Source: Branchipolynoe longqiensis (lineage: Eukaryota; Annelida; Polychaeta; Phyllodocida; Polynoidae). Taken from it: a DNA stretch of 64,000 nt. Where the stretch lies: positions 26,268,271-26,332,270 of the forward strand of contig CM059186.1 of assembly GCA_030323885.1 (NCBI GenBank), in the 5' to 3' direction. The position numbers and the translations under genes were made by a program. Numbering within the stretch: the first letter of the stretch is position 1; every line of letters begins with the position of its first letter. Under the pieces are notes generated by a model that saw only the letters and a program-made list of their open reading frames with translations, had not been told where the DNA came from and did not search any database. Of this stretch, positions 1 to 64,000 are shown piece by piece.

Positions 1-59
1 TTATTCACAGTCTATCAGAACAGCACAACATCGGGACAAGTGGAGAACCATTGCATCCA

Positions 60-169
60 ACCCTCGACTAGAGGATGGAACTATTGATTGATTGAAGCTG
101 ACCACCTCCCTATATGGACCACTTAAAGTTGGTCCCAAAGTCGGTCGATTTAGAGAGGCTTTACTCTAT
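60..169 (+). mobile_element. Right end of an AGAGT-TIR MITE
   Basis: GACCGACTTT-like internal words and the terminus TTTAGAGAGGCTTTACTCTA match the element at 46575-46772. The left part is beyond or before the window start. Confidence 0.5.
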
Positions 170-170
170 A

Positions 171-560
171 TGTATATATGTATGCATATGTATGTAAGTG
201 AATGCATGTTTATCTGTGTTTATGTTTGTACAGGTATGTATGTATACCTTTATCAGATCTGTTTATAGATGCCTTTATGTATGCATGAATGAATGTATGT
301 ATATATATATATATATATGTATATGAATGCATTAGCATATAAGTGTGTGCATATTTATCTACATGTATGTGTATGTATGTTTATCTATATTGATGTATGT
401 GTATGTATATGCATGTGTATGTATCTGTATATATGGACATGCACATATATATGTGTGCCTGTGTATACGTGTGCATGTATATGTGTATCCGTGTATATGT
501 ATGCATGTCTGCGGTTGTATATCTATCTATACCTATTGCTGTATATGCATATACATATAT
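171..560 (+). repeat. Imperfect TATG/TGTA microsatellite
   Basis: About 390 bp of alternating purine-pyrimidine TATGTATG-type sequence. Open frames here (293-617) are products of the missing stops in such repeats. Confidence 0.9.
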
Positions 561-564
561 GTGA

Positions 565-918
565 GTTACCAGACAGGATGGCTAAATGAGTTGAGCGTCC
601 GTCTCCCGTTTTGGTAGATCGTGGGATTCGAACCCGTGGGTTCGAACCCTGGTCGAATCAAACCAATGACTTAAAAATTGATACTTGTCACTTCCTCGCC
701 ATGCGCTAAGCATTAATAGGATAGGGCAAGGACTGGTTGGCTCAGTGTCAGGATAATGTGACTGAGGGGGATATCAGGTCATGGTGCCGGTGGCCTGGTC
801 TCCCAGTCCCAGTTGAGCTGTGCTATAAAGTCACCATGAGCGCGCACTGCTACAAGCCGGTATCCATCCTGATATGACCTTAGATGTTGTCAGGTCATAA
901 AACCCCAACAACCAACCA
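565..918 (+). mobile_element. SINE-A, full-length tRNA-headed copy
   Basis: The tRNA-like head has A-box-like ATGGCTAAATGAGTTGAGCG and B-box GGTTCGAACCC (around 640). The body contains GGATAGGGCAAGGACTGGTT and GTCAGGATAATGTGACTGAG. The 3' end GATGTTGTCAGGTCATAAAA closes it. Transcription would be by RNA polymerase III if active. No A-tail; ends in a CAACCAACC-type repeat. Confidence 0.85.
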
Positions 919-1054
919 GCCATATGTGAGTGAGTTAAGATGTGGTTTTGGGGGAGCTGTGAGTGGCGACCGGGAAAAGGGAGGAGTGTGTGTATATGTG
1001 TGTGTGGGGGGGTGCATGGTTCTAGAAGACGTCAGATTACACCAGGCTTGCTAG

Positions 1055-1636
1055 TGCTGTCACACTACGACGCTTCTCTGCAACGCGCGTCGACATGTGT
1101 CCGTTTTTGGCAAAACGTCGGGAGACGTCGGGAAGCGTTACACGCACGTTAGGCGCGCGTCGGTACAATCGGTACACCTTGATGGACGTTGACAGTCGCT
1201 GAGGATTGTCGGCACGCGTCGGCGCGCGTTTAAAGTTTTGTGCTTGCACAAAACTTTTCGACGTTTGCTCATGTGTGGGTCGAACGTTACGGGGACGTTA
1301 GGCGCGCATCGAAATACGTTAAACGCGCTGGAATAACGTTATGCGAACGCTAGGCAGATGCCGCACGCGTGGGAGGGTCATTCGCACACGTTGCGCCAAA
1401 CTGGGGCATTGTTGCTTTATGCCCTAGCAACATCTAGGGTCATATGAAGATGTCGTGCCAAACTTTTGTTTTTGCCCCACGCGTCGACACATGTTGGCCG
1501 CATGCTACTAACACGCTGAGCTGATGCCAAACTTTTTCCCAACACCGCCGAAAAGTTGGACGTGTCTCGACGTGTACAACTAATTTTGCGTGTTGGCGGC
1601 GTGCCGGTGAGAAGCGTTGTAGTGTGACTGCAGCAT
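1055..1636 (+). mobile_element. PIF/Harbinger-like MITE, family H1, CG-rich interior
   Basis: Inverted ends TCACACTACGACGCTTCTC (1060) and its near complement ending at about 1627, with weaker outer matches to 1055 and 1636. Flanked by TAG at 1052-1054 and 1637-1639, one base off the TWA expected. The interior is dominated by ACGCGCGTCG and ACGTTAGGCGCGC words, in both orientations. A short SINE-A 3' core (about 1425-1465, reverse) is embedded. Confidence 0.65.
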
Positions 1637-1798
1637 TAGTGTGGTGCTTACAGGAATGTAACAGTTACATCCATCACACTCATAGTCATACACGAGGGGA
1701 CGAAAAAGCACGTGCACACACCCACTTAATGGTACCACTGGATGGAGCGCAGATGTCCCAGCAATCTTCTTACAAACATCTCATTGCCAACAACTGGG

Positions 1799-2116
1799 GC
1801 GAGGTGGCCGAATTCGTAGAGCGCAAGGCTCGGGATTTCGATTCCCGGTCGAGTCATACCAATGAGTTATGCAATTTTTACCTGTCGCTTCCTAGCTTGG
1901 CGCTCAGTGTTAATAGGATAGGGCAAGGACTGGTTGGCTCAGTGTCAGGATAATGTGACCGAGTGGGGATATCGGGTCATGATGATGGTGGCGTGGTTTC
2001 CCAGTGGGGCAGTCCTATAAAGTAGCCATGAGTGCACACTGTTTCAATTCGGTACCCGTCCTGATATGACCTTATATGTTGCCAGGATGTAAAACTCCAA
2101 AAACCAACAACCAACC
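1799..2116 (+). mobile_element. SINE-A, full-length copy with shortened tRNA head
   Basis: Head GAGGTGGCCGAATTCGTAGA, B-box-like TTTCGATTCCC, shared body (GGGCAAGGACTGGTTGGCTC) and 3' core ending ACTCCAAAAACCAACAACC. About 10 bp of the anticodon-arm region is missing compared with the copy at 33938. Followed by (TA)n. Confidence 0.85.
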
Positions 2117-2220
2117 TAATATATATGTATATGTATATATATATATGTATATGTATATATATATATGTATATGAATATGTATATATATACATATACATAT
2201 ATATATATTTATTTATATGC

Positions 2221-2840
2221 ATAAACAATGTGACAGACCCCAAATCACAAGCCTATGAAATTAAGTCCAATCATTGCTGAATCTAGCGCTGACAAAAGGC
2301 ATTATTCACTGAATACAATACATTTTAGTAAAAGAAAAAAAATGTCCACGTTTGTCCCGCTCACACCGAGCCCCCTTCCGCCCGACACTAACCTTTCACC
2401 TCGCCAAGGTAACCCCCTCCCCCCCGCCCCCCACTCCCGCTGCCCCCACCTTCAATGCCCCCCTCCCCCCACACACACAACACACACTAAAAAAATACCC
2501 AAGCCTGACTTCCACCTTTACCCGTAAATCATGCTAATGACTTTCCGGTCCCAACAAACTCATTAAATGCATCTTATCTAATTCTCTCCGCACCATTACC
2601 TGTTTATGCAAATTGTGTTAGATTGCAACTTAGACTGGCGATGGTAGCCAGTATGGTATATATACCACTGCAATTCCATAATGTATGGTGCAATGAACCT
2701 TACACTTACAGCAAAGGTTTGGTCATCGAATGCAAAATGTAGGGAGAATTTCTTCAATGCGACAGTCAAATAGTCAGCTATTTACATTACAGGAAAGTAG
2801 CTTAGAGTTTAAACGGTTAAATCATAGGTTGCGTGTGTGT
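2221..2840. other. Unrecognised sequence with a C-rich tract
   Basis: C-rich at 2370-2480 (CCCCCTCCCCCC), otherwise unique-looking. No gene signal. Confidence 0.5.
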
Positions 2841-3155
2841 TGTTTTACGTCCTAGCAACATCTAAGGTCATATCAGGATAGGTACCGACTTGTGCCAGTG
2901 CACACTCATGGTGACTTTATAGTGCTGCCCCACTGGGAAATCAAGTTGTCGGCACCCTGACCCGATATCCCACTCAGTCACATTATCCTGACACTTCGCT
3001 AGCCAGTCCTTGCCCTATTCTATTAATGCCGAGCGCCAGGCTAGGAAGCGACAAGTATCAAAATTTGTCATTTGTTTGACTCGAGAGGGACCTGAACTCC
3101 CGATCTCCCGCACACGAGGCCCGCGCTCTATTGATTCAGCCACCACGCCCGGTCC
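2841..3155 (-). mobile_element. SINE-A, full-length copy, reverse
   Basis: Starts with the 3' core TTTTACGTCCTAGCAACATC, runs through the body to the inverted head ending GATTCAGCCACCACGCCCGG. Diverged by point changes only. Confidence 0.85.
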
Positions 3156-3159
3156 ATTT

Positions 3160-3480
3160 TCTTGAAGATTTATACTGCCTATCAAGGATAAGCCTGAATA
3201 GACTTGTTTTCACCATTAGACAGTTTGTCAATAGAGAGCCCGAGCCTACACTTTTACTGACCCAAGGGATTTTTAACCTCCCACACCACATAGACATGGT
3301 ATGAGAGAAACTGGCCTTTGATGTCGCTGTAAGTTATACACAGTGGTACCATAGGTTACGATTGACCGCAGATGACAAACTAGAGGCTGTGGGGTTGACG
3401 TAGCAGTTTTGTTACAAATCCAGGGTGAGCGACATGAACCGAACGAGCACGCGCTTCCCACCCGGGGCATCATGGTATCA
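3160..3480 (+). repeat. Dispersed repeat R1, longest copy
   Basis: TTGAAGATTTATACTGCCTA to GTAAGTTATACACAG (3160-3346) matches 50992-51180 closely, and its first half matches 54907-55030. The remaining sequence to 3480 has no second copy here. No terminal structure or protein motif; nature unknown. Confidence 0.7.
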
Positions 3481-3600
3481 ATCTATCGCTAATGTCAAAC
3501 CTGGCTTACACGAGTTATACTCGTCACTCGATTGTCATGTGATTGACATTATTGATGCTCGGTAAAGCTATTTTAAATATTTACCCAAGCCTCTATGATC

Positions 3601-3780
3601 GGCTATTGGACGTCAAGTGTATATGGCCATTCTGACATATTTATTTGGAGGAAACTCGCTGCCACCACATAGGCTACCCTTTCCAATAAACAGCAAGGGG
3701 TCTTCATATGCACTTTCCCACAGACAGGACAGCACATACCACAGCCATTAATGAACCAGATGGGGCCCACTGGTTGATAG
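3601..3780 (-). mobile_element. SINE-B fragment, reverse
   Basis: Matches the 3' two-thirds of the copies at 9545 and 29488: CATTCTGACATATTTATTTG, then AGGCTACCCTTTCC and GTGCACTTTCCCACAGACAGG-like sequence (diverged). Head missing. Confidence 0.75.
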
Positions 3781-3940
3781 TGCTCAGTGTCAGGATAATG
3801 TGACTGGGTGGGATATGGTGCCATGGTACCAGCACCATGGTGTCACAGTAGGGCAACACTATAAGGTTGCCCATGAGTATGCTCTGTCACCAATGAATAC
3901 CTAAGTCCAGACGATTTTAGATGTCGTTAGGACCTTCACA
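3781..3940 (+). mobile_element. SINE-A 3' half, diverged
   Basis: GCTCAGTGTCAGGATAATGT through GATTTTAGATGTCGTTAGGA. Joins directly to the SINE-B fragment before it. The sequence ACCTAAGTCCAGACGATTTTAG links it to the palindromes at 4140-4320. Confidence 0.65.
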
Positions 3941-4045
3941 ATTATATATCTATATATAAACCAATAAATCTTCTTCATATATATCCACGATTATTTATAT
4001 GCTGGCAATCATTATTCGCAGTCTTAAATTCATTTGCTAATTTTT

Positions 4046-4320
4046 GGGGCGTTTTACATCCTAGCGACATCTAAAATCATCTGGACTTAGACATCGACTT
4101 GTGATATATATATATATATATAATATATATATTATATATAATATATATATAGCAAATCGATACCTAAGTATCTAGACTTGGGTATCGATTTGTGATATCA
4201 TTATATATTTATATATATATATCACAAATCGATACCTAAGTATCTAGACTTAGGTATCGATTTGTAATGTAATTATATATTTATATATATATCACAAATC
4301 GATACCTACGTCCAGATTAT
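4046..4320. repeat. Array of TA tracts and palindromes derived from a SINE-A 3' end
   Basis: After a reverse SINE core at 4046-4105, three units alternate (TA)n with a palindrome built on CACAAATCGATACCTA and its complement, centred near 4165, 4245 and the right edge. Each can form a stem of about 20 bp. Unit length about 85 bp. Confidence 0.7.
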
Positions 4321-4540
4321 ATATGTTCTGTAAGGAACGTATGGACAAATAAATACGGCGCAATACTCACCTGTAATGTCGTTTGGCCTACACTTGACCT
4401 AATAATATTATACTATAACTAGTATAAGAGCCTAGTTCCTACTTTTCCCACGGTGGCACCACCTGTGAGTGGATCCTCGCACCATTTACACGGCACTTAG
4501 AAGTTAGAGCCGGATCTCAAACTTAAACTAGTAGTCCATT

Positions 4541-4735
4541 TTGTGGGTGGTTGGTTGTTGGAGTTTTATGTCCTGGCAACATCTAAGGTCATATCAGGAT
4601 GGGTACCGACTTGTGACAGTGCACACTCATGGCATCTGTATAGTGCTGTCCCACTGGGAAGTCAGGCCGCTGGCGCCATGAACCGATATCCCACTCAGTC
4701 ACATTTTCCTGATGCTAAGCTAACCAGTGGTCCAT
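4541..4735 (-). mobile_element. SINE-A, truncated copy, reverse
   Basis: GGTTGGTTGTTGGAGTTTTA start, core and half of the body to GATGCTAAGCTAACCAGTGG. Head absent. Confidence 0.8.
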
Positions 4736-4949
4736 TGTGTGTGTACATGCATCCGTGTATATTGCTTATCATAGAGTTCAATTTACTCAGTCATTTGAGT
4801 TGAGTAGATAGTTTGTAGAAATCGACGAATCAACACAATTAGATACACTGGTCCCACCGTAATGCTTGAAGTAAGTTAAACTAGGTATATAAGATTCAAC
4901 ACTGGTGGCTATGGACAGAGTAATGACGATGATCATCATCAATCCCTAA

Positions 4950-5644
4950 AGCCCCATTCACACATAGCTGGACGAGCCCCCGATTTTGAGGCGGACCACC
5001 CACGGACCAACGGCCTGGACTGTCCCAGACCAGCACGGATAAAATCACTGTTTTCGTCGATTTTTGCCTCGCAGTCACACTTTCCCAGACGAGCCCCGGA
5101 TGAGCCCCAGACCACCCCGTACCACCCCCGGACTGCCCCCAGACTGGGTTGGACCGGCCCCGTATGAGGCCGGACCACCCCTGGACTGCCCTGGCCCACC
5201 CCTGGACTATACCAGATCACCCCCGGACTATCCCGGATCACCCCCGGTCTTACGGGGGCAGTCCGGGAGTGGTCCGTGTCTAGGCCGGGGGTAGTCCTGG
5301 ATAGTCCGGGGATGGTCTGGGTCAAACCATGGTTCAAAATTACCCTGGACAGGCCCGGTCCACCCCGGACCACCCCTGAAATACCCGGTCCACCCCCAGA
5401 CCACCCCCGGATCAGGCCGGATTGAGGCCAGATCGCAAAATCCCCCGGACCGCCCTGGATGTCTTAAACATTTTAAAACATCCGAGGGTGAGCCCGGACA
5501 GCGCAGAATGAGCCACGGATCAGGCCGGATCAGGGGGTGTCGGCACGGATGAGCCACGGACAAGCCACGGATCGCCCCGGACCACCCCGGATGGAGGTCC
5601 AGGGCTCGTCCGGCCCCTGATCTGGGTATGTGTGACTGGCGCTT
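4950..5644 (+). mobile_element. PIF/Harbinger-like MITE, family H3, CCGGACCACC interior
   Basis: Inverted ends AGCCCCATTCACACATA and, at right, the complement of AGCGCCAGTCACACATA. Flanked by TAA at 4947-4949 and, after one extra T, at 5645-5647. The interior of ~600 bp is an irregular array of CCGGACCACCCC-type words in both orientations, with strong self-complementarity. It gives open frames on both strands that are only shadows of the repeat. Confidence 0.65.
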
Positions 5645-5830
5645 TAACTACGAGGGTCATTGGGGTGCCACATATGATTTTGCAACTGGTTTTCTCCATT
5701 TTCCCCGTTCTCCACTGCCCTCTGGGACTTTCCAAACTCGAGGCTTGTCTATTCTCTGACAGGTTGTCTTCCCACCTCTTCCTTTGTCCAGCTTGTCTTC
5801 TTCTCCCTTTCACTGAGTCTTGCAAGATGG
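5640..5830 (-). pseudogene. Fragment of a LINE-type ORF2 C-terminal tail
   Basis: The minus-strand frame contains GRRRQAGQRKRWEDNLSE followed by Ser-Pro-Arg-Gly-Gln-Trp, resembling the basic tail (KRGRQ-KRWEDNI-EWTG...) seen after the RT domain in many non-LTR elements. Only about 60 codons can be followed. It abuts the right end of the element at 4950-5644. Identified by pattern only. Confidence 0.45.
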
Positions 5831-6429
5831 TTTTGGCAGGACCTGATGAACGCGAAACATAACCGTACCACTGCAGTTTGTCTCTTTACAATCGTTAGAT
5901 CTTTGTGTGATCCAATAGACTACATCACGGTTCCAGTGGCGTTGTGCATTGTGGGATGCGTCAGAGCAAAACAAAGCCGCGAGAAGCACATGGCACACTG
6001 CCAGTATGAAATCTGCTAGTTTCAGCTCATCTCAGCTCTTGTTTGAAACATAGAATACCAACTAAAAAAATATATATAATAAATTAAGATATTAATCTTT
6101 TATTCAGCATTGCATTTACATCAATATAATCAGCACATCTTATGACATGTGCATTTAGATTTAGACAAATCTAGGCACTCAGACTAGTGTTAGAGCCATA
6201 GCCAGAGTCAGTTTTACTTATTTTATTCATGTTTTTATATATATCCTATGGTTAATGACATATGTAGAAATAGAAAATGAGTAAGGTTAACCAGATATTG
6301 GTTATATATTTCTTTGAAACAAGTTTTTGTTGACACATTTGACATTTTAATATTTAGAACAAGAATTACTTCTTGCTAATCAATGGTGATTTAAACATCA
6401 GTCTGTAAAGTGACTGAAATTGTATTTTT

Positions 6430-6770
6430 CTTAGCTCAAAATGCTTAATTATGGAGAGTTATGTCTTAAACATATTCATTATATTATTAGATTGCATCCT
6501 TCCGTCCATATTTGTGCCAAATTGTTATATATTTCTATTTATTTTGAATAAAATCGAAGTTTTGCCCTACGCGTATCGGCAAACTCAATGGCCGTACGCC
6601 TTTGCTTTGCTCCCAAAGCATTTTTCAGTGCATGCGCAGTCAGAAGCGTGATGTAGTCTATTGCCCGTTGCATCTTGGTATGGGCGTCCTTATTGGAAAC
6701 ATTCTTTTTGTATGAGATGCGTAGTATCTTGCAGTAGAACCTAACTTCCATGGTTCATACATATTCTTCT
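6430..6770 (+). repeat. Single relative of the 41.6-kb satellite
   Basis: TTTCTATTTATTTTGAATAA, GTTTTGCCCTACGCGTATCG and GCAAACTCAATGGCCGT match the satellite unit. After it, CTTTGCTTTGCTCCCAAAGC resembles the sequence that follows the satellite at 42570-42600. Surrounding 6000-7290 is AT-rich with nothing else recognised. Confidence 0.6.
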
Positions 6771-7294
6771 TTGGAGTTCTTTTACTAAGTTGCGTTGATT
6801 TTTTGGCCCCACGCCAACACTTCTACACTGCAGAGAGTATACATGACCTTTTTACTAAAGTAAAACAAGAAAACATTTTAGCCTTTTTGAGGGCAGCTGG
6901 ACTGTACCACCTCATATAGTTTACTAAATAAATGCTATCAATTATTAATAAAACTTTTATTTTTCTATGGGAATTTGTTTCCCTTGACCACAAATATATG
7001 ATTGTGAGCTTTCTATTTTAATGAGTGTCTATTGGCACATAATTGATTGTCTGCTTTTAAATGTAAAAGCGATGGTTTGAACAAAAAACAAACATTTCTC
7101 GCCGTGAATATGGCCTATGCTGCCGACACGGCGTAAAGCAACCACCAATAAATCATCAATCAATCTTTGGAGCTCTGCTGAGAGGGTCAAGGATTCACAA
7201 GTATACCAGACGATGGAAGTGACAAGGGAGCACATTAGTCATTAGTCGTATCTTAAAGTTGAGAGCAATCCTCAAGTCAATCCAAGCTGGTTAA

Positions 7295-7690
7295 AGCTAA
7301 GATTCCAAATATGCGGTATGCGAATGTTGTTGTTTGTTGTTTGTTTGTTGTTGTTTTACGTCCTAGCAACATCTAAGGTCATATCAGGCGAATGTGAATG
7401 CGGCAAAAAATGGAAAAGCATGTAAAGACACAGTAGTGCTTCCATATGTTCGAATGTGAATGCAAATGCAAATGCAAATGCAAATGCGGCAAGTGTATTT
7501 CTATGAGGACCGATTGGTGCGAATGGGAATGCGAATATGAATGCAGCCTCTTTTGCCATCTAGAAAACAACAGTAACTTTGACGTTCCTTCACAAATTTG
7601 TAGAAAGAAACACCGAACATTGCATCGATATCTATACCGCATGCACATTCGTATTTGCATGCCGCATGCCGCGTATATGGAATCTTAGCT
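7295..7690 (+). mobile_element. PIF/Harbinger-like MITE, family H4, copy a
   Basis: Ends AGCTAAGATTCCAAATATGC and the complementary right end, with TAA on both sides (7292-7294, 7691-7693). The interior iterates GAATGCAAATGC words. A SINE-A 3' core (7341-7388, reverse) is inserted near the left end. Confidence 0.8.
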
Positions 7691-8150
7691 TAAGCCTTGT
7701 CAATGCTGCTGTTGTCAGTGCTATCCTAGAGAGTATCTCAGGCTTGGAAGCCTCATCAGTTATATGTGAGTCCTTTCCTTCACAAATTTGTAAAAAGAAA
7801 CACCGAACATCGCATCGATATCTATACCGCATGCACATTTGTATTTGCATGCCGCATGCCACATGCTGCATATATGGAAACTTAGCTTAAGCCTTGTCAA
7901 TGCTGCTGTTGTCAGTGCTATCCTAGAGAGTATCTCAGACTTGGAAGCCTCATCAGTTATATGTGAGTCCTTTCCTTCACAAATTTGTAAAAAGAAACAC
8001 CGAACATCGCATCGATATCTATACCGCATGCACATTTGTATTTGCATGCCGCATGCCACATGCTGCATATATGGAAACTTAGCTTAAGCCTTGTCAATGC
8101 TGCTGTTGTCAGTGCTATCCTAGAGAGTATCTCATCCTAGAGAGTATCTC
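7691..8150 (+). repeat. 197-bp tandem duplication of the right half of MITE H4 plus flank
   Basis: Units 7691-7887 and 7888-8084 each begin TAAGCCTTGTCAATGCTGCT and end CTTAGCT, the MITE terminus. The last unit breaks off near 8145 with a short repeated word (ATCCTAGAGAGTATCTCA). So three copies of the H4 right terminus lie in a row. Confidence 0.85.
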
Positions 8151-8235
8151 AGTTATAAGTGAGTGCAGGTGTTTGAAGCTTGTGACTGTCTCAGTAATGG
8201 TACTGGCCCGAGGACTGTGTCCCAAGACATCCCTC

Positions 8236-8521
8236 AAAGCTGTGTAATCCGACGAAAGCAAAACATTTTCAAAACCAAAACACTTGATCCTACATTTCCT
8301 ATTTAAATACTAATGCGCTCGTTAAACAGTGAGTACAGTCTATTGCGCCTTTACTTTGCTGCTATGCTTGAAAACAAAACCTATGTCCAACATATCTGGG
8401 TGCACACCAATATTAATTTTGCCATATTTTCACTTCAAATATGTCAAAAGTTAACCCTTTAAGGTAAAGGTTACTTCAAACTAACATAAAGTAGATTATA
8501 GCGACCAATCTAATATATTTA

Positions 8522-8560
<39 letters not shown>

Positions 8561-8632
8561 CTATATATATATATATATATAAAGAAGTAAATGCCAGGAT
8601 ATCAAAACCATCGGATTATGCAACTCTGAGGA
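8236..8632 (+). mobile_element. TTAA-flanked MITE, copy with expanded TA tract
   Basis: Decayed left end (AAGCTGTGTAATCCGACGAA), body words shared with the other copies (ACTTCAAATATGTCAAAAGTTAA), a (TA)n expansion at 8525-8580, and right end CCATCGGATTATGCAACTCT. The middle (about 8335-8395) is replaced by unrelated sequence. Confidence 0.7.
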
Positions 8633-8875
8633 AGCGTTACATCGCGTTTTCGACACCGCAATTCGGGAAATCGAACGGCACCGTCTATTATTGCGGTCAC
8701 GTGACAGCTGCGCGGCGTTATGTTTATGTATGCGCACCAACTGTCGGGCTGGCAGGTCACGTGCACACGCCACACGCCCCGCGCCGAGTCCTGACCTATC
8801 GCGTGGTCGCTTGCTTTTCAGTTTCTCAATCAACCCTATAACGCCTGTCGGGAGAGGAAGGGGGAAGGGTAGGTT

Positions 8876-9140
8876 GGTAGGTTGGTTGTTGGAGTTTTAA
8901 GTCCTGGCAACATCTAAGTTCATATCAAGACGGAGGTTGGTTGGTTGTTGGAGTTTTACGTCTTGGCAACATCTAAGTTCATATCAAGACGGAGGTTGGT
9001 TGGTTGTTGGAGTTTTACGTCCTGGCAACATCTAAGGTCATTTCAGGATGGGGACTTTATAGTGCTTCCCCACTAGTAAATCAGGCTGCTGTCACCATTA
9101 CCCAACATCCCACTCACTGACTCACTCACATTATCCTGAC
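8876..9140 (-). mobile_element. SINE-A 3' end, triplicated in tandem
   Basis: A ~63-bp segment starting GGTTGGTTGTTGGAGTTTTA occurs three times in a row (8878, 8938, 8999). The third copy continues into the body as far as CACATTATCCTGACTG. Typical of tail slippage or template switching during retroposition. Confidence 0.8.
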
Positions 9141-9544
9141 TGCACTTCTTGGTATTTTGTTATGGCTATTTAGTTAAAATACATGAATGCTTTTAGCTTT
9201 TGCTGATCAAAATCGCTAAATGCCGAAAGCTTTAAAAAAAGTCTGTTATTAAATTATTAAATGCGTTATTGCCGTAATAATATCACAGTTGAGTATATCA
9301 GAAATGCAGGTTGTGCGTCTGCATTGACTACATTTCGGTCGGTACACATTACTGGAGTCCCATCAACCTGACCCGCACCCCTCCCATATCGGGAAATAAC
9401 TGATGAATAGTTAAACTATTAGAAGTACTTTGATAATCTATTTCATTAATCTCACACTTGTGCCATCTTGATTCAAACGAGAGGTTAGTTGACCAACTGA
9501 TCCTAGGCAAAATCTTGGCAATGCAATGATGTACTGCTATGCGC

Positions 9545-9897
9545 CTGGAGGCAAAAAGGAGCAGGACGTAGCTCAGGCAGTAGAGTGTACACCTGTGAGG
9601 TGTGGATCATCCGATCGAACCTGCTCAGTGGATACATTAGCAGTTTGGGATATTTTCCATTCCAACCAGTGGTCCACAACTGGTTCATCAAAGGCTGTGG
9701 TATGTGATGTCCTGTCTGTGGGAAAGTGCCTATAAAAGACCCCTTGCTGCTTATCAGTAAGAGTAGCCTATATGGCGGCAGCGGGTTTCCTCCAAACAAA
9801 TATGTCAGAATGACCAAATGTTTGATGTCCAATAGCCGATGATAAAAATCAATGTGGTCTAGAGGTGTCGTTAAATAAAACACACTTTCTGGATGCA
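9545..9897 (+). mobile_element. SINE-B, full-length tRNA-headed copy (molluscan type)
   Basis: Head GACGTAGCTCAGGCAGTAGA (A-box-like), degenerate B-box ATCCGATCGAACC. The body includes TCTGTGGGAAAGTGCCTATA, CCTCCAAACAAATATGTCAG and GATGTCCAATAGCCGATGAT, ending TGTCGTTAAATAAAACACAC. This 3' region resembles a SINE I know from molluscs. Confidence 0.85.
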
Positions 9898-10132
9898 AAA
9901 ATGACTCAGGTAGTTCAAGCGTTATGCCAATATATTTTACTTTATTTCCGAACAAGCAAAGATACATGCAAAGAAAAGATTCCTGACATGGGCGATGAAA
10001 ATTAGAGCTATTGCAGATCTCTCAGCAGTGCGCATTGGAAAAGTTTGTCAGTAATTACAGCTGGTAAATGTCTCTGCACCTCCAGCGGTTCATTAATCAG
10101 TTAGTGCAATCGCAGATCTCGCAGCGCTGACC

Positions 10133-10481
10133 TTAAAGCTGCATAGTGTGATGACATATCAACTTTTCCAAATCAAACCAATTATCTAGATTTGATTTGA
10201 CATATCTAACTTAGACACTGATGAAGCAAATTAAGCATTTGTTTCTGCGTAGATGGCAATACTGAGTCAATTTAACAGAACCTGTTACTGCAGAAGTCTA
10301 TGGTGTTAAAGTTTTTGCAAGCTTGCCAAAACTACTTTTCCATGTTTGCACTCAAAATATCTCAAAAGTTTACCATTTAAGTAACTTTGAACTAATGTAA
10401 AGTAGATACTAGTGATCGATCTAATATATTTATCTCAGAATAAATACAGAAATTCAAAACCATCGGACTATGCAACTTTAA
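10133..10481 (+). mobile_element. TTAA-flanked MITE, complete copy
   Basis: 349 bp including TTAA at both ends (10133-10136, 10478-10481). TIRs AGCTGCATAGTGTGATGA and CATCGGACTATGCAACT. The best reference for the family together with 31867-32222 and 62270-62623. No coding capacity. Confidence 0.85.
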
Positions 10482-11122
10482 CTGCATTCTAAAGCGAGCC
10501 TACATGCACTCGATGGCACCACGTTGTGTGAGTGTGGAATTGATCAATAAGCTAGGGTAACTATGTCAATCCCGATAGTTGTCTCTCTTTGGGAAAACAA
10601 TCCAGAAGCAGCCTCGTTTTCGAACTGTCACAGTTGGACGCGACGACGCTGCACAGTCTGATCGGAAATCGGCGTCATGGCCGACTTCCAACTAAAGATC
10701 GCTAAGTGTATCCTCAGCATAGCCGCTCAAGGCTCTCTTCGCGTGCCAAGGTTAGGGCGGCACTCAAATCACAGAGTATCTTTTGAAGTGGTTCTTCTTA
10801 CGGATCACGACCAGGGAAATTAGTGCCAGGTGACATTAGCTGAGGGTGAAGACGTGACGTGACGTGACGTGCAGCGAGGCGACAAGCCCCCCCCCCGTCC
10901 GCCTCCACACATACCCCCCCCCCTTCCCCTCCCTCCCTCCTCACACACATGCCAGCCCCCTCCCCCCCCCCCCCATCCCCGCCACTCCGCAGCCAAGGAT
11001 CGCCCTGGGGCGATGTGTCAAGCCTCAAAACCTTAGCGCTTAACTTGCCTCGGCCGCTTGTCACGTGAGACACCAGCGGCAACAACAGGCAACTGAAATA
11101 AAATGTCAAAGAAGAGCCTATT
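10482..11122. other. Unrecognised sequence with C-tracts
   Basis: 10540-10800 is GC-balanced unique-looking sequence without an ORF of note. 10885-10980 has runs of 7-11 C that pair with no nearby repeat. Confidence 0.5.
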
Positions 11123-11913
11123 TTAAAGCTGCATAGTCCGACGAAGCATTCAATTTTCAATATCAAAACAATGATCTAGATTTGATTCGACATATCTAAC
11201 TTAGATCATCATCATCATCATGCTGTCGGTCGCAATGCGACAAAGACTGCTTTTATTTCTTAACCGCCGCTGTTCCGTGCGGTTGTGCATTTCATAAAAG
11301 CTGCTTGCAAAGTGTTGAAGTGCTGCTGGCTTTTGCAAGTTACTAGCAGCACTCTCTCGGGGAGCAAATAGAGGTTTCACACCGGCAAGAACACGTCAAG
11401 ACAGGCGCAAACTATTTGTCCCTGCAGTAGCTGGCCGGGAGATGTTGGGAGTTCCCTTCATCACCGCCCTTAATGCTGCCACGGAAGCATGGTTTTCTGT
11501 TAGGGTTTGCTCCCTTAGCCGTTGATTCTATCAAGAACCTATACCACAAGGCAGTGGTTTATAACTTTGCAAGGCAGGGGCGTCAAACACCCTGAGGTAT
11601 TTTAGCAGATAGGTACTGCATTACCTGCATACTTAGATACTGATGCACTTATTAAGCATGTGTTGCCATATAGAAATTAGAAGAGAATACTGATTCTATT
11701 CAATAGAACCTGTCATTGAAGAAGATTGTGGTATCAGAGTTTTGGGATCTGTGCCAAAATAAATTTCACCTGTTTGCGTTTGAAATATCTGAGAAGTTAG
11801 CCATTTTAAATATAGGTTACTTCAAACTAAAGTAAGGTGGATTATTATAATTAATTTAATATATTTATCTCAGAAAAATGACAGAAACTAAAAACCACCG
11901 GACTAGGCATTGG
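11123..11913 (+). mobile_element. TTAA-flanked MITE split by a non-LTR insertion
   Basis: The left part 11123-11206 and right part 11631-11913 join into a normal family member once the insert is removed. The sequence ACTTAGAT is duplicated at 11199-11206 and 11631-11638. The right TIR has decayed (CCACCGGACTAGGCATTGG). Confidence 0.8.
11207..11630 (-). mobile_element. Non-LTR retroposon 3' end (truncated LINE or SINE) with ATG tail
   Basis: 424-bp insert in a MITE, flanked by the 8-bp duplication ACTTAGAT. On the minus strand it ends with (ATG)n after GCATTGCGACCGACAGC, in the manner of LINE 3' tails with trinucleotide repeats. It shares TTTTCTGTTAGGGTT with the insert at 53167-53649. No protein motif is visible, so whether it is a LINE or SINE is open. 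Confidence 0.7.
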
Positions 11914-11935
11914 TAATATAACTTAAGGGCGCATT

Positions 11936-12526
11936 CCTTACACGCGTTATGCGGTACACGAATGCGAATGCGACAAAAAATCGAAATGCCTTGAAACCTA
12001 TGAGCTACATTCCTTACACGCGGTATGCGAATGCGAATGCGTTTTTCCGATCGGTCCATGTAGCGATCGATGTGGCATGCATGATGCGTCAAGCTGGGTG
12101 TGAATAGAAACCTGAGTCTGATGTGTCCATTAGTTTAACACCAGGAGAGGCGACTGAGCATTACGGAACAGTCTCATAGAGGGGTGCTAATTGGAAACAC
12201 ATGGTGAGCTGGGCACCCGGGAGACATACGGTTAGGGGAAAGCTAAAAATGCCACCATATGCACAGAAATATGAATACTTATCTATAATTTGGTTATAAT
12301 AAAGGTAGGAACCCCCATGTGACGTACACAAAGTTACATAGATATAAATACAATATTTGGTCATATACAGAGCAGTATGGAGAATAATTGTTTATTTTTA
12401 TTTTTTAAATATAGCCAGTCGTGTGCCGCATACCGCATACCGCATAATGCGTGTAAGGAATGATGGCATTCGCATACCGCATACCGCATGCCGTATTACG
12501 CTTAACGCGTGTAAGGAATGCCCGCT
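11936..12526 (+). mobile_element. PIF/Harbinger-like MITE, family H4, copy b
   Basis: Ends AGGGCGCATTCCTTACACGC and, at right, the complement of AGCGGGCATTCCTTACACGC. TTA at 11933-11935 and 12527-12529 is a clear target duplication. GAATGC/GCATACCGC words are concentrated at both ends. The central ~300 bp is AT-rich with no recognised content. Confidence 0.85.
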
Positions 12527-12878
12527 TTATACTTACAGACAAATTTACCCTTCGTGTTTTTGTTTGTTTTTGTTTTTTAACAATTTTTTTAATTTTGGGG
12601 TGGGGGTGAGGGGTATTCAGAAACAGAGGCGATCTTGTTGGGAGATGCTTCTTGCTCGATGTATGCATGTTGTTTCTTGAGACAGTCAACAGCACTTGTA
12701 AGTTGTATGCTTCTGTAGGCGAAAGACTGAAGCTGCCACCTGGCGTGTTTACCCTATTCCTTCACCATAGCCGCAATACTTTAGGCTCGCCTTGAACCCG
12801 CAAACACGTGAGTCCTGATGCGCAAACTCAGTGGGCTTATTGAACCACATTTGTTTGGTGTGGATTGTAATTAAATTG

Positions 12879-13262
12879 TGCCAAGAAATGTTCCACTTTA
12901 TGTATTTATGTGTAGCCGTGTGCCAAGAAATGTTCCACTTTCTGTATTTATGTGTAGCCGTGTGCCAAGAAAAGTTCCACTTTCTGTATTTATGTGTAGC
13001 AGCGTGCCAAGAAATGTTCCACTTTATGTATTTATGTGTAGCCATGTGCCAAGAAATGTTCCACTTTCTGTATTTATGTGTAGCAGCGTGCCAAGAAATG
13101 TTCCACTTTCTGTATTTATGTGTAGTAGCGTGCCAAGAAATGTTCCACTTTCTGTATTTATGTGTAGCAGCGTGCCAAGAAATGTTCCACTTTCTGTATT
13201 TATGAGTAGCCGTGTGCCAAGAAATGTTCCACTTTCTGTATTTATGAGTAGCCGTGTGCAGT
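12879..13262 (+). repeat. 42-bp minisatellite, nine copies
   Basis: Unit TGCCAAGAAATGTTCCACTT plus TCTGTATTTATGTGTAGCCG (last bases vary). Because 42 is divisible by 3, frames stay open on both strands (for example 13336-12749 minus with a 14-residue repeat). No sign that any is translated. Confidence 0.95.
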
Positions 13263-13376
13263 GCTGCAGCGTGTTTTATAAGAAGATCGACATGGAGAGT
13301 GTACTGGGAGATTTTCACGGACAACTTGCTCATCAATTGTCAGTTTGTTTGGGGTTGTTCTTTGTACACTAGTTAA

Positions 13377-13470
13377 TTAAAGCTGCATAGTCCGATGAAA
13401 ACATCAAATTTTCAAATCCAAAGCAATTATCTAGATTCTATTCTATTTATCTAACTTAGATAAGGTGCAC
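13377..13470 (+). mobile_element. TTAA-flanked MITE, left fragment
   Basis: TTAA followed by AGCTGCATAGTCCGATGAAA and about 70 bp of family sequence, then lost. Confidence 0.75.
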
Positions 13471-13539
13471 TTTTTCACATTTGTCGCCACACAGGAGGGA
13501 TTATGGTCTGACTCATTCCACGGCTCCTTGCACAATCAT

Positions 13540-13628
13540 AGTAATACCAAGCACCAGGTTATGTAGTGACAACCATAATTTGTTAAGTTATTGGTTTGAC
13601 TCGACCAGGGTTCGAACCCGAGGGTAAA
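13540..13628 (-). mobile_element. SINE-A head-side fragment
   Basis: AATACCAAGCACCAGGTTAT then GGTTTGACTCGACCAGGGTT and CGAACCC, matching the inverted head and proximal body. Confidence 0.6.
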
Positions 13629-14099
13629 TAGCTATCTGCTTGTAATGTAAATAGCTTCTATTTTTGCCTGTCACATCGGTAAGCCTCGCTATGCCGTTTC
13701 ATCAGTCACTGGTCATTGTCCAATAGGGGGGGGGGGGGTGCAAGGGTTGGTGTGGTCAGCGGGGGGGGCGAATAGCATATAAGCCTGGGTATTCAGGCTT
13801 GTTTTCAATGCTGGCCAGCTGTAGTGTCGGCGTTATCTTATCATATAGTAGCTGCTGATAAGGTATTTGATTGCCTGCATTTCAGCAGCAGATAGATAGT
13901 TGGTTGGTCTGGTTAGTAATCTATGTTAATTTTTTTGGATTTTCTTGGGATATATGTGGTTTATTTTTTCTACTCTTACTACTAGACTAGCCTACTCCTA
14001 TTTACATATCATAGGCTTGTACGTAGCTGTGTGGTGTGCTATCTGGCTACTTTTGGCATGGTTAACTTCCATTGGGCATCCCACTGGTGGGCTGTGACA

Positions 14100-15722
14100 T
14101 ATCACATGCCCCTTTGCAGTGAAGCTTAGTGGGGGTTTCCTAGCCTTATTTTGCACAGATATTTTTTGTATGTTTTTAGGTCAGGAATTTGTCATTCCTT
14201 TACTGTTTGGGCATTCCACACATTGGCAGCCATTTCCAGCGTGCTTCTCTCGTGAGCTTTTATTTGGCTTCTGGTCTGCTTTAGTAGTGGCGCATTATTT
14301 GCTCTAGTAGCCCTTTGTGGTTTTGTTAGTAGTTTATTGTCTTGATTATAGCTGCATGCTAATGTTTTCAGATGAATTATTCTCCTATTTTCTAGCAGTT
14401 TTACTTTGGTTCTTTTGTGTATGTCATAGGTGGGGTGCAGCTTGTCTACTCTGAGGCAGATTTTCAGGGCTCTGTTCTGAAGTGTTTGCAGTTTTTTTAG
14501 AAGTTCTTTTTTCGCACCCATGTAGTTTACATCTCCATAGTCAAAATAGGGGAGCACCATGCCCTTGAAGATTTTTATTGACATTTCTTGTGTCATGTAG
14601 TCTCTTAGCTTTGCAAATAGCCACAGTTTGTGGTTTACCTTTTGGACAATTTTGTTTATACATAGGTTGTAGTTTAGTTGGCTGTCCAACTCAAGGCCTA
14701 GGTATTTGTAATGGTCTACATTTTCTAGTGTTTGGTTTCCTAGCTTACAGTGTAGTTTTCTTTCTGGCATTTGTTTATGTGAGAAGAGAACTGTTTTTGA
14801 CTTGCTTGTGTTGATGGTTATTTTGTTGGACTCACACCACTCATCCAGTTTTAGTAGGAGCTTGTTTAGTTTAGTTATTACCTCCTCTTCTGTGGTGCCA
14901 TTTGCATATATGACTGTCTCATCTGCATATAGTTGGAGGCATTCAGTTTTCAACCATTTATCAAGATCGTTTATGTAGATTATAAAGAGCAGTGGCCCTA
15001 ACACTGACTCTTGGGGTACACCACATGTGACAGGTTGGTTGTCTGATAGTGTATTGTTTATTTTTGTTTTCTGTTGCCTGTTGTTCAGGTAGCATTTTAT
15101 GCAGTCCATAGTGTTGGATTTTATGCCCATGGATTTGAGTTTTTCCAGTAGTATGTTATGGTCTACTGTATCGAATGCTTTGCTGAAGTCAATGAAGGCT
15201 GCTCCAACTAATTGTTTTTGGTTCATTGATGCCAGTATGTCATTTGTTAGGTTAGCTATTGTTTTTGATGTGGAGTGCAGTTTCCTGAAGCCCCCTTGTC
15301 TCTCATTTAGTATATCGTTTTTTTCCAGGTGTTTATTTATGTGTCTATGTAACACTTTTTCAATGAGCTTGCTTGGGGTTTGAAGAATTGATATTGGCCT
15401 GTAGTTTCCCATGTTTTGTTTGTCTCCAATTATGTGAATGGGGGTGATGGTTGCCATTTTCCAGGCTGAGATAAAAATGCCCCTGTTCAAAGGAGATGGT
15501 GAATAGGTCTACTATAGTGGCTGGGATGGCTTGGAGTGCCTCTTTCAGTATTTTGGTTGGGATTTCATCTATTCCACTTGGTTTATTTGTGTCTATGTCA
15601 TTTATTAATCTTTTTACTTCTGTTATATCTGTTTTGCAGGTGGGGATTTCATTCTGCACAGTTCCTGATCTATTTTTCCACCTTTTTTGAATTTTTATGA
15701 CAGCTTTTGTCCTATTGTGCAA
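14100..15722 (-). pseudogene. Non-LTR retrotransposon reverse transcriptase, CR1/L2/Jockey-like, inactivated
   Basis: The minus-strand frame 15490-14192 (432 codons) carries an RVT_1 domain: NYRPIS early, palm motif A in FIDFSKAFDTVDH, the CGVPQxSVLGPLLF block, and catalytic box C reading YADE at about 14920. It ends at TGA 14194-14192; the same frame continues about 24 codons further in a way typical of the C-terminus of such proteins. The N-terminal part lies in another frame (15722-15360), so there is a frameshift near 15480. No endonuclease domain is visible, so the copy is 5'-truncated or its 5' end has decayed. The second catalytic Asp is replaced by Glu, a further sign of inactivity. 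Exact clade uncertain. Confidence 0.85.
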
Positions 15723-16139
15723 AGTGTGTGTTCAGTTTGTTTGCTGCCTTGGCACTGCAGGGGACAGAAACGTTGCTCATATTGGTACTCGGTTTGATAT
15801 CATCTATTAATATTATATTGCATATTACCTTGTGTATATATATTTTGTGTGCCCTATTTATCTACAGGAGGAATAGTCATAGAGCTACACATATGTATGC
15901 ACCTATTAATAATATTATTTCTTTTCTTTTATGTATAAATATATACGTATGGAGCAGGGCGTGGTCTTTGTCAATCGAACGTGTTGTATACTGTCGTAGA
16001 CTATTTTAATGCAATATTCATATCCGTTATATATGTATATATACATATATACAATATATAACATATATATATATTTATATATATATACACATATATATAT
16101 GTATATAACATTGTGTGGTGTCAGTCTATTTAACGTGGT

Positions 16140-17860
16140 GCACCTGAGTAGCCGGCTAAGATGATGGAGGGAAAGTCGATGGGGGTGCAAAGGAAAGTGG
16201 CTGGGTGTGGGTGGGGTGGGGTACGGTGGGTGTGGTGGTGAGGGTGGCGTGATAGGTGGGTGTAGAGCGAGAGCCAATCAGATGTTGGGATAGCTGAGAA
16301 GGTGGTGTCTGCTCTGAGTGGTGTAGAACTAACTTGACACGTCCGTATCGGGGAGGATGTGTGTGTTGATAGGATGTGTGTGTTGGGGTGGGTTTGGGGG
16401 GGGGGGCAGGTGTTGTGGAAGGGAGAGAGAGGGGTGTGGGGGATGGGAGGTGGCTGTGATTGAGAGTTGGGAATGGGAGGGTGTGGGGGATAGGGATGGT
16501 TTGTTTGTGAGGGGGGTTGGAAGAGGGGGGTAGTGGGTGGTTGTGTTGTGAGGGGAGCTTGTGAGAGGGTGTGGGGATAGGGGTGGAGGGTGTGAGGGGG
16601 TTTGTGAAGGGGTGGGGTGGGGGGGTTGTGTTGTGGGTTGTGAAGGTGTGGGGGGTGTGAGAGGCGAGAGGGTGGGGTGCTGTGAGATGAGGGGTGTGTG
16701 GTTTGTGAGAGGGTTGAGGGTTGTGAGGGGGTGTGGGGGGTTGTGAGAGGGTGTGGGGGTGTGGGAGGGTGTGAGGGTGTTGTGTGTGAGAGGGTGGGGG
16801 TGTTGTGAGAGTTGTGAGAGGGTGTGGGGGGTTGTGAGAGGGTGTGGGGTGGGGAGGGGTGGGTTTGTGAGAGGTGTGGGGGGGGGTGGGGGTGTGTGAG
16901 AGGGTTGTGAGAGGGTTGTGAGGGGTGTGGGGGTTGTGAGGGGTGAGGGGGTTGTGAGAGGGTTGTGAGGGGTTGAGAGGGGTTGTGAGAGGGTGTGGGT
17001 TTGTGAGAGGGTGGGGGTGTTGTGAGGGGAGAGGGTGTGGGGGGTTGTGAGAGAGTGTGGCGTTTGTAAGAGGGTGTGGGGGGGTTGTGAGAGGGTGTGG
17101 AGGGGTTGTGAGAAGGGAGTGTGGGGGGTTGTGAGAGGGTGGGGGTTGTGAGAGGGTGTGGGGGGGTTGTGAGAGGGTGTGGGGTTGTGAGAGGGGTGGG
17201 GGTGTGGGTGGGTTGTTGGTGAGAGGGTGGGGGTGTGTCTAGAGGGTGTGGGGTGTGAGAGGGTTGTGAAGGGTGTGAGAGGGGTGGGGGTTTGTGAGAG
17301 AGGTGTGTGGGGGGTTGTGAGAGGGTGTGGGTTTGTGAGAGGTGTGTTGTTGTGTGAGAGGGTGTGGGGGTGTGAAGGGTGTGGGGGGTTGTGAGAGGGT
17401 GTGGCGAGTGAGGTGTGGGGGTTGTGAGAGGGTGTGGGGGTTGTGGAGGGGTGTGGGGTGTTGAGAGGTTGTGTGTGGGTGGGGTTTGTGAGAGGTGTGC
17501 GGGTGTGTGAGTGGGTTGTGAGAGGTGTGGGGGTTGTGAGAGAGAGGGTGTGGGGGTTGTGAGAGGGTGTGGAGTGGGGGGTTGTGGAGGGTTTGGGTGT
17601 GAGAGGGTGTGGGGGTTGTGAGAGAGGGTGTGGGGGATATGAGGGATGTGAGGGAAGGGAAGGGATGAGAGTGGGACGCAGTGTCTCGTAGATGAGGGGT
17701 GGGGCTGGAGGGCGGGAGGGCGGGAGGGCGGGAGGGCGGGAGGGCGGGAGGGCGGGAGGGCGGGAGGGAAGGGGGTGCGTGCAGGCAGGCAAGTGTTGGT
17801 GTGCGGGAGTGGGAGTGCGCGGGTGTGGTGGGGGTGGGGTGGGGTGGGGGTGATTGCGGT
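16140..17860 (+). repeat. G-rich block of TTGTGAGAGGGTGTGGGG words
   Basis: About 1.6 kb on the plus strand almost without C, with G-runs every 5-8 bases, ending in GGCGGGAGG repeats (17700-17770). Strong G-quadruplex potential. The very long minus-strand frames over it (to 603 codons of Pro/His/Thr/Ser) are composition artefacts. Confidence 0.95.
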
Positions 17861-17884
17861 CAACTGCCGTCTGACGACGTCCGA

Positions 17885-18265
17885 CTTCTCCAGCACACGA
17901 AACCCAACCATACACACCACACACCACACACCACATGCCACACATCACACATCACACACCCCACACCCCACACCACACACCACACACCACACACCACACA
18001 CCACACACCACACACCATCACACACCACCACACACCACCACATCACACAGCACACATCACACACACCACCCTACACACCACCACACCACACAACACATGC
18101 CACACACCACACACCACACACCACACACCACACACCACACACCACCACACCACCACACCCACCACCACACACCACACACCACCACATCACACACCACACA
18201 CCACACACCACACATCACCACATCACACACCACACACCACACACCACACACCACCACCCCCCTCC
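17885..18265 (+). repeat. (CACACCA)n block
   Basis: About 370 bp of CACACCACACAC and CACCACACATCA variants, directly after the G-rich block, with the strand bias reversed. Confidence 0.95.
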
Positions 18266-18724
18266 GAAGACATCGCCGCCATCTCCCAGCAGCACACGCG
18301 CCGGAACGCTGGAACACAGGAACGTAGGCACATAGGAACGAAGGAACGCAGGAGCCGAGAGAAACCGCAAGAAGCCGCAAGAAGAGAAGCGAAAGAAAGA
18401 CGTGTGTGTAAAGGAGGAGGAGGAGGAGAAGGAGATTGTGGAGACGGCTCTATTGGTGCCGAGTTGCGCTGTTCCCCTGCCCGGAGGTAGGTAGGTACAC
18501 ACAGTCACATATATCACACACACACTTGCCAAAAGTCCGCCCGGTGCCATTGTGTGCGGACACACACGGTGAAATGTGTGTGTATGTGTGTATGTGTGTA
18601 TGTGTGTATGTGTGTATGTGTGTAAGTATCCGCACAATGCAAAGGGCGGCAAACGAAGGGAGGGGAAGTGATCGCTGCTAAGGAGAGGCAGCAGCACAAA
18701 GGATTAGGTATTGTTGAAATTGAG

Positions 18725-19375
18725 CCCTCCCCCTCACCACCCATCACCCTCTCCTCCTCCCTCCTCCCTCCTCCCTACTCCCTCCTCCCTCCGCTCTCCT
18801 CCTTCCTCCCTCCTCCATCCTCCCTCCTCCCTCCTCCCTCCTCCCTCCTCTTCTCCCTCCTCCCTACTCCTCCCTACTCCTCCCTCCGCTCTCTCCTTTC
18901 CTCTCCCTTCCTCTCCTCCTCCCTCTTCCTCCTCCCTCCTCCTTCCTCCCTTCCTCCCCCTTCCCTCTTCCTCCCTCTCCTCCCTCCTCCCTCCCTCCTC
19001 CTCCCTCCTCCCTCCTCCCTCCTCTTTACTCCCTCCTCCCTCCTCTCTCCTCCCCTTCCCTCCTTCTCTCCTCTCTCCCCCTTCCCTCCTCTCTCCTCCT
19101 TCCTCCCTCCTCCCTCCTCCCTCCTCCCTTCTCCCCTCCTCCCTCCCTCTCCTCCTCCTCCCCTCCTCCTCTCCCTTTCCTCTCTCCTCCCTCCTCCCTC
19201 CTCTCTCCTTCCTCTCTCCCTCTCCTCTCTCCTCCCTCCTTCCCTCCTCCCCTCCTCTCCCTCCCTCCTCCCTCCTCCCTCTCCTCCTCCCTCCTCCCTC
19301 CTCCCTCCTCCCTCCTCCACCCTCCCTCCTCCTCCAACCTCCCTACTCCTCCTTCCACTTCCACTCCATCCCCGT
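18725..19375 (+). repeat. Polypyrimidine block (CTCCCTC)n
   Basis: About 650 bp of almost pure C/T in CTCCCTCCTCCC units. Mirror-symmetric polypurine/polypyrimidine DNA can form triplex (H-DNA). Between it and the previous block (18266-18720) is unremarkable sequence with (TGTGTA)n at 18580-18626. Confidence 0.95.
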
Positions 19376-19432
19376 CCTGATATGACCTTAGATGTTGCTA
19401 GGACGTAAAACAACAATAAACAAACAAAACAA
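19372..19432 (+). mobile_element. SINE-A 3' core fragment
   Basis: CCGTCCTGATATGACCTTAG, ATGTTGCTAGGACGTAAAAC, then an A-rich end. Abuts the CTCCCT block. Confidence 0.75.
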
Positions 19433-19744
19433 GCATCCACTCCATCCAATGTCACAGCGGCCCCAGGCATGGCACACTGAGCATGGGGGGGCTCCCACGT
19501 ACATCTGACGGAGTTAGTGGGCATTTTTGTATGTCTGTGGGTTAAGGTTTTTTTTTTTTAGGGGAGTGGATGATTCGTTGACAAGTTTATCGCGCATTGG
19601 ATGCAGACGCATGCGCAATGGTTTGAATTGGAGAGAAACCATCAGGTGTATGTAGGATGTAGGCTTCAAAGTCAACGTGGAAAGCAGGGCGGGATTTGTA
19701 TCTGGTCGCCATTAATTAAGAGGTGCAGCTTTTAATGCCTGGTC

Positions 19745-19838
19745 TTAAAGCTGCATAGTCTGATGAAAGCTTCAACTTTCAAAACCAAAACACTCAGCTA
19801 GATTTGATCCTACATATCCAAATTAGATTCTACTGCAC
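19745..19838 (+). mobile_element. TTAA-flanked MITE, left fragment before the nest
   Basis: TTAA then AGCTGCATAGTCTGATGAAA and family sequence as far as TGCACTTATT, where the next copy begins. Confidence 0.75.
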
Positions 19839-19864
19839 TTATTGAAGCTGTATAGTCAAGTTAA

Positions 19865-20211
19865 AGTTGCATAGTCCGATGGTTTTGAGTTTCTGTAATT
19901 TTTCTGAGGTTAAGATACTAAATTGATTGTCATAATCTACCTTTCTTTAATTTGAAGTGACTTTTATTTTGAATGGCTAGTTTTTGAGATATTTGAAGTC
20001 CAAACATGTCAAATTAATTTTGGCAAGCACGCCAAAACTCTGATGAAATAGGCTTCAGTAGTAACCGGTCTGATTAAATTGACTCAGTATCACCTTGTAT
20101 GTGGCACCAAATACTTAATAAGTGCACCAGTATCTAAGTTAGATATGTAGAATCAGGTCTAGATAATTGGTTTGGGTTTGAAAATCTGATGATTCATCGG
20201 ACTATGCAACT
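19865..20211 (-). mobile_element. TTAA-flanked MITE, complete copy nested in another
   Basis: 347 bp with terminal inverted repeats AGTTGCATAGTCCGATG (left) and its near complement (right). TTAA is present at 19861-19864 and 20212-20215, and the host copy has a single TTAA at that point, so this is a readable 4-bp duplication. Reverse orientation relative to most copies in the window. Confidence 0.85.
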
Positions 20212-20273
20212 TTAAGCATCACGTTTTCAAAACCAAAACAATTATTTAGATTTGAGTCTACATATATCACTTA

Positions 20274-20536
20274 TGGCCGGTGCACACCTACCGTTTTTCC
20301 GCGCACACCTACCGTATACGATCTAAAACTGCCCAAAAATCGCTAGGTGTGCGCCCCCGCGCACACCTACCGATTGCGATTCGCGCATAAAACTCAGTTT
20401 TTAGTGCTAAAAGCGGCCGTTTACGATTGCGATTCGCGATTCGAAAAACGAATCGGCCCGTTTTCAGTTTTAAGCGGGTCGGGTCGAGTCGCGAGTTTTA
20501 GTGCGCGAATCGTAAACGGTAGGTGTGCACCGGCCA
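20274..20536 (+). mobile_element. PIF/Harbinger-like MITE, family H2
   Basis: 263 bp with near-perfect inverted ends starting TGGCCGGTGCACACCTACCG, flanked by TTA at 20271-20273 and 20537-20539. The interior repeats GCACACCTACCG and GCGATTCGCG words. A 3-bp TWA target and GG-starting TIR fit the PIF/Harbinger superfamily. It has no ORF of its own. Confidence 0.8.
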
Positions 20537-20596
20537 TTAGATAGTGTACTTGTTAATCGTGTGTTGCCACATAGAAGGGAATACTGAATCAATTTC

Positions 20597-20743
20597 TATT
20601 AACTTGACTCGGTATTCCCTTCTATGTGGTGACAAATGTTTGCTAAGTGCATCAGTATTTAAGTTAGATATGTAGAATCAAATTTAAATAATTGCTTTGG
20701 TTTTGAAAATCTGATGGTTTCATCGGACTATGCAACTTTAATA
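20597..20743 (-). mobile_element. TTAA-flanked MITE, partial reverse copy
   Basis: Reverse half-copy ending CATCGGACTATGCAACTTTAA at 20743. It lies directly after a forward copy of the same segment (20540-20596), so the two form an inverted repeat around position 20598. Confidence 0.7.
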
Positions 20744-20803
20744 GAACCTGTGGTGGCAGAGTTTTGGTATGCTTGCCAAAACTAATTTTACATCTTTGCA
20801 CTT

Positions 20804-21403
20804 TGCCCACCAGGCGCCAGGCATTATAACTCTACACAGCCTTCAAGGGGGGGAACCCGGGCTTGTGCCCAGCTCGGCCCACCACTGGACAACATCAAAG
20901 AGCTGAGAAGGCTGGACTTCTGACGCAGTCCACACATACATCCCCAGGAGTCCTGCCACCTCGGCTCCCAGAACACATAACACTCACTCAAGTCGGACTC
21001 AACATTCATGTTAGTTCCTCTAAAACTCTACTCAAGTCTGCTTCGCCATGCAACATTGCTGTCCCTGCGATATCGGGGTCTATCTACTGCCCGATTCGGG
21101 CATGGACCAGGTATGTGTCTAGGACACACCCCTGCCCTCATGGGCCTGCCTTCATCACCAGCGATGCCCTCCCACTACAACCGTGGGCACTCCTCAACAC
21201 TCTGAGGTAGGGCACCCGGCACCAGGCGCCATAACTCTAAGTCTGCGACGAGGGGGGGTGGGGGGGACACAAGCTTCTGCCTCCCTGGGCTCATCACTTG
21301 AAGACATCAAAGAACTAGGTCACTGGACCTCTAGTGTGGTTCACCCCTATATCCCACAACATTCAATTTCCTCGGCTCTCAGAAATCTAGCCACAAAATT
21401 TTG
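20804..21403 (+). pseudogene. Tyrosine recombinase fragment of a PAT/Ngaro-like retrotransposon
   Basis: Plus-strand frames 20863-21210 and 21183-21407 carry pieces of a tyrosine recombinase. The first has CPIRAWTRYVS and GPAFITSDA. The second has SLRRGG (the box bearing the second catalytic Arg), ELGHW, and VVHPYI with the candidate nucleophile Tyr. A frame change near G-runs at about 21200-21260 separates them. The C-terminal segment appears twice: a diverged copy (20812-20975) precedes the N-terminal part. It is inserted in a MITE and followed by a split direct repeat. Clearly a pseudogene. Confidence 0.7.
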
Positions 21404-21890
21404 TTAAGTTCTGTAAGCCTTGAAATTATGTCATTCTGAACTCTGATATGTAACGATACTGAAAAAGACAATAATAAATCCCACTATAAAGTATGTCAGT
21501 CTTCCGTTATTTCAATTGATCATGTTGCGAGAACATTGCTAATTGAATACGCATGAACGACGTCTCACTAATGTGATACAAAGCATCTCTTATTCTATTT
21601 ATGGAACTAAAGTCTAGACGCTCGCCGATGCCTCGCGCCGCCTAGAGTCGAAATCCTCGTTAACTGATTAGCCTGCCTTTCAAATCACTTTGACCTAGGC
21701 TGCGGCTCCATCAACATATACACTACCTTTATTTACCATCCCATCCACCCATGCTGTAAGAATATTCATAGCATTGGGTTAAGTTCTGTAAGCCTTGAAA
21801 TTATGTCATTCTGAACTCTGATATGTAACAATACCGCAAAAGACAATAATAAATCCCACTATAAAGTATGTCGGTCTTGTGTTATTTCAT
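21404..21890 (+). repeat. Split direct repeat (B1-A2-B2 layout) of a PAT/Ngaro-like element
   Basis: The ~112-bp sequence 21404-21515 is repeated nearly identically at 21779-21890, with ~263 bp between. It begins TTAAGTTCTGTAAGCCTTGA and contains AATAAATCCCACTATAAAG. It lies directly downstream of the recombinase fragment, as expected of the right end of elements with A1-ORFs-B1-A2-B2 organisation. The matching A1 copy is not in the window, so the element is 5'-truncated. Confidence 0.65.
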
Positions 21891-21966
21891 TTATGACAGT
21901 CAATTCAATATATTTATCTCAGAAACACGACAGAAAGTCAAAACCATCGGATTATGCAACTTTAGC

Positions 21967-23628
21967 CTGCTGAATGCATCACAAGTAATATCTCTAGAAG
22001 TATGAATATAGAAAGAAATGAATATAAAAATTTTGTCAATCGCCATCCAGAAAAGCTTTCGGAGATAACCCATGATCTCCCGTGAACGGGAGCGGCCCGT
22101 GTTCAGCGCAGCCTGGACCACAGCACTGTCAGTCATGAACACTATCGAGGCCCCCCCCCAACCATGCGCCCAGCGTGTGGCTGCCTCAAATGCGGCCGCC
22201 ATTTCTTTGACATTAATATGAGCAGAGTCCAACCCCTCCTCGGGTGAGACGTGATGGTGCCCCACATAGTCACAAAGCGCTATATCATCATCTCCCTTAT
22301 AACACCCGACTAACCAATGCCCCCCATGGGTGGCGCCCATACCCCAGCCTGAGGCATCGCTATAGACTGAGCAGACCCGCGTAAATTTTCCTAGCATGGC
22401 AGCCTTCCCGTTAAAACGTGTGGCAAAGCGTTCCCACCATTCAATGTCCTAGCAGAAGCCCACACCCAACCTGGTGTAGTGATAAGGCTCCCTGATGGAA
22501 GCAATGAGATCATAGATCCCACGGCAGAAGGTACGGACTCCACGGATCACCTTGGCACAATGTGCAAGTAACCCCCCCAGTCTCTCAAGATCCTTCCATT
22601 TTGCTCTCCTCCGACCCCGGAATTGAGCCAAAACTCGGTATAATTTAATGAGCTTATCAGCGGGGAGAGTTAAATCTAATTTTATAGTATCAATGTCGAT
22701 CCCAAGAAGACGCATTTTCTGAGTAGGGGAGAGCAACTTCCGAAAGCTTAGTGAGAAACCCAACCTACGTATTATTGCAATTAGTTTTGATTGGTCAATA
22801 GCATTGTGATCCCATGAATCGCCGATAATACAAAAGTCATCGAGGTATTTAAGACCCGTTTTATGCCTTCCTTCTTTGCACATCTTACAATAAAATTAGA
22901 TATTTTTGTAAATATAAAGGGGCTTGAGGCAAGGCCCATTGATAGGCGATTGTCGACCATATATCTAACACTGTCATCATCCCTAAATTTCCACTTCAGA
23001 CCCTGCCTTATGCCGTCCTTAGGGTTTATCTGGATGGCCCTGTAAGCATCCTTTATGTCAATAGAAGATAGGTGGTCACCCTGCTCAAGATTGTCGATTA
23101 CATTATCGACACTTAGGTATTTAAAAGTATGGGTGACCTCACTAGTGGCCGAGTTGACCGACCTATCACGGGGCTTACTACTGTCGATAACCAGCCGACC
23201 CCCCCCCCCCCACTCTCTTTTGGGACGACAAACATGGAGTGGACACATTGTGGTTTGTAGTCAACACAAGAAATGACACCCTGGTCTAAATCAACAGCCA
23301 ATTTCGCTTCGATAAGGGGTCGCTCCCATGCCAACAAGCGTTTACTATTGTTGTTTTCATAGCTGTTGTCAAATTCAGTATTTATCACCTGAAAACCGAA
23401 GACTATGCCTCGTAATATATAATAGGCTTCGGGATCAATGCCGCCCCTGAAAAACAGTTCAGCGAAAAACCGACAAGGCTTCAATTGACAAACAACACCC
23501 TCAAGGCGGTATACACAAGAACAAACACCCCTATCACAGTCATTTGTTACATAGAACATGACGGGCGAGGAGCCCTCGAATTCACTGATAGTCACTTCTA
23601 GACAACCCTCACAGTCTCTCACTTGCAT
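21967..23628 (-). pseudogene. DIRS-group (PAT/Ngaro-like) reverse transcriptase and RNase H, broken
   Basis: Read right to left: the RT N-terminal region with KPQCVHSMFVV (frame 23628-23113); a frameshift at a C-homopolymer near 23205; then LVIDSSKPRDRSVN, SIDIKDAYRAIQINP (palm motif A) and MGLASSPFIFTKI (frame 23248-22781); a second frameshift near 22870; then YLDDFCIIG (catalytic box C) and the thumb (22883-22449); an in-frame TAG at about 22450; and an RNase H domain starting YSDASGWGMGA, with INVKEMAAA and FMTDSAVVQAAL, ending in CDAFSR at 21970. It stops where the MITE at 19839-21966 begins. Two frameshifts and one stop make it non-functional. No recombinase follows on this strand. Confidence 0.85.
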
Positions 23629-24078
23629 TCAGTCCTGTATGCATTCAGGTACTTGTAATCCTTGACTGTCATATAATTGGTTGGAATCTATCACAGGCTC
23701 GGGGCTTAGTGGTCCGACACCCGAACTGTTCAGCTGGTGTTCACCTCGCGGTGGGGCCTCCTCCATATCAGCCCCCCTCTTGTGTGCAACGTAGTCACCT
23801 GCAAAGACCCCCTCGTCGACATGATAAAGTTGTTCCTCTGTAGGAGTCCTATTCTCCACACAGTACATGCAGTCACCTACAAAGACCCCTGTATCAGCAC
23901 AGTCCTCACGGTCATCTACAAAGACCTTATTATCCCTATTGTCGAGCCAGTCACCTCCAAAGACCCCTCTCTCAATATCGTCATCACAGGTGCGGTTTAA
24001 TCCCATCACACCGTAACCCCGGTCACCTGCAAAGACCTCTACCACCCGGCTGGGCTCCTGAGAGTGCGCCCGCCGTCA
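23629..24078 (-). pseudogene. Spacer reading frame with a 13-residue repeat, between gag and RT
   Basis: This frame is the same as that of the zinc knuckle upstream and of the RT start downstream, and is separated from each by a single TGA. It contains five diverged copies of a block with core VFAGD (VFGGD, VFVDD, VFVGD). On the plus strand the repeat word GTCACCTGCAAAGACC recurs at about 23798, 23872, 23911, 23950 and 24031, so the unit is about 39 bp and stays in frame. No known domain. It may be a linker of a Gag-Pol polyprotein, or a separate small ORF. Confidence 0.5.
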
Positions 24079-24080
24079 CT

Positions 24081-25080
24081 GCCTGCATGCTGGACGCTTG
24101 TGGCCTTTTCCGTTGCACTTTGAGCAGACATGGCCGAATCTACATTCGGCCTCGCCACGCGTAGCAAAGCCTCTTAGTGTGACTACCCGGCTTTCTGGTG
24201 GCGTAGCCTGTCGTTCCGGACTTCCTTGATCTTACATTGAGCGAAGAATAAAATAGCACACTCGAGCCCCTGTTGGCGCTAGAGAAAGCAGCAAAGCCTA
24301 TTTCCTCAGCCAGTGTTCTGATTGACCGATCATAGTCAGTGTGAGCCGAGTCAAGATATTCATTTGTGCGCGCCCTATGGGCCAGAAACACAATGTGCTC
24401 CAGCAAGGCCCTCAAGTCTTTAATGCCCAGCTCCTTTATGCCGAGTGCTCACTGGCCCGTGGCAGCTATCAACTCGTAACAGTTCACTTTACCGATATCC
24501 CTCTTTCCGACAGTAAACCTCTTGAGGCTCCACTTACTTCTACATCGTCTACTGGCACTCCTGCTGGATGATGCGCTGCTCGACGTCCTCCGTCGCCGTA
24601 TGGTAGATCGTGAACGGCTTATGTCCCTCCCGTAAGAACAGAAACCGTCTTCCGGTTTTCCGACGAAAGTCGCGTCCACGTAACGGGTTGTCTGATTGGC
24701 CCCCCCATCGTCGCAAGTATATCCTGAGCTCGCGTCTCGAACGGCCTCGCCCACATCCCATCGTGCTCCTGTGCTTGCTTGGCGGCGTCTCTCTTGAGCG
24801 ACAGTTTTCTTTTTCGCTCCTCCAAGGCAGCCAGCTTGTCCTCAACTTCAAGGCCCTTACTTCCTTCTCCAGTAGTTTAAGTCGCTCTTCAGACGACATG
24901 GCGATGAGTTCAACCCCCCCAGTGTTCTGGTCGTCCAACATTTTATGTTCACTATCAGGTAGCCAGCGGATTGAGCGTGACCTCGATGTTGGACCCGCAG
25001 TATCCTGGTTTTCCTCGCACTGTGTTTTATTTCCTTTTTCGTGTACTGCCCCACAAGTATCACAAAATTCTTTAGGCATA
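24081..25080 (-). pseudogene. Gag-like gene of a PAT/Ngaro-type tyrosine-recombinase retrotransposon
   Basis: The minus strand starts near 25079 with a Cys/His-containing N-terminus and a predicted coiled-coil stretch (SSEERLKLLEKEVRAL). After frame changes it continues at 24415-24140 with a segment (HRARTNEYL, then YDRSIRTLAEEIGFAAF) typical of Gag in DIRS-group elements. It ends with a zinc-knuckle motif C-x5-C-x2-C-x4-H-x4-C (CRFGHVC, SKC, GKGH) at about 24137-24080, closed by TGA. At least two frameshifts break it. The motif and the neighbouring RT/RNase H on the same strand make the Gag assignment reasonable. Confidence 0.65.
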
Positions 25081-25449
25081 ATAAAATACTTGTGTAAGTT
25101 ATGTAGTGAAGCAGTACCGGTGTTTGAAGTAGATCGACTGTTAAAGGCAGTTCAATTGTATATGAGAACCATAGCAAAATCATTCGATGGAGTGATGTTC
25201 TATGCTGCTGCCTATATGTTCAATTCTTATGATAATGAGGATGCAGTGTAAAGGTGTATAAAATATAATTGGTAGGTATATGAATAAGAACTATGTATAA
25301 AATATTAGAAGAGTATAAGTGTAATGCCAGCATTCACTTCAGTTAGTTCATTTGTCATAGAGGCAATGTATATCAATGAAAATGTTTGACTAGCCTAAGT
25401 ACTATGTCTTTTATATTTCTAAGTACATGCTAAAATATAGCACCAGCAT

Positions 25450-25496
<47 letters not shown>

Positions 25497-26179
25497 GGCA
25501 ATCTGACAGTTACTTGTTCAAAATGGTTGTAAATATGTAGCATCATTCTGTCGAATAATTTGAGTGAATATCGGTATATTATAGTTGAGCTCGACAGTCA
25601 TGATGCTTTCGACTAGCCCAGTTCATGTTAGTCGATTAAGCATAATGGAGGTCAAATAATTTCCCGCCAAGCCGCCATCTTGTTTACCGTCGTAACGTTA
25701 TTTTAGCGGTTGAAAGTTATTCCAATTTTCTATTCGACACACATGTATAGAACGACTGACTCGGCACCACCGTTGTAATCGACCATATCGCCGCGATCCG
25801 TTATGCACGTAATTCAAAACGTAACGACAATTTAAACCATAAAACAATTTTAACGCTATGACATCGGTAATCGATAGTTTAGTTCACGATACCGTTTCCC
25901 CGTCGAAAGCAGTTGACGTCCTCCAGTCTTCGGATATCCTCACTGAAATCCATAATTCCTAGCCTCGACAAACTCGTATATAGTCGACACACAGGTAGCA
26001 GGTAGACTGTGTGTAGAACGTGTTGTCAATTTGAAAGCAGGACAAAGCTAAAAATAAGTGGTGCTGCGAGTGCAATTACAGAGGGAATCCCGGGGCAAAA
26101 GAGTGGCCCGGGGTGAATGTAAGTGGAGAATAAATAAGAAATTAATAATAATTAATTAATTAAAGAGAGAAGGGGGAAA

Positions 26180-26452
26180 CTCCGCCTACTTATATATATA
26201 TAATAAATTATATTCTACATATATTATATATATGCTATATATTATATAGATTATATTATATATAGATTGCATAGATTATATAGATTAAATATTATATAGA
26301 TGATATATTATATAGATTATATATAGATTATATAGATTATATTGTTTATAAGTGTATATATATGTATATCATGGCATATATGCATATCTACATATGTGCA
26401 TATGTGTATATATGAATTTATGTATATGAATATAAGTATATATGTATATATG

Positions 26453-26485
<33 letters not shown>

Positions 26486-26560
26486 GTGTGTATATGTATA
26501 TATATATATGTATATGTATATATGTGTATAAGTATATATACACATAGCTAGAAAGTAGAA
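26180..26560 (+). repeat. TA-rich imperfect repeats
   Basis: TATATAGATTATA and TATGTATATATG tracts. 25080-26180 before it is unique-looking AT-rich sequence with a (TA)n tract at 25455-25495 and no recognised gene. 26560-26880 is unrecognised. Confidence 0.85.
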
Positions 26561-26879
26561 GTGGCTTTCTGAGTGCCTTGTCTCGTGTCTCGGTCCGCGC
26601 GCATGGTCGCAGTGCTCAGTCAGATCACGATCCGCCGAGCAGATCGCGGATCCTTTAACTGGCCGTGATCCGGGGCGGAATGAGGGGAATTTAGCTGTCA
26701 CCCGACACTGCACCGCTCTCGTGTTGTCTCAAAACTCACAGTGGTCCGAGTTAACCACATGATCCAAACTTTAGCCTTGGATTTCAAAGTTTATCCACGT
26801 GTTTCCTTAGCCCATCCTAGAATAAGCCCCTATGCCCCTGTGTGCCAACATGTCCTATTCACAGATAAGCCCCTAAAGT

Positions 26880-27945
26880 CCATATATGCTAATACGCCCA
26901 CATTTCCATATATACCAATAAGCCCCTCTGCTCATACATGTTAATAATCCTCTATGTCCATATATACCAATCAGCTCTATGCCCATATATGCTAATATTA
27001 GTAATAATCCTCTAACTCTAAGTCCATATATACCAATAAGCCCCTCTGCTCATACATGTTAATAATCGTCTATGTCCATATATACCAATAAGATCCTATG
27101 CCCATATATGCCAATATTAGTAATAATCCTCTATGTCCATATATACCGATAATCTCATATGCCCATATGATATATGCTAATAATCCTCTATGTCCATATT
27201 TACCTATAAGCTCATATGCCCATATACGCTAATATTAGTAATAATCCTCTATGTCCATATATACCTATAAGCTCATATGCCCATATATGCTAATATTAGT
27301 AATAATCCTCTATGTCCATATATACCTATAAGCTCATATATGCTAATAATCCTCTATGTCCATATATACCAATAAGCCCCTCTGCCAATATATGCTAATA
27401 ATCCTCTGTGTCCATTTATGGAAATAAGCCCCTATTTCCACATTAGTCAATAAGCCCCCATGCTCATATATATATATATATATATATATATGTAAATAGG
27501 CCCCTATTATAATAATATATACCAATAAATCCTATGACTCTATTCTATACATAATTAAGCTCCTTTGCGCACATATGCCAATAAGCCCCTATGACCCTAT
27601 ATGTGAATAAGCCCCTAAATACATAGTCAATATACCAATTATCCCTATATCTATATATGCCAATAATCCCCTATATCCATGTACACCAATAAGCCATTAT
27701 GTCGATATATGCCCCATTCCCATATATGCTAATAATCCCTTATATACAAATAAGCCAATATCTCAACATATGGCAATAACAGCCTTCCCATATATGCTAA
27801 TAATCCCTTATATATACAAATAAGCTAATATCTCGACATATGCCAATAAGCCCCAGTCCCATAAATGCTAATAGTAATAAAACCTTATATCCATATATGC
27901 CAATAAGCTCCATTCCCATATATGCCAATAAGTCAATTTTCATAG
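26880..27945 (+). repeat. Minisatellite with CCATATATACCAATAAGCCC units
   Basis: About 1.05 kb of degenerate ~30-37-bp units alternating ATATGCTAATAATCCTCTAT, GTCCATATATACCAATAAGC and CCCCTATGCC words. No ORF. 27945-28520 after it has no recognised feature. Confidence 0.9.
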
Positions 27946-28524
27946 TATTTCTTTCTTTCTTTTAAAAAATGTGATGCTAATTTTGTTTTTGTCTCGAGAG
28001 GCGTTAACTTGTTACTCGCTTGCAAATAGACCTAAGGGTATGCTATAAATACTTGGACAATTAATTTGTGGGTGCTATATATATATATAAATTTGGGCTA
28101 CGAGAAAAGGAGAGAGAAAGGAGGTGATGGGTAGGACACATTATTTGTGTCATGGCTAAGCATAATACAGGCTTACCAGTAAAAGTTTGAAATCGGGGCT
28201 GAGAATGACTGCCTGGAACGCACACAAGCCGGAACTGATCGCTGGTGGCACTGGTGTAGACAACACTGGGGCAAATATGGGCAAGTCAACGATTGGACAT
28301 AATAGTCGAGAAGTAATAATAAATAATAATAATCATAATTATTAGGTTAGAGCTCCGCCCCTTTTATATACGCATAATAAATTATACATTCTATATATAT
28401 ATATATATATAGCTAAACATTATATATATATATATTTTGTGTGTGCACAATAACTGTTTTAAGGATGAGAGGTGACAGCATTGCTGATATCAAAGTTAGC
28501 TGGCGAGTTTTGATATCAGCAACT

Positions 28525-28812
28525 TCTAGTGTCATATCAGGACGGGTACTGACTTGTGATGGTATGCACTCATGGCAACTTAAAAGTGCTGTCCCACTGG
28601 GAGACCAACCCGCTAGCACTATGACCTGATACCCCACTCCGTCACATTATCCTGACACTGAGCCAACCAGTCCTTGCCCTATCCTAATAATGTTGAGCGC
28701 CTGTCTAGGAAGTGAAAAAGTATCAATTTTTAACTCATTGGTTTGACTCGACCAGGGTTCGAATTTGTACGTTCGAACCCCACGATCTACCAACACTGGA
28801 GACAGACGCTCT
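28525..28812 (-). mobile_element. SINE-A, near full-length copy, reverse
   Basis: From GTGTCATATCAGGACGGGTA through the body to the inverted B-box (GGTTCGAATTTG) and ACTGGAGACAGACGCTC. The extreme 3' end is missing. Confidence 0.8.
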
Positions 28813-29141
28813 ATTTACAAGTATATTTTCCAATCTCTCTAGCCACCATATGCTTTATCAATATCATATTCAAGAGACACTGGTTTTTGTTTGTACAGTT
28901 GCCCTACCCATTCATATTCAGTGGGTATCACAGTGGGAATTGTCAGATTGAATCAAATATCGCACATAGTACATACATTTATGGAATGCCTAACAAGTGT
29001 TCTGAATACCTTTCTTTTTGCACTTATATCTATTGCAATATCTGGCGATCTGATATTGCCCAGTTCGATGTCACTGCTTGATTATTGTGTTTATTTATTA
29101 GAATACTGTCATGGGGGTGATGAAAATGGGAAATACTGTGC

Positions 29142-29219
29142 CTAGAGCGGGACTCGAACCCACATCTCTTTGCATTCCGGGCCAGTGTGCTAACCATTAC
29201 ACCACCTAGGCTCCCTGAT
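29142..29219 (-). tRNA. tRNA-like sequence, probably a pseudogene or SINE head
   Basis: On the minus strand GAGCCTAGGTGGTGTAATGG leads into a TSL with GTGGGTTCGAGTCCCGC (five-pair stem, seven-base loop). The acceptor arms pair GAGCCTA with TAGGCAC at six of seven positions. The A-box is plausible (GGTGGTGTAATGGTTAGC). The anticodon arm does not pair cleanly, so I do not assign an anticodon. No CCA. Confidence 0.4.
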
Positions 29220-29487
29220 ATCAACACACTCCCCATGCCTACCTGTCTATGTGGTTACTTGCCTGAGAGGTCAGTGCAGACCACTACAATACTATTCAAA
29301 TTTCGGATTCTGCGAAAAAAATAACTGCTTAATATATATATATATCTGTTTTGTGCGTGCATTAATAAGTACTTTACCTATAGACTCAACACACTTAAAT
29401 AACCGTTGTAATATATATATCATGAATTAACACGTGACCAAATGAGAAAATCAGAGTACCCGTACGCCCATCACACTTCCGAAATGG

Positions 29488-29822
29488 AGGAGCGCGACGT
29501 AGCTCAGGCGGTAGAGTGTCCACCTGTTAAGGTGTGGGTCATCCGATCGATCCTGATCAGTGGACACATTTGCAATTTGGACTATTTTCCATTCCAACCA
29601 GTGGGTCCACAGCTGGTTCATCAAAGGCTGTTGTATGTGCTGTTCTGTCTGTGGGAAAGTGCATATAAAATACCCCTTGCTGCTTATCGGAAAGTGTAGC
29701 CTATGTGGCGGCAATAGGTTTCCTCCTAAGAAATATGTCAGAATGACCATATGTTTGATGTCCAGAAGCCGATGATAAAAATCAATACGCTCTAGAGGTG
29801 TCATTAAATAAAACATACTTTC
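29488..29822 (+). mobile_element. SINE-B, full-length copy
   Basis: Same landmarks as the copy at 9545, with a better-preserved head (GACGTAGCTCAGGCGGTAGA) and 3' end (GTGTCATTAAATAAAACATA). Open frames over it are accidental. Confidence 0.85.
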
Positions 29823-29847
29823 CTTTTTACTTCAGTAATGACTGTGC

Positions 29848-29887
<40 letters not shown>

Positions 29888-29888
<1 letters not shown>

Positions 29889-30163
29889 GAGACTGTTTCA
29901 AAAGGTGCTAAGCAATATGGGACAAAACTTTGTCCATTGTAATGATCAACATAGTATCTGCTTATATATTTGCTCAGGATAAACTGATTTGTTTTTTACA
30001 TGGTGTTTCATAATCTCAATAGAATACATATTGATTTGAAGCAAATGTCCTTGTGTTTTCAGTGTGACCGTTTCTGTGATGTTTTGTGTCAATCGATGCA
30101 ATGGACAACAACAAAAAGAGTTATCAACAAAAAAAAGAGTTATCACCTTTTGAGACAGGCTCA
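29888..30163 (+). mobile_element. MITE, GAGACTG-TIR family, intergenic copy
   Basis: About 276 bp with terminal inverted repeats (TGAGACTGTTTCAAAAGGTG at left, its near complement at right), embedded in (TA)n. It is the same family as the element in the second P450 intron, inverted relative to it. The short reading frames inside are not conserved between the copies. Confidence 0.75.
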
Positions 30164-30329
30164 TATATATATATTATCCACATGTATTGCATGTATTAAC
30201 ACCTGAGCAAATGCGACTATGAGTACTAATAAGTCTGCGTATCTTATTAGCGAAAATTCCTGAATGGCACTGAGGACACCTTCAAAAACTGGTCAGATAC
30301 TCCTCCTGATCTAGGGATAACCCTCATGT

Positions 30330-30700
30330 AAACCACTCCCACCCCCACCACCCCCACTCTGTTCATACCCCGAAACCCCACCCCCACCCCACCCCACTCC
30401 CACCACCCACTTCGCACCACACCCTGAATCCTCACCCACCACCCTTAACCCACCACCCCCACCCCCACTCCCCACTTCGCACCACAACCTGAATCCTCAC
30501 CCACCACCCCTACCCCACCAACCCCACCCCCACCCCCACTCCCCACTTCGCTTCACACCCGGAATCCTCAACCCCACCCACAGCTCACCCCCCACCTCCA
30601 CCCCCACCCCATCACCTCCTACCCCACCCCCACCCCAACCCCCATCACCCCCTACCCCACCCCCACTTGGCGTCAGCTCCCCTACCCCGCCCCCACTGGC
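30330..30700 (+). repeat. C-rich CACCCCCACCCC block
   Basis: Irregular CCACCCCCAC units; ACTTCGCACCACACCCTGAA recurs three times with ~80-bp spacing, showing a longer period. 30700-31000 after it is unrecognised. Confidence 0.85.
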
Positions 30701-30999
30701 GAATCGAGGACTGTCGTCTGCAGGGAAGTGTTGGAGTGTCAGTGAAAGCGAGACGCGGCGTCCCTCACCAGCAGACGACCTCTATCTCAGTCAGAGCACG
30801 TCAAAAAGCACGCCAGATAGGGGATGAGGAGGCGGCAAGGGGGTTCTCCAGGTGAGGATTATACTAAATGTGACTCGATCGTGGTGTGTGGGTGGGGTGG
30901 GGTGTGTGGGGGTGGGGGTGCGGGTGGGGAGTGTAACAGGCATATATTAGGAACAGGAGCAGGCAGGAGTGGGAGGTTATCACCCACTGTCATGACGTA

Positions 31000-31710
31000 G
31001 ATTCCACCACCCCCCTCACCCCTTCACACCCTCACCCCTTCGCCCCCTTGCCCCTTCGCCCCTTCGCCCCTCGCCCACTCACCTCCTCACACCTTCGCCC
31101 CCTCGCTCCAGCGCCCCCCTCCCCCGCTCACCTCCTCACCCCCTCACCCGCTCACCTCCTCACCCCTCACCCCTCACCCCCTCACCTCCTATCCCCTCAC
31201 CCCCTCATCCCCTCACCCCTCACCCCTTACCTCCTCACCCCCCACTCCACCCGCTCACCCCCTCACCCCTCACCCCCTCACCCCTCACACCCTCACCCTT
31301 CACCCCTCACCTCCTCACCCCCCTACCCCCTCACCCCCTCATCCCCTCGCTCCTTGCCCCTCGCCCCTCGCCTCATCGCCCCTCACCCCCTCATCCCACA
31401 CCCCTCACCCCCTCACACCCTCACACCCTCACACCCTCACCCCTCACACCATCACCCCTCACACCCTTATCTCCTCATTCAATCACCCCCTAACCCCTAA
31501 CCCCCTAACCCCATAACCCCCTCACCCCCTCACCCCCTCACCCCCTCCTCACCCTCTCACCCCTCACCCCCTCATCCCTCACCCCCTCAGCCCTCATCCC
31601 TCCTCACCCCCCATCCCCTCATCTCCTCATCCCTCACCCTCGCAGCCTCATCCCTCACACACCCTCCACCCTCACCCACCCTCACAAATCCCACCCCACC
31701 CCGCCCCTGC

Positions 31711-31752
<42 letters not shown>
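31000..31752 (+). repeat. (CACCCCCT)n block ending in (CA)n
   Basis: About 700 bp of CCCCTCACCCCCTCA units, then (CA)n at 31718-31752. Confidence 0.95.
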
Positions 31753-31756
<4 letters not shown>

Positions 31757-31866
31757 CTGAAGGTTCTGTTCTCCATCTGTAATCCATGCGAATTAGGGCG
31801 GGAAAATGTTTACCAAATCTCGGCAACAAAAATAAAAGGTCACCTCACACCATGTGATTATCTGAC

Positions 31867-32222
31867 TTAAAGCTGCTTAGTCCGATGAAAACAACAAATT
31901 TTCAAAACCAAAACAATTATTTAGAATTGATTCTACATATCTAACTTAGATACTGGGGCACTTATTAAGCATATGTTGTCATATAGAAGGGAATACTGAG
32001 ACAGTTTAATAGAAGTTGTTACTGCTGAAGCCTATGGTGTTCGAGTTTTGGCATGCTTGCCAAAACTAATTTGACATGTTTGCACTTCAAATATCTCAAA
32101 AGTTAGCCATCTAAGATAAAAGTTACTTCAAGCTAAAGTAAGGTAAATTGTAACAATCAATTAAACGTATTTATCTCAGAAAAAATGACAGAAACTCAAA
32201 ACCATCGGACTATGCAACTTTA
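31867..32222 (+). mobile_element. TTAA-flanked MITE, complete copy
   Basis: TTAA then AGCTGCTTAGTCCGATGAAA, full body, ending CCATCGGACTATGCAACTTT. Uninterrupted, about 355 bp. No ORF shared with other copies. Confidence 0.85.
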
Positions 32223-32340
32223 TCAGTCACAAGGGTCATGACAGTAGCAAATGTTGCGTCAACGGTGAATATTATGCGACTAGACGGTGGCTACACGAAT
32301 TGTCACAGCTGTGAATATCGTAACAGTCACTTTTGATTGA

Positions 32341-33127
32341 TTGTTGTTTTATAACCTAGCAACATACAATGTCATACAGTACAACCCCATTACACCAAGC
32401 TTTGTTAAACCAAACGATTGGTTAATCCAAAAAATTTTCGGCGGCCTGGCAAAAAACTACCCCTTCTCATATAAAAAAGTTGATTAAACCAAAGTCGGTT
32501 AATCCAAATTATCGGTTAATCTAAGCAAAATTGTCGGGCCCCAGGCCACTTCCGGTATGGTTAAACCAAACTTTCAAGTGGTTAAAAGGTCATCTGAGAC
32601 TTTTTTATATGATAAATGGTAGTATTTTGCCGGGCCGCCGAAAAAAGTTAGGATTAACCAATCGTTTGATTTAACCAAGCTTGGTTTAATGGGGTTATAC
32701 TGTACATTCATAAAAAAAAACAATAATCAAAGTGTCCACAATCACTGTATATTACATTCATAATGCACCCACTTTTTTGTTAAATCCAAGTCAAAGTCGA
32801 AGCCAAAGCTTGGTTAAACCAATGATCGGTTAATCCAAACAAATGTCTAGGGTCCCTTCAGGTTTGCTTTAACGGAGTTATACTGTATCAGGATGGGCAT
32901 TGACCTCTGACAATTCGCACTCATGGCACCTTTAAAGTGCTGCTCCACTGGGAGACCAGGCCGCCCACACAATGACATAATACCCCACTCAGTCACATTA
33001 TCCTGATACAGTGCTAACCAGTCCTTGCCCTATCCTATTAATGTCGAGTGCCAGATTAGGTAATGACAAGTATCCGTCCTGATATGAACTTCGATGTTTG
33101 CCAGGACTTAAAACTCAAACAACCAAC
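32341..33127 (-). mobile_element. SINE-A interrupted by pogo-like MITEs, with an opposed 3' core
   Basis: 3' core at 32344-32376, MITE insert 32377-32885, then the SINE continues 32888-33072 (TCAGGATGGGCATTGACC onward). At 33073-33127 a forward 3' core (CCGTCCTGATATGAAC) follows, so the two SINE ends face each other. Confidence 0.8.
32377..32885 (+). mobile_element. Tc1/mariner-type (pogo-like) MITE pair inserted in a SINE
   Basis: The first unit, 32377-32702, has ~55-bp inverted ends starting CAGTACAACCCCATTA and closing with GGGGTTATACTG. A second partial unit runs to TATACTG at 32885. The outer ends are flanked by TA (32375-32376 and 32886-32887), and the interrupted SINE has a single TA there. 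CAGT-starting TIRs with TA duplication suggest pogo/Tigger-like elements. Interior words such as GGTTAATCCAAA repeat several times. Confidence 0.75.
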
Positions 33128-33239
33128 ATTATCGGCGGACTCGCAGTGTGCGCTGGAGCAACTCTGCGCACGCGCCTTGCTGGCCACTGTGGTGTGCGGG
33201 GAGGTCGGGTGAGGGGGACCTGTCGGGTGAACCGCCCGG

Positions 33240-33575
33240 TGTCGCAGTTTAAAAGGGTACCCGGTTTAAAACAGGGCTTTTCAAATGCGCATGCACATGC
33301 ATTTCTGCCTGATTGAGATTGTACCCATGTTTAATAACTTGTTTAATAACTTGTTAGTGCAGAGGATGATATATACTATCAAGCATAAAATAGTCACTAC
33401 AATGATTCCTGAACGAATCTTTGGTTATCTCACCATACATTTCCAGAGAACTCCTCCATAGACAGAAGCAAGCCAAAAATTCAGAGAAGATTTCAGGCTT
33501 GGCATTCGACTTTGATGCATGCACATTGTGAAAAGCCCTGTTTTAAACCGGGTACCTTTTAAAACTGCGACACTG
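33240..33575. mobile_element. Fold-back element with ~60-bp inverted arms
   Basis: GTCGCAGTTTAAAAGGGTAC, CCGGTTTAAAACAGGGCTTT and GCATGCACATGCAT (33239-33301) recur inverted at 33513-33575. The ~210-bp loop has no ORF. Unclear whether it is a MITE or a local inversion duplication. Confidence 0.7.
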
Positions 33576-33739
33576 CCTCTCTCGTGAAGAGGGCTCCGCC
33601 TGCTCGGTTCAACCGCCGCCGCTGCCATGCGAACCTTTGTGTTGAGGTTTATTTATTCTGTGAGATGGATTGCATAGCTTTTGAAAGGCATTGCCCTTTT
33701 CACCATAACCGAAGGCAATTGTACAACGATGCTAAGTAG

Positions 33740-33925
33740 TCTCCCCCCCCCCCCCCTCCCACCACACACACACCTCCCTGACTACCGACACCCTAGTCCC
33801 AAAGTCCCCCCACCCCTTGTTCACTACAGTCCAAGGTCCCCCATCCCCACCCACACCCCCACCCGTTCCTCACTACAGTCCAAGATCATCCACCCATACC
33901 CGCACCCCACCACTCCCTCTCTCAC
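33740..33925 (+). repeat. C-rich low-complexity tract
   Basis: CCCCCC runs and CACTACAGTCCAAG recurring at ~60-bp spacing. Confidence 0.7.
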
Positions 33926-33937
33926 TGATACCACCGA

Positions 33938-34262
33938 ACGCGGTGGCCGATTCGCCAGAGCGAAGGTCTCCCGTGCGGGAGATCGGGAGTTCGATTCCCG
34001 GTCGAGTCAAACCAGTGACTTACAAAATTGATACTGGTCACTACCTAGCTTGGAGCTCGGTATTAATAGGATAGGGCAACAACTGGTTAGCTCAGTGTCA
34101 GGATAATATGACTGAGTGGGATATCAGGTCATGGTGCTGGTAGCCAGGTCTCCAGGTGGACTATAAATTTGCCATGAGTGCGCACTGTCACGAGTCGGTG
34201 CCTGTCCTAATATGACCTTAGATGTTGCCATCACATAAAATTCCCAACAACCAGCCAACCAA
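33938..34262 (+). mobile_element. SINE-A, best-preserved full-length copy
   Basis: The head reads CGCGGTGGCCGATTCGCCAG, CTCCCGTGCGGGAGATCGGG, then B-box AGTTCGATTCCC, giving recognisable D, anticodon and T arms. Body and 3' core are intact to CCCAACAACCAGCCAACC. Useful as the reference copy. Confidence 0.9.
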
Positions 34263-34289
34263 TCTTCATAGACACCATGGTCACTAGTT

Positions 34290-34730
34290 CGCCCATTACC
34301 ACCCACACCCCTTCCACAGGCAATTATTTTAACCACAAAATGGTATGTCCCCCATTGCACAAGCCATCGACCCGCCACCCCCACCCCCACCACCACCATA
34401 CCCCCGCCCTCACCAACACAACAGTTCCCAGGCTTTCCAGCCCCCAGCCTCTAGTCCCCAGCCCCCAGCCCCCCAGACCCCAGCCCCCAGCCCCCAGCCC
34501 CAACACCCCAGCCCCCAGCCCCAACACCCCAGCCCCCAGCCCCCAGCCCCCATCCCCCATCCATCAGTCCCCACACCCCAGCCCCCAGCCCCCACACTCC
34601 ACCCCCCAGCCCCCGGCCGCCAGCCCCCACCCTCTGCCTCACCGACACCCAACTCCAATCTCCCAACCTCACCCCCACCCCAACCCCCACCCCCTCCTCA
34701 CGCACGCAGACTATCTTCTCCTCCTTCCAG
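34290..34730 (+). repeat. C-rich block of CCCCAGCC units
   Basis: CCCAGCCCCCAGCCCC array with G almost only in AGC. Frames on both strands over it are composition artefacts. Confidence 0.9.
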
Positions 34731-34835
34731 TCCACTTGAACGCGGAGTCTCAAACATTCAAAATAATTTTTCCCGGGAAGGGGATTATTGTTCTTTTGCC
34801 TGTGTATTTGGTGGCGGTGGTTTGTTTGCTTGTGT

Positions 34836-35180
34836 GTTGTTTTACGTCCTAGCAGCATCTAAGGTCATATCAGTACGTGTACTGACTTGTGATAGTGTGC
34901 ACTCATAGTGACTTCATAGTGCTGCCCCACTGGGAGACCAGGCCACCAGCACCATGACCTTATATCCCACTCAGTCACATTATCCTGACACTGAGCCAAC
35001 CAGTCCTTGCCCTATCCTAATAATCCCGAGCACCTGGCTAGGAGGCAACAAGTATACATTTTTAAGTCATTGGTTTGACTCGACCAGGGTTCAAACCCAC
35101 AAACTCATGGGTTCGGATCACCCGATCTCTCAAAACAGGAGACGGACGCTCAACTCGTTCGGCCATCCTGTCCGGTGGTG
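34836..35180 (-). mobile_element. SINE-A, full-length copy, reverse, head variant
   Basis: 3' core GTTTTACGTCCTAGCAGCAT through body. The head has a longer insert (AACTCATGGGTTCGGATCAC) as in 565-918 and 38783-39060, so this head variant recurs. Ends TCGGCCATCCTGTCCGG. Confidence 0.85.
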
Positions 35181-35277
35181 GCGGTGGTGAGTGCTGGGGT
35201 GAGAGGGGTGTGTCGCTCCATTTCGGCAAGAACACCTTGTCGATGATACTTAAAGAAATTCAATATATTTAATTGAT

Positions 35278-35345
35278 TTATTGGGGTTTTATGCCCTCGC
35301 AACATATAGGGTAATATGAAGAATTAGCACCAATTATGCATGGTG
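35278..35345 (-). mobile_element. SINE-A 3' core fragment
   Basis: GGGGTTTTATGCCCTCGCAA then ACATATAGGGTAATATGAAG; same variant as the core inside MITE H1 (1425-1465). Confidence 0.5.
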
Positions 35346-35639
35346 TGACAGCAGTCATTGTTGGTGTCATACCGGTGTCTAGATACCTATATATATATCA
35401 TTCATATCCATACTTGTTGTAGACTATTCAAATCTCTGCATCTAATTTATTGCACACGTCTTATAAGATGTATTGAGACAGGAGCGCCTTCTGAAGGCCC
35501 GATGACCCTTGTGCCATATGAAGTGACTAAAACATAACTTTCTGCATGCACAACAACCAGTGGATGGAATGCCCTTACCAGACATGTAGGCATTACAATA
35601 GCTGTTGTACGTATGTGGAGTGTATATGCTGTTCATTAT

Positions 35640-36290
35640 CCAATATTTTATTTTATAATCCAATTTGTTTTCGCATTACCCAATATGCCATTCATTATCC
35701 AATCTGTTGTTCACTATCATTCATTATTCAACATCCTGTTCTATTATCCAATATTCTGTTTATTATCCAATGTTCTGCTTATTATCCAATATTCTGTTTA
35801 TTATCCAATGTTCTGTTTATTATCCAATGTTCTGTTTATTATCCAATATTCTGTTTATTATCCAATATTCTGTTTATTATCCAACATTCTGTTTATTATC
35901 CAATATTCTGTTTATTATCCAATATTATGTTTTATTATCAAATATTCTTCTCATTATCCAATATTATACCCACTATCCAATATTATTATCATTATCTAAT
36001 ATTCTGTTCATTATCCAATATTCTGCTTTGTTATCAAAAATTTTGTTCATTATCAAATATTATGCGCATTTTCTAATATTCTCCACATTATCCAATATCC
36101 TCCATGTTATCCAATATTCTCTGCATTATCCAATATTCACAGCATTATCCAATATTCACAGCATTATCCAATATCCTCCACAGTATCCAATATCCACCAC
36201 ATTATCCAAAATTTTCCACATTATCCAATATCCTCCGCATTATCCAATATCCTGTGTATTATCCAATATCCTCCGCATTATCCAATAACA
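35640..36290 (+). repeat. 19-bp minisatellite
   Basis: Unit TTATCCAATATTCTGTTTA, about 33 copies, diverging to the right (CATTATCCAATATCCTCCG). The 19-bp period gives a 19-residue repeat in all three forward frames. Not a protein. Confidence 0.95.
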
Positions 36291-36636
36291 AGAAGGGTGC
36301 TCACGACTTTTGTTGAGTGGCTCGCTCAACTCAAAGAATCACCTCATGTGAGACAGTCTTAGTCAACCTTTGCTCCTGTGCCATATCATATTACCTGGAA
36401 TACGTTCCAATGTCTCAATGTAGGACTGTATGCTATCACGGTCTACCATGTAGGAATGTGTATGATGTTAGGGCAGCGTGTGTCTTTATGTGTAATTAAT
36501 TATAGCCTTCTTTTTGTGTGTGTGGGGGGGGGGGGGGGCACAAAAAAACCAACTTGATTGCTTTGAACAAGTCTTGTTTCGCTGGTGAGGCCGTGGGTTC
36601 CCATCGAAGTTCCTGAACACAGTAGTGAATATGGAA

Positions 36637-36920
36637 CGACCGGGCGCGATGGCCTAATCGGTAGAGCGCGGTCCTAGCTTGCTGAAGGTCGGGAGTTCGG
36701 TTCCCACTCGGAAAATCAGGCTCCCAGCAGCATGACCTGATATCCTGCTCACTCACATTATCCTGACACTAAGCTAGCAGGTCCTTGCCCTATCCTAGTA
36801 ATGCCTAGCGCCAGGCTAGGAAGCGACGTGCATCAAGTCATTAGTTTGACTCGACCGGGAATCGATCTACCGATGTCACGTACGGGAGGCTTGCGCTGTA
36901 CCGCTTCGGCCATGGCGTCA
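36637..36920. mobile_element. Head-to-head SINE-A dimer
   Basis: A forward tRNA head (GGGCGCGATGGCCTAATCGG through GAGTTCGGTTCCC, 36640-36702) is joined at about 36712 to a reverse SINE body and head (36713-36920, ending GCTTCGGCCATGGCGTCAGG). The 3' core is absent from both. Confidence 0.8.
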
Positions 36921-37038
36921 GGTGGGTGGCGTAAAGAGTATGTGTAGGGGGAGGGGGTTTTTACTTCTAGGGATGACTCACAGTAATCAGATTGGGTTAA
37001 TCAGGAGTGAGTGTTGCGTTAGCATTGGTTGTGAGTAA

Positions 37039-37447
37039 GAGGTGTTCAGAGTATTCAGAATTCCATTGATCCCTCAGGAATGACTGAAGCTGTGACCCAG
37101 TATGCCTGGTCACAGCTTTAGTGTACACACCGGACGTTGGGGTTGGCGACCATCCCAATCCTGGCCTTCACCATAGGCCCTATTCTTTAAACTCACTATT
37201 CACCGATAACCACATACAATCAGATGATCGATTTCCGTTAGGCTCATTTTGCCATATGTTTGCTTCTCTAATGTAGATTTCAGTAAAATTGTCCTAGCAA
37301 ATATTTTACATTTGATAAAATACCACTTTTTGTATGTGTATTCACCACCTCCCGTACCTCGCGCTGTATAAGCTGAAGCTGCGACCTGGCGTGCAGGGTC
37401 GCAGCTTCAGTCCTTTCTGAGGGACCAGCGGAACTCGGAACACCTTA
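37039..37447. mobile_element. Fold-back element whose arms contain their own hairpins
   Basis: The arms, ~90 bp each, are inverted relative to each other (AAGGTGTTC, GATCCCTCAGGAATGACTGA at left; complements at right). Each arm itself holds a stem (CTGAAGCTGCGACC with GGTCGCAGCTTCAG). The centre (37140-37350) has no recognised content. Confidence 0.75.
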
Positions 37448-37789
37448 TCCATACATGGTTGTTAGGTATTGTGCTTTGCAGGAACAGATAACTAAAGATA
37501 GGGCATATAATAAGTATTACGTATGCTATAAACAGGTATATACAGAATGATTAGAGACCAGTATGGTGATATGACTCAGTGGTAAATACCCCAACTCCTT
37601 TATTTTAAAAAAAACTTCCGAGTGAGTGGCGTGTGAAAGCCCCTAACATGGTGGGGGGAGGAGTGAAGCATGCCGGTACCCCCCCCCCCCGCCCCCACAG
37701 GGGGGGGGGGGGGGAGGTAGGAGCAGGACACTACAGAGATTACTACACGTGATAATAGTCTTATCACTATCCATATATATATGAAGTGG

Positions 37790-38660
37790 GCAAGACTATA
37801 ATCGAGTTGTGGCCGGTGCGGGCTTGGGTCGAACAACCCGCATATGGAAATGCGGGCTGCTCGCCAAGACAAACCCGCATTGGGCATCAAATGCGGGGAA
37901 GGGTTTGCTGCTGTAACTCGTTGCGAGGCGACGCGCTGCGGCGTCCCGTGCTACTCTCCTAGTAAAATAGAAGGTTCAAGCCATCGGGTCTTTAGTTGGC
38001 ACTCTGATGTTTTAGACGATAATCTGGCTTTAAATACAGTAATTGGAAGTATCTTGACTATAAAGGAAATGGAGGGGAAGTATTTATTCATACAATTGAC
38101 ATTGGAAGAGATTAGATGGTGTTGGTAGGAATAGTAAGTAATAAAGTCATGAGCTCTTAAAATGTGATTGAGATGTTCCTTGCATTCCTTACCCTTTACG
38201 AACAGGTCCCTTATTACACTAACCATCATGGTCAACCCCCCTAACAATGATTCATTATTATATCTATTACTATTGCCCTTTTGCACAGATGATAGAGTAA
38301 CATAGACATTAGAGTAATGCAGAATAACCCTCTCCTCGGGACTAGTAACCACCTTCTTAATATGGACAATAACAATAATAGGTAATATATCGGGTGTTTA
38401 TAAGTGACAGCAGTGGCGGTGTACACCGTTGGCCTTAGCAATGGAAGTATAGGAGTAATGGCAATTAATACACCAGCGATATGCGGGGGTAGAGCCCGTG
38501 AACATGTATTACATAGGCTGTCGGCATTCGGGTGAGATTATATTAACGAATACGTGAAATGGCTATGACGGATGAGAGGGGGAGAGGCGGCAGTGAAGAG
38601 AGACAGCGGCAGTGAGCATCAGGAGCGGGGAATCCATGTGCATATTAATAGAACGATAGA
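37790..38660. other. Region of unrecognised open frames
   Basis: Two overlapping frames, 37844-38128 plus (94 codons) and 38352-37951 minus (133 codons). The minus one includes HLNHILRAHDFITYYSYQHH and looks less repetitive than most in the window. I recognise no domain, start context or splice signal. It could be a transposon remnant. The rest to 38780 is unrecognised. Confidence 0.2.
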
Positions 38661-38782
38661 AGTATAAAGAGAACAGTTAAATATATATATATATTATGAA
38701 TAACATGTGCACAGAGAAGACATGGCTTGGTCCCTGAACTGTCAAACTCCCAATGTAGTATCATACCTTGACAACATCATGT

Positions 38783-39112
38783 GCCACCAGACGGGATGAC
38801 CTAATGAGTTGAGCCTCCGTCTCCAGTTTTTGGAGAACGGGGGATATGTCCCCATGGGTTTGTGGGTTCGAACCCTGGTTGTGTCAAACCAATGACTTAA
38901 AAATTGATACTTGTCACTTGCTAGCCCGGTGTCTATTAGGATAGGGCAAGGACTGGTTGGTTTAGTGTTAGGATAATGTGACTGAGTGGGGTATCAGGTC
39001 ATGGTACTGGCAGCCTTGTGACAGTGGCCTGTGCTCTGTCGATTCGGCCTCTGGGCCCGGTGGAAGAAGAAGAAGAAGAAGAAGAAGAAGAAAAATATGA
39101 GCAGAAGAAAAA
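38783..39112 (+). mobile_element. SINE-A copy fused to a GAA-tailed segment
   Basis: Head GGGATGACCTAATGAGTTGA with the long-insert variant, body to GTATCAGGTCATGGTACTGG, then an unrelated segment and (GAA)n at 39061-39090. The usual 3' core is replaced. Confidence 0.75.
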
Positions 39113-39589
39113 AAACGCGGCTCTATTTAGTAACCATATTGACATGACCATAAATGCTTGTTGATAGGAGACGGAATCTGTTTGAGGTTTGATACACTGA
39201 CAAACGAAATAAGGAATTGGGTTTTTGAGTTTATAATAAAGATGGCGATTGGTATGTGTGAGTGTGTGGGGGGGGGGGGGTATACAGGTTGTGGAGCGAA
39301 GGGATTGACTAACCCCCCAAAAATAGGTGGCGTGGTGGGGGGGGGGGGGGCGAGAGAGGGGGGGGGTGTTAATGGCCAGATAGACTTCAAGGGAGAAAAA
39401 GTGAACGTGATTGATTCGGCTCAGTAGGTTGCCGGTCATGTACACATCGCGGGGTTATAGACGTCCAGAACCGGGGATAGACCCTTATCTTAAGTTTTCT
39501 AACTGTTCACAGTCACTGGGCCCATATATCTTAGCACATTAACGAACAGACGGCTGGCCCAGCTTTTCCACCCACTAAAAACATTCAGA

Positions 39590-39623
39590 CGCACACACAC
39601 ACACACATATATTTATATATATA

Positions 39624-39657
<34 letters not shown>

Positions 39658-39925
39658 GTCTGAATGCTATATCTATTAATATTATATATAATTTATATAA
39701 TATATATTATAAATATTATACATATTATATATATCTTATATTATATTATGTATATTATATATTACATATACAATATATATGATATATAGTATTTTACTTT
39801 ATATATATTATATATATATAATATATATATATACATGATATATATATACTATATAATATATATTATAGTATTCTATATATATATAATATATAATTAATAT
39901 ATATATATATATTATATATAGACTG
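39590..39925 (+). repeat. (CA)n and TA-rich tract
   Basis: (AC)n at 39591-39607 then ~310 bp of TATATAATATA variants. Confidence 0.9.
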
Positions 39926-40330
39926 TCTGGCTCTGCGGGGTGCGGGTGGTCGGGGATGGGCAGGGACGGGTCGGGGTGACGCCGGTCCCGAGGCTGCAGG
40001 GGCGGGAGTCCCGGGGCAGGGGGCCCACTGCCCGCCGATGAGACGGGATCCCGGCGCGTGGCGGGTGTGCATTCCGACGGGCGCCGCAGCGCCTCCCCCC
40101 GGTCCTGTCCCCGCACACCGCCGCCCATGGGTTCCACCCGGAGCGCCGTCTTCAAGGGGATCTCGCAGCCCGGGGCCGCCTCGCCGAGACTTGGAGGGCG
40201 CCCCCGCTGACGGTGACCGCCGATGCTCGGCACAGCCGACGCCGGTTGTAAATCCATCACAGTTCATTCTCGGTTCCACGCTGCTCGGAGCTGCTCGGAG
40301 CTGCTCCACGCTGCTCGGAGCTGCTCGGAG
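39925..40330 (+). other. GC-rich island of unknown nature
   Basis: About 300 bp of CpG-rich sequence between a TA tract and a CTCCT block, with frames open on several strands, ending in a tandem of GAGCTGCTCG words (40285-40333). Not recognised as rRNA or as any protein. Confidence 0.4.
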
Positions 40331-41060
40331 CTACTGCACTGTGCTCTCCTCTCCTTCTCCCTCCTCTCCTTCCATCTCATTTCTTCTCCTTTCTTCTCCT
40401 TTCTCTCTTTTCTCCTCCTCTCCTCGCCCGTATTTACATCTGCTTTCCTCTCCTCTCCTCTCCCCTCCTCTCCTCTCCTCTCCTCCCCTCTCTCCTCCTC
40501 TCCTCTCCCCTACTCCCCTCTCCTCCCCTCTCCTCTCCTCTCCTCTCCTCTCCTCTCCTCTCCCCATCTCCCTCTCCTCTCCTCCCCGCTCCTCTCCCTC
40601 CTCCCCCCTCTCCTTTTCCTCTCCTCTCCTCTCCCTCTCTCACTTTTCTCCTCTCCTCTCCACTGGTCTCCTCTCCTGGGTTCTCCTCTCCTCTCATCTC
40701 CATTCCTCTCCTCTTCTCTAATATCCTCCCTCCTCTTCTCCTTTTCACTCATCTCCTCTCCCCTTTCTGCCCTCCTCTCCTTTCCCCACCTCTCTCCTCA
40801 TTTCCCCTCCCATCCTTACCTCTGCCCTCCTCTGCTTTGCTCTGTCCTTCTCTGCTCTGCTGTCCTTTCCTCTAACCCCCTCCCCTTTCTGCTTTCCACT
40901 CATCTCCTCTGTCCTCCTTAACTCTCATGTTCTCTCCTCACCTCGCTGCTCCTCTCCTCTTTTCTCCACTGTCCTCCTCCCCCCTCCGCTCTCCTCTCCT
41001 CTCCTCTCCTTTCCTCTCCTCTCCTCTTCTCTCCTCTCCTCTCCTCTCTCCACCCCTCCT
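40330..41060 (+). repeat. Polypyrimidine (CTCCTCT)n block
   Basis: About 700 bp of CTCCTCTCCTCTC, interrupted briefly. Frames are artefacts. Confidence 0.95.
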
Positions 41061-41164
41061 TTCTGCACAACCCTGCCGTACTCGTGCAAGTGTTGTTTAG
41101 GGGTTTCTTTCGGGCAAAGCCCTGCAAACAGATCAAGTACCCACCCATCCCCTCAGGTGCCCGG

Positions 41165-41350
41165 TGTAGTAAGTTCAAAACACTACCCCACAAAAACACT
41201 ATGGTAGTGTTTTCAACCTAGGTTCAAAACACTATGGTAGTGTTTTCAACCTAGCTGAAGGTAGGTTCAAAACACTACTTTGGCCACGCTCAAAACACTA
41301 TCCTCAAGTTCAAAACACTACCTTTAAGTTCAAAACACTACAGGGCAGTA
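41165..41350. repeat. Array of AAAACACTA palindromes
   Basis: GTTCAAAACACTA recurs about seven times. AAAACACTATGGTAGTGTTT (twice) is a perfect inverted repeat with short loop. AGGTTCAAAACACTAC words follow. Confidence 0.85.
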
Positions 41351-41384
41351 TGTAGTAAGGTGGGGCAGTAGGGGTTGTTTTTAG

Positions 41385-41440
41385 TGGTTATTGTTTTACA
41401 TCCTAGCAATGTGGAAGGTCATATCAGGATGGGTACTGAC
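41385..41440 (-). mobile_element. SINE-A 3' core fragment
   Basis: TTGTTTTACATCCTAGCAAT then GTGGAAGGTCATATCAGGAT. Confidence 0.65.
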
Positions 41441-41589
41441 TATCCTATAGACCTATTTCATATGACGTCAGCATACATATCTAGGTCAGTGCACGCAGAT
41501 TTTGGCTGCAGGACGACATTGTGTCACACTGCAAACTCAATGGATATGAGCAATATTCATACAGAAAAAGTGAAATATCTCTAAAACAA

Positions 41590-42570
41590 CACCACCTAGA
41601 CACAAACCACTTGGTACACATATAGAAAACATATTCAACGAATAGATTATATTAAATTTATATGGTTACGGTTCTGCATTTCTATTAATTTTGAATAAAA
41701 TAGATGTTTTGCACTGCACGTTCCGGCAAACTCAATGCATTGTCAATGGTCGTGAGCAATCTTCATACAGAAGAAGTTAAATATCTCTAAAACCACACCA
41801 CCTAGACACAAACCGCTTGGAAGACATATAGAAAACATATTCAACAAATAGATTATATTAAATTTATAAGGTTTGGGGTTTGTATTTCCATTAATTTTAA
41901 TAAAATAGATGTTTTGCACTGCGCGTACCGGCAAACTCAATACATTGTCAATGGCCGTGAGCAATCTTCATTCAGAAAAAGTTAAATATTTCTAAAACCA
42001 AACCACCTAGAAACAAACTGATTGGAACACATATAGAAAACATATTCAACGAACAGATTATAGTAAATTTATATGGTTAGGGTTCTGCACTTCTATTAAT
42101 TTTGAATAAAATAAACGTTTTGTACTGCACATACCGGCAAACTCGATGCATTGTCAATGGCCGTGAGCAATCTTGAATTATCTTCACACAGAAAAAGTGA
42201 AATATCTCTAAAACTACACCACCTAGAAACAAACTGACTGGTACACATATAGAAAACATATTCAACGAATAGATTATATTAAATTTATAAGGTTAGGGTT
42301 CTGCATTTCTATTAATTTTGAATAAAATAGACGTTTTGAACTGTGCGTACCGGCAAACTCAATGCATTGTCAATGGCCGTGAGCAAGCTTCATTCAGAAA
42401 AAATGAAATATCTCTAAAACTACGCAACCTAGAAACAGACTGCATGGTACACATATAGAAAACATATTCAATGAATAGATTATATTAAATTTATAAGGTT
42501 AGGCTTCTGCATTTCTATTAATTTTGAATAAAATAAACGTTTTGCACTGCGCATACCAACAAACTCAATG
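41590..42570 (+). repeat. ~213-bp satellite, about 4.5 units
   Basis: The marker ATTAATTTTGAATAAAATAG recurs near 41684, 41888, 42092, 42308 and 42516. Units share CAAACTCAATGCATTGTCAA, AAATATCTCTAAAAC and ATAGAAAACATATTCAACGA. Unit length varies from 204 to 216 bp. Confidence 0.9.
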
Positions 42571-42634
42571 GCAGTGTGCCTTCGTTCTGCAGCCAAGCTG
42601 CGCGCGCATACACGATGTTAGTAAACATTGAAAT

Positions 42635-42768
42635 AGGTCTATTAATGCCAAACGCCATGCTAGGAAAGCGACAAGTATCAATTTTAAAGTCATTGGTTTT
42701 ACTCGACAGCGAACCGAACTCCCGACCTTCCACATGCGATGCCCGTTCTGTACCGTTTAAACCACCAC
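42635..42768 (-). mobile_element. SINE-A head-side half
   Basis: TATTAATGCCAAACGCCATG to TACCGTTTAAACCACCACGC. It runs directly into the 39-bp minisatellite. Confidence 0.75.
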
Positions 42769-43660
42769 GCAGCACTATCACTGTATACTAATATGTTGTT
42801 GAATGCCGCAGCACTATCAGCATGTACTAATAGGTTGCTAAATATTGCAGCACTATCAGTGTATACTAGTACATTGTTAAACGCTGCAGCACTATCAGCA
42901 TATACTAATACATTGTTATATGCCGCAGCACTATCAGGGTATACTAATACATTGTTAAATGCCACAGCACTATCAGTGTATACTAATATGTTGTTAAATG
43001 CTGCAGCACTATCAGGGTATACTAATACATTGTTAAACGCCACAGCACTATCAGTATATACTAATACGTTGTTAAATGACACAACACTATTGATACTATC
43101 AGCATATACTAATACGTTATTAAACGCTTCAGCACTATCAGGGTATACTGATACATTGTTAAGCGCTGCAGCCCTGTCAGTGTATACTAATAATATTAGT
43201 AATATTCTACACTATCAGTGTATAGTAATACATTGCTGAACACAGCAGCACTATCAGTGTATACTAATATCTTGTTAAACGCCGCAGCACTATCAGTTTA
43301 TACTAATACATGGCGCACACGCCGCAGCATTATCAGCATATCAGCGGGTCGAGTTATGTCCAGGTACGGTGACACACGTCAAAGTTTTGGACATACTCAA
43401 AACTTTCGATGTAGCTCGATGTAAAGGCCATTACATTGGGTTCTGTCGAGATACGTTTGTCACGGTGCTGCGGTGCACACACCGCAGCACCATCAGCGTA
43501 TACTAATACGTGGCGCACACGCCGCAGCACTATCAGTGTATACAAATACATGGCGCACACGCCGCAGTGCTATCAGCATATACTAGTGGTGCACATGCTG
43601 CAGCACCATCAGCGTATACTATGTGGTGCACACACCGCAGCACCACCAGCGTATACTAAT
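42769..43660 (+). repeat. 39-bp minisatellite
   Basis: Unit GCAGCACTATCAGTGTATAC plus TAATACATTGTTAAATGCC, regular to about 43310, then degenerate with GCACACGCCGCAGCAC insertions. Open frames with a 13-residue repeat exist on both strands by arithmetic. Confidence 0.95.
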
Positions 43661-43726
43661 TTTTTTTTATTATATTTTTATTTTTTTTATTTTTTAAATG
43701 TAATGTATTTTATAATTAATATTTAA

Positions 43727-43727
<1 letters not shown>

Positions 43728-43794
<67 letters not shown>

Positions 43795-43800
43795 GGGGGT
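43728..43800 (+). repeat. Poly-G run beside the assembly gap
   Basis: 66 consecutive G, then GGGTGGGGGTGGGG. Probably where assembly failed. Confidence 0.9.
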
Positions 43801-43969
43801 GGGGTGGTAGGTTTAATATGTTGTGGGTTGATTGGGTTTGGTTGTGTGGGGAGGGTGGGGGGTTTGATGGTGAAGTAATATGTCCCTATAACATGAGTAA
43901 TGTCAATAATATACATCTCCAGTACAAAGATCATTAATATGTCTCCTCAACATTAATAATGTCAATGAA

Positions 43970-44467
43970 NNNNNNNNNNNNNNNNNNNNNNNNNNNNNNN
44001 NNNNNNNNNNNNNNNNNNNNNNNNNNNNNNNNNNNNNNNNNNNNNNNNNNNNNNNNNNNNNNNNNNNNNNNNNNNNNNNNNNNNNNNNNNNNNNNNNNNN
44101 NNNNNNNNNNNNNNNNNNNNNNNNNNNNNNNNNNNNNNNNNNNNNNNNNNNNNNNNNNNNNNNNNNNNNNNNNNNNNNNNNNNNNNNNNNNNNNNNNNNN
44201 NNNNNNNNNNNNNNNNNNNNNNNNNNNNNNNNNNNNNNNNNNNNNNNNNNNNNNNNNNNNNNNNNNNNNNNNNNNNNNNNNNNNNNNNNNNNNNNNNNNN
44301 NNNNNNNNNNNNNNNNNNNNNNNNNNNNNNNNNNNNNNNNNNNNNNNNNNNNNNNNNNNNNNNNNNNNNNNNNNNNNNNNNNNNNNNNNNNNNNNNNNNN
44401 NNNNNNNNNNNNNNNNNNNNNNNNNNNNNNNNNNNNNNNNNNNNNNNNNNNNNNNNNNNNNNNNNNN
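43970..44467. other. Assembly gap (498 N)
   Basis: Only N. True length unknown. Confidence 1.
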
Positions 44468-44479
44468 GGGGTGCGGGAT

Positions 44480-44830
44480 GCGGGTGGAGAATACTTTAGT
44501 GGCGGTTGATGCAACATGTCAAACCGTCAATGCTTAATCCGGTGGTGTCTCGGAGAACTTGTCGGGGGTAATGGGGGTGGGGATGGTGGGGTGGGGGGTG
44601 GGGGGGTACGAAGATGTGGCGCTGCTATCCCCGGGGCAGGGGCCGAAGTGGACTCAGGCCGGGGCCGGGTCGGGCCTGGGGCCGGGCCGCTGCCGGGGCA
44701 TGGTTGGGGCAGACTCGGGGCCTGGGTAGGGACGGGCCCGTGGTCGGGACAGAGCCGGGGGAAGGGCGCCACACGCCGGCCGGGCGGAAGGGGGCTCCCC
44801 CATCCCTCCCGTCACTGTTTTCATTGGTGA
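44480..44830 (+). other. GC-rich patch after the gap
   Basis: GGGCCGGG and CGGGGCC words, CpG-rich, no recognised gene. Similar in character to 39925-40260 but no shared sequence was noted. Confidence 0.4.
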
Positions 44831-44864
44831 ACCATTAACACGCGGGCGACAAGTGCTCAAACAG

Positions 44865-45558
44865 TGGCCTGTGTATAACAAACAGCGGCCTGTGTATAAC
44901 AAATAGCGGCCTGTGTATAAGAAACAGTGGCCTGTGTATAAGAAACAGTGGCCTGTGTATAGCAAACATCAGTATGTGTATAACAAACAGTGGCCTGTGT
45001 ATAACAAACAGTGGCCTGTGTATAACTAACAGTGGCCTGTGTATAACAAACAGCGGTCTGTGTATAACAAACATCAGTATGTGTATAAGAAACAGTGGCC
45101 TGTATATAACAAACAGCGGCCTGTGTATAACTAACAGCAGCATGTGTATAACAAAGAGTGGTATGTGTATAACAAACAGTGACCTTTGTATAACAAACAG
45201 CAGCCTGTGTATAACAAACCGTGGCCTGTGTATAACAAACAGTGACCTGTGTATAGCAAACAGTGGACTGTGTATAACAAACAGCAGCCTGTGCATAACA
45301 AACAGTGGCCTGTGTATAACTAACATCAGCCTGTGTATAACAAAGAGTGGTATGTGTATAACAAACAGTGACCTTTGTATAACAAACAGCAGCCTGTGTA
45401 TAACAAACCATGGCCTGTGTATAACAAACAGTGGCCTGTGTATAGCAAACAGTGGCCTGTGTATAACAAACAGCAGCCTGTCTATAACAAACAGCAGCCT
45501 GTGTATAGCAAACAGTGGCCTGTGTATAACAAACAGCGGCCTGTGTATAACAAACAGT
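44865..45558 (+). repeat. 21-bp minisatellite, about 33 copies
   Basis: Unit AACAGTGGCCTGTGTATAACA with variants. 21 bp keeps several frames open (7-residue repeat, up to 267 codons on the minus strand). Variants recur in blocks (for example AAAGAGTGGTATGTG at 45154 and 45344), indicating higher-order duplication. Confidence 0.95.
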
Positions 45559-45651
45559 GGATATTCTGCGGCCGTCAAGCCGCCCAACTAACATTGCTAC
45601 AGATGAGATGCCGGGCACCTCCCGGTGGGCGGCCGTGGAAGGCCGGTGTAG

Positions 45652-46350
45652 CGATTTCAACTTCCCCCCTTCCCAAGTTCCCCCCCGGGAATCTGAAAAC
45701 GTTTTTAACTTCCCTCCGGGGAAATTAAAAACGTTTTCAGATTCCCGGGGCGAACTTAAAAACAGTTTTCAGATTCCTCCCCCTATTTTCAAATTCCCCC
45801 CCCCCCCTGGGAATTTAAAATTGTTTAAAAATAAAGAAAATTCCCCAAAAATGTAAAAGTTTTAAAAAGATCGAAAATTTATGAAAAATAGTAAAAGTAG
45901 TCACCAAAATTTCCCCAAAAAGATTTGTTGTTAATCGAACAATTTCACGTAAAGAATTCACCAAAAAAAATTATATTTCACGAAAATAAAGAATTTCACA
46001 CAAAAATTCTATATTTTTTTAATTATTCAAAAAAGCACATAGCAAATTGAAAAGTTAAACAAATCGAAAATTTCAGTGAAAAATAAAAAATTTCCAGACA
46101 ATTTCCAGGGGGGGGGGGGGAGGAAGGAAAAAGGCAGCCTAAGGAGCCCAACCACAGTCCTCTGAGAGGGCCTGGGGAGGCTGGGTGGTTGGTGTAGTTT
46201 TACGCACTTTTTCAAGTTCCCCGTGGCGAGGGAAAGTTAAAACGAGGGAGGGAACTTAAAAACGTTTTCAAATTCCCCTGGGAGGAATTTGAAAACGTTT
46301 TCAAGTTCCCGGAGGGTGGGGGGAACTTGAATCAGGGGGGAATTTGAAAT
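45652..46350. mobile_element. Fold-back element with GGGAATTTGAAAACG arms
   Basis: Ends ATTTCAACTTCCCCCC and the inverted GGGGGGAATTTGAAAT. GAAAACGTTTTCA-type palindromes recur at 45695, 45730, 45760, 46260 and 46290. The AT-rich middle (45830-46100) has AAAATTTCCCCAAAAA words. Composition is like the iterated-interior MITEs, but I could not read a target duplication. Confidence 0.6.
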
Positions 46351-46574
46351 CTGTACACCGGCACCGGCGTCCTGCTGTTTGAAGAAGGCCGTCTGCCTTT
46401 CAGCCACGTCGTCGCCATAGTGATTGGGATATTGTCTCTTCCGGTCAACTTTTCCCTGTTGGTTGGTGACTTGCGGTTAGGCTTTAGTTTAGAGCGCATC
46501 ATCGGATGTACTTGTAGTTTTCGCGGCAAAACCAGATTGCCTGCATCTCTTTTCAATTTCTTTTTATTACACTT

Positions 46575-46772
46575 AGAGTCAAACCTCTCTAAATCGACCG
46601 ACCATGGGACCGACTTTAAATGGTCCATTTAGGGAGGTGGTTGGGTTAGGGAGTTAAAAAAAAAAATCATTACAATGATATTGTATTGGCAATTGTTTGG
46701 GACCCAAATAAAGCAATCGATACAGGGAGTTGTCGATCCGTGGAGGTGGTTGGTTAGAGAGGTTTTACTCTA
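46575..46772 (+). mobile_element. Short MITE with AGAGTCAAACCTCTCTAA ends
   Basis: About 200 bp. The left TIR TAGAGTCAAACCTCTCTAA pairs with the right GTTAGAGAGGTTTTACTCTA. The interior includes GGTGGTTGG words. A right-end relative lies at the start of the window. TA-type target suspected but flanks are AT-rich. Confidence 0.65.
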
Positions 46773-46869
46773 TTATTATTATTATTATTAAATAAACAAT
46801 ATTATTTTAAAGCGTGAAAGTTCAAAGTTCAGCATTGTGGAACTGTTAGTGAATTCTCTGAGTTTACCT

Positions 46870-47710
46870 GCATCACCCCCTCATCTCCCCCTCACCCTCC
46901 TCACCCCTTCACCCCTCCTCATCCCTCCTCATCCCCCCTCACCCCTCCTCATCCCCCTCACCCCTCCTCACCCCTCCTCGTCCCCCTCACCCCTCCTCAT
47001 CCCTCCTCGTCCCCCCTCATCTCCCCCTCACCCTCCTTACCCCCTCATCCTTCCTCATCCCTCCTCATCCCTCCTCATCCCCCTCACCCTCCTCATCCCC
47101 CTCACCCCTCCTCATCCCTCCTCGTCCCCCTCATCTCACCCTCACCCTCTCACCCCCTCATCTCCTCACCCCCTCATCTTCTCTGCCCTCCCTCATCCCT
47201 CCTCATCCCCCCTCACCCCTCCTCAGCCCCCCTCACCCCTCCTCACCCCTCCTCGTCCCCCTCACCCCTCGACCCTGCTCACCCCTCCTCATCCCCCCTA
47301 ACCCCTCTCATCCCCTCACCCCTTCTCATCCCCCCCATCTCATCCCTTACCCCTCCCCTCCCCCTTCCCCCCTCATCCCCTCTCCCCCTATCCCCCCTCA
47401 TCCCCCTCTCCCCTCCTCACCCCCACCCCCTCATCCTCTCCCCCCTCCCCTCCCCCCTCGTCCCCTCGTTCCCCATCGTCCCCCCTCACCCCTCCTCATC
47501 CCTCCTCATCCCCTCACCTTCCCTCATCCCTTGTCATTACCCCTCATCCCTCCCCTCATCCCTGGTCCCCCCCTAATCCCCCCTCATCTCCTCAACCCTC
47601 CCTTCCCCCCTCACCCTCCTATACCGCCATCACCATCCCTCTCAACCCCCCATCCCCCCTCGTCCAACCTCATCCCTCCTCATCCCCCTCCATCCCTCCT
47701 CACCCCTCCT
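46870..47710 (+). repeat. C-rich (CTCATCCCCC)n block
   Basis: About 840 bp of CCCCTCACCCCTCCTCATCC units. Poly-C follows at 47846-47872, and (AAAT)n at 47926-47950. Confidence 0.95.
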
Positions 47711-48000
47711 CATTCCTCCTGGCGTGCTGGTGGTGGTGGTGGAATGGCGGTGGCGGTGACGGCACCTATATCACTGAACGCCGACGATCGCCATATGGCA
47801 AATGGTGGGTCTCAGGGCAGGTGTCAACACGATCTATTTGTTTTCCCCCCCCCCCCCCCCCCCCCCCCCCCCTCGACACCCGCCACCGCCATGACAGCCA
47901 TTAAAGAAAGCCGGGTCCTTTGGTTAAATAAATAAATAAATAAATAAAGCCGGCCGTCTCCGTGCGTCGTGTGGCGGTTTGATATAGACGCACTCACTGT

Positions 48001-48056
48001 GGTTGGTTGTTGGAGTTTTACGCCCTGGCAACATCAAAGGTTATATCAGGATGGAA
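48001..48056 (-). mobile_element. SINE-A 3' core fragment
   Basis: GGTTGGTTGTTGGAGTTTTA, CGCCCTGGCAACATC and GTTATATCAGGATGG; stops where the GC-rich cluster begins. Confidence 0.75.
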
Positions 48057-48094
48057 CTCACTGTGGGCGTGCACTGTCTGGGTGGACTGCCGGA

Positions 48095-48300
48095 GTTGGC
48101 TGAATGTAAATGGACGGGGCCCCGCCCTCCCCCCGCCCCGCCTTCCCCCTGCCGCGCCCCGCCCCGCCGGGCCCCGCCCCGGCCGGCAATCTCCCCCCGC
48201 GCCTCCCCGCCTCCCGGCCCCAGCCCGCCGCCCCCTGACCTCCCACCGCCCGTGGGAGTCTGCCGGCGCGGACAGTGGAGGAGTGCCGCCTTGGGGCACA
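48095..48300 (+). promoter_or_regulatory. GC-box-rich CpG cluster upstream of the P450
   Basis: About 200 bp of very GC-rich DNA with several CCCCGCCC-type boxes on the + strand, standing out from AT-rich surroundings and lying 1.3 kb before the first visible P450 exon. Mammalian-style GC boxes would suggest a promoter, but invertebrate promoters are often not of that kind and the window has other GC-rich patches. No first exon could be assigned to it. Low confidence as a regulatory element. Confidence 0.2.
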
Positions 48301-48402
48301 CGCTTCGTAGACTGTTGGCGTCACCTCAAACAGCTTCTCTCATATCACATATTGCAATGTGGCCAGCACTTGCCAACTTCAGTTGTTACTAATGTTAGCC
48401 AT

Positions 48403-48560
48403 ACACACACACACACACACCCCTAACTGATCAGCTCCCCTGTCCGTAGCGGGGGGTGGGGGGGGAGAGAGGTCCGTAGCGGGGGTGAGAGAGGGTGAGA
48501 GAGGATGAGAGAGGGTGAGAGAGGGTGAGAGAGGGTGAGAGAGGGTGAGAGAGGGTTTCA
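48403..48560 (+). repeat. (CA)n and (GAGAGAGGGT)n
   Basis: (AC)n at 48403-48420, then eight GAGAGAGGGT units at 48485-48556. Confidence 0.95.
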
Positions 48561-48699
48561 TATATTTAGATTAACTCTAATACTTATTTGCCAACACATA
48601 AAAACTGACACACACAAAACCAACCGCAAGGAAAACCTGTTCCCATTGTATTCCCTGGCAGCTCTCTACACTTTCCCACGAATGTAGCCTTCCATTCAT

Positions 48700-49495
48700 G
48701 TATAATGCTCATAATATATATGTAATATACTTTATATAAGGTATACAATATATAGTACGTAATATATATATTATATATAATCTATTATATACATATAAAC
48801 GCTCGGAGAATTATTTATTATTTATTAGTTTCGATTCTACTCGACTTAATATTGTCCAATCGCCGCCGTCCGCTGGCCCTGCTGCGGTCCTGGCGGTTTC
48901 GACGCTGCTCGAGTTGGTTTGAATCGTCACTTGCCTCCAGTTTTTTGCTTTTGTATTAGGTAGAGCATTTATCGCTCAGCCCGGAGTCGAATAAACGAAC
49001 CAACCCAATCTGCTGTCTCTTGTCAATTCGTAGGGGAGGCTTATATATATAATATGATGTAATATACACAATAGACACAATATGCACAATATGCACAATG
49101 TACAAAATATGCACAATGTTCACAATATTTATAATGTACAGTATATACAGTATATACAGTATATACTGTATATACAATATATACAGTATATACAGTATAT
49201 ACAGAATATAAGTATATACAGTATACAGTATATACAATATAAACAATATATAAAGTATATACAATATATACAGTATATATAATATTAATAATATATACAG
49301 TGTATACAATATATCCAATATATACAGTATATATAATATTAATAATATATACAGTGTATACAATATATTCAATATATTGTATATATAATATATATATATA
49401 CTATATATATATTATACATAGTATATATAATTTATATATATAATGAATAACATATATAGGATATGATATATATGATATTATATATATATAAATAA
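48700..49495 (+). repeat. TA-rich tracts before the P450
   Basis: 48700-48800 and 49040-49495 are TATACAGTATATACA-type repeats. The unique stretch 48800-49040 holds no candidate exon that I can defend. Confidence 0.8.
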
Positions 49496-49571
49496 TGTTT
49501 GAATGTACATACACCTTGCTGCCCACCCTTCAGGTCTATAACCTGCTCTTTCACCCTTGTGTCATTAACAG

Positions 49572-51961
49572 GAGAGCGGGAGAACCACCCATTGTCAAGG
49601 GTAACTTCATCATGGGTAGCTCGGTGGAGTTCAACACGCATGCTGTCAACTTCCTGCACAATGCGCGCAAGGAGTATGGTGATGTTTTCACCATCCGCCT
49701 CATCAACCAGCACCTCACCATCGTCATGGACCCTCACTCATTTGAGGCCCTGAACCGTGAGAAGAATTTCGACTTCGAGGCCATCCAGCGCCAGGTGAAC
49801 ATGAACGTGTTCAACTTCACTCTAACAGAACCGCGGAAGATGATCAAGGAGACAGGCAAGACCGTCAAGGGCGCTTCGCTGATCCGGGAGATCGGCAACT
49901 ATACTGAACTCCTCACTCAGTCCTTCGAGCAGCTAACCGAAGACAAGGACGGCAAACCTTGGGTGCCCGGTCTTCGCTCCTTCTGCGCCACAACCCTCTT
50001 CAACCCCATCTTCACCTCCATTTTCGGTCACGAAAAGAAGAAGAACCTGTTCAACTGGAGGGATGTGTGCAATAACTTCGAGATCTTCCATCAGTATTTC
50101 AACTTCATGTGGCTTGGCTTCCCCAAGGCCCTCTTCCCAGCTGTCGGCAAGTCGCTTGTTGCCCTCATGGACCAGCCGTCATCCGAAGAGCTGCTGAACC
50201 GTGATGACTGCTCTGAGTACATCAAGACGGCCACAAGGAACATGCTCGACCAAGGCCAGTCGGAGGGCGCAATCAAGGGCCATAACCTTGTCTACCTGCA
50301 CGTCAACTACAACACCTTTCGCCTTGCCTTCTGGGTGCTCAACAACATAATTGAGGACCCCAAGGCCTACGCAGCCCTCACTGCTGAGATCGAAGAGATT
50401 ATCAGTGCCAAGCTGGACAAACAAACCAACACCGCCCACCTCACCATTGCTGATGTTGAGGGACTGCAAGTCCTCGGTGAGTAGCGTGAAAAGTAGTTGG
50501 ATGAGGTGGATGACATGCATTCATGAATTGTGATTAAGACGCGGTTCATTTAGCTAGCATGAATTGGGGGTTTAGGTGACAGCAATTAATATGTATATTA
50601 ATATATACCATATGCATTATATACTGCAATATTCAGTGTATACAATACAATATATAATATATGTGATATATATAATATATATATATAATATATTATATGT
50701 ATTATATATTATATCTATACAATATATACAAAATATGCAAGGAATACAATATATACAATATATGCAATATTTATAATATATATAATATATAATATATATA
50801 TAATATATATAAGATGTATAATATATATAATATATATAAGATGTATACTAATATAATATATTAATATATATTTATTATATTATATATCAAATATATTATG
50901 TATTATATGTAATATATACTCATTCTTATAATATATAATATGTCATTTTTATTTTTAATATATAGTATATTTAATATACAATATATTATAGTTGTTGTTG
51001 AAGATTTATACTGCCTATCATGGATAAGCCTGAATAGGCTTGTTTTCACCATTAGACAGTTTGTCGATAGAAAGCCTGAGCCTATACTTTTACCGACCCA
51101 AGGGATTTTTAACCTCCCACACCACATAGACATGGTATGAGAGCAACTGGCCTTTGATGACGCTGTAAGTTATACACAGCGATGGAAATCCAAATTGGCA
51201 GAGGTGGGGGAACATGGAATATTTAAATATATCAGATGTATAATATTATATATAATAAACATTATATATAACAATATACAGAACATAGAAATATATATAA
51301 TATATTTACCGACCATTGAAGAATAATGGTTTAACTTCATTTACATTGAAATGCTCTAAATTGTAAACAACATACAATTTCCCCAGTGAACACACTCCTC
51401 ATGAAAATGGCGCTCTTTCTGTTTTTCAGACTCCATCATGAACGAGTCCCAGCGTATCGCCAGTGGCGTCTTCATGGTCCGCTACGTCACCGAGGACACG
51501 TGGTTCAAGACGACCGGGGACAAGAAGGAGCACCTGATTCGTGCTGGGGACCGCATTGCCATCTACCCGCCAGCCATCCATAAGGATCCCGAGATCTTTG
51601 AGGATCCACTGGTGAGTACTTGCTACCAGCTGATATTAGTTAGTGATAATGCTATCAATAATGAACCATGTATTAGATGTTATATTATTTAATTTTACTA
51701 TGTATGATGTTAGATCGTATATAATAATGAGCCTGTCTCTTTTTTTTGTCCATTGTAACAATTGATGCAAAACAGCATAGAAACGGTTACAGTGAAAACA
51801 CAAGGACATTTGCTTCAAATCAAGATGTATTCTATTGGGATTATGAAATACCATGTAAAAAACAAATCAGTTTATCCTGAGCAAATGCATAAGCAGATAG
51901 TATGTTGAGCGTTACAATGGACACAGTTTTGTCCCATATTGCTTAGCACCTTTTGAGACAG

Positions 51962-52005
<44 letters not shown>

Positions 52006-52627
52006 ACATATATTAGTATTTGTATTAATATTATTACTGTATATTGGTGTGTATTTGGATCTATTAGTGTATACTATATATATCATTATTAGTGTATATA
52101 TTATATTATGTATTATATTATATATTAGTATATACTATATACAATGTGCTATATTAGTTTTTATCATATTATAATATATTACATCTCATATCATAGACTG
52201 CTGTTGCTCACAACAACCAGGTATAAATTATAATTACACTCACCACCATTACACGTCTATACTCACTAACCAACTCACTAACTCACCACCTAACTAAGTC
52301 CTGCTCCACCTCTCTCCCCACCCGCAGACCTTCAAGTACGACCGTTTCGTTGGCGCCACCTTCTACAAGAACGGACAGCGCGTCAAACACCCCGTCATGA
52401 CGTTCGGCGCTCTGTGTCCCGGCAAGCGTTACGCCCTGGCGCAGCTTCGCTGGTACATCGTATCCGTGTTCTCCCGCTACCACCTGAGCTTCCCGGAGGA
52501 CCACACACCCGCCCAGTACGACTACCAGTACCACGGCCACGAGATCCTACCGCCCATCACTGACGTCAACTGCACCGTCACGCCGCGCGCCAACCCACCA
52601 CGTCTCGTCTTCGACAGGATGTTATGA
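49572..52627 (+). CDS. Cytochrome P450, CYP7/CYP8-like (clan 7), 5'-partial, three exons
   Basis: Haem-thiolate monooxygenase related to the CYP7/CYP8 group (sterol hydroxylases, prostacyclin synthase); expected at the ER membrane. Exons are 49572-50476, 51430-51611 and 52328-52627 (stop TGA 52625-52627), giving about 461 residues. Both donors are GTGAGT and all acceptors are pyrimidine-rich ending CAG. Intron phases are 2 (incoming), 1 and 0. Landmarks in order: a proline-rich hinge RRAGEPP at the start; an I-helix at 50289-50333 with Asn-Thr where most P450s have an acid-alcohol pair, as is usual in CYP7/8; the K-helix ExxR as ESQR (Glu 51444, Arg 51453); FKYDRF in the PERF region; and the haem Cys at 52415-52417. 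The membrane anchor (roughly 30-40 residues) must lie in an upstream exon that I could not find. The frame runs back to 49495, but the sequence before 49572 is a good splice acceptor. Oddity: the haem loop reads FGALCPG, three residues shorter than FxxGxRxCxG. The substrate cannot be read from sequence. Confidence 0.9.
50477..51429 (+). other. P450 intron (phase 1) filled with TA repeats and a dispersed repeat
   Basis: GT-AG intron of 953 bp between the first two visible P450 exons. About 50580-50990 is TA-rich imperfect dinucleotide sequence. A copy of dispersed repeat R1 lies at 50992-51180. Exon DNA is GC-rich and the intron strongly AT-rich, so the boundaries are sharp. Confidence 0.85.
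50992..51180 (+). repeat. Dispersed repeat R1, copy in P450 intron
   Basis: Same sequence as 3160-3346 with few changes; shares GGGATTTTTAACCTCCCACA and CATAGACATGGTATGAGAG. Confidence 0.8.
51612..52327 (+). other. P450 intron (phase 0) carrying a TA-flanked MITE
   Basis: GT-AG intron of 716 bp. It holds a MITE at 51728-51966 followed by a TA microsatellite (51967-52003) and AT-rich sequence. The acceptor is in a C-rich tract ending CCGCAG just before the Thr-Phe-Lys-Tyr codons. Confidence 0.85.
51728..51966 (-). mobile_element. MITE, GAGACTG-TIR family, copy in P450 intron
   Basis: Ends are inverted repeats that read TGAGACTGTCTCAAAAGGTG inward from the right side, with a diverged counterpart at the left. 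It aligns in reverse orientation with 29888-30163 along nearly its whole length. Both copies sit inside TA-rich flanks, so a TA target duplication (Tc1/mariner style) is plausible but cannot be proved. There is no coding capacity. Confidence 0.75.
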
Positions 52628-52682
52628 GCGTGAAAAAGTGCACGCTCTGCCCTCACGCCGCGCTAACACTGTCTGCCACGTG

Positions 52683-52945
52683 TGGCATGTTATGCGTGTG
52701 CGTCATGCATGTGTGTGTGTTGTGCGTATGCATCATGCATGCGTGCGTTTATGCGCATGCGATATGCATATGTGATATATGCCATGCATCATGCGCCATG
52801 CGTATGTGTCATGCATATGCGATATGCATACATGCGCCATGCATCATTCATCATGCGTTATGTGTATGCGCTATGCGTGCATGCTATGCGTGTGCGCTAT
52901 GCATGTGCGTTATGCGTGTTCGCGTGTGTGCGTGTGCGATGCTTG
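52683..52945 (+). repeat. ATGCGT/ATGCAT alternating tract after the P450 stop
   Basis: Irregular TGCGTATGCATCATGCATG sequence of alternating purines and pyrimidines, starting 56 bp after the stop codon and thus probably in the 3' UTR. I saw no AATAAA close by. Confidence 0.85.
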
Positions 52946-53166
52946 AGCAACCTTACTGCCAGGTGCTTGACTTACAGGCAACCCCCCCCCCCCCTCTCCC
53001 ACTCACCTCACCCTGCCTCGCCCCTACCTACGCCCCACCCACTCACCACATAACCTTTACCGCCCAGACTCTGATATATACCTCAACGCCGCGCCACGCC
53101 CCACAGCACGGCCTGCCGCTGGCGGCAGGAGTCGTGCGCTGCGGACCACGTGACTCTAGACTCTCT

Positions 53167-53649
53167 TCTTCTTCTTCTTCTTTTCGTTCGCCTTCAATTA
53201 CACTTGGAGCCCAGTTCCGTTGAATTTGTCTCCAAGTGTCATATGGCTGTGTATGCGGGGTACCATGGTTTGTTAGGGTGCGCCTTGCGGCCTGCTACCT
53301 CCGACTTCAGCACCCAAGGTTTTCTGTTAGGGTTACCTCACCCTTAGCTCCTGATCAAAGGACCTACCTTGGGAGCACAAGGGGATTGAACTTATAACGC
53401 AGCTCTTGCTCGCATGATGTACCTGTCATGGGACACATGAGGTATTTCAATGAGGACACCAGTGCCAACCAGTTGCCCACTCCTCGTCCTTTTAGGATCA
53501 TCACCAGTTGGTCCGGGGCTGTTTATTCGACTGGGTAAGCCCACCTTATTTCACAGCTAACCATATTTAAAGGCCATGTCGCTATCCACCACCTACGACC
53601 CACTGGGTTGGGGATGGTCACCCCGGGGATGATCACCCCGTAGCCCAGA
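53167..53649 (-). mobile_element. Non-LTR retroposon insert with GAA tail and 12-bp duplication
   Basis: Flanked by a perfect direct repeat TCTAGACTCTCT (53155-53166 and 53650-53661). The plus-strand left end is (TTC)n, so on the minus strand the element ends in (GAA)n. It shares the TTTTCTGTTAGGGTT segment with the insert at 11207-11630. It lies 540 bp after the P450 stop. Confidence 0.75.
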
Positions 53650-53799
53650 TCTAGACTCTCTGACACCACCCATTATCGCTGGTGCCGATATCCCTTCTTT
53701 TTTTGTGACGTCATGACGGCAGCGTCTAGCAGCATATTAAGTACGTCACTGAACCGCGGAGGGCTGTGAACTCTCAGCAAGTCGGGCGGAGACCACTCG

Positions 53800-53875
53800 A
53801 ACACTGAGGGGATGAGGATGAAGAGGAGGAGGAGAAGGAGGAAGAGGAGGAGGAGGAGGAGGAAAAGAAAAAAGG
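53800..53875 (+). repeat. (GAGGA)n purine tract
   Basis: GAGGAGGAGAAGGAGGAAG-type sequence. 53662-53800 before and 53880-54620 after it hold a TA/CA tract at 54000-54065 and otherwise nothing recognised. Confidence 0.85.
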
Positions 53876-54644
53876 CACTGTCTCAACCAGGTGTCGCGTG
53901 TACACATCACCTGTTGAAGAACTCAACTTAATGTATAGAAACAAAAATACAAAGAAAAACGCTGCCAAAGTGTTAGACTTGTTGAAAAAGGCTACGATAT
54001 ATTATATATATACACACACATATTTATATATATATATTGACACACACACATACATATACATATCTATATTTTTTCTGACAAAAACCTCCTAAATCTGGTG
54101 ACTTCGGCATAATCCTGGTTCATACTTTTGCCATCGCAGAACGATTGTTATTGTAATGATAATTATCATCACGATGTTCATCAATGGAGATTTGTGTATG
54201 TGTTTTCTTATATGTCCCAACAGTTTCTAAGTAAAAAACCCCAAAAGGGGTGGGGGTGAATTACATTCCAAAAGCATTGCGTTTGCGGACTGACATTGTA
54301 AATAGCATTGCACGCATCACAGTACAGTATTTCACTGTCTTATTATCATCATTATTAATATTATTATTTTATGTGTCCATTTTAGCTCCCTCCTGAATGT
54401 AGGCTATGGATGTCTGTTTTCTAGAATTAGTTTTAGTTTGGTATCGGACGGTTTCTAAGCAACAACAACAATACCAACCAACCGGCAATAGAAGGTTAAC
54501 GATGCGCCGTTAGTAGTGGTAGTTGCTTTGTGTGTTTCAATTATAATTCATTATTACGCTTACCTATTCTTTGTAGTTTTTCGTCGGTGTTACAGCAGAC
54601 GTGGGAGGGAGGGAGGGAGGGAGGGAGGGCGGGTGTGAGTGTAA

Positions 54645-55284
54645 AGCTAAGATTCCTTACACGCGGTATGCGGCATGCGGCATGCGGTATGCGAACGGGA
54701 TGATTCCTTTCACGCGGCATGCGGCCGTCCATCTCACATGGGAGTTCCTACCTTTATAATTGCCAAAGAATAGATAACTATTCCTATTTCTGTGGATCTG
54801 GTAGCATTTTTACATATCCCATAACCGTCCGTCCCCCGGTGTCGATATATATATATATATATATATATATAAATCTTTTATTTTAATTCAATTTTTTTGG
54901 TTTTGTTGTTGAAGATTTATACTGTCTATCATGGATAACAGCACTATAAAGTTACTAAGTGCCCGCGGTCAAAATTCAGTACTGAATAGGCAGTTTGTCG
55001 ATAGAAAGCCCGAGCCTACACTTTTACCAACACAGTTCCGTAATGATCAGTCACCTCCCCTCGTCTAAAACAAATGGACACATGCGACTGATGGTTTCTA
55101 TTCGCATACCGCATGCCGCACCAATGGCTACAGGGACCGATCGAGTTGCCGCATTTGCATTTGCATTCGCATTCGCATTCGCATACCACGTGTAAGGAAT
55201 GCAGCCCATTGACTTCAAGGTGTTTTGATGTTTTGCCGCATTCGCATACCACATGCCGCATGCCGCGTGTAAGGAATCTTAGCT
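54645..55284 (+). mobile_element. PIF/Harbinger-like MITE, family H4, copy c, with nested insert
   Basis: Ends AGCTAAGATTCCTTACACGC and complement, flanked by TAA at 54642-54644 and 55285-55287. GCATGCCGCAT words fill both arms and CATTCGCATTCGCATT is iterated at about 55145-55190. A (TA)n tract and a copy of dispersed repeat R1 (about 54907-55030) lie in the middle. Confidence 0.85.
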
Positions 55285-55289
55285 TAAGG

Positions 55290-55535
55290 GTGAGTGTAAC
55301 GCTGAGTGTGAGTGTGGGTGTGAGGGTGGGTGGGTAGGCGAGTGATGAGGAGGGTGGGTAGGTGAGTGATAGGGAGGATGGGTGTGAGTGTGAGTGTGCG
55401 GGTGAGGATGAAGGCAGGTGGGTGGGTGAGTGATGGGGAGGGTGGGTGTGAATATGAGTGTGAGGGTGAGGGCGGGTGGGTGAGTGTGAGGGTGGGTATG
55501 TAGGTGGGTGGGTGAGGGTGAGGGTGAATGGGTGG
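55290..55535 (+). repeat. GGGTGAGTGTGAG repeat block
   Basis: About 245 bp of GTGAGTGTGAGGGTGGGTGG words. A further G-rich tract lies at 55620-55675. 55680-56060 has nothing recognised. Confidence 0.85.
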
Positions 55536-56815
55536 GGAAATGACCTTATAGCTGCTTGCAAAAGCAAACAGCAGGAACCGGTGGCCGTTGTGAACGCAGT
55601 GTTGCGTTGGCGTTTGCTGAGTGGAAGGGGGAGAGGGCAGGGGGGAGGGTGGAGGGGGGGGGAGGGGGGAGGGGAGGCTACTTGTTAGGCACTGAGCCAA
55701 AGATACCGTCATCTTATTATATATATCATTTAACATCGCCTATCTCTGTATACAGTCTCGATACGCCATCAGACTTCACACTTCACCAACAGTTTCATAC
55801 CTCGTTGCCATAATGTTTCATCTAGTTTTGTCACACAGTGTATTAGCTGTGTCGTGTCTTATCTGTCGGCCACATAGTTCGGCAGTATGTGTGTATATGG
55901 CGAATGTCACATAGCGTTTATAGATTAGTTTGTTGCGCATGACCAGTTCACATGTGTACTCCTTATTACCTGTCTGTGTTGTCAGCCTCGCGTCCAATAC
56001 CATACAACCCGCGCACGCGCAACATGCATATATGTATAGCGATATAAAAAACCTAGGTATATATATATTTTACCTCGGTATACAGCCTCAGGCTAGCCGC
56101 AGGCTAGGGAGAAGGAAGCACATCCGGGTCCAGCAATTAGCATAATAAACTCGCGGTACACGTATGTACGCGAGTAGTTCAGCGGTATTTTTCTACAAAT
56201 TTCTCCACAAATGGCCAGAGTTTAGGAATTATTTTCCCCCGGTCCCTTTATAAAGGGAAGTTCAGAACTTTGTAAGTCTGTCAGAGATAGGTATGTTTAA
56301 CGGGCGGATAAAATGATGGTGATATGCCAAAAGCCTTGGTATACAAAACGAAACCGATTCTGATTGGTTGTTGGCACCCGTGGAATGCGGGTACAGATGA
56401 AAGCGAAAGCTGCAGGCAGAAGCCGCATCTCATGTGGATTTTCTCTCGGACTCTCATAAAGAGTCACGTTGGGGATTATCCTGGGTTTCTTTTATAGACT
56501 CCCCACAATACATTTTTTAGTCGTTCCTCTGAGTTTTGTAGCATTTTCTCCAACTTGCTGGCGCAGAATCCGCAGGAGGGAGAAGTGTATGAAACAGAGA
56601 GGTGGGCGGGCCGATACACTGGTCCCGACCCTGCGTTTGGTCTCGGTCTTCGTACCGGCAACCTTTGCCAATACATTAGCTTATTATGCCTGTGTTGAGA
56701 CGGTTTAAATACGTTCTTTAACACCACTAGACACACAGATGTAGGTTTGTTAACCTCCTGTGACGTTTAGTCAAATTCCGGTACTGTTCACATTCGCTGA
56801 TTGTGACAGATCCCG

Positions 56816-56986
56816 ATGGCTCCGAAGCGGAGTAAGGCAGGGGCGTTAGCTGCTGCGGCTCGCCCGGAGGAGGACTGTCACTCCTCTCCAGGGTTGATGG
56901 CTTTGCCATCGCCTAAGCCCGAGGCCATAATCCCGTCCGACCCGGCAGCAGTGACCGACCATGAGGTACGGTTGCTTCGGGTCTGA
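56816..56986 (+). pseudogene. Possible Gag N-terminus of the DIRS-like element
   Basis: An ATG at 56816 opens about 56 codons, basic at first (MAPKRSKAG) then Pro/Glu-rich, closed by TGA. The position inside the element fits Gag, but there is no diagnostic motif. Confidence 0.3.
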
Positions 56987-57790
56987 GAAGCCATGGAAGT
57001 ACATGATGTTGGCTGAAGCCTGAGCGCGGTAGCCCGCCCGTCACCGAGGGGGTAGGGCGATGGTTAAAACCACGTTACGTGGTAGCCCGTCAAAACGGAG
57101 AGAGATGTTGGCTAATGCCGCATCCCGTTTAGGCCACCCGTTAGACAATGGAGAGCGAGGTTGGCTAAAGCCACATCCAGTTTAGGCCACACGTTACCAC
57201 AAGGGCGATGTTGGTTGAAGACCGTTACTATATGGAGGGCGATGTTGGTTGAAGCCACACATTACGTTTAACCCGCCCGTATCCGAGTGGAGACTGAGGT
57301 TGGCTGAAGCCACATCAGGTTTATATATTTTTTCCTCGGTTACTTGATTTAAATACTGGTCTCTACACATCGTTTGGGTTTTGGCTTACATACCGTTACC
57401 CTACGATATTACATTCGCATACATGCCTGTGTGGGAATACTTTTTCCAACACCAGTATTGCCGCCCATGACCGAACGGAGAGCCAGGTTGCCAGAGGCTA
57501 CATCACATTTAAGCCGCCTTTGCCTAACGTCGAGCGGCGAAGGCTGGGGCCGTACTACTCTTTTTTAAAGCTAGTGGCAAAATGAAGAGCGATGTTGGCT
57601 GAAGTCTCATCACAATAAGTTGCCGGGGATACCTCCCGGGCCAAGCCAAAGGGAGAGATAGGCTGAAGCCTCTTTGCAGTAACCCGCCCGTGACCGAGCA
57701 GAGAGCGATTATGGTTATAATCACATTATGGTTGGTACCCCGTTAGAAACAGAGACCGATGTTGGCTGAAGCCACATCCCAGTTTTGGGT
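56980..57790 (+). repeat. Degenerate repeat inside the DIRS-like element
   Basis: GATGTTGGCTGAAGCC-type words recur about nine times at irregular spacing (40-100 bp), often with GCCCGCC or ACCCGTT and GGAGAGCGA between. It replaces the stretch where the rest of Gag would be expected. Confidence 0.6.
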
Positions 57791-58261
57791 ACACTCAAAC
57801 TTTCAGTTGATGGTTACAGGGTTTCGGACCTGTGAGGTACTTTGGCGTTTATTAGCCATGGCTATGTACTGTTACAAACGGTACCCATCTGGATATGTTT
57901 ATACATTTTTCCAGGATGAAAAACAACAACAAACATTCAGTTGGGTGAAAACTCTAATTTTCATTGATCGTTACAGATCTTTGAGTTAAGGGTTTGTTGG
58001 ATACGACGGGCAGTAAGCCCGAGGATCCCATTTCAGATGATAACTACCCATCACCAGAGGTGATGGCTTAAGCCTCCCTGGCACACTCGAGGTTACGGGA
58101 GGGAAGCAGGCCAGACGGCTGCTATCCATTGATAGAGAAGCGACTCAGGAAGCTGGAGCAAATGCTCTCAGCTAAATCTAAAAAAGGGAACAAGTAGAGG
58201 TTGCACAGCAAACTCACATGGCCACGGAAACAGGGTTTTCCAAAAGGTAAAAATAAATGTA

Positions 58262-58520
58262 ATGTTCCCATACATAGAGGAGTCATTTATTTTGGCCCAG
58301 TCACAGTTCAGCTGCTCACAGGCAGTTACCAACCAATTTATCAAACAGACCAAAACTTTGGTAAGGTTTATTTGGAATGAGAAACTATATGAAATTACGT
58401 GTTTACCAACTGGTTTAGCTCGTGATTCTCGCTTATTTACTAAGCTCCGAAAATAAAAATTGTTCACTTATAGAGCGGGAAGGACATTTTCTTTTCCTGT
58501 ATATTGATGATTAATTGGTT
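58262..58520 (+). pseudogene. DIRS-like reverse transcriptase remnant
   Basis: Frame 58262-58456 contains VRFIWNEKLYEITCLPTGLA and RLFTKL, the palm segment preceding box C in DIRS-group RTs. After a stop and frame change, GHFLFLYIDD follows at 58482-58511 and is terminated by TAA. Codons on both sides are riddled with stops. Confidence 0.75.
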
Positions 58521-59830
58521 TGGATGCGCAGTTAAAAGTAAATGATTAATGTACAGCATTTACAAAATTAAGTTGGAAATAGTTCAGAATTTAGCATAAG
58601 ACAGAACTAAAGGGTTTTTGAAGGCCGATGCCTTCAGGAAGACATTTAGATCATATTAATGGTCTAGACTTGATAATAGTATATTTAGGTTATGTAGTTT
58701 AGTCTGCATACACAGCGGCTATGTCAGAATGTTGACAAATGGTACTACAGCAATGGCTTCCATTCGCAACATGGGAGGGACAATGTCTGACCCATATAAT
58801 TAAACAACGAAATTAATTTGGAATTGAGAAAGCCACATATAAATTTGTTGCCATCCTGAAAGAATAACATGTTAGAGAATTGGTCTCATGGCATCCAGAG
58901 CCTACCTTTTGGAAAGTCGATTTTTTCTCTTTAATTGGGGAAAAGACAATTTATTACATTCAGCCTAATTGGCAGAGTAGCAATGAGGGCTTTCATAGTC
59001 CCCAATTGTGACAAGCTGCCATGCTTGGAAGTTTTAGCCTTAGGGGACACAAACTATATTTTTCCTACACAAAGGGGGAACAATTTTAAACATTGATTTT
59101 TTGCGGAGAGGTGTTCACAACACCCCTTCGGGCATTCCTTTTCGGAACACATGTTTATGACAGTTTTAATTACATAAAGTTACTCAGCTGAGATTAACTC
59201 CGCATGCCTGGAGGAAACAACAGTTCAGTTATATTCAAATTATTTGAAAAACTGGGGTTACCATGGTTTACTTATGAAAGAAAAACCTATGAGGCCTACA
59301 ATGGCAAATCTTGTTAGATTTTCTAAGGAGGCTTGATACAGCTTTAGGTCGGAACCGATTAACGCTGCAAGATGCAGTTTTCGGTTATACCTCCGCGAGG
59401 AGATGGACAGATAGTTGGTAAACACCGACTTATTCACTGGTTGTGAGATCAGTTTACAAAAGGAATTCCCAAAAACTAAAATATAACAGGGTTTGGGTTG
59501 TGTTAATGGTATTCAGATTATTTAGGGAATAGTCTGGTAATATTCTTTTGGATATAAAACAGTTAGTTTTTAAGCTAGCAGAATCATACTGTTAGTTACT
59601 GGACACAGGGGACAAACTTTGATAGTATTGTCCCTGAATGATTTAAGAATGGATCGCAAGAAAGCAACGTTTGATTTATAAAAACTTATGTTTAAAATCA
59701 TACCGCCCAGGGGATCAATTATCCACAGTGCATTTAAACTTTGTCGGTTGTCTGCCATAAGGGTATATATTTATTCAAGACAACTGTTAGTGTAGCTTGC
59801 TAAACTACACAAGGCAGGAGTCAATACGGA

Positions 59831-60009
59831 ACGATATACGTCCCATTCAAAGAGAGGCGCCATGGTCTCGAAAGCGTGATTGCTAGGGATTTCCGTAAAA
59901 CGAATCCTAGCACATGCAGGCTGGAAGACCACTAGATCGTTTGCAAAACATTACAACAAACGACTAGAAACGTCAAGTGGAATCGCACAGCGATTGCTCA
60001 AAGACTAAA
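59831..60009 (+). pseudogene. DIRS-like tyrosine recombinase C-terminus
   Basis: One frame reads TSHSKRGAMVSKA, TGA, LLGISVKRILAHAGWKTTR, then SFAKHYNKRLE and a terminal TAA near 60006. HSKR is the box carrying the second catalytic Arg, AGW the following conserved block, and the HYNK Tyr is the expected nucleophile. One in-frame TGA interrupts it. Confidence 0.75.
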
Positions 60010-60205
60010 ATACATAGATGATAAACGAGAATTTTTTCACTCTCATTGACACTGTATAAGAACATAAAATGTTAGTTATAAAACGCTACAGAGGTAACAA
60101 AGGTAATTAATAATACAATAAACAGGATAAAAATGATATTACGTTAAGTTCTCCCTAGCCTGCGGCTAGCCTGAGGCTAGCCTGAGGCTGTATACCGAGG
60201 TAAAA

Positions 60206-60527
60206 TAGATTAGTTAGACAAATCTTACCTTGGCATAGATGATGGATAACTATTGTTTTCCCGAGGTATAAGCCTCGCATAGACGTGGGCGAGGTCCCAC
60301 CCACCACACCCTACCACGTCTATTCCGTTTGCTTGTACCAAGAAAACATTACAGTTCCATCATTATTATTATAGATCATATTTTATCCTGAATAAGTAGG
60401 TAAAGATTGCTGGACCCGGATGTGCTTCCTTCTCCCTCACCCACGTCTATCCGAGGCTTATACCTCGGGAAAACAATAGTTATCCATCATCTATACCAAG
60501 GTAAGATTCGTCTAACTAATCTATATA
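60206..60527. repeat. Inverted repeat of a variant DIRS-like terminus
   Basis: Arms 60206-60290 and 60442-60527 are near-complementary over about 85 bp (ATAGATTAGTTAGAC, CTTACCTTGG, TGTTTTCCCGAGGTATAAGC). The right arm continues at 60407-60441 into the complement of GGAAGCACATCCGGGTCCAG, which is also at 56114-56136 just inside the left terminus. So a second terminal variant lies next to the first. Confidence 0.75.
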
Positions 60528-61472
60528 GCATCAAAGCATGGGATCCATATCCTAATTATACTTCACACATGGACACCATACCACGTGACTGTACAGACTG
60601 GTGACGGTTTAGTGAACTAAAATATTGGTTCTTTTCTAATTTGTTTCCCGCCACCCATCACCCCCCCCCCCCACCGGACTTCGGTCACATGCCTCATTTA
60701 TTTTGAATTTTGTGTAGAAAGTGGTGAACATATAATATCCATACATACATGCAGAGATAATCATGAAGTCGTACCAATATTTAAAAGGAAAGACCCCAAG
60801 GGGGAAACAAATACAAGACATTTAGAAAATTTACTTCTTTTTTTTTTCCTTTTTTTTTTTTTGACCTACCGATGACTGTTTTCGAGCTTTTAGAATCTCA
60901 ATCCAACTGTTTCTTGAGGAAGTACATTCGGAACATTCACACTTCGAAACACCTCAAAGAAAGATGGTCTTAAATCACCACGCATGTGCAATGTTGATTT
61001 ATTCCGATGGTAAAACAGAAATAAGAAGGGGGCTAAAAGAAACTCTGTTATTGTTCAATTTGATAATATAAAAAAAATAAGTTGTGACTATTATTTTCCC
61101 CCAAAAAGAAGAAGAAAATTGTGACTATTATTTATATCAGTTTGTATCAAGCCATCGTTATTTGCATTGGTATTTATTTATTTATTTTATGTTTTGTGAT
61201 AAACTGAGAGTCAAAGTTGAACTGTTGAGTAGCCCTACTGCCTATATCTGAGAGTTGACAACGTTTATTTGACCGAACGCAGAATGAGATAAACGATTGC
61301 ATTTGTTCGTCTATGTAGTGTCCTTATTTATTCGTTTATTTATTAGATACAACAAAAAAGCAAAGGTAGTAATCCACATGTACAGGATGAAAGCCCCACA
61401 AAGAAATAAATAAACAAACAAAATATTAATCATAATCATTGTCTTCTTGTTCTGATTACTATACAATACATT

Positions 61473-62056
61473 GAATCTACCAGCTATTATAGTTACCTAG
61501 TCTAATGGCTTGAATCTACCAGCTATTATAGTTACCTAGTCTAATGGCTTGAATCTACCAGCTATTATAGGTACCTAGTCTGATGGTTTGAATCTACCAG
61601 CTATTATAGTTACCTACTCCGATGGCTTGAATCTACCAGCTATTATAGTTACCTAGTCTGATGGCTTGAATCTACCAGCTATTATAGGTACCTAGTCTGA
61701 TGGCTTGAATCTACCAGCTATTATAGTTACCTAGTCTGATGGCTTGAATCTACCAGCTATTATAGGTACCTAGTCTGATGGCTTGAATCTACCAGCTATT
61801 ATAGTTATCTAGTCCAATAGCTTGAATCTACCAGCTATTATAGCTATCTAGTCTGATGGTTTGAATCTACCAGCTATCATAGTTACCTACTCCGATGGCT
61901 AGAATTTACCAGCTTTTATAGTTCCCTAGTCCAATGGCTTGAATCTACCAGCTATTATAGTTACCTAGTCCAATGGCTTGAATCTACCAGCTATTATAGT
62001 TACCTAGTCCGATGGCTTGAATCTACCAGCTATTATAGTTACCCAGTCCAATGGCT
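61473..62056 (+). repeat. 39-bp minisatellite, about 15 copies
   Basis: Unit GAATCTACCAGCTATTATAG plus TTACCTAGTCTGATGGCTT, highly homogeneous, with TAG stops in each unit. 60530-61470 before it is AT-rich with no recognised gene (poly-C 60661-60672, poly-T 60836-60862). Confidence 0.95.
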
Positions 62057-62269
62057 TTAGCGTTTCTGCCATATTTTAGAAATAACCATATTGGGTTATA
62101 TTCTACTTTACAGAATAACCTTGATTTTAAATTACTAACTTTGGAGAAATATATATTTAAAAAATATTTTTGCAAATTTTCCAAGATTAGATATATCATT
62201 CACACATGCAGATATACATAGATATCATCAAATTTGTCTATTTATATAAGCAAATTGTAGATATCTCAA

Positions 62270-62623
62270 TAAGTTGCAGTTTGGTGAAGCATCAAATTTT
62301 CAAAACACAACCAATTATCTAGAATTGATTTGACATATCTAACTTAGATACTGATGCACTTAATAAGCATTTGTTCCTAATTATAAGGGAAAAGACTGAG
62401 GCAATTTAATAGAACCTGTTGAAGCAGAAGCCTATGGTGTCAGAGTTTTGGCATGCTTGGCAAAATTAATTTGACATGTTTGCACTTCAAATATTTCAAA
62501 AACTTAGACGTTTAAAATAAACCGTACTTGAAACTAAAGTAGGGTAGATTGCAACAATCAGTTCAATATATTTATCTCCGAAAAATAACAAAAATTCTAA
62601 ACCATCGGACTACGAAACTTTAT
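62270..62623 (+). mobile_element. TTAA-flanked MITE, near-complete copy with decayed left end
   Basis: The left TIR has decayed (AAGTTGCAGTTTGGTGAAGC). The body and right end (CCATCGGACTACGAAACTTTA) match the family. About 350 bp. Confidence 0.75.
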
Positions 62624-62744
62624 TACCCCTGTAGTGATGATATGTGCATGTCTAAAGTGCAAGTTTATGCAAACATTATGTGATTGGAACTGCAGGTCTT
62701 CGGGCCATTTCATAATTTAGTCGATAGGTTTTTGGTCTCTGCAC

Positions 62745-62902
62745 AGTTGGTTGGTTGTTGGAGTTTTACGTCCTGTCAACATCTAAGGTCATATCAGGAC
62801 GGGTACCTACTTGTGACAGTGCACACTCATGGCGACTTAATAGTGCTGCCCCACTGGAAAACGGGAGACGGACCCTCTACTCATTCGGCCATCATACCCC
62901 GA
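62745..62902 (-). mobile_element. SINE-A with internal deletion, reverse
   Basis: 3' core and adjacent body (to CTGCCCCACTGGAAAAC), then directly the inverted head (GGGAGACGGACCCTCTACTC). About 170 bp of the middle is lost. Confidence 0.8.
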
Positions 62903-62904
62903 TG

Positions 62905-63865
62905 TTGATTAAAATCCAATAGCTACAATCCAATTGTATATGTTTTCCCTCACCATATATTCTCTGGAGTGTTCAAATCACATACCATCAGTTTGAAGTG
63001 ATAGAGTCCATGGAGTAAATCTACCATCTTTGAAAGTTGTACCACCTGACTACTTCAGCCAATGAAAATGACTGCTTCCTGACCTAGATTGGATTATTTC
63101 CCAGGAACCTCTGAACTTCCTGTCAATGGCTGCCATGTTAATATATGGGCTCTGTCAATTCAAACATTAAAGTTCATTGATCTACTAATCAGTTCAAATG
63201 TTGAAGGAGAATATATCAAGGCATGTGAAGAATATATTTTTCTTTTTAGATTAAGAATTTATGTGCTCATTTCATTTACCCACATTTTCTCCACTTTTTA
63301 TACAGGCTACTGTAGTACGGGGTAAATCTTTTAACTAGAAGGTTACATGATCACTCAGAAATGAACATGGAGTTTCCATCATATCATATCATATCATGTT
63401 GGCAGATCTTGGGATCATGGGTTCGAACCCTGGTCAAGTCATACCGATGACTTAGAAATTGATACTTGTCGCTTCCTAGCCTGGCACTTGGCATTCTTAG
63501 GATAGGGCAAGGAGCAGTGGAATGAGGAAGACCAATCGTCCGTGATTGAAATTTCCCCTACTTAATGAACTAATATACCCCCTAAACAAATCGTGGAGGA
63601 TGAGGAGAAGGCTTTGCATGTTCCATTAGAAAGGAGAACGTGTGAGAGAAGGAAGAAGAATTTGTCGGCAGCGCGAGAAGATTCGCTAACTGAGGAGGAG
63701 AATTTGACGTGAAAACCTGGGACCGGAAGTGAAAACAAAGGTTCACTAAAGGTAAAAAATGTGGGTGTGCAAACTCAATTTCGAGTGATATGGATGATGA
63801 ATCAAGTTTGGCAACCTCTACAAATTAATGATAGTAGGAGTAACAGTGGAGAGGAATAATAATAC
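62905..63865. other. Unrecognised AT-rich sequence around a SINE fragment
   Basis: A 78-codon frame at 63089-63325 has no domain I recognise. 63520-63865 is purine-rich (GAAGGAAGAAGAA). No splice or start context that stands out. Confidence 0.4.
63405..63520 (+). mobile_element. SINE-A head-side fragment
   Basis: GATCTTGGGATCATGGGTTC, GAACCCTGGTCAAGTCATAC and TTCTTAGGATAGGGCAAGGA. Confidence 0.75.
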
Positions 63866-64000
63866 AGTATAACCCCGTTAAACCAAACTTGAAGCGACCC
63901 TAGAAATTTATTTGGATTCTGCACTTCCTGTTGTCGCTCTTTGTCTACCAGGTTATTGGATTTAAAAAACAAAAAATCTTTCTTGCTCGATCTCGTCCTG
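63866..64000 (+). mobile_element. Left end of a pogo-like MITE, cut by the window edge
   Basis: ACAGTATAACCCCGTTAAAC matches the TIR of the elements at 32377-32885 and is followed by similar sequence (ACCCTAGAAATTTATTTGGA). The right end is outside the window. Confidence 0.6.

Follow-up and report, generated by a model that had tools for sequence, protein, structure and literature searches.

Six short elements with inverted ends (E1–E6, 263–695 bp) lie in the window, by which we mean the whole 64,000-nucleotide stretch of Branchipolynoe longqiensis DNA analysed here (Table 1). The inverted ends were recovered in all six, at or within about 10 bases of the coordinates given by the first-pass annotation, and the elements form four families, one comprising E3, E4 and E6 and the others represented by E2, E5 and E1. 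As expected of MITEs, they are short and non-coding (coding capacity being judged by the open reading frame list alone), have terminal inverted repeats (TIRs) and target site duplications (TSDs), and, for the E2, E5 and E6 types, exist in many copies: exact ends in the genome number 79 for the E2 type, 758 for the E5 type and 1,675 for the E6 type, against 4, 0 and 0 for the respective reversed-pattern controls. A search of viral contigs for the element ends, using two patterns, gave no matches. E4 and E6 share long non-iterated stretches in their centres; comparison of their CpG sites (20 kept, five TG/CA in each direction) is not decisive on decay. The dispersed repeat that contributes to the E6 insert has other copies in the window at 3159–3257 and 50992–51100.

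Table 1 Coordinates of the elements and their internal features in the window.
Feature	Position	Strand	Remarks
E1, MITE with ACGCGCGTCG words	1055..1636		inverted ends; blind scan
E2, MITE with CCGGACCACC words, 10.5-bp spacing	4950..5644		TAA left flank; one extra T at right end
E2 inner TIR copy	5072..5093	+	16/22 match to left end; 0/200 shuffles
E3, diverged member of GCATACCGC/GAATGC family	7295..7690		TSD TAA/TAA
Piece of dispersed SINE-like repeat in E3	7327..7387		GCGAATG duplication either side (7320-7326, 7388-7394)
E4, GCATACCGC/GAATGC family	11926..12526		TSD TTA/TTA
E4 left-arm inner TIR copy	12007..12028	+	20/22
E4 right-arm inner TIR copy	12442..12463	-	20/22
E5, MITE with GCGATTCGCG words and repeated GCGCACACCTACCG	20274..20536		TSD TTA/TTA
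E5 inner TIR copy, direct	20301..20314	+	inner-copy match
E5 inner TIR copy, inverted	20341..20354	-	inner-copy match
E5 inner TIR copy, direct	20359..20372	+	inner-copy match
E6, GCATACCGC/GAATGC family, orientation opposite to E4	54645..55284		TSD TAA/TAA
E6 left-arm inner TIR copy	54701..54722	+	19/22
Foreign insert, E6 centre (approximate bounds)	54840..55031		AT run and dispersed-repeat piece
E6 right-arm inner TIR copy	55181..55202	-	19/22 to left end

A blind scan of the window for 16-nt TIRs with ≤2 mismatches and any identical flanking 3-mer returned 25 raw matches, nine of which remained after removal of low-complexity sequence: E3–E6 with TWA (four), E1 with another triplet, CTG (one), and four unrelated matches. 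E2 was absent from the output at these settings. Five block-shuffled windows gave 0, 1, 0, 0 and 1 matches. The scan also suggested a seventh candidate at 33250–33562 (TAA), which was rejected because its TIR continues beyond the presumed TAA, to 45 nt, and a target duplication cannot be fitted.

E1–E6 are most likely non-autonomous PIF/Harbinger-type transposons, since their flanks are mostly TWA and empty sites exist for E5 and for one relative of E1. The PIF/Harbinger group of PHIS generates a 3-bp TWA duplication, has TIRs usually <60 bp whose first nucleotide is usually A or G, and includes autonomous relatives encoding a DDE transposase and a Myb/SANT protein (PMC4482050). In the genome, identical TWA flanks were found in 9 of the 15 E2-family elements with both ends (E2 included), together with three whose centre base is swapped, E2 itself among these three; in 16 of 26 E6-family elements (E6 included), together with seven pairs differing at the centre base; and in 24 of 33 readable E5-family pairs, the other nine being TWA pairs that are not identical, the search pattern itself having required TWA. 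The empty site of E5 is an uninserted paralogous sequence with a single TTA, occurring at four further locations as well as in both flanks of E5 itself. The E1 relative (L061, 2595–3112) has TWA flanks, and its empty site with one TAA lies in L038. The first nucleotide is A in E2, E3, E4 and E6 and T in E5 and E1, the E1 relative having A. DDE_Tnp_4 is abundant in the genome, with all 150 scored matches over the cut-off. The Harbinger-type identity originally proposed is thereby upheld.

Each interior had been described as consisting largely of one family-specific word that continues the TIR sequence. Words of the outer 40 nt do recur inside the elements beyond shuffled expectation, the observed level being reached by 0/300 shuffles in each of E3, E4, E5 and E6 and by 1/300 in E2; recurrence is weak in E1 (7/300). 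Together with the inner-copy matches in Table 1, this confirms that word and TIR copies carry on from the end sequence. "Largely" was an overstatement, as the words cover 11% of E1, 36% of E2, 32% of E3, 21% of E4, 45% of E5 and 22% of E6, counted at ≤2 mismatches (≤3 for words longer than 10 letters). The words are mirrored between the arms in E4 and E6; all 11 words of E2 lie in one orientation, with no arm mirroring. Generic counts of short-word pairs were dropped as evidence because 54 of 93 control tiles also exceeded their own shuffles threefold. The host window is rich in simple repeats (162 rows).

Except in E1, where the inner-copy search of the element revealed none, the arm of these elements is a duplicated end, composed of an outer TIR, an array of 6- to 11-bp words, an inner TIR core and further words. 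The tandem of inner and outer TIRs occupies both arms in E4, E6 and the E6 family and one arm in the E2 family; most inner copies lack the outermost TIR bases and the TWA duplication. A comparable inner copy occurs in 12 of the 15 E2-family elements (E2 included), always in the same arm and 108–123 nt from the end, and the type at 20301..20314 is present in five of seven distinct genome relatives of E5 and absent from two.

The E6 family offers the closest view of how such arms vary. All 21 outer arrays parsed in arm b fall on a 7-bp grid of 34–62 nt, ending at 34, 41, 48, 55 and 62 nt in 1, 5, 5, 3 and 7 arms, respectively; the grid is weaker in arm a, where the end point of 25 of 26 arrays is 40 nt with 6s and 7s added to it. 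Arrays thus differ by whole words among family copies, as the idea of elements growing by iteration of their own motif had implied. Word gains and losses are unpolarised in these copies. The inner copies follow the variant of their own arm: CTTCTA in 19, CTTCGA in one, CTTTCA in one and CTTACA in none of 21 arm-b copies; CTTACA in 18, a second form CCTTAC in four, other forms in four and CTTCTA in none of 26 arm-a copies.

The build is not specific to MITEs. We delimited a single transposase-bearing element, 5,514 bp long with TTA/TTA flanks, in C8:76165500-76176400, which carries a DDE_Tnp_4 transposase (3.6e-38) and pieces of a MADF/BESS gene, namely BESS (1.6e-10) and two MADF halves (1.5e-6 and 7.8e-7). 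It too carries the tandem in both arms: the left holds an inner TIR copy matching at 18/19 positions at nt 79, the best match in the body having seven mismatches, and the right holds one with a gap. Like arms on this element show that the arm structure is not peculiar to MITEs. Its TIR differs from those of E1–E6, and the search for an autonomous partner sharing ends with any of the four families, a check proposed in the first-pass annotation, returned none: transposase-bearing elements ending like E1, E2, E5 or E6 did not emerge, the loci inspected being 30 of ~3.5 kb, a length too short for most whole elements. An E1-like end beside transposase sequence on C8 and C18 was rejected as a partner because it is a 46-nt piece between two exons of a transposase gene and not an element terminus.

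With moderate confidence, we propose that subterminal words, possibly serving as binding sites for a Myb/MADF partner, become iterated through slippage and through duplication of the end. The arm begins with an outer TIR containing the cleavage sequence, followed by the word array, an inner TIR core stripped of its outermost bases, and further words. Slippage during replication, or the repair of gaps, within the arm would lengthen and shorten the arrays, and an occasional duplication of the element end would supply the inner TIR copy. The conserved transposase may read the outer TIR as its code, and the words may provide multiple sites for the fast-evolving partner protein. Harbinger transposases are conserved and their Myb-like proteins divergent in the account of PMC9179366, and in Harbinger3_DR the Myb-like protein has a subterminal motif of 9 bp as its recognition site (PMC9710019); going by the open-licence literature, as far as the reports cited here extend, the DNA site of such a protein has been demonstrated for one element.

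Families sharing an outer end and differing in their words bear on this proposal. Related outer TIRs had been claimed across all families; from the window alone this did not hold, the E1–E2 pair being the sole marginal one of nine between-family end comparisons (0.027, uncorrected). Genome-wide the claim stands for a 17-nt E2 end, on one of the two ends, that is common to two families with different words: 28 loci were fetched out of 79, of which 17 carry CCGG words and nine GTTTAAC words, and some CCGG-word members deviate at one position of the 17-nt end (C for A). This also substantiates the family specificity of the words. Two families with one outer end and different words would be expected if the words serve a fast-evolving Myb/MADF partner. 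A possible but tentative extension, to which we give somewhat less than an even chance, is a two-part code in which the shared outer TIR would address the transposase and the family word the Myb/MADF protein, so that families would arise by word swap, word number would tune affinity and elements would grow by iterating their own putative site.

Alternatively, the words could be neutral by-products of slippage-prone arms, with the transposase reading the outer TIR alone; we regard this as unlikely overall, though a serious contender. No selection was found on the arm-a inner TIR copies, which diverge by 0.122 versus 0.110 in the adjoining spacer, figures that cover arm a only and mix two subfamilies, inflating both values. 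Word positions of arm a diverge less (0.055–0.061), which is no sign of selection because repeated words align favourably. Unit number in the E6 family varies freely, and simple repeats abound in the host window, as the control tiles illustrate. On the other hand, the words are family-specific and, in E4 and E6 (not E2), mirrored between arms; the inner copy recurs in the same arm of most E2-family elements; and like arms exist on the transposase-bearing element. The spacing of E2 words tracks 10.5 bp over four turns, a spacing that would suit a protein array, yet would also be expected from a 21-bp tandem unit.

A much less probable origin of the inner TIR copies is that elements inserted into one another, or that adjacent elements fused, in place of duplication within the arm. 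E5 does have inverted and direct inner copies side by side, and clustered MITE insertions are described for pineapple (PMC8449440), but in most inner copies both the TWA duplication and the outermost bases are missing, those of the E2 family lie at similar distances from the end, and those of the E6 family bear their own arm's variant.

Two of the six copies do not bear out the 3-bp TAA/TTA (once TAG) flanks originally claimed, a claim that holds for E3–E6: the E1 flank triplets are degenerate (TAG at 1052–1054 and TAG at 1637–1639 as first read), TAG/TAG needing unequal ends, and TAA/TAA for E2 needs an extra T on the right. Taken gap-free, the inverted ends permit CTG for E1; those of E2 are compatible with either AAA|TTT or a TA of 2 bp. 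Within PHIS, the Spy group inserts between AAA and TTT without duplication and the NuwaI group has a CWG duplication and a TIR usually beginning GGG (PMC4482050). That E1 is NuwaI and E2 Spy is nevertheless scarcely credible and was dropped once genome relatives of both proved to be flanked by TWA, including the E1 relative with its one-TAA empty site and most of the E2 family, and the TIR of E1 would begin TCA, not GGG. E1 and E2 thus serve as a warning to annotators that a single copy can mislead on the target duplication.

Harbinger elements with subterminal tandem repeats have already been published for Medicago. In the sections of PMC2213677 that concern it, the MtPH-A6-4 subfamily of PIF/Harbinger in Medicago truncatula has subterminal tandem repeats put down to abortive gap repair, in a single plant subfamily whose 60-bp unit contains a motif in triplicate; the elements here, in contrast, have 6–11-bp words and inner TIR copies, in several families of an animal, and two of these families have an outer end in common. 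Mutator-like elements resemble ours in having outer and inner TIRs in tandem, mostly at both ends, in being amplified, and in lacking a recognisable TSD at the inner TIR; they differ in belonging to another superfamily and having long TIRs, and the part of PMC3310237 cited here describes no short word arrays. Galileo, a Foldback-like element, likewise has tandem repeats, located in long TIRs, and according to the portion of PMC3688188 on which we draw, these hold further THAP-domain binding sites, as determined by footprinting and gel shift; unlike the present elements, it belongs to the P-element superfamily and has a TIR of ~1.2 kb. mPing/Ping/Pong and Harbinger3_DR are PIF/Harbinger elements with TWA and a requirement for two proteins, and iterated words and inner TIR copies are not described for them in the cited parts of PMC9921582, PMC4561436 and PMC9710019.

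Arms of this kind may be mistaken for satellite or GC-rich low-complexity DNA in annotation. The genome supplies hundreds of natural copies in which the number of words is graded, along with end duplications particular to each arm and two families that combine the same outer end with different words. In the two-protein PIF/Harbinger system, they make it testable if the second protein uses the words as its code.

Six small Harbinger-type elements, E1–E6, were delimited in the window (C1:26268271-26332270 of a 1.85-Gb genome). A blind scan for TIRs with 3-bp duplications returned nine hits of non-low complexity, E3–E6 among them, against 0, 1, 0, 0 and 1 hits in block-shuffled windows; E1 was recovered with another triplet, and E2 was missed because its ends are out of register by one base. 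E4 and E6, which are oppositely oriented, are homologous throughout the arms and over some of the centre (74, 83 and 77.5% identity over 249, 106 and 80 columns), and E3 has the arms and the terminal AGCTAAGATTCC in common with both. The first-pass annotation had described six copies with related TIRs; within the window alone, end similarity among the other families is at chance level, save for a marginal E1–E2 resemblance, and we therefore infer four families (E3/E4/E6, E2, E5 and E1) rather than one related group. CpG observed/expected was 1.04–2.14 in E1, E3, E4, E5 and E6 and 0.69 in E2, with a control-tile median of 0.645.

Features of the window and the delimited transposase-bearing element
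Feature	Position	Basis or remarks
E1	1055-1636	sequence reading and end alignment
E2	4950-5644	sequence reading and end alignment
E3	7295-7690	sequence reading and end alignment; clean TAA or TTA duplication
E4	11926-12526	sequence reading and end alignment; clean TAA or TTA duplication
E5	20274-20536	sequence reading and end alignment; clean TAA or TTA duplication
E6	54645-55284	sequence reading and end alignment; clean TAA or TTA duplication
Tandem array at E3 right end	7585-8134	197-bp unit
Palindromic host repeat of E5	about 19744-20741	ends TTAAAGTTGCATAGTCCGATG
Reverse transcriptase region	14192-15505 (-)	RVT_1 6e-38
Reverse transcriptase region	21900-25148 (-)	weaker
CYP7A1-like P450 gene	49492-52627	split over several ORFs
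Inverted-repeat element	32375-32704	54-nt TIR starting CAGTACAACCCC after TA
Inverted-repeat element	60205-60524	90-nt TIR
Transposase-bearing element	C8, 5,514 bp	left end TTA|AGGTGCGGACAGACAGGACGCGTGCG; other end AGCTGCGAACACACTGGACGCGT, also adjoining TTA

Pfam searches of eight chosen ORFs from the window returned only p450 and reverse transcriptase, and the frames scanned revealed no Harbinger transposase; we take the two reverse transcriptase regions to be non-LTR and DIRS/Ngaro-like. The named proteins that best match the CYP7A1-like gene come from nemerteans, annelids, a brachiopod and molluscs (≤54% identity among the named matches listed), which makes a spiralian host most likely; its nearest protein (92% identity over 88% of the query) comes from a 1,793-bp contig. 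A SINE-like tail, GTTTTACGTCCTGGCAACATCTAAGGTCATATCA, recurs at at least 18 places (for example, 7348-7384, 1409-1445, 19376-19432 and 34822-34873); E1 and E3 each contain it, and at 8876-9045 it forms a 59-bp tandem array.

Exact end patterns were then counted genome-wide, the counts referring to ends and including both ends of one element: 79 matches for the E2 type (AGCNCCATTCACACNTA; control, 4), 1,675 for the E6 type (TWAAGCTAAGATTCCTTACACGCGG; control, 0) and 758 for the E5 type (TWATGGCCGGTGCACACCTACCG; control, 0). Among 28 of the 79 E2-type matches fetched for inspection, 15 were two-ended members of the E2 family (E2 being one), two were E2-like without a right end, two were unrelated, and nine carried AGCCCCATTCACACATA followed by GTTTAAC-type words, that is, a different iterated motif. 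This 17-mer is also E2's own end, with C instead of A at position 15 in other CCGG-word members. The opposite end of the GTTTAAC-word elements, where seen (4/9), is AGCTGTGTTCACAC, and sharing of the outer end is thus limited to one side; their flanks were TTA/TTA in two, TAT/TAT in one and unmatched or undelimited in six. The proposal of a common outer end filled with family-specific words therefore held outside the window, for CCGG versus GTTTAAC words, but for one end only. All 15 two-ended E2-family elements among L001–L028 paired one CATT with one CAG[TC] end, under a search pattern that demanded one CATT end. Which arm has which variant is not fixed, as though the interior were flipped between two ends that must differ.

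TAA or TTA (TWA) flanks had also been claimed. They are clean around E3–E6 and mostly identical in the E2, E5 and E6 families, whereas the blind scan gave E1 another triplet and E2 itself has TAA..TTA. In the E2 family, 9/15 elements had identical TWA flanks, 3/15 TAA..TTA (E2 among them) and 3/15 another single change or two. The E6-family sample (32 loci yielding 25 distinct elements, after five without a right end within 800 bp and two repeats, plus E6) gave identical TWA in 16/26, TAA..TTA in 5/26, TTA..TAA in 2/26 and others in 3/26. For the E5 family, whose pattern required TWA, 33 pairs were readable from the 100 places listed, E5 included: 24 identical, eight TAA..TTA and one TTA..TAA. 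Copies of E5's host repeat lacking the element hold a single TTA at four other places (10158, 13399, 31899 and 62287), and E5's own two flanks also hold uninserted, inverted host-repeat sequence with one TTA, showing insertion with a 3-bp duplication. Stretches related to this dispersed repeat lie at 10132, 11123, 13377, 31866 and 62271; its inverted ends would also suit an AAA|TTT site without duplication.

An E1 relative (L061, 2595-3112) is flanked by TTA..TAA, and a single TAA marks the corresponding empty site in L038. On this and the TWA flanks, all four families are best placed in PIF/Harbinger, as the group is defined in PMC4482050. Assignment of E2 to Spy was rejected, as most of its relatives carry TWA duplications (9/15 identical), and that of E1 to NuwaI was rejected on the flanks and empty site of its relative. 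Across the E2, E5 and E6 families, window members included, TWA flanks differed in the centre base in 19/74 elements, about a quarter, with 16 TAA..TTA versus 3 TTA..TAA (two-sided binomial 0.004). The very same non-matching pairs were employed in mPing experiments (PMC4561436); natural counts of them were not met in the literature compared.

We next compared TIR 22-mers with 200 dinucleotide shuffles of each interior. Inner TIR copies, none matched in 200 shuffles, were found in both arms of E4 (19-20/22) and E6 (18-20/22), in E5 (17-18/22) and in one arm of E2 (16-17/22); the test found none in the interiors of E1 and E3, and alignment gives a degenerate one in E3. E1 apart, an arm comprises the outer TIR, a word array, the inner copy and more words. 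In 12/15 elements of the E2 family, an inner copy is situated 108-123 nt inward of the end, always on the arm continuing GGACGAGCCCCGGATTTTGAG or a close variant; this arm, judged by eye, had outer CATT in 8/12 and outer CAGT in 4/12. A second CACCTACCG copy lies 21 nt inside the end in five of seven distinct E5-family elements (10 loci) and not in the other two. Of the 52 E6-family arms parsed, type a accounted for 26 and type b for 21, with five others, and the inner copies are clearly arm-specific: arm b had CTTCTA in 19, CTTCGA in one, CTTTCA in one (E6) and CTTACA in none, and arm a had CTTACA in 18, CTTAAA in one, a second form with CCTTAC in four, another sequence in three and CTTCTA in none. 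The outer end of arm b was TTACAC in 10/21 and TTCTA-type in 11/21, shares biased by finding all elements via one TTACAC end. In L068, L081 and L084, arm b is replaced by a third type, whose array is followed by GGGTCCTTTCACCCACACCC-like sequence, and L066 and L093 have arms resembling those of E3.

The arrays vary by unit lengths. In arm b of the E6 family, the distance from the end to a fixed GAATGGG was 34, 41, 48, 55 or 62 nt in 1, 5, 5, 3 and 7 arms, placing 21/21 on a 7-bp grid. The arm-a grid is weaker: 25/26 lie at 40, 46, 47, 52, 53, 59 or 60, values reached by adding units of 6 and 7 to 40, and the single off-grid arm has a TIR deletion. Within the window, E4 differs from E6/E3 by 18 nt (three hexamers), 7 and 14 nt. 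Self-match peaks fell at lags 7, 14, 6 and 12 in the E6 family and at 10, 11, 21, 42 and 31 in the E2 family (a 10.5-bp period; lag 1 was also high). These lengths are direct evidence that whole words are gained or lost, implying neither polarity nor selection. The right end of E3, together with its flank, is repeated nearly three times, which we read as a MITE end seeding a satellite.

A genome search for PF13359 gave 5,154 first-look candidates, and all 150 scored exceeded the cut-off. Two loci on C8 and C18 are 99% alike over 5.17 kb, which allowed one transposase-bearing element to be delimited; the C18 copy has its left end with TAA, and its right end was not found within the fetched stretch. 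The C8 element encodes a DDE_Tnp_4 transposase in two ORFs, taken as exons, with the domain in the second, and on the opposite strand ORFs with two MADF domain halves and a BESS motif. In its left arm, an inner TIR copy starts at nt 79 (18/19; best body match, 7 mismatches); in its right arm, CCGAACACACTGGCGCGTGCG occurs farther inward, outside the ungapped test owing to a two-base gap, and is followed by TCGCGCGTGCG repeats. Duplicated ends and iterated words thus occur on a gene-carrying Harbinger element: the suggested iteration of subterminal motifs is borne out as an arm pattern, but not as a property peculiar to MITEs. The C8 TIR differs from those of E1–E6, and no autonomous partner with the ends of E1–E6 was identified among the transposase loci examined. 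Between the transposase ORFs of L059 and L060 (C8, C18), in the presumed intron, there is a 46-nt stretch with 89% identity to the left end of E1, its ACGCGCGTCG word included. L059 also holds a MITE-like element (reverse complement, about 2294-2890) that begins with TIR AGCCGTGTTCACACGGGCA, with its core repeated and GTTCACACGGGCA copies inside and apparent ATA/ATA flanks.

PIF/Harbinger elements encode two proteins, a transposase and one of Myb/SANT/MADF type; the rice and zebrafish elements require both, and in Harbinger3_DR the Myb-like one binds to a 9-bp subterminal motif (PMC9710019). Transposases are conserved and Myb-like proteins divergent (PMC9179366), and the TIR of Galileo contains repeats that serve as binding sites (PMC3688188). 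The words may accordingly be read as putative sites of the partner protein and the outer TIR as a putative transposase site. Two points count against binding by the words: arm-a inner copies are no more conserved than spacer (0.122 vs 0.110), and mPing and mPong have no specific promoting internal sequence in common in the account compared (PMC9921582). The former favours neutral words without a role, which we consider a serious, if less likely, alternative.

Precedents exist for parts of what is established here, namely the arm architecture, TWA duplications, whole-word variation, arm-specific inner copies and one outer end with different words. Medicago MtPH-A6-4 (2007) has subterminal tandem repeats of variable number in one or both arms and sometimes over nearly the whole element (PMC2213677), and tandem TIRs are reported for plant MULEs (PMC3310237). 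In the literature compared, we did not meet inner copies of the TIR combined with 6-11-bp words that keep to a unit grid and with a single outer end common to two word families.
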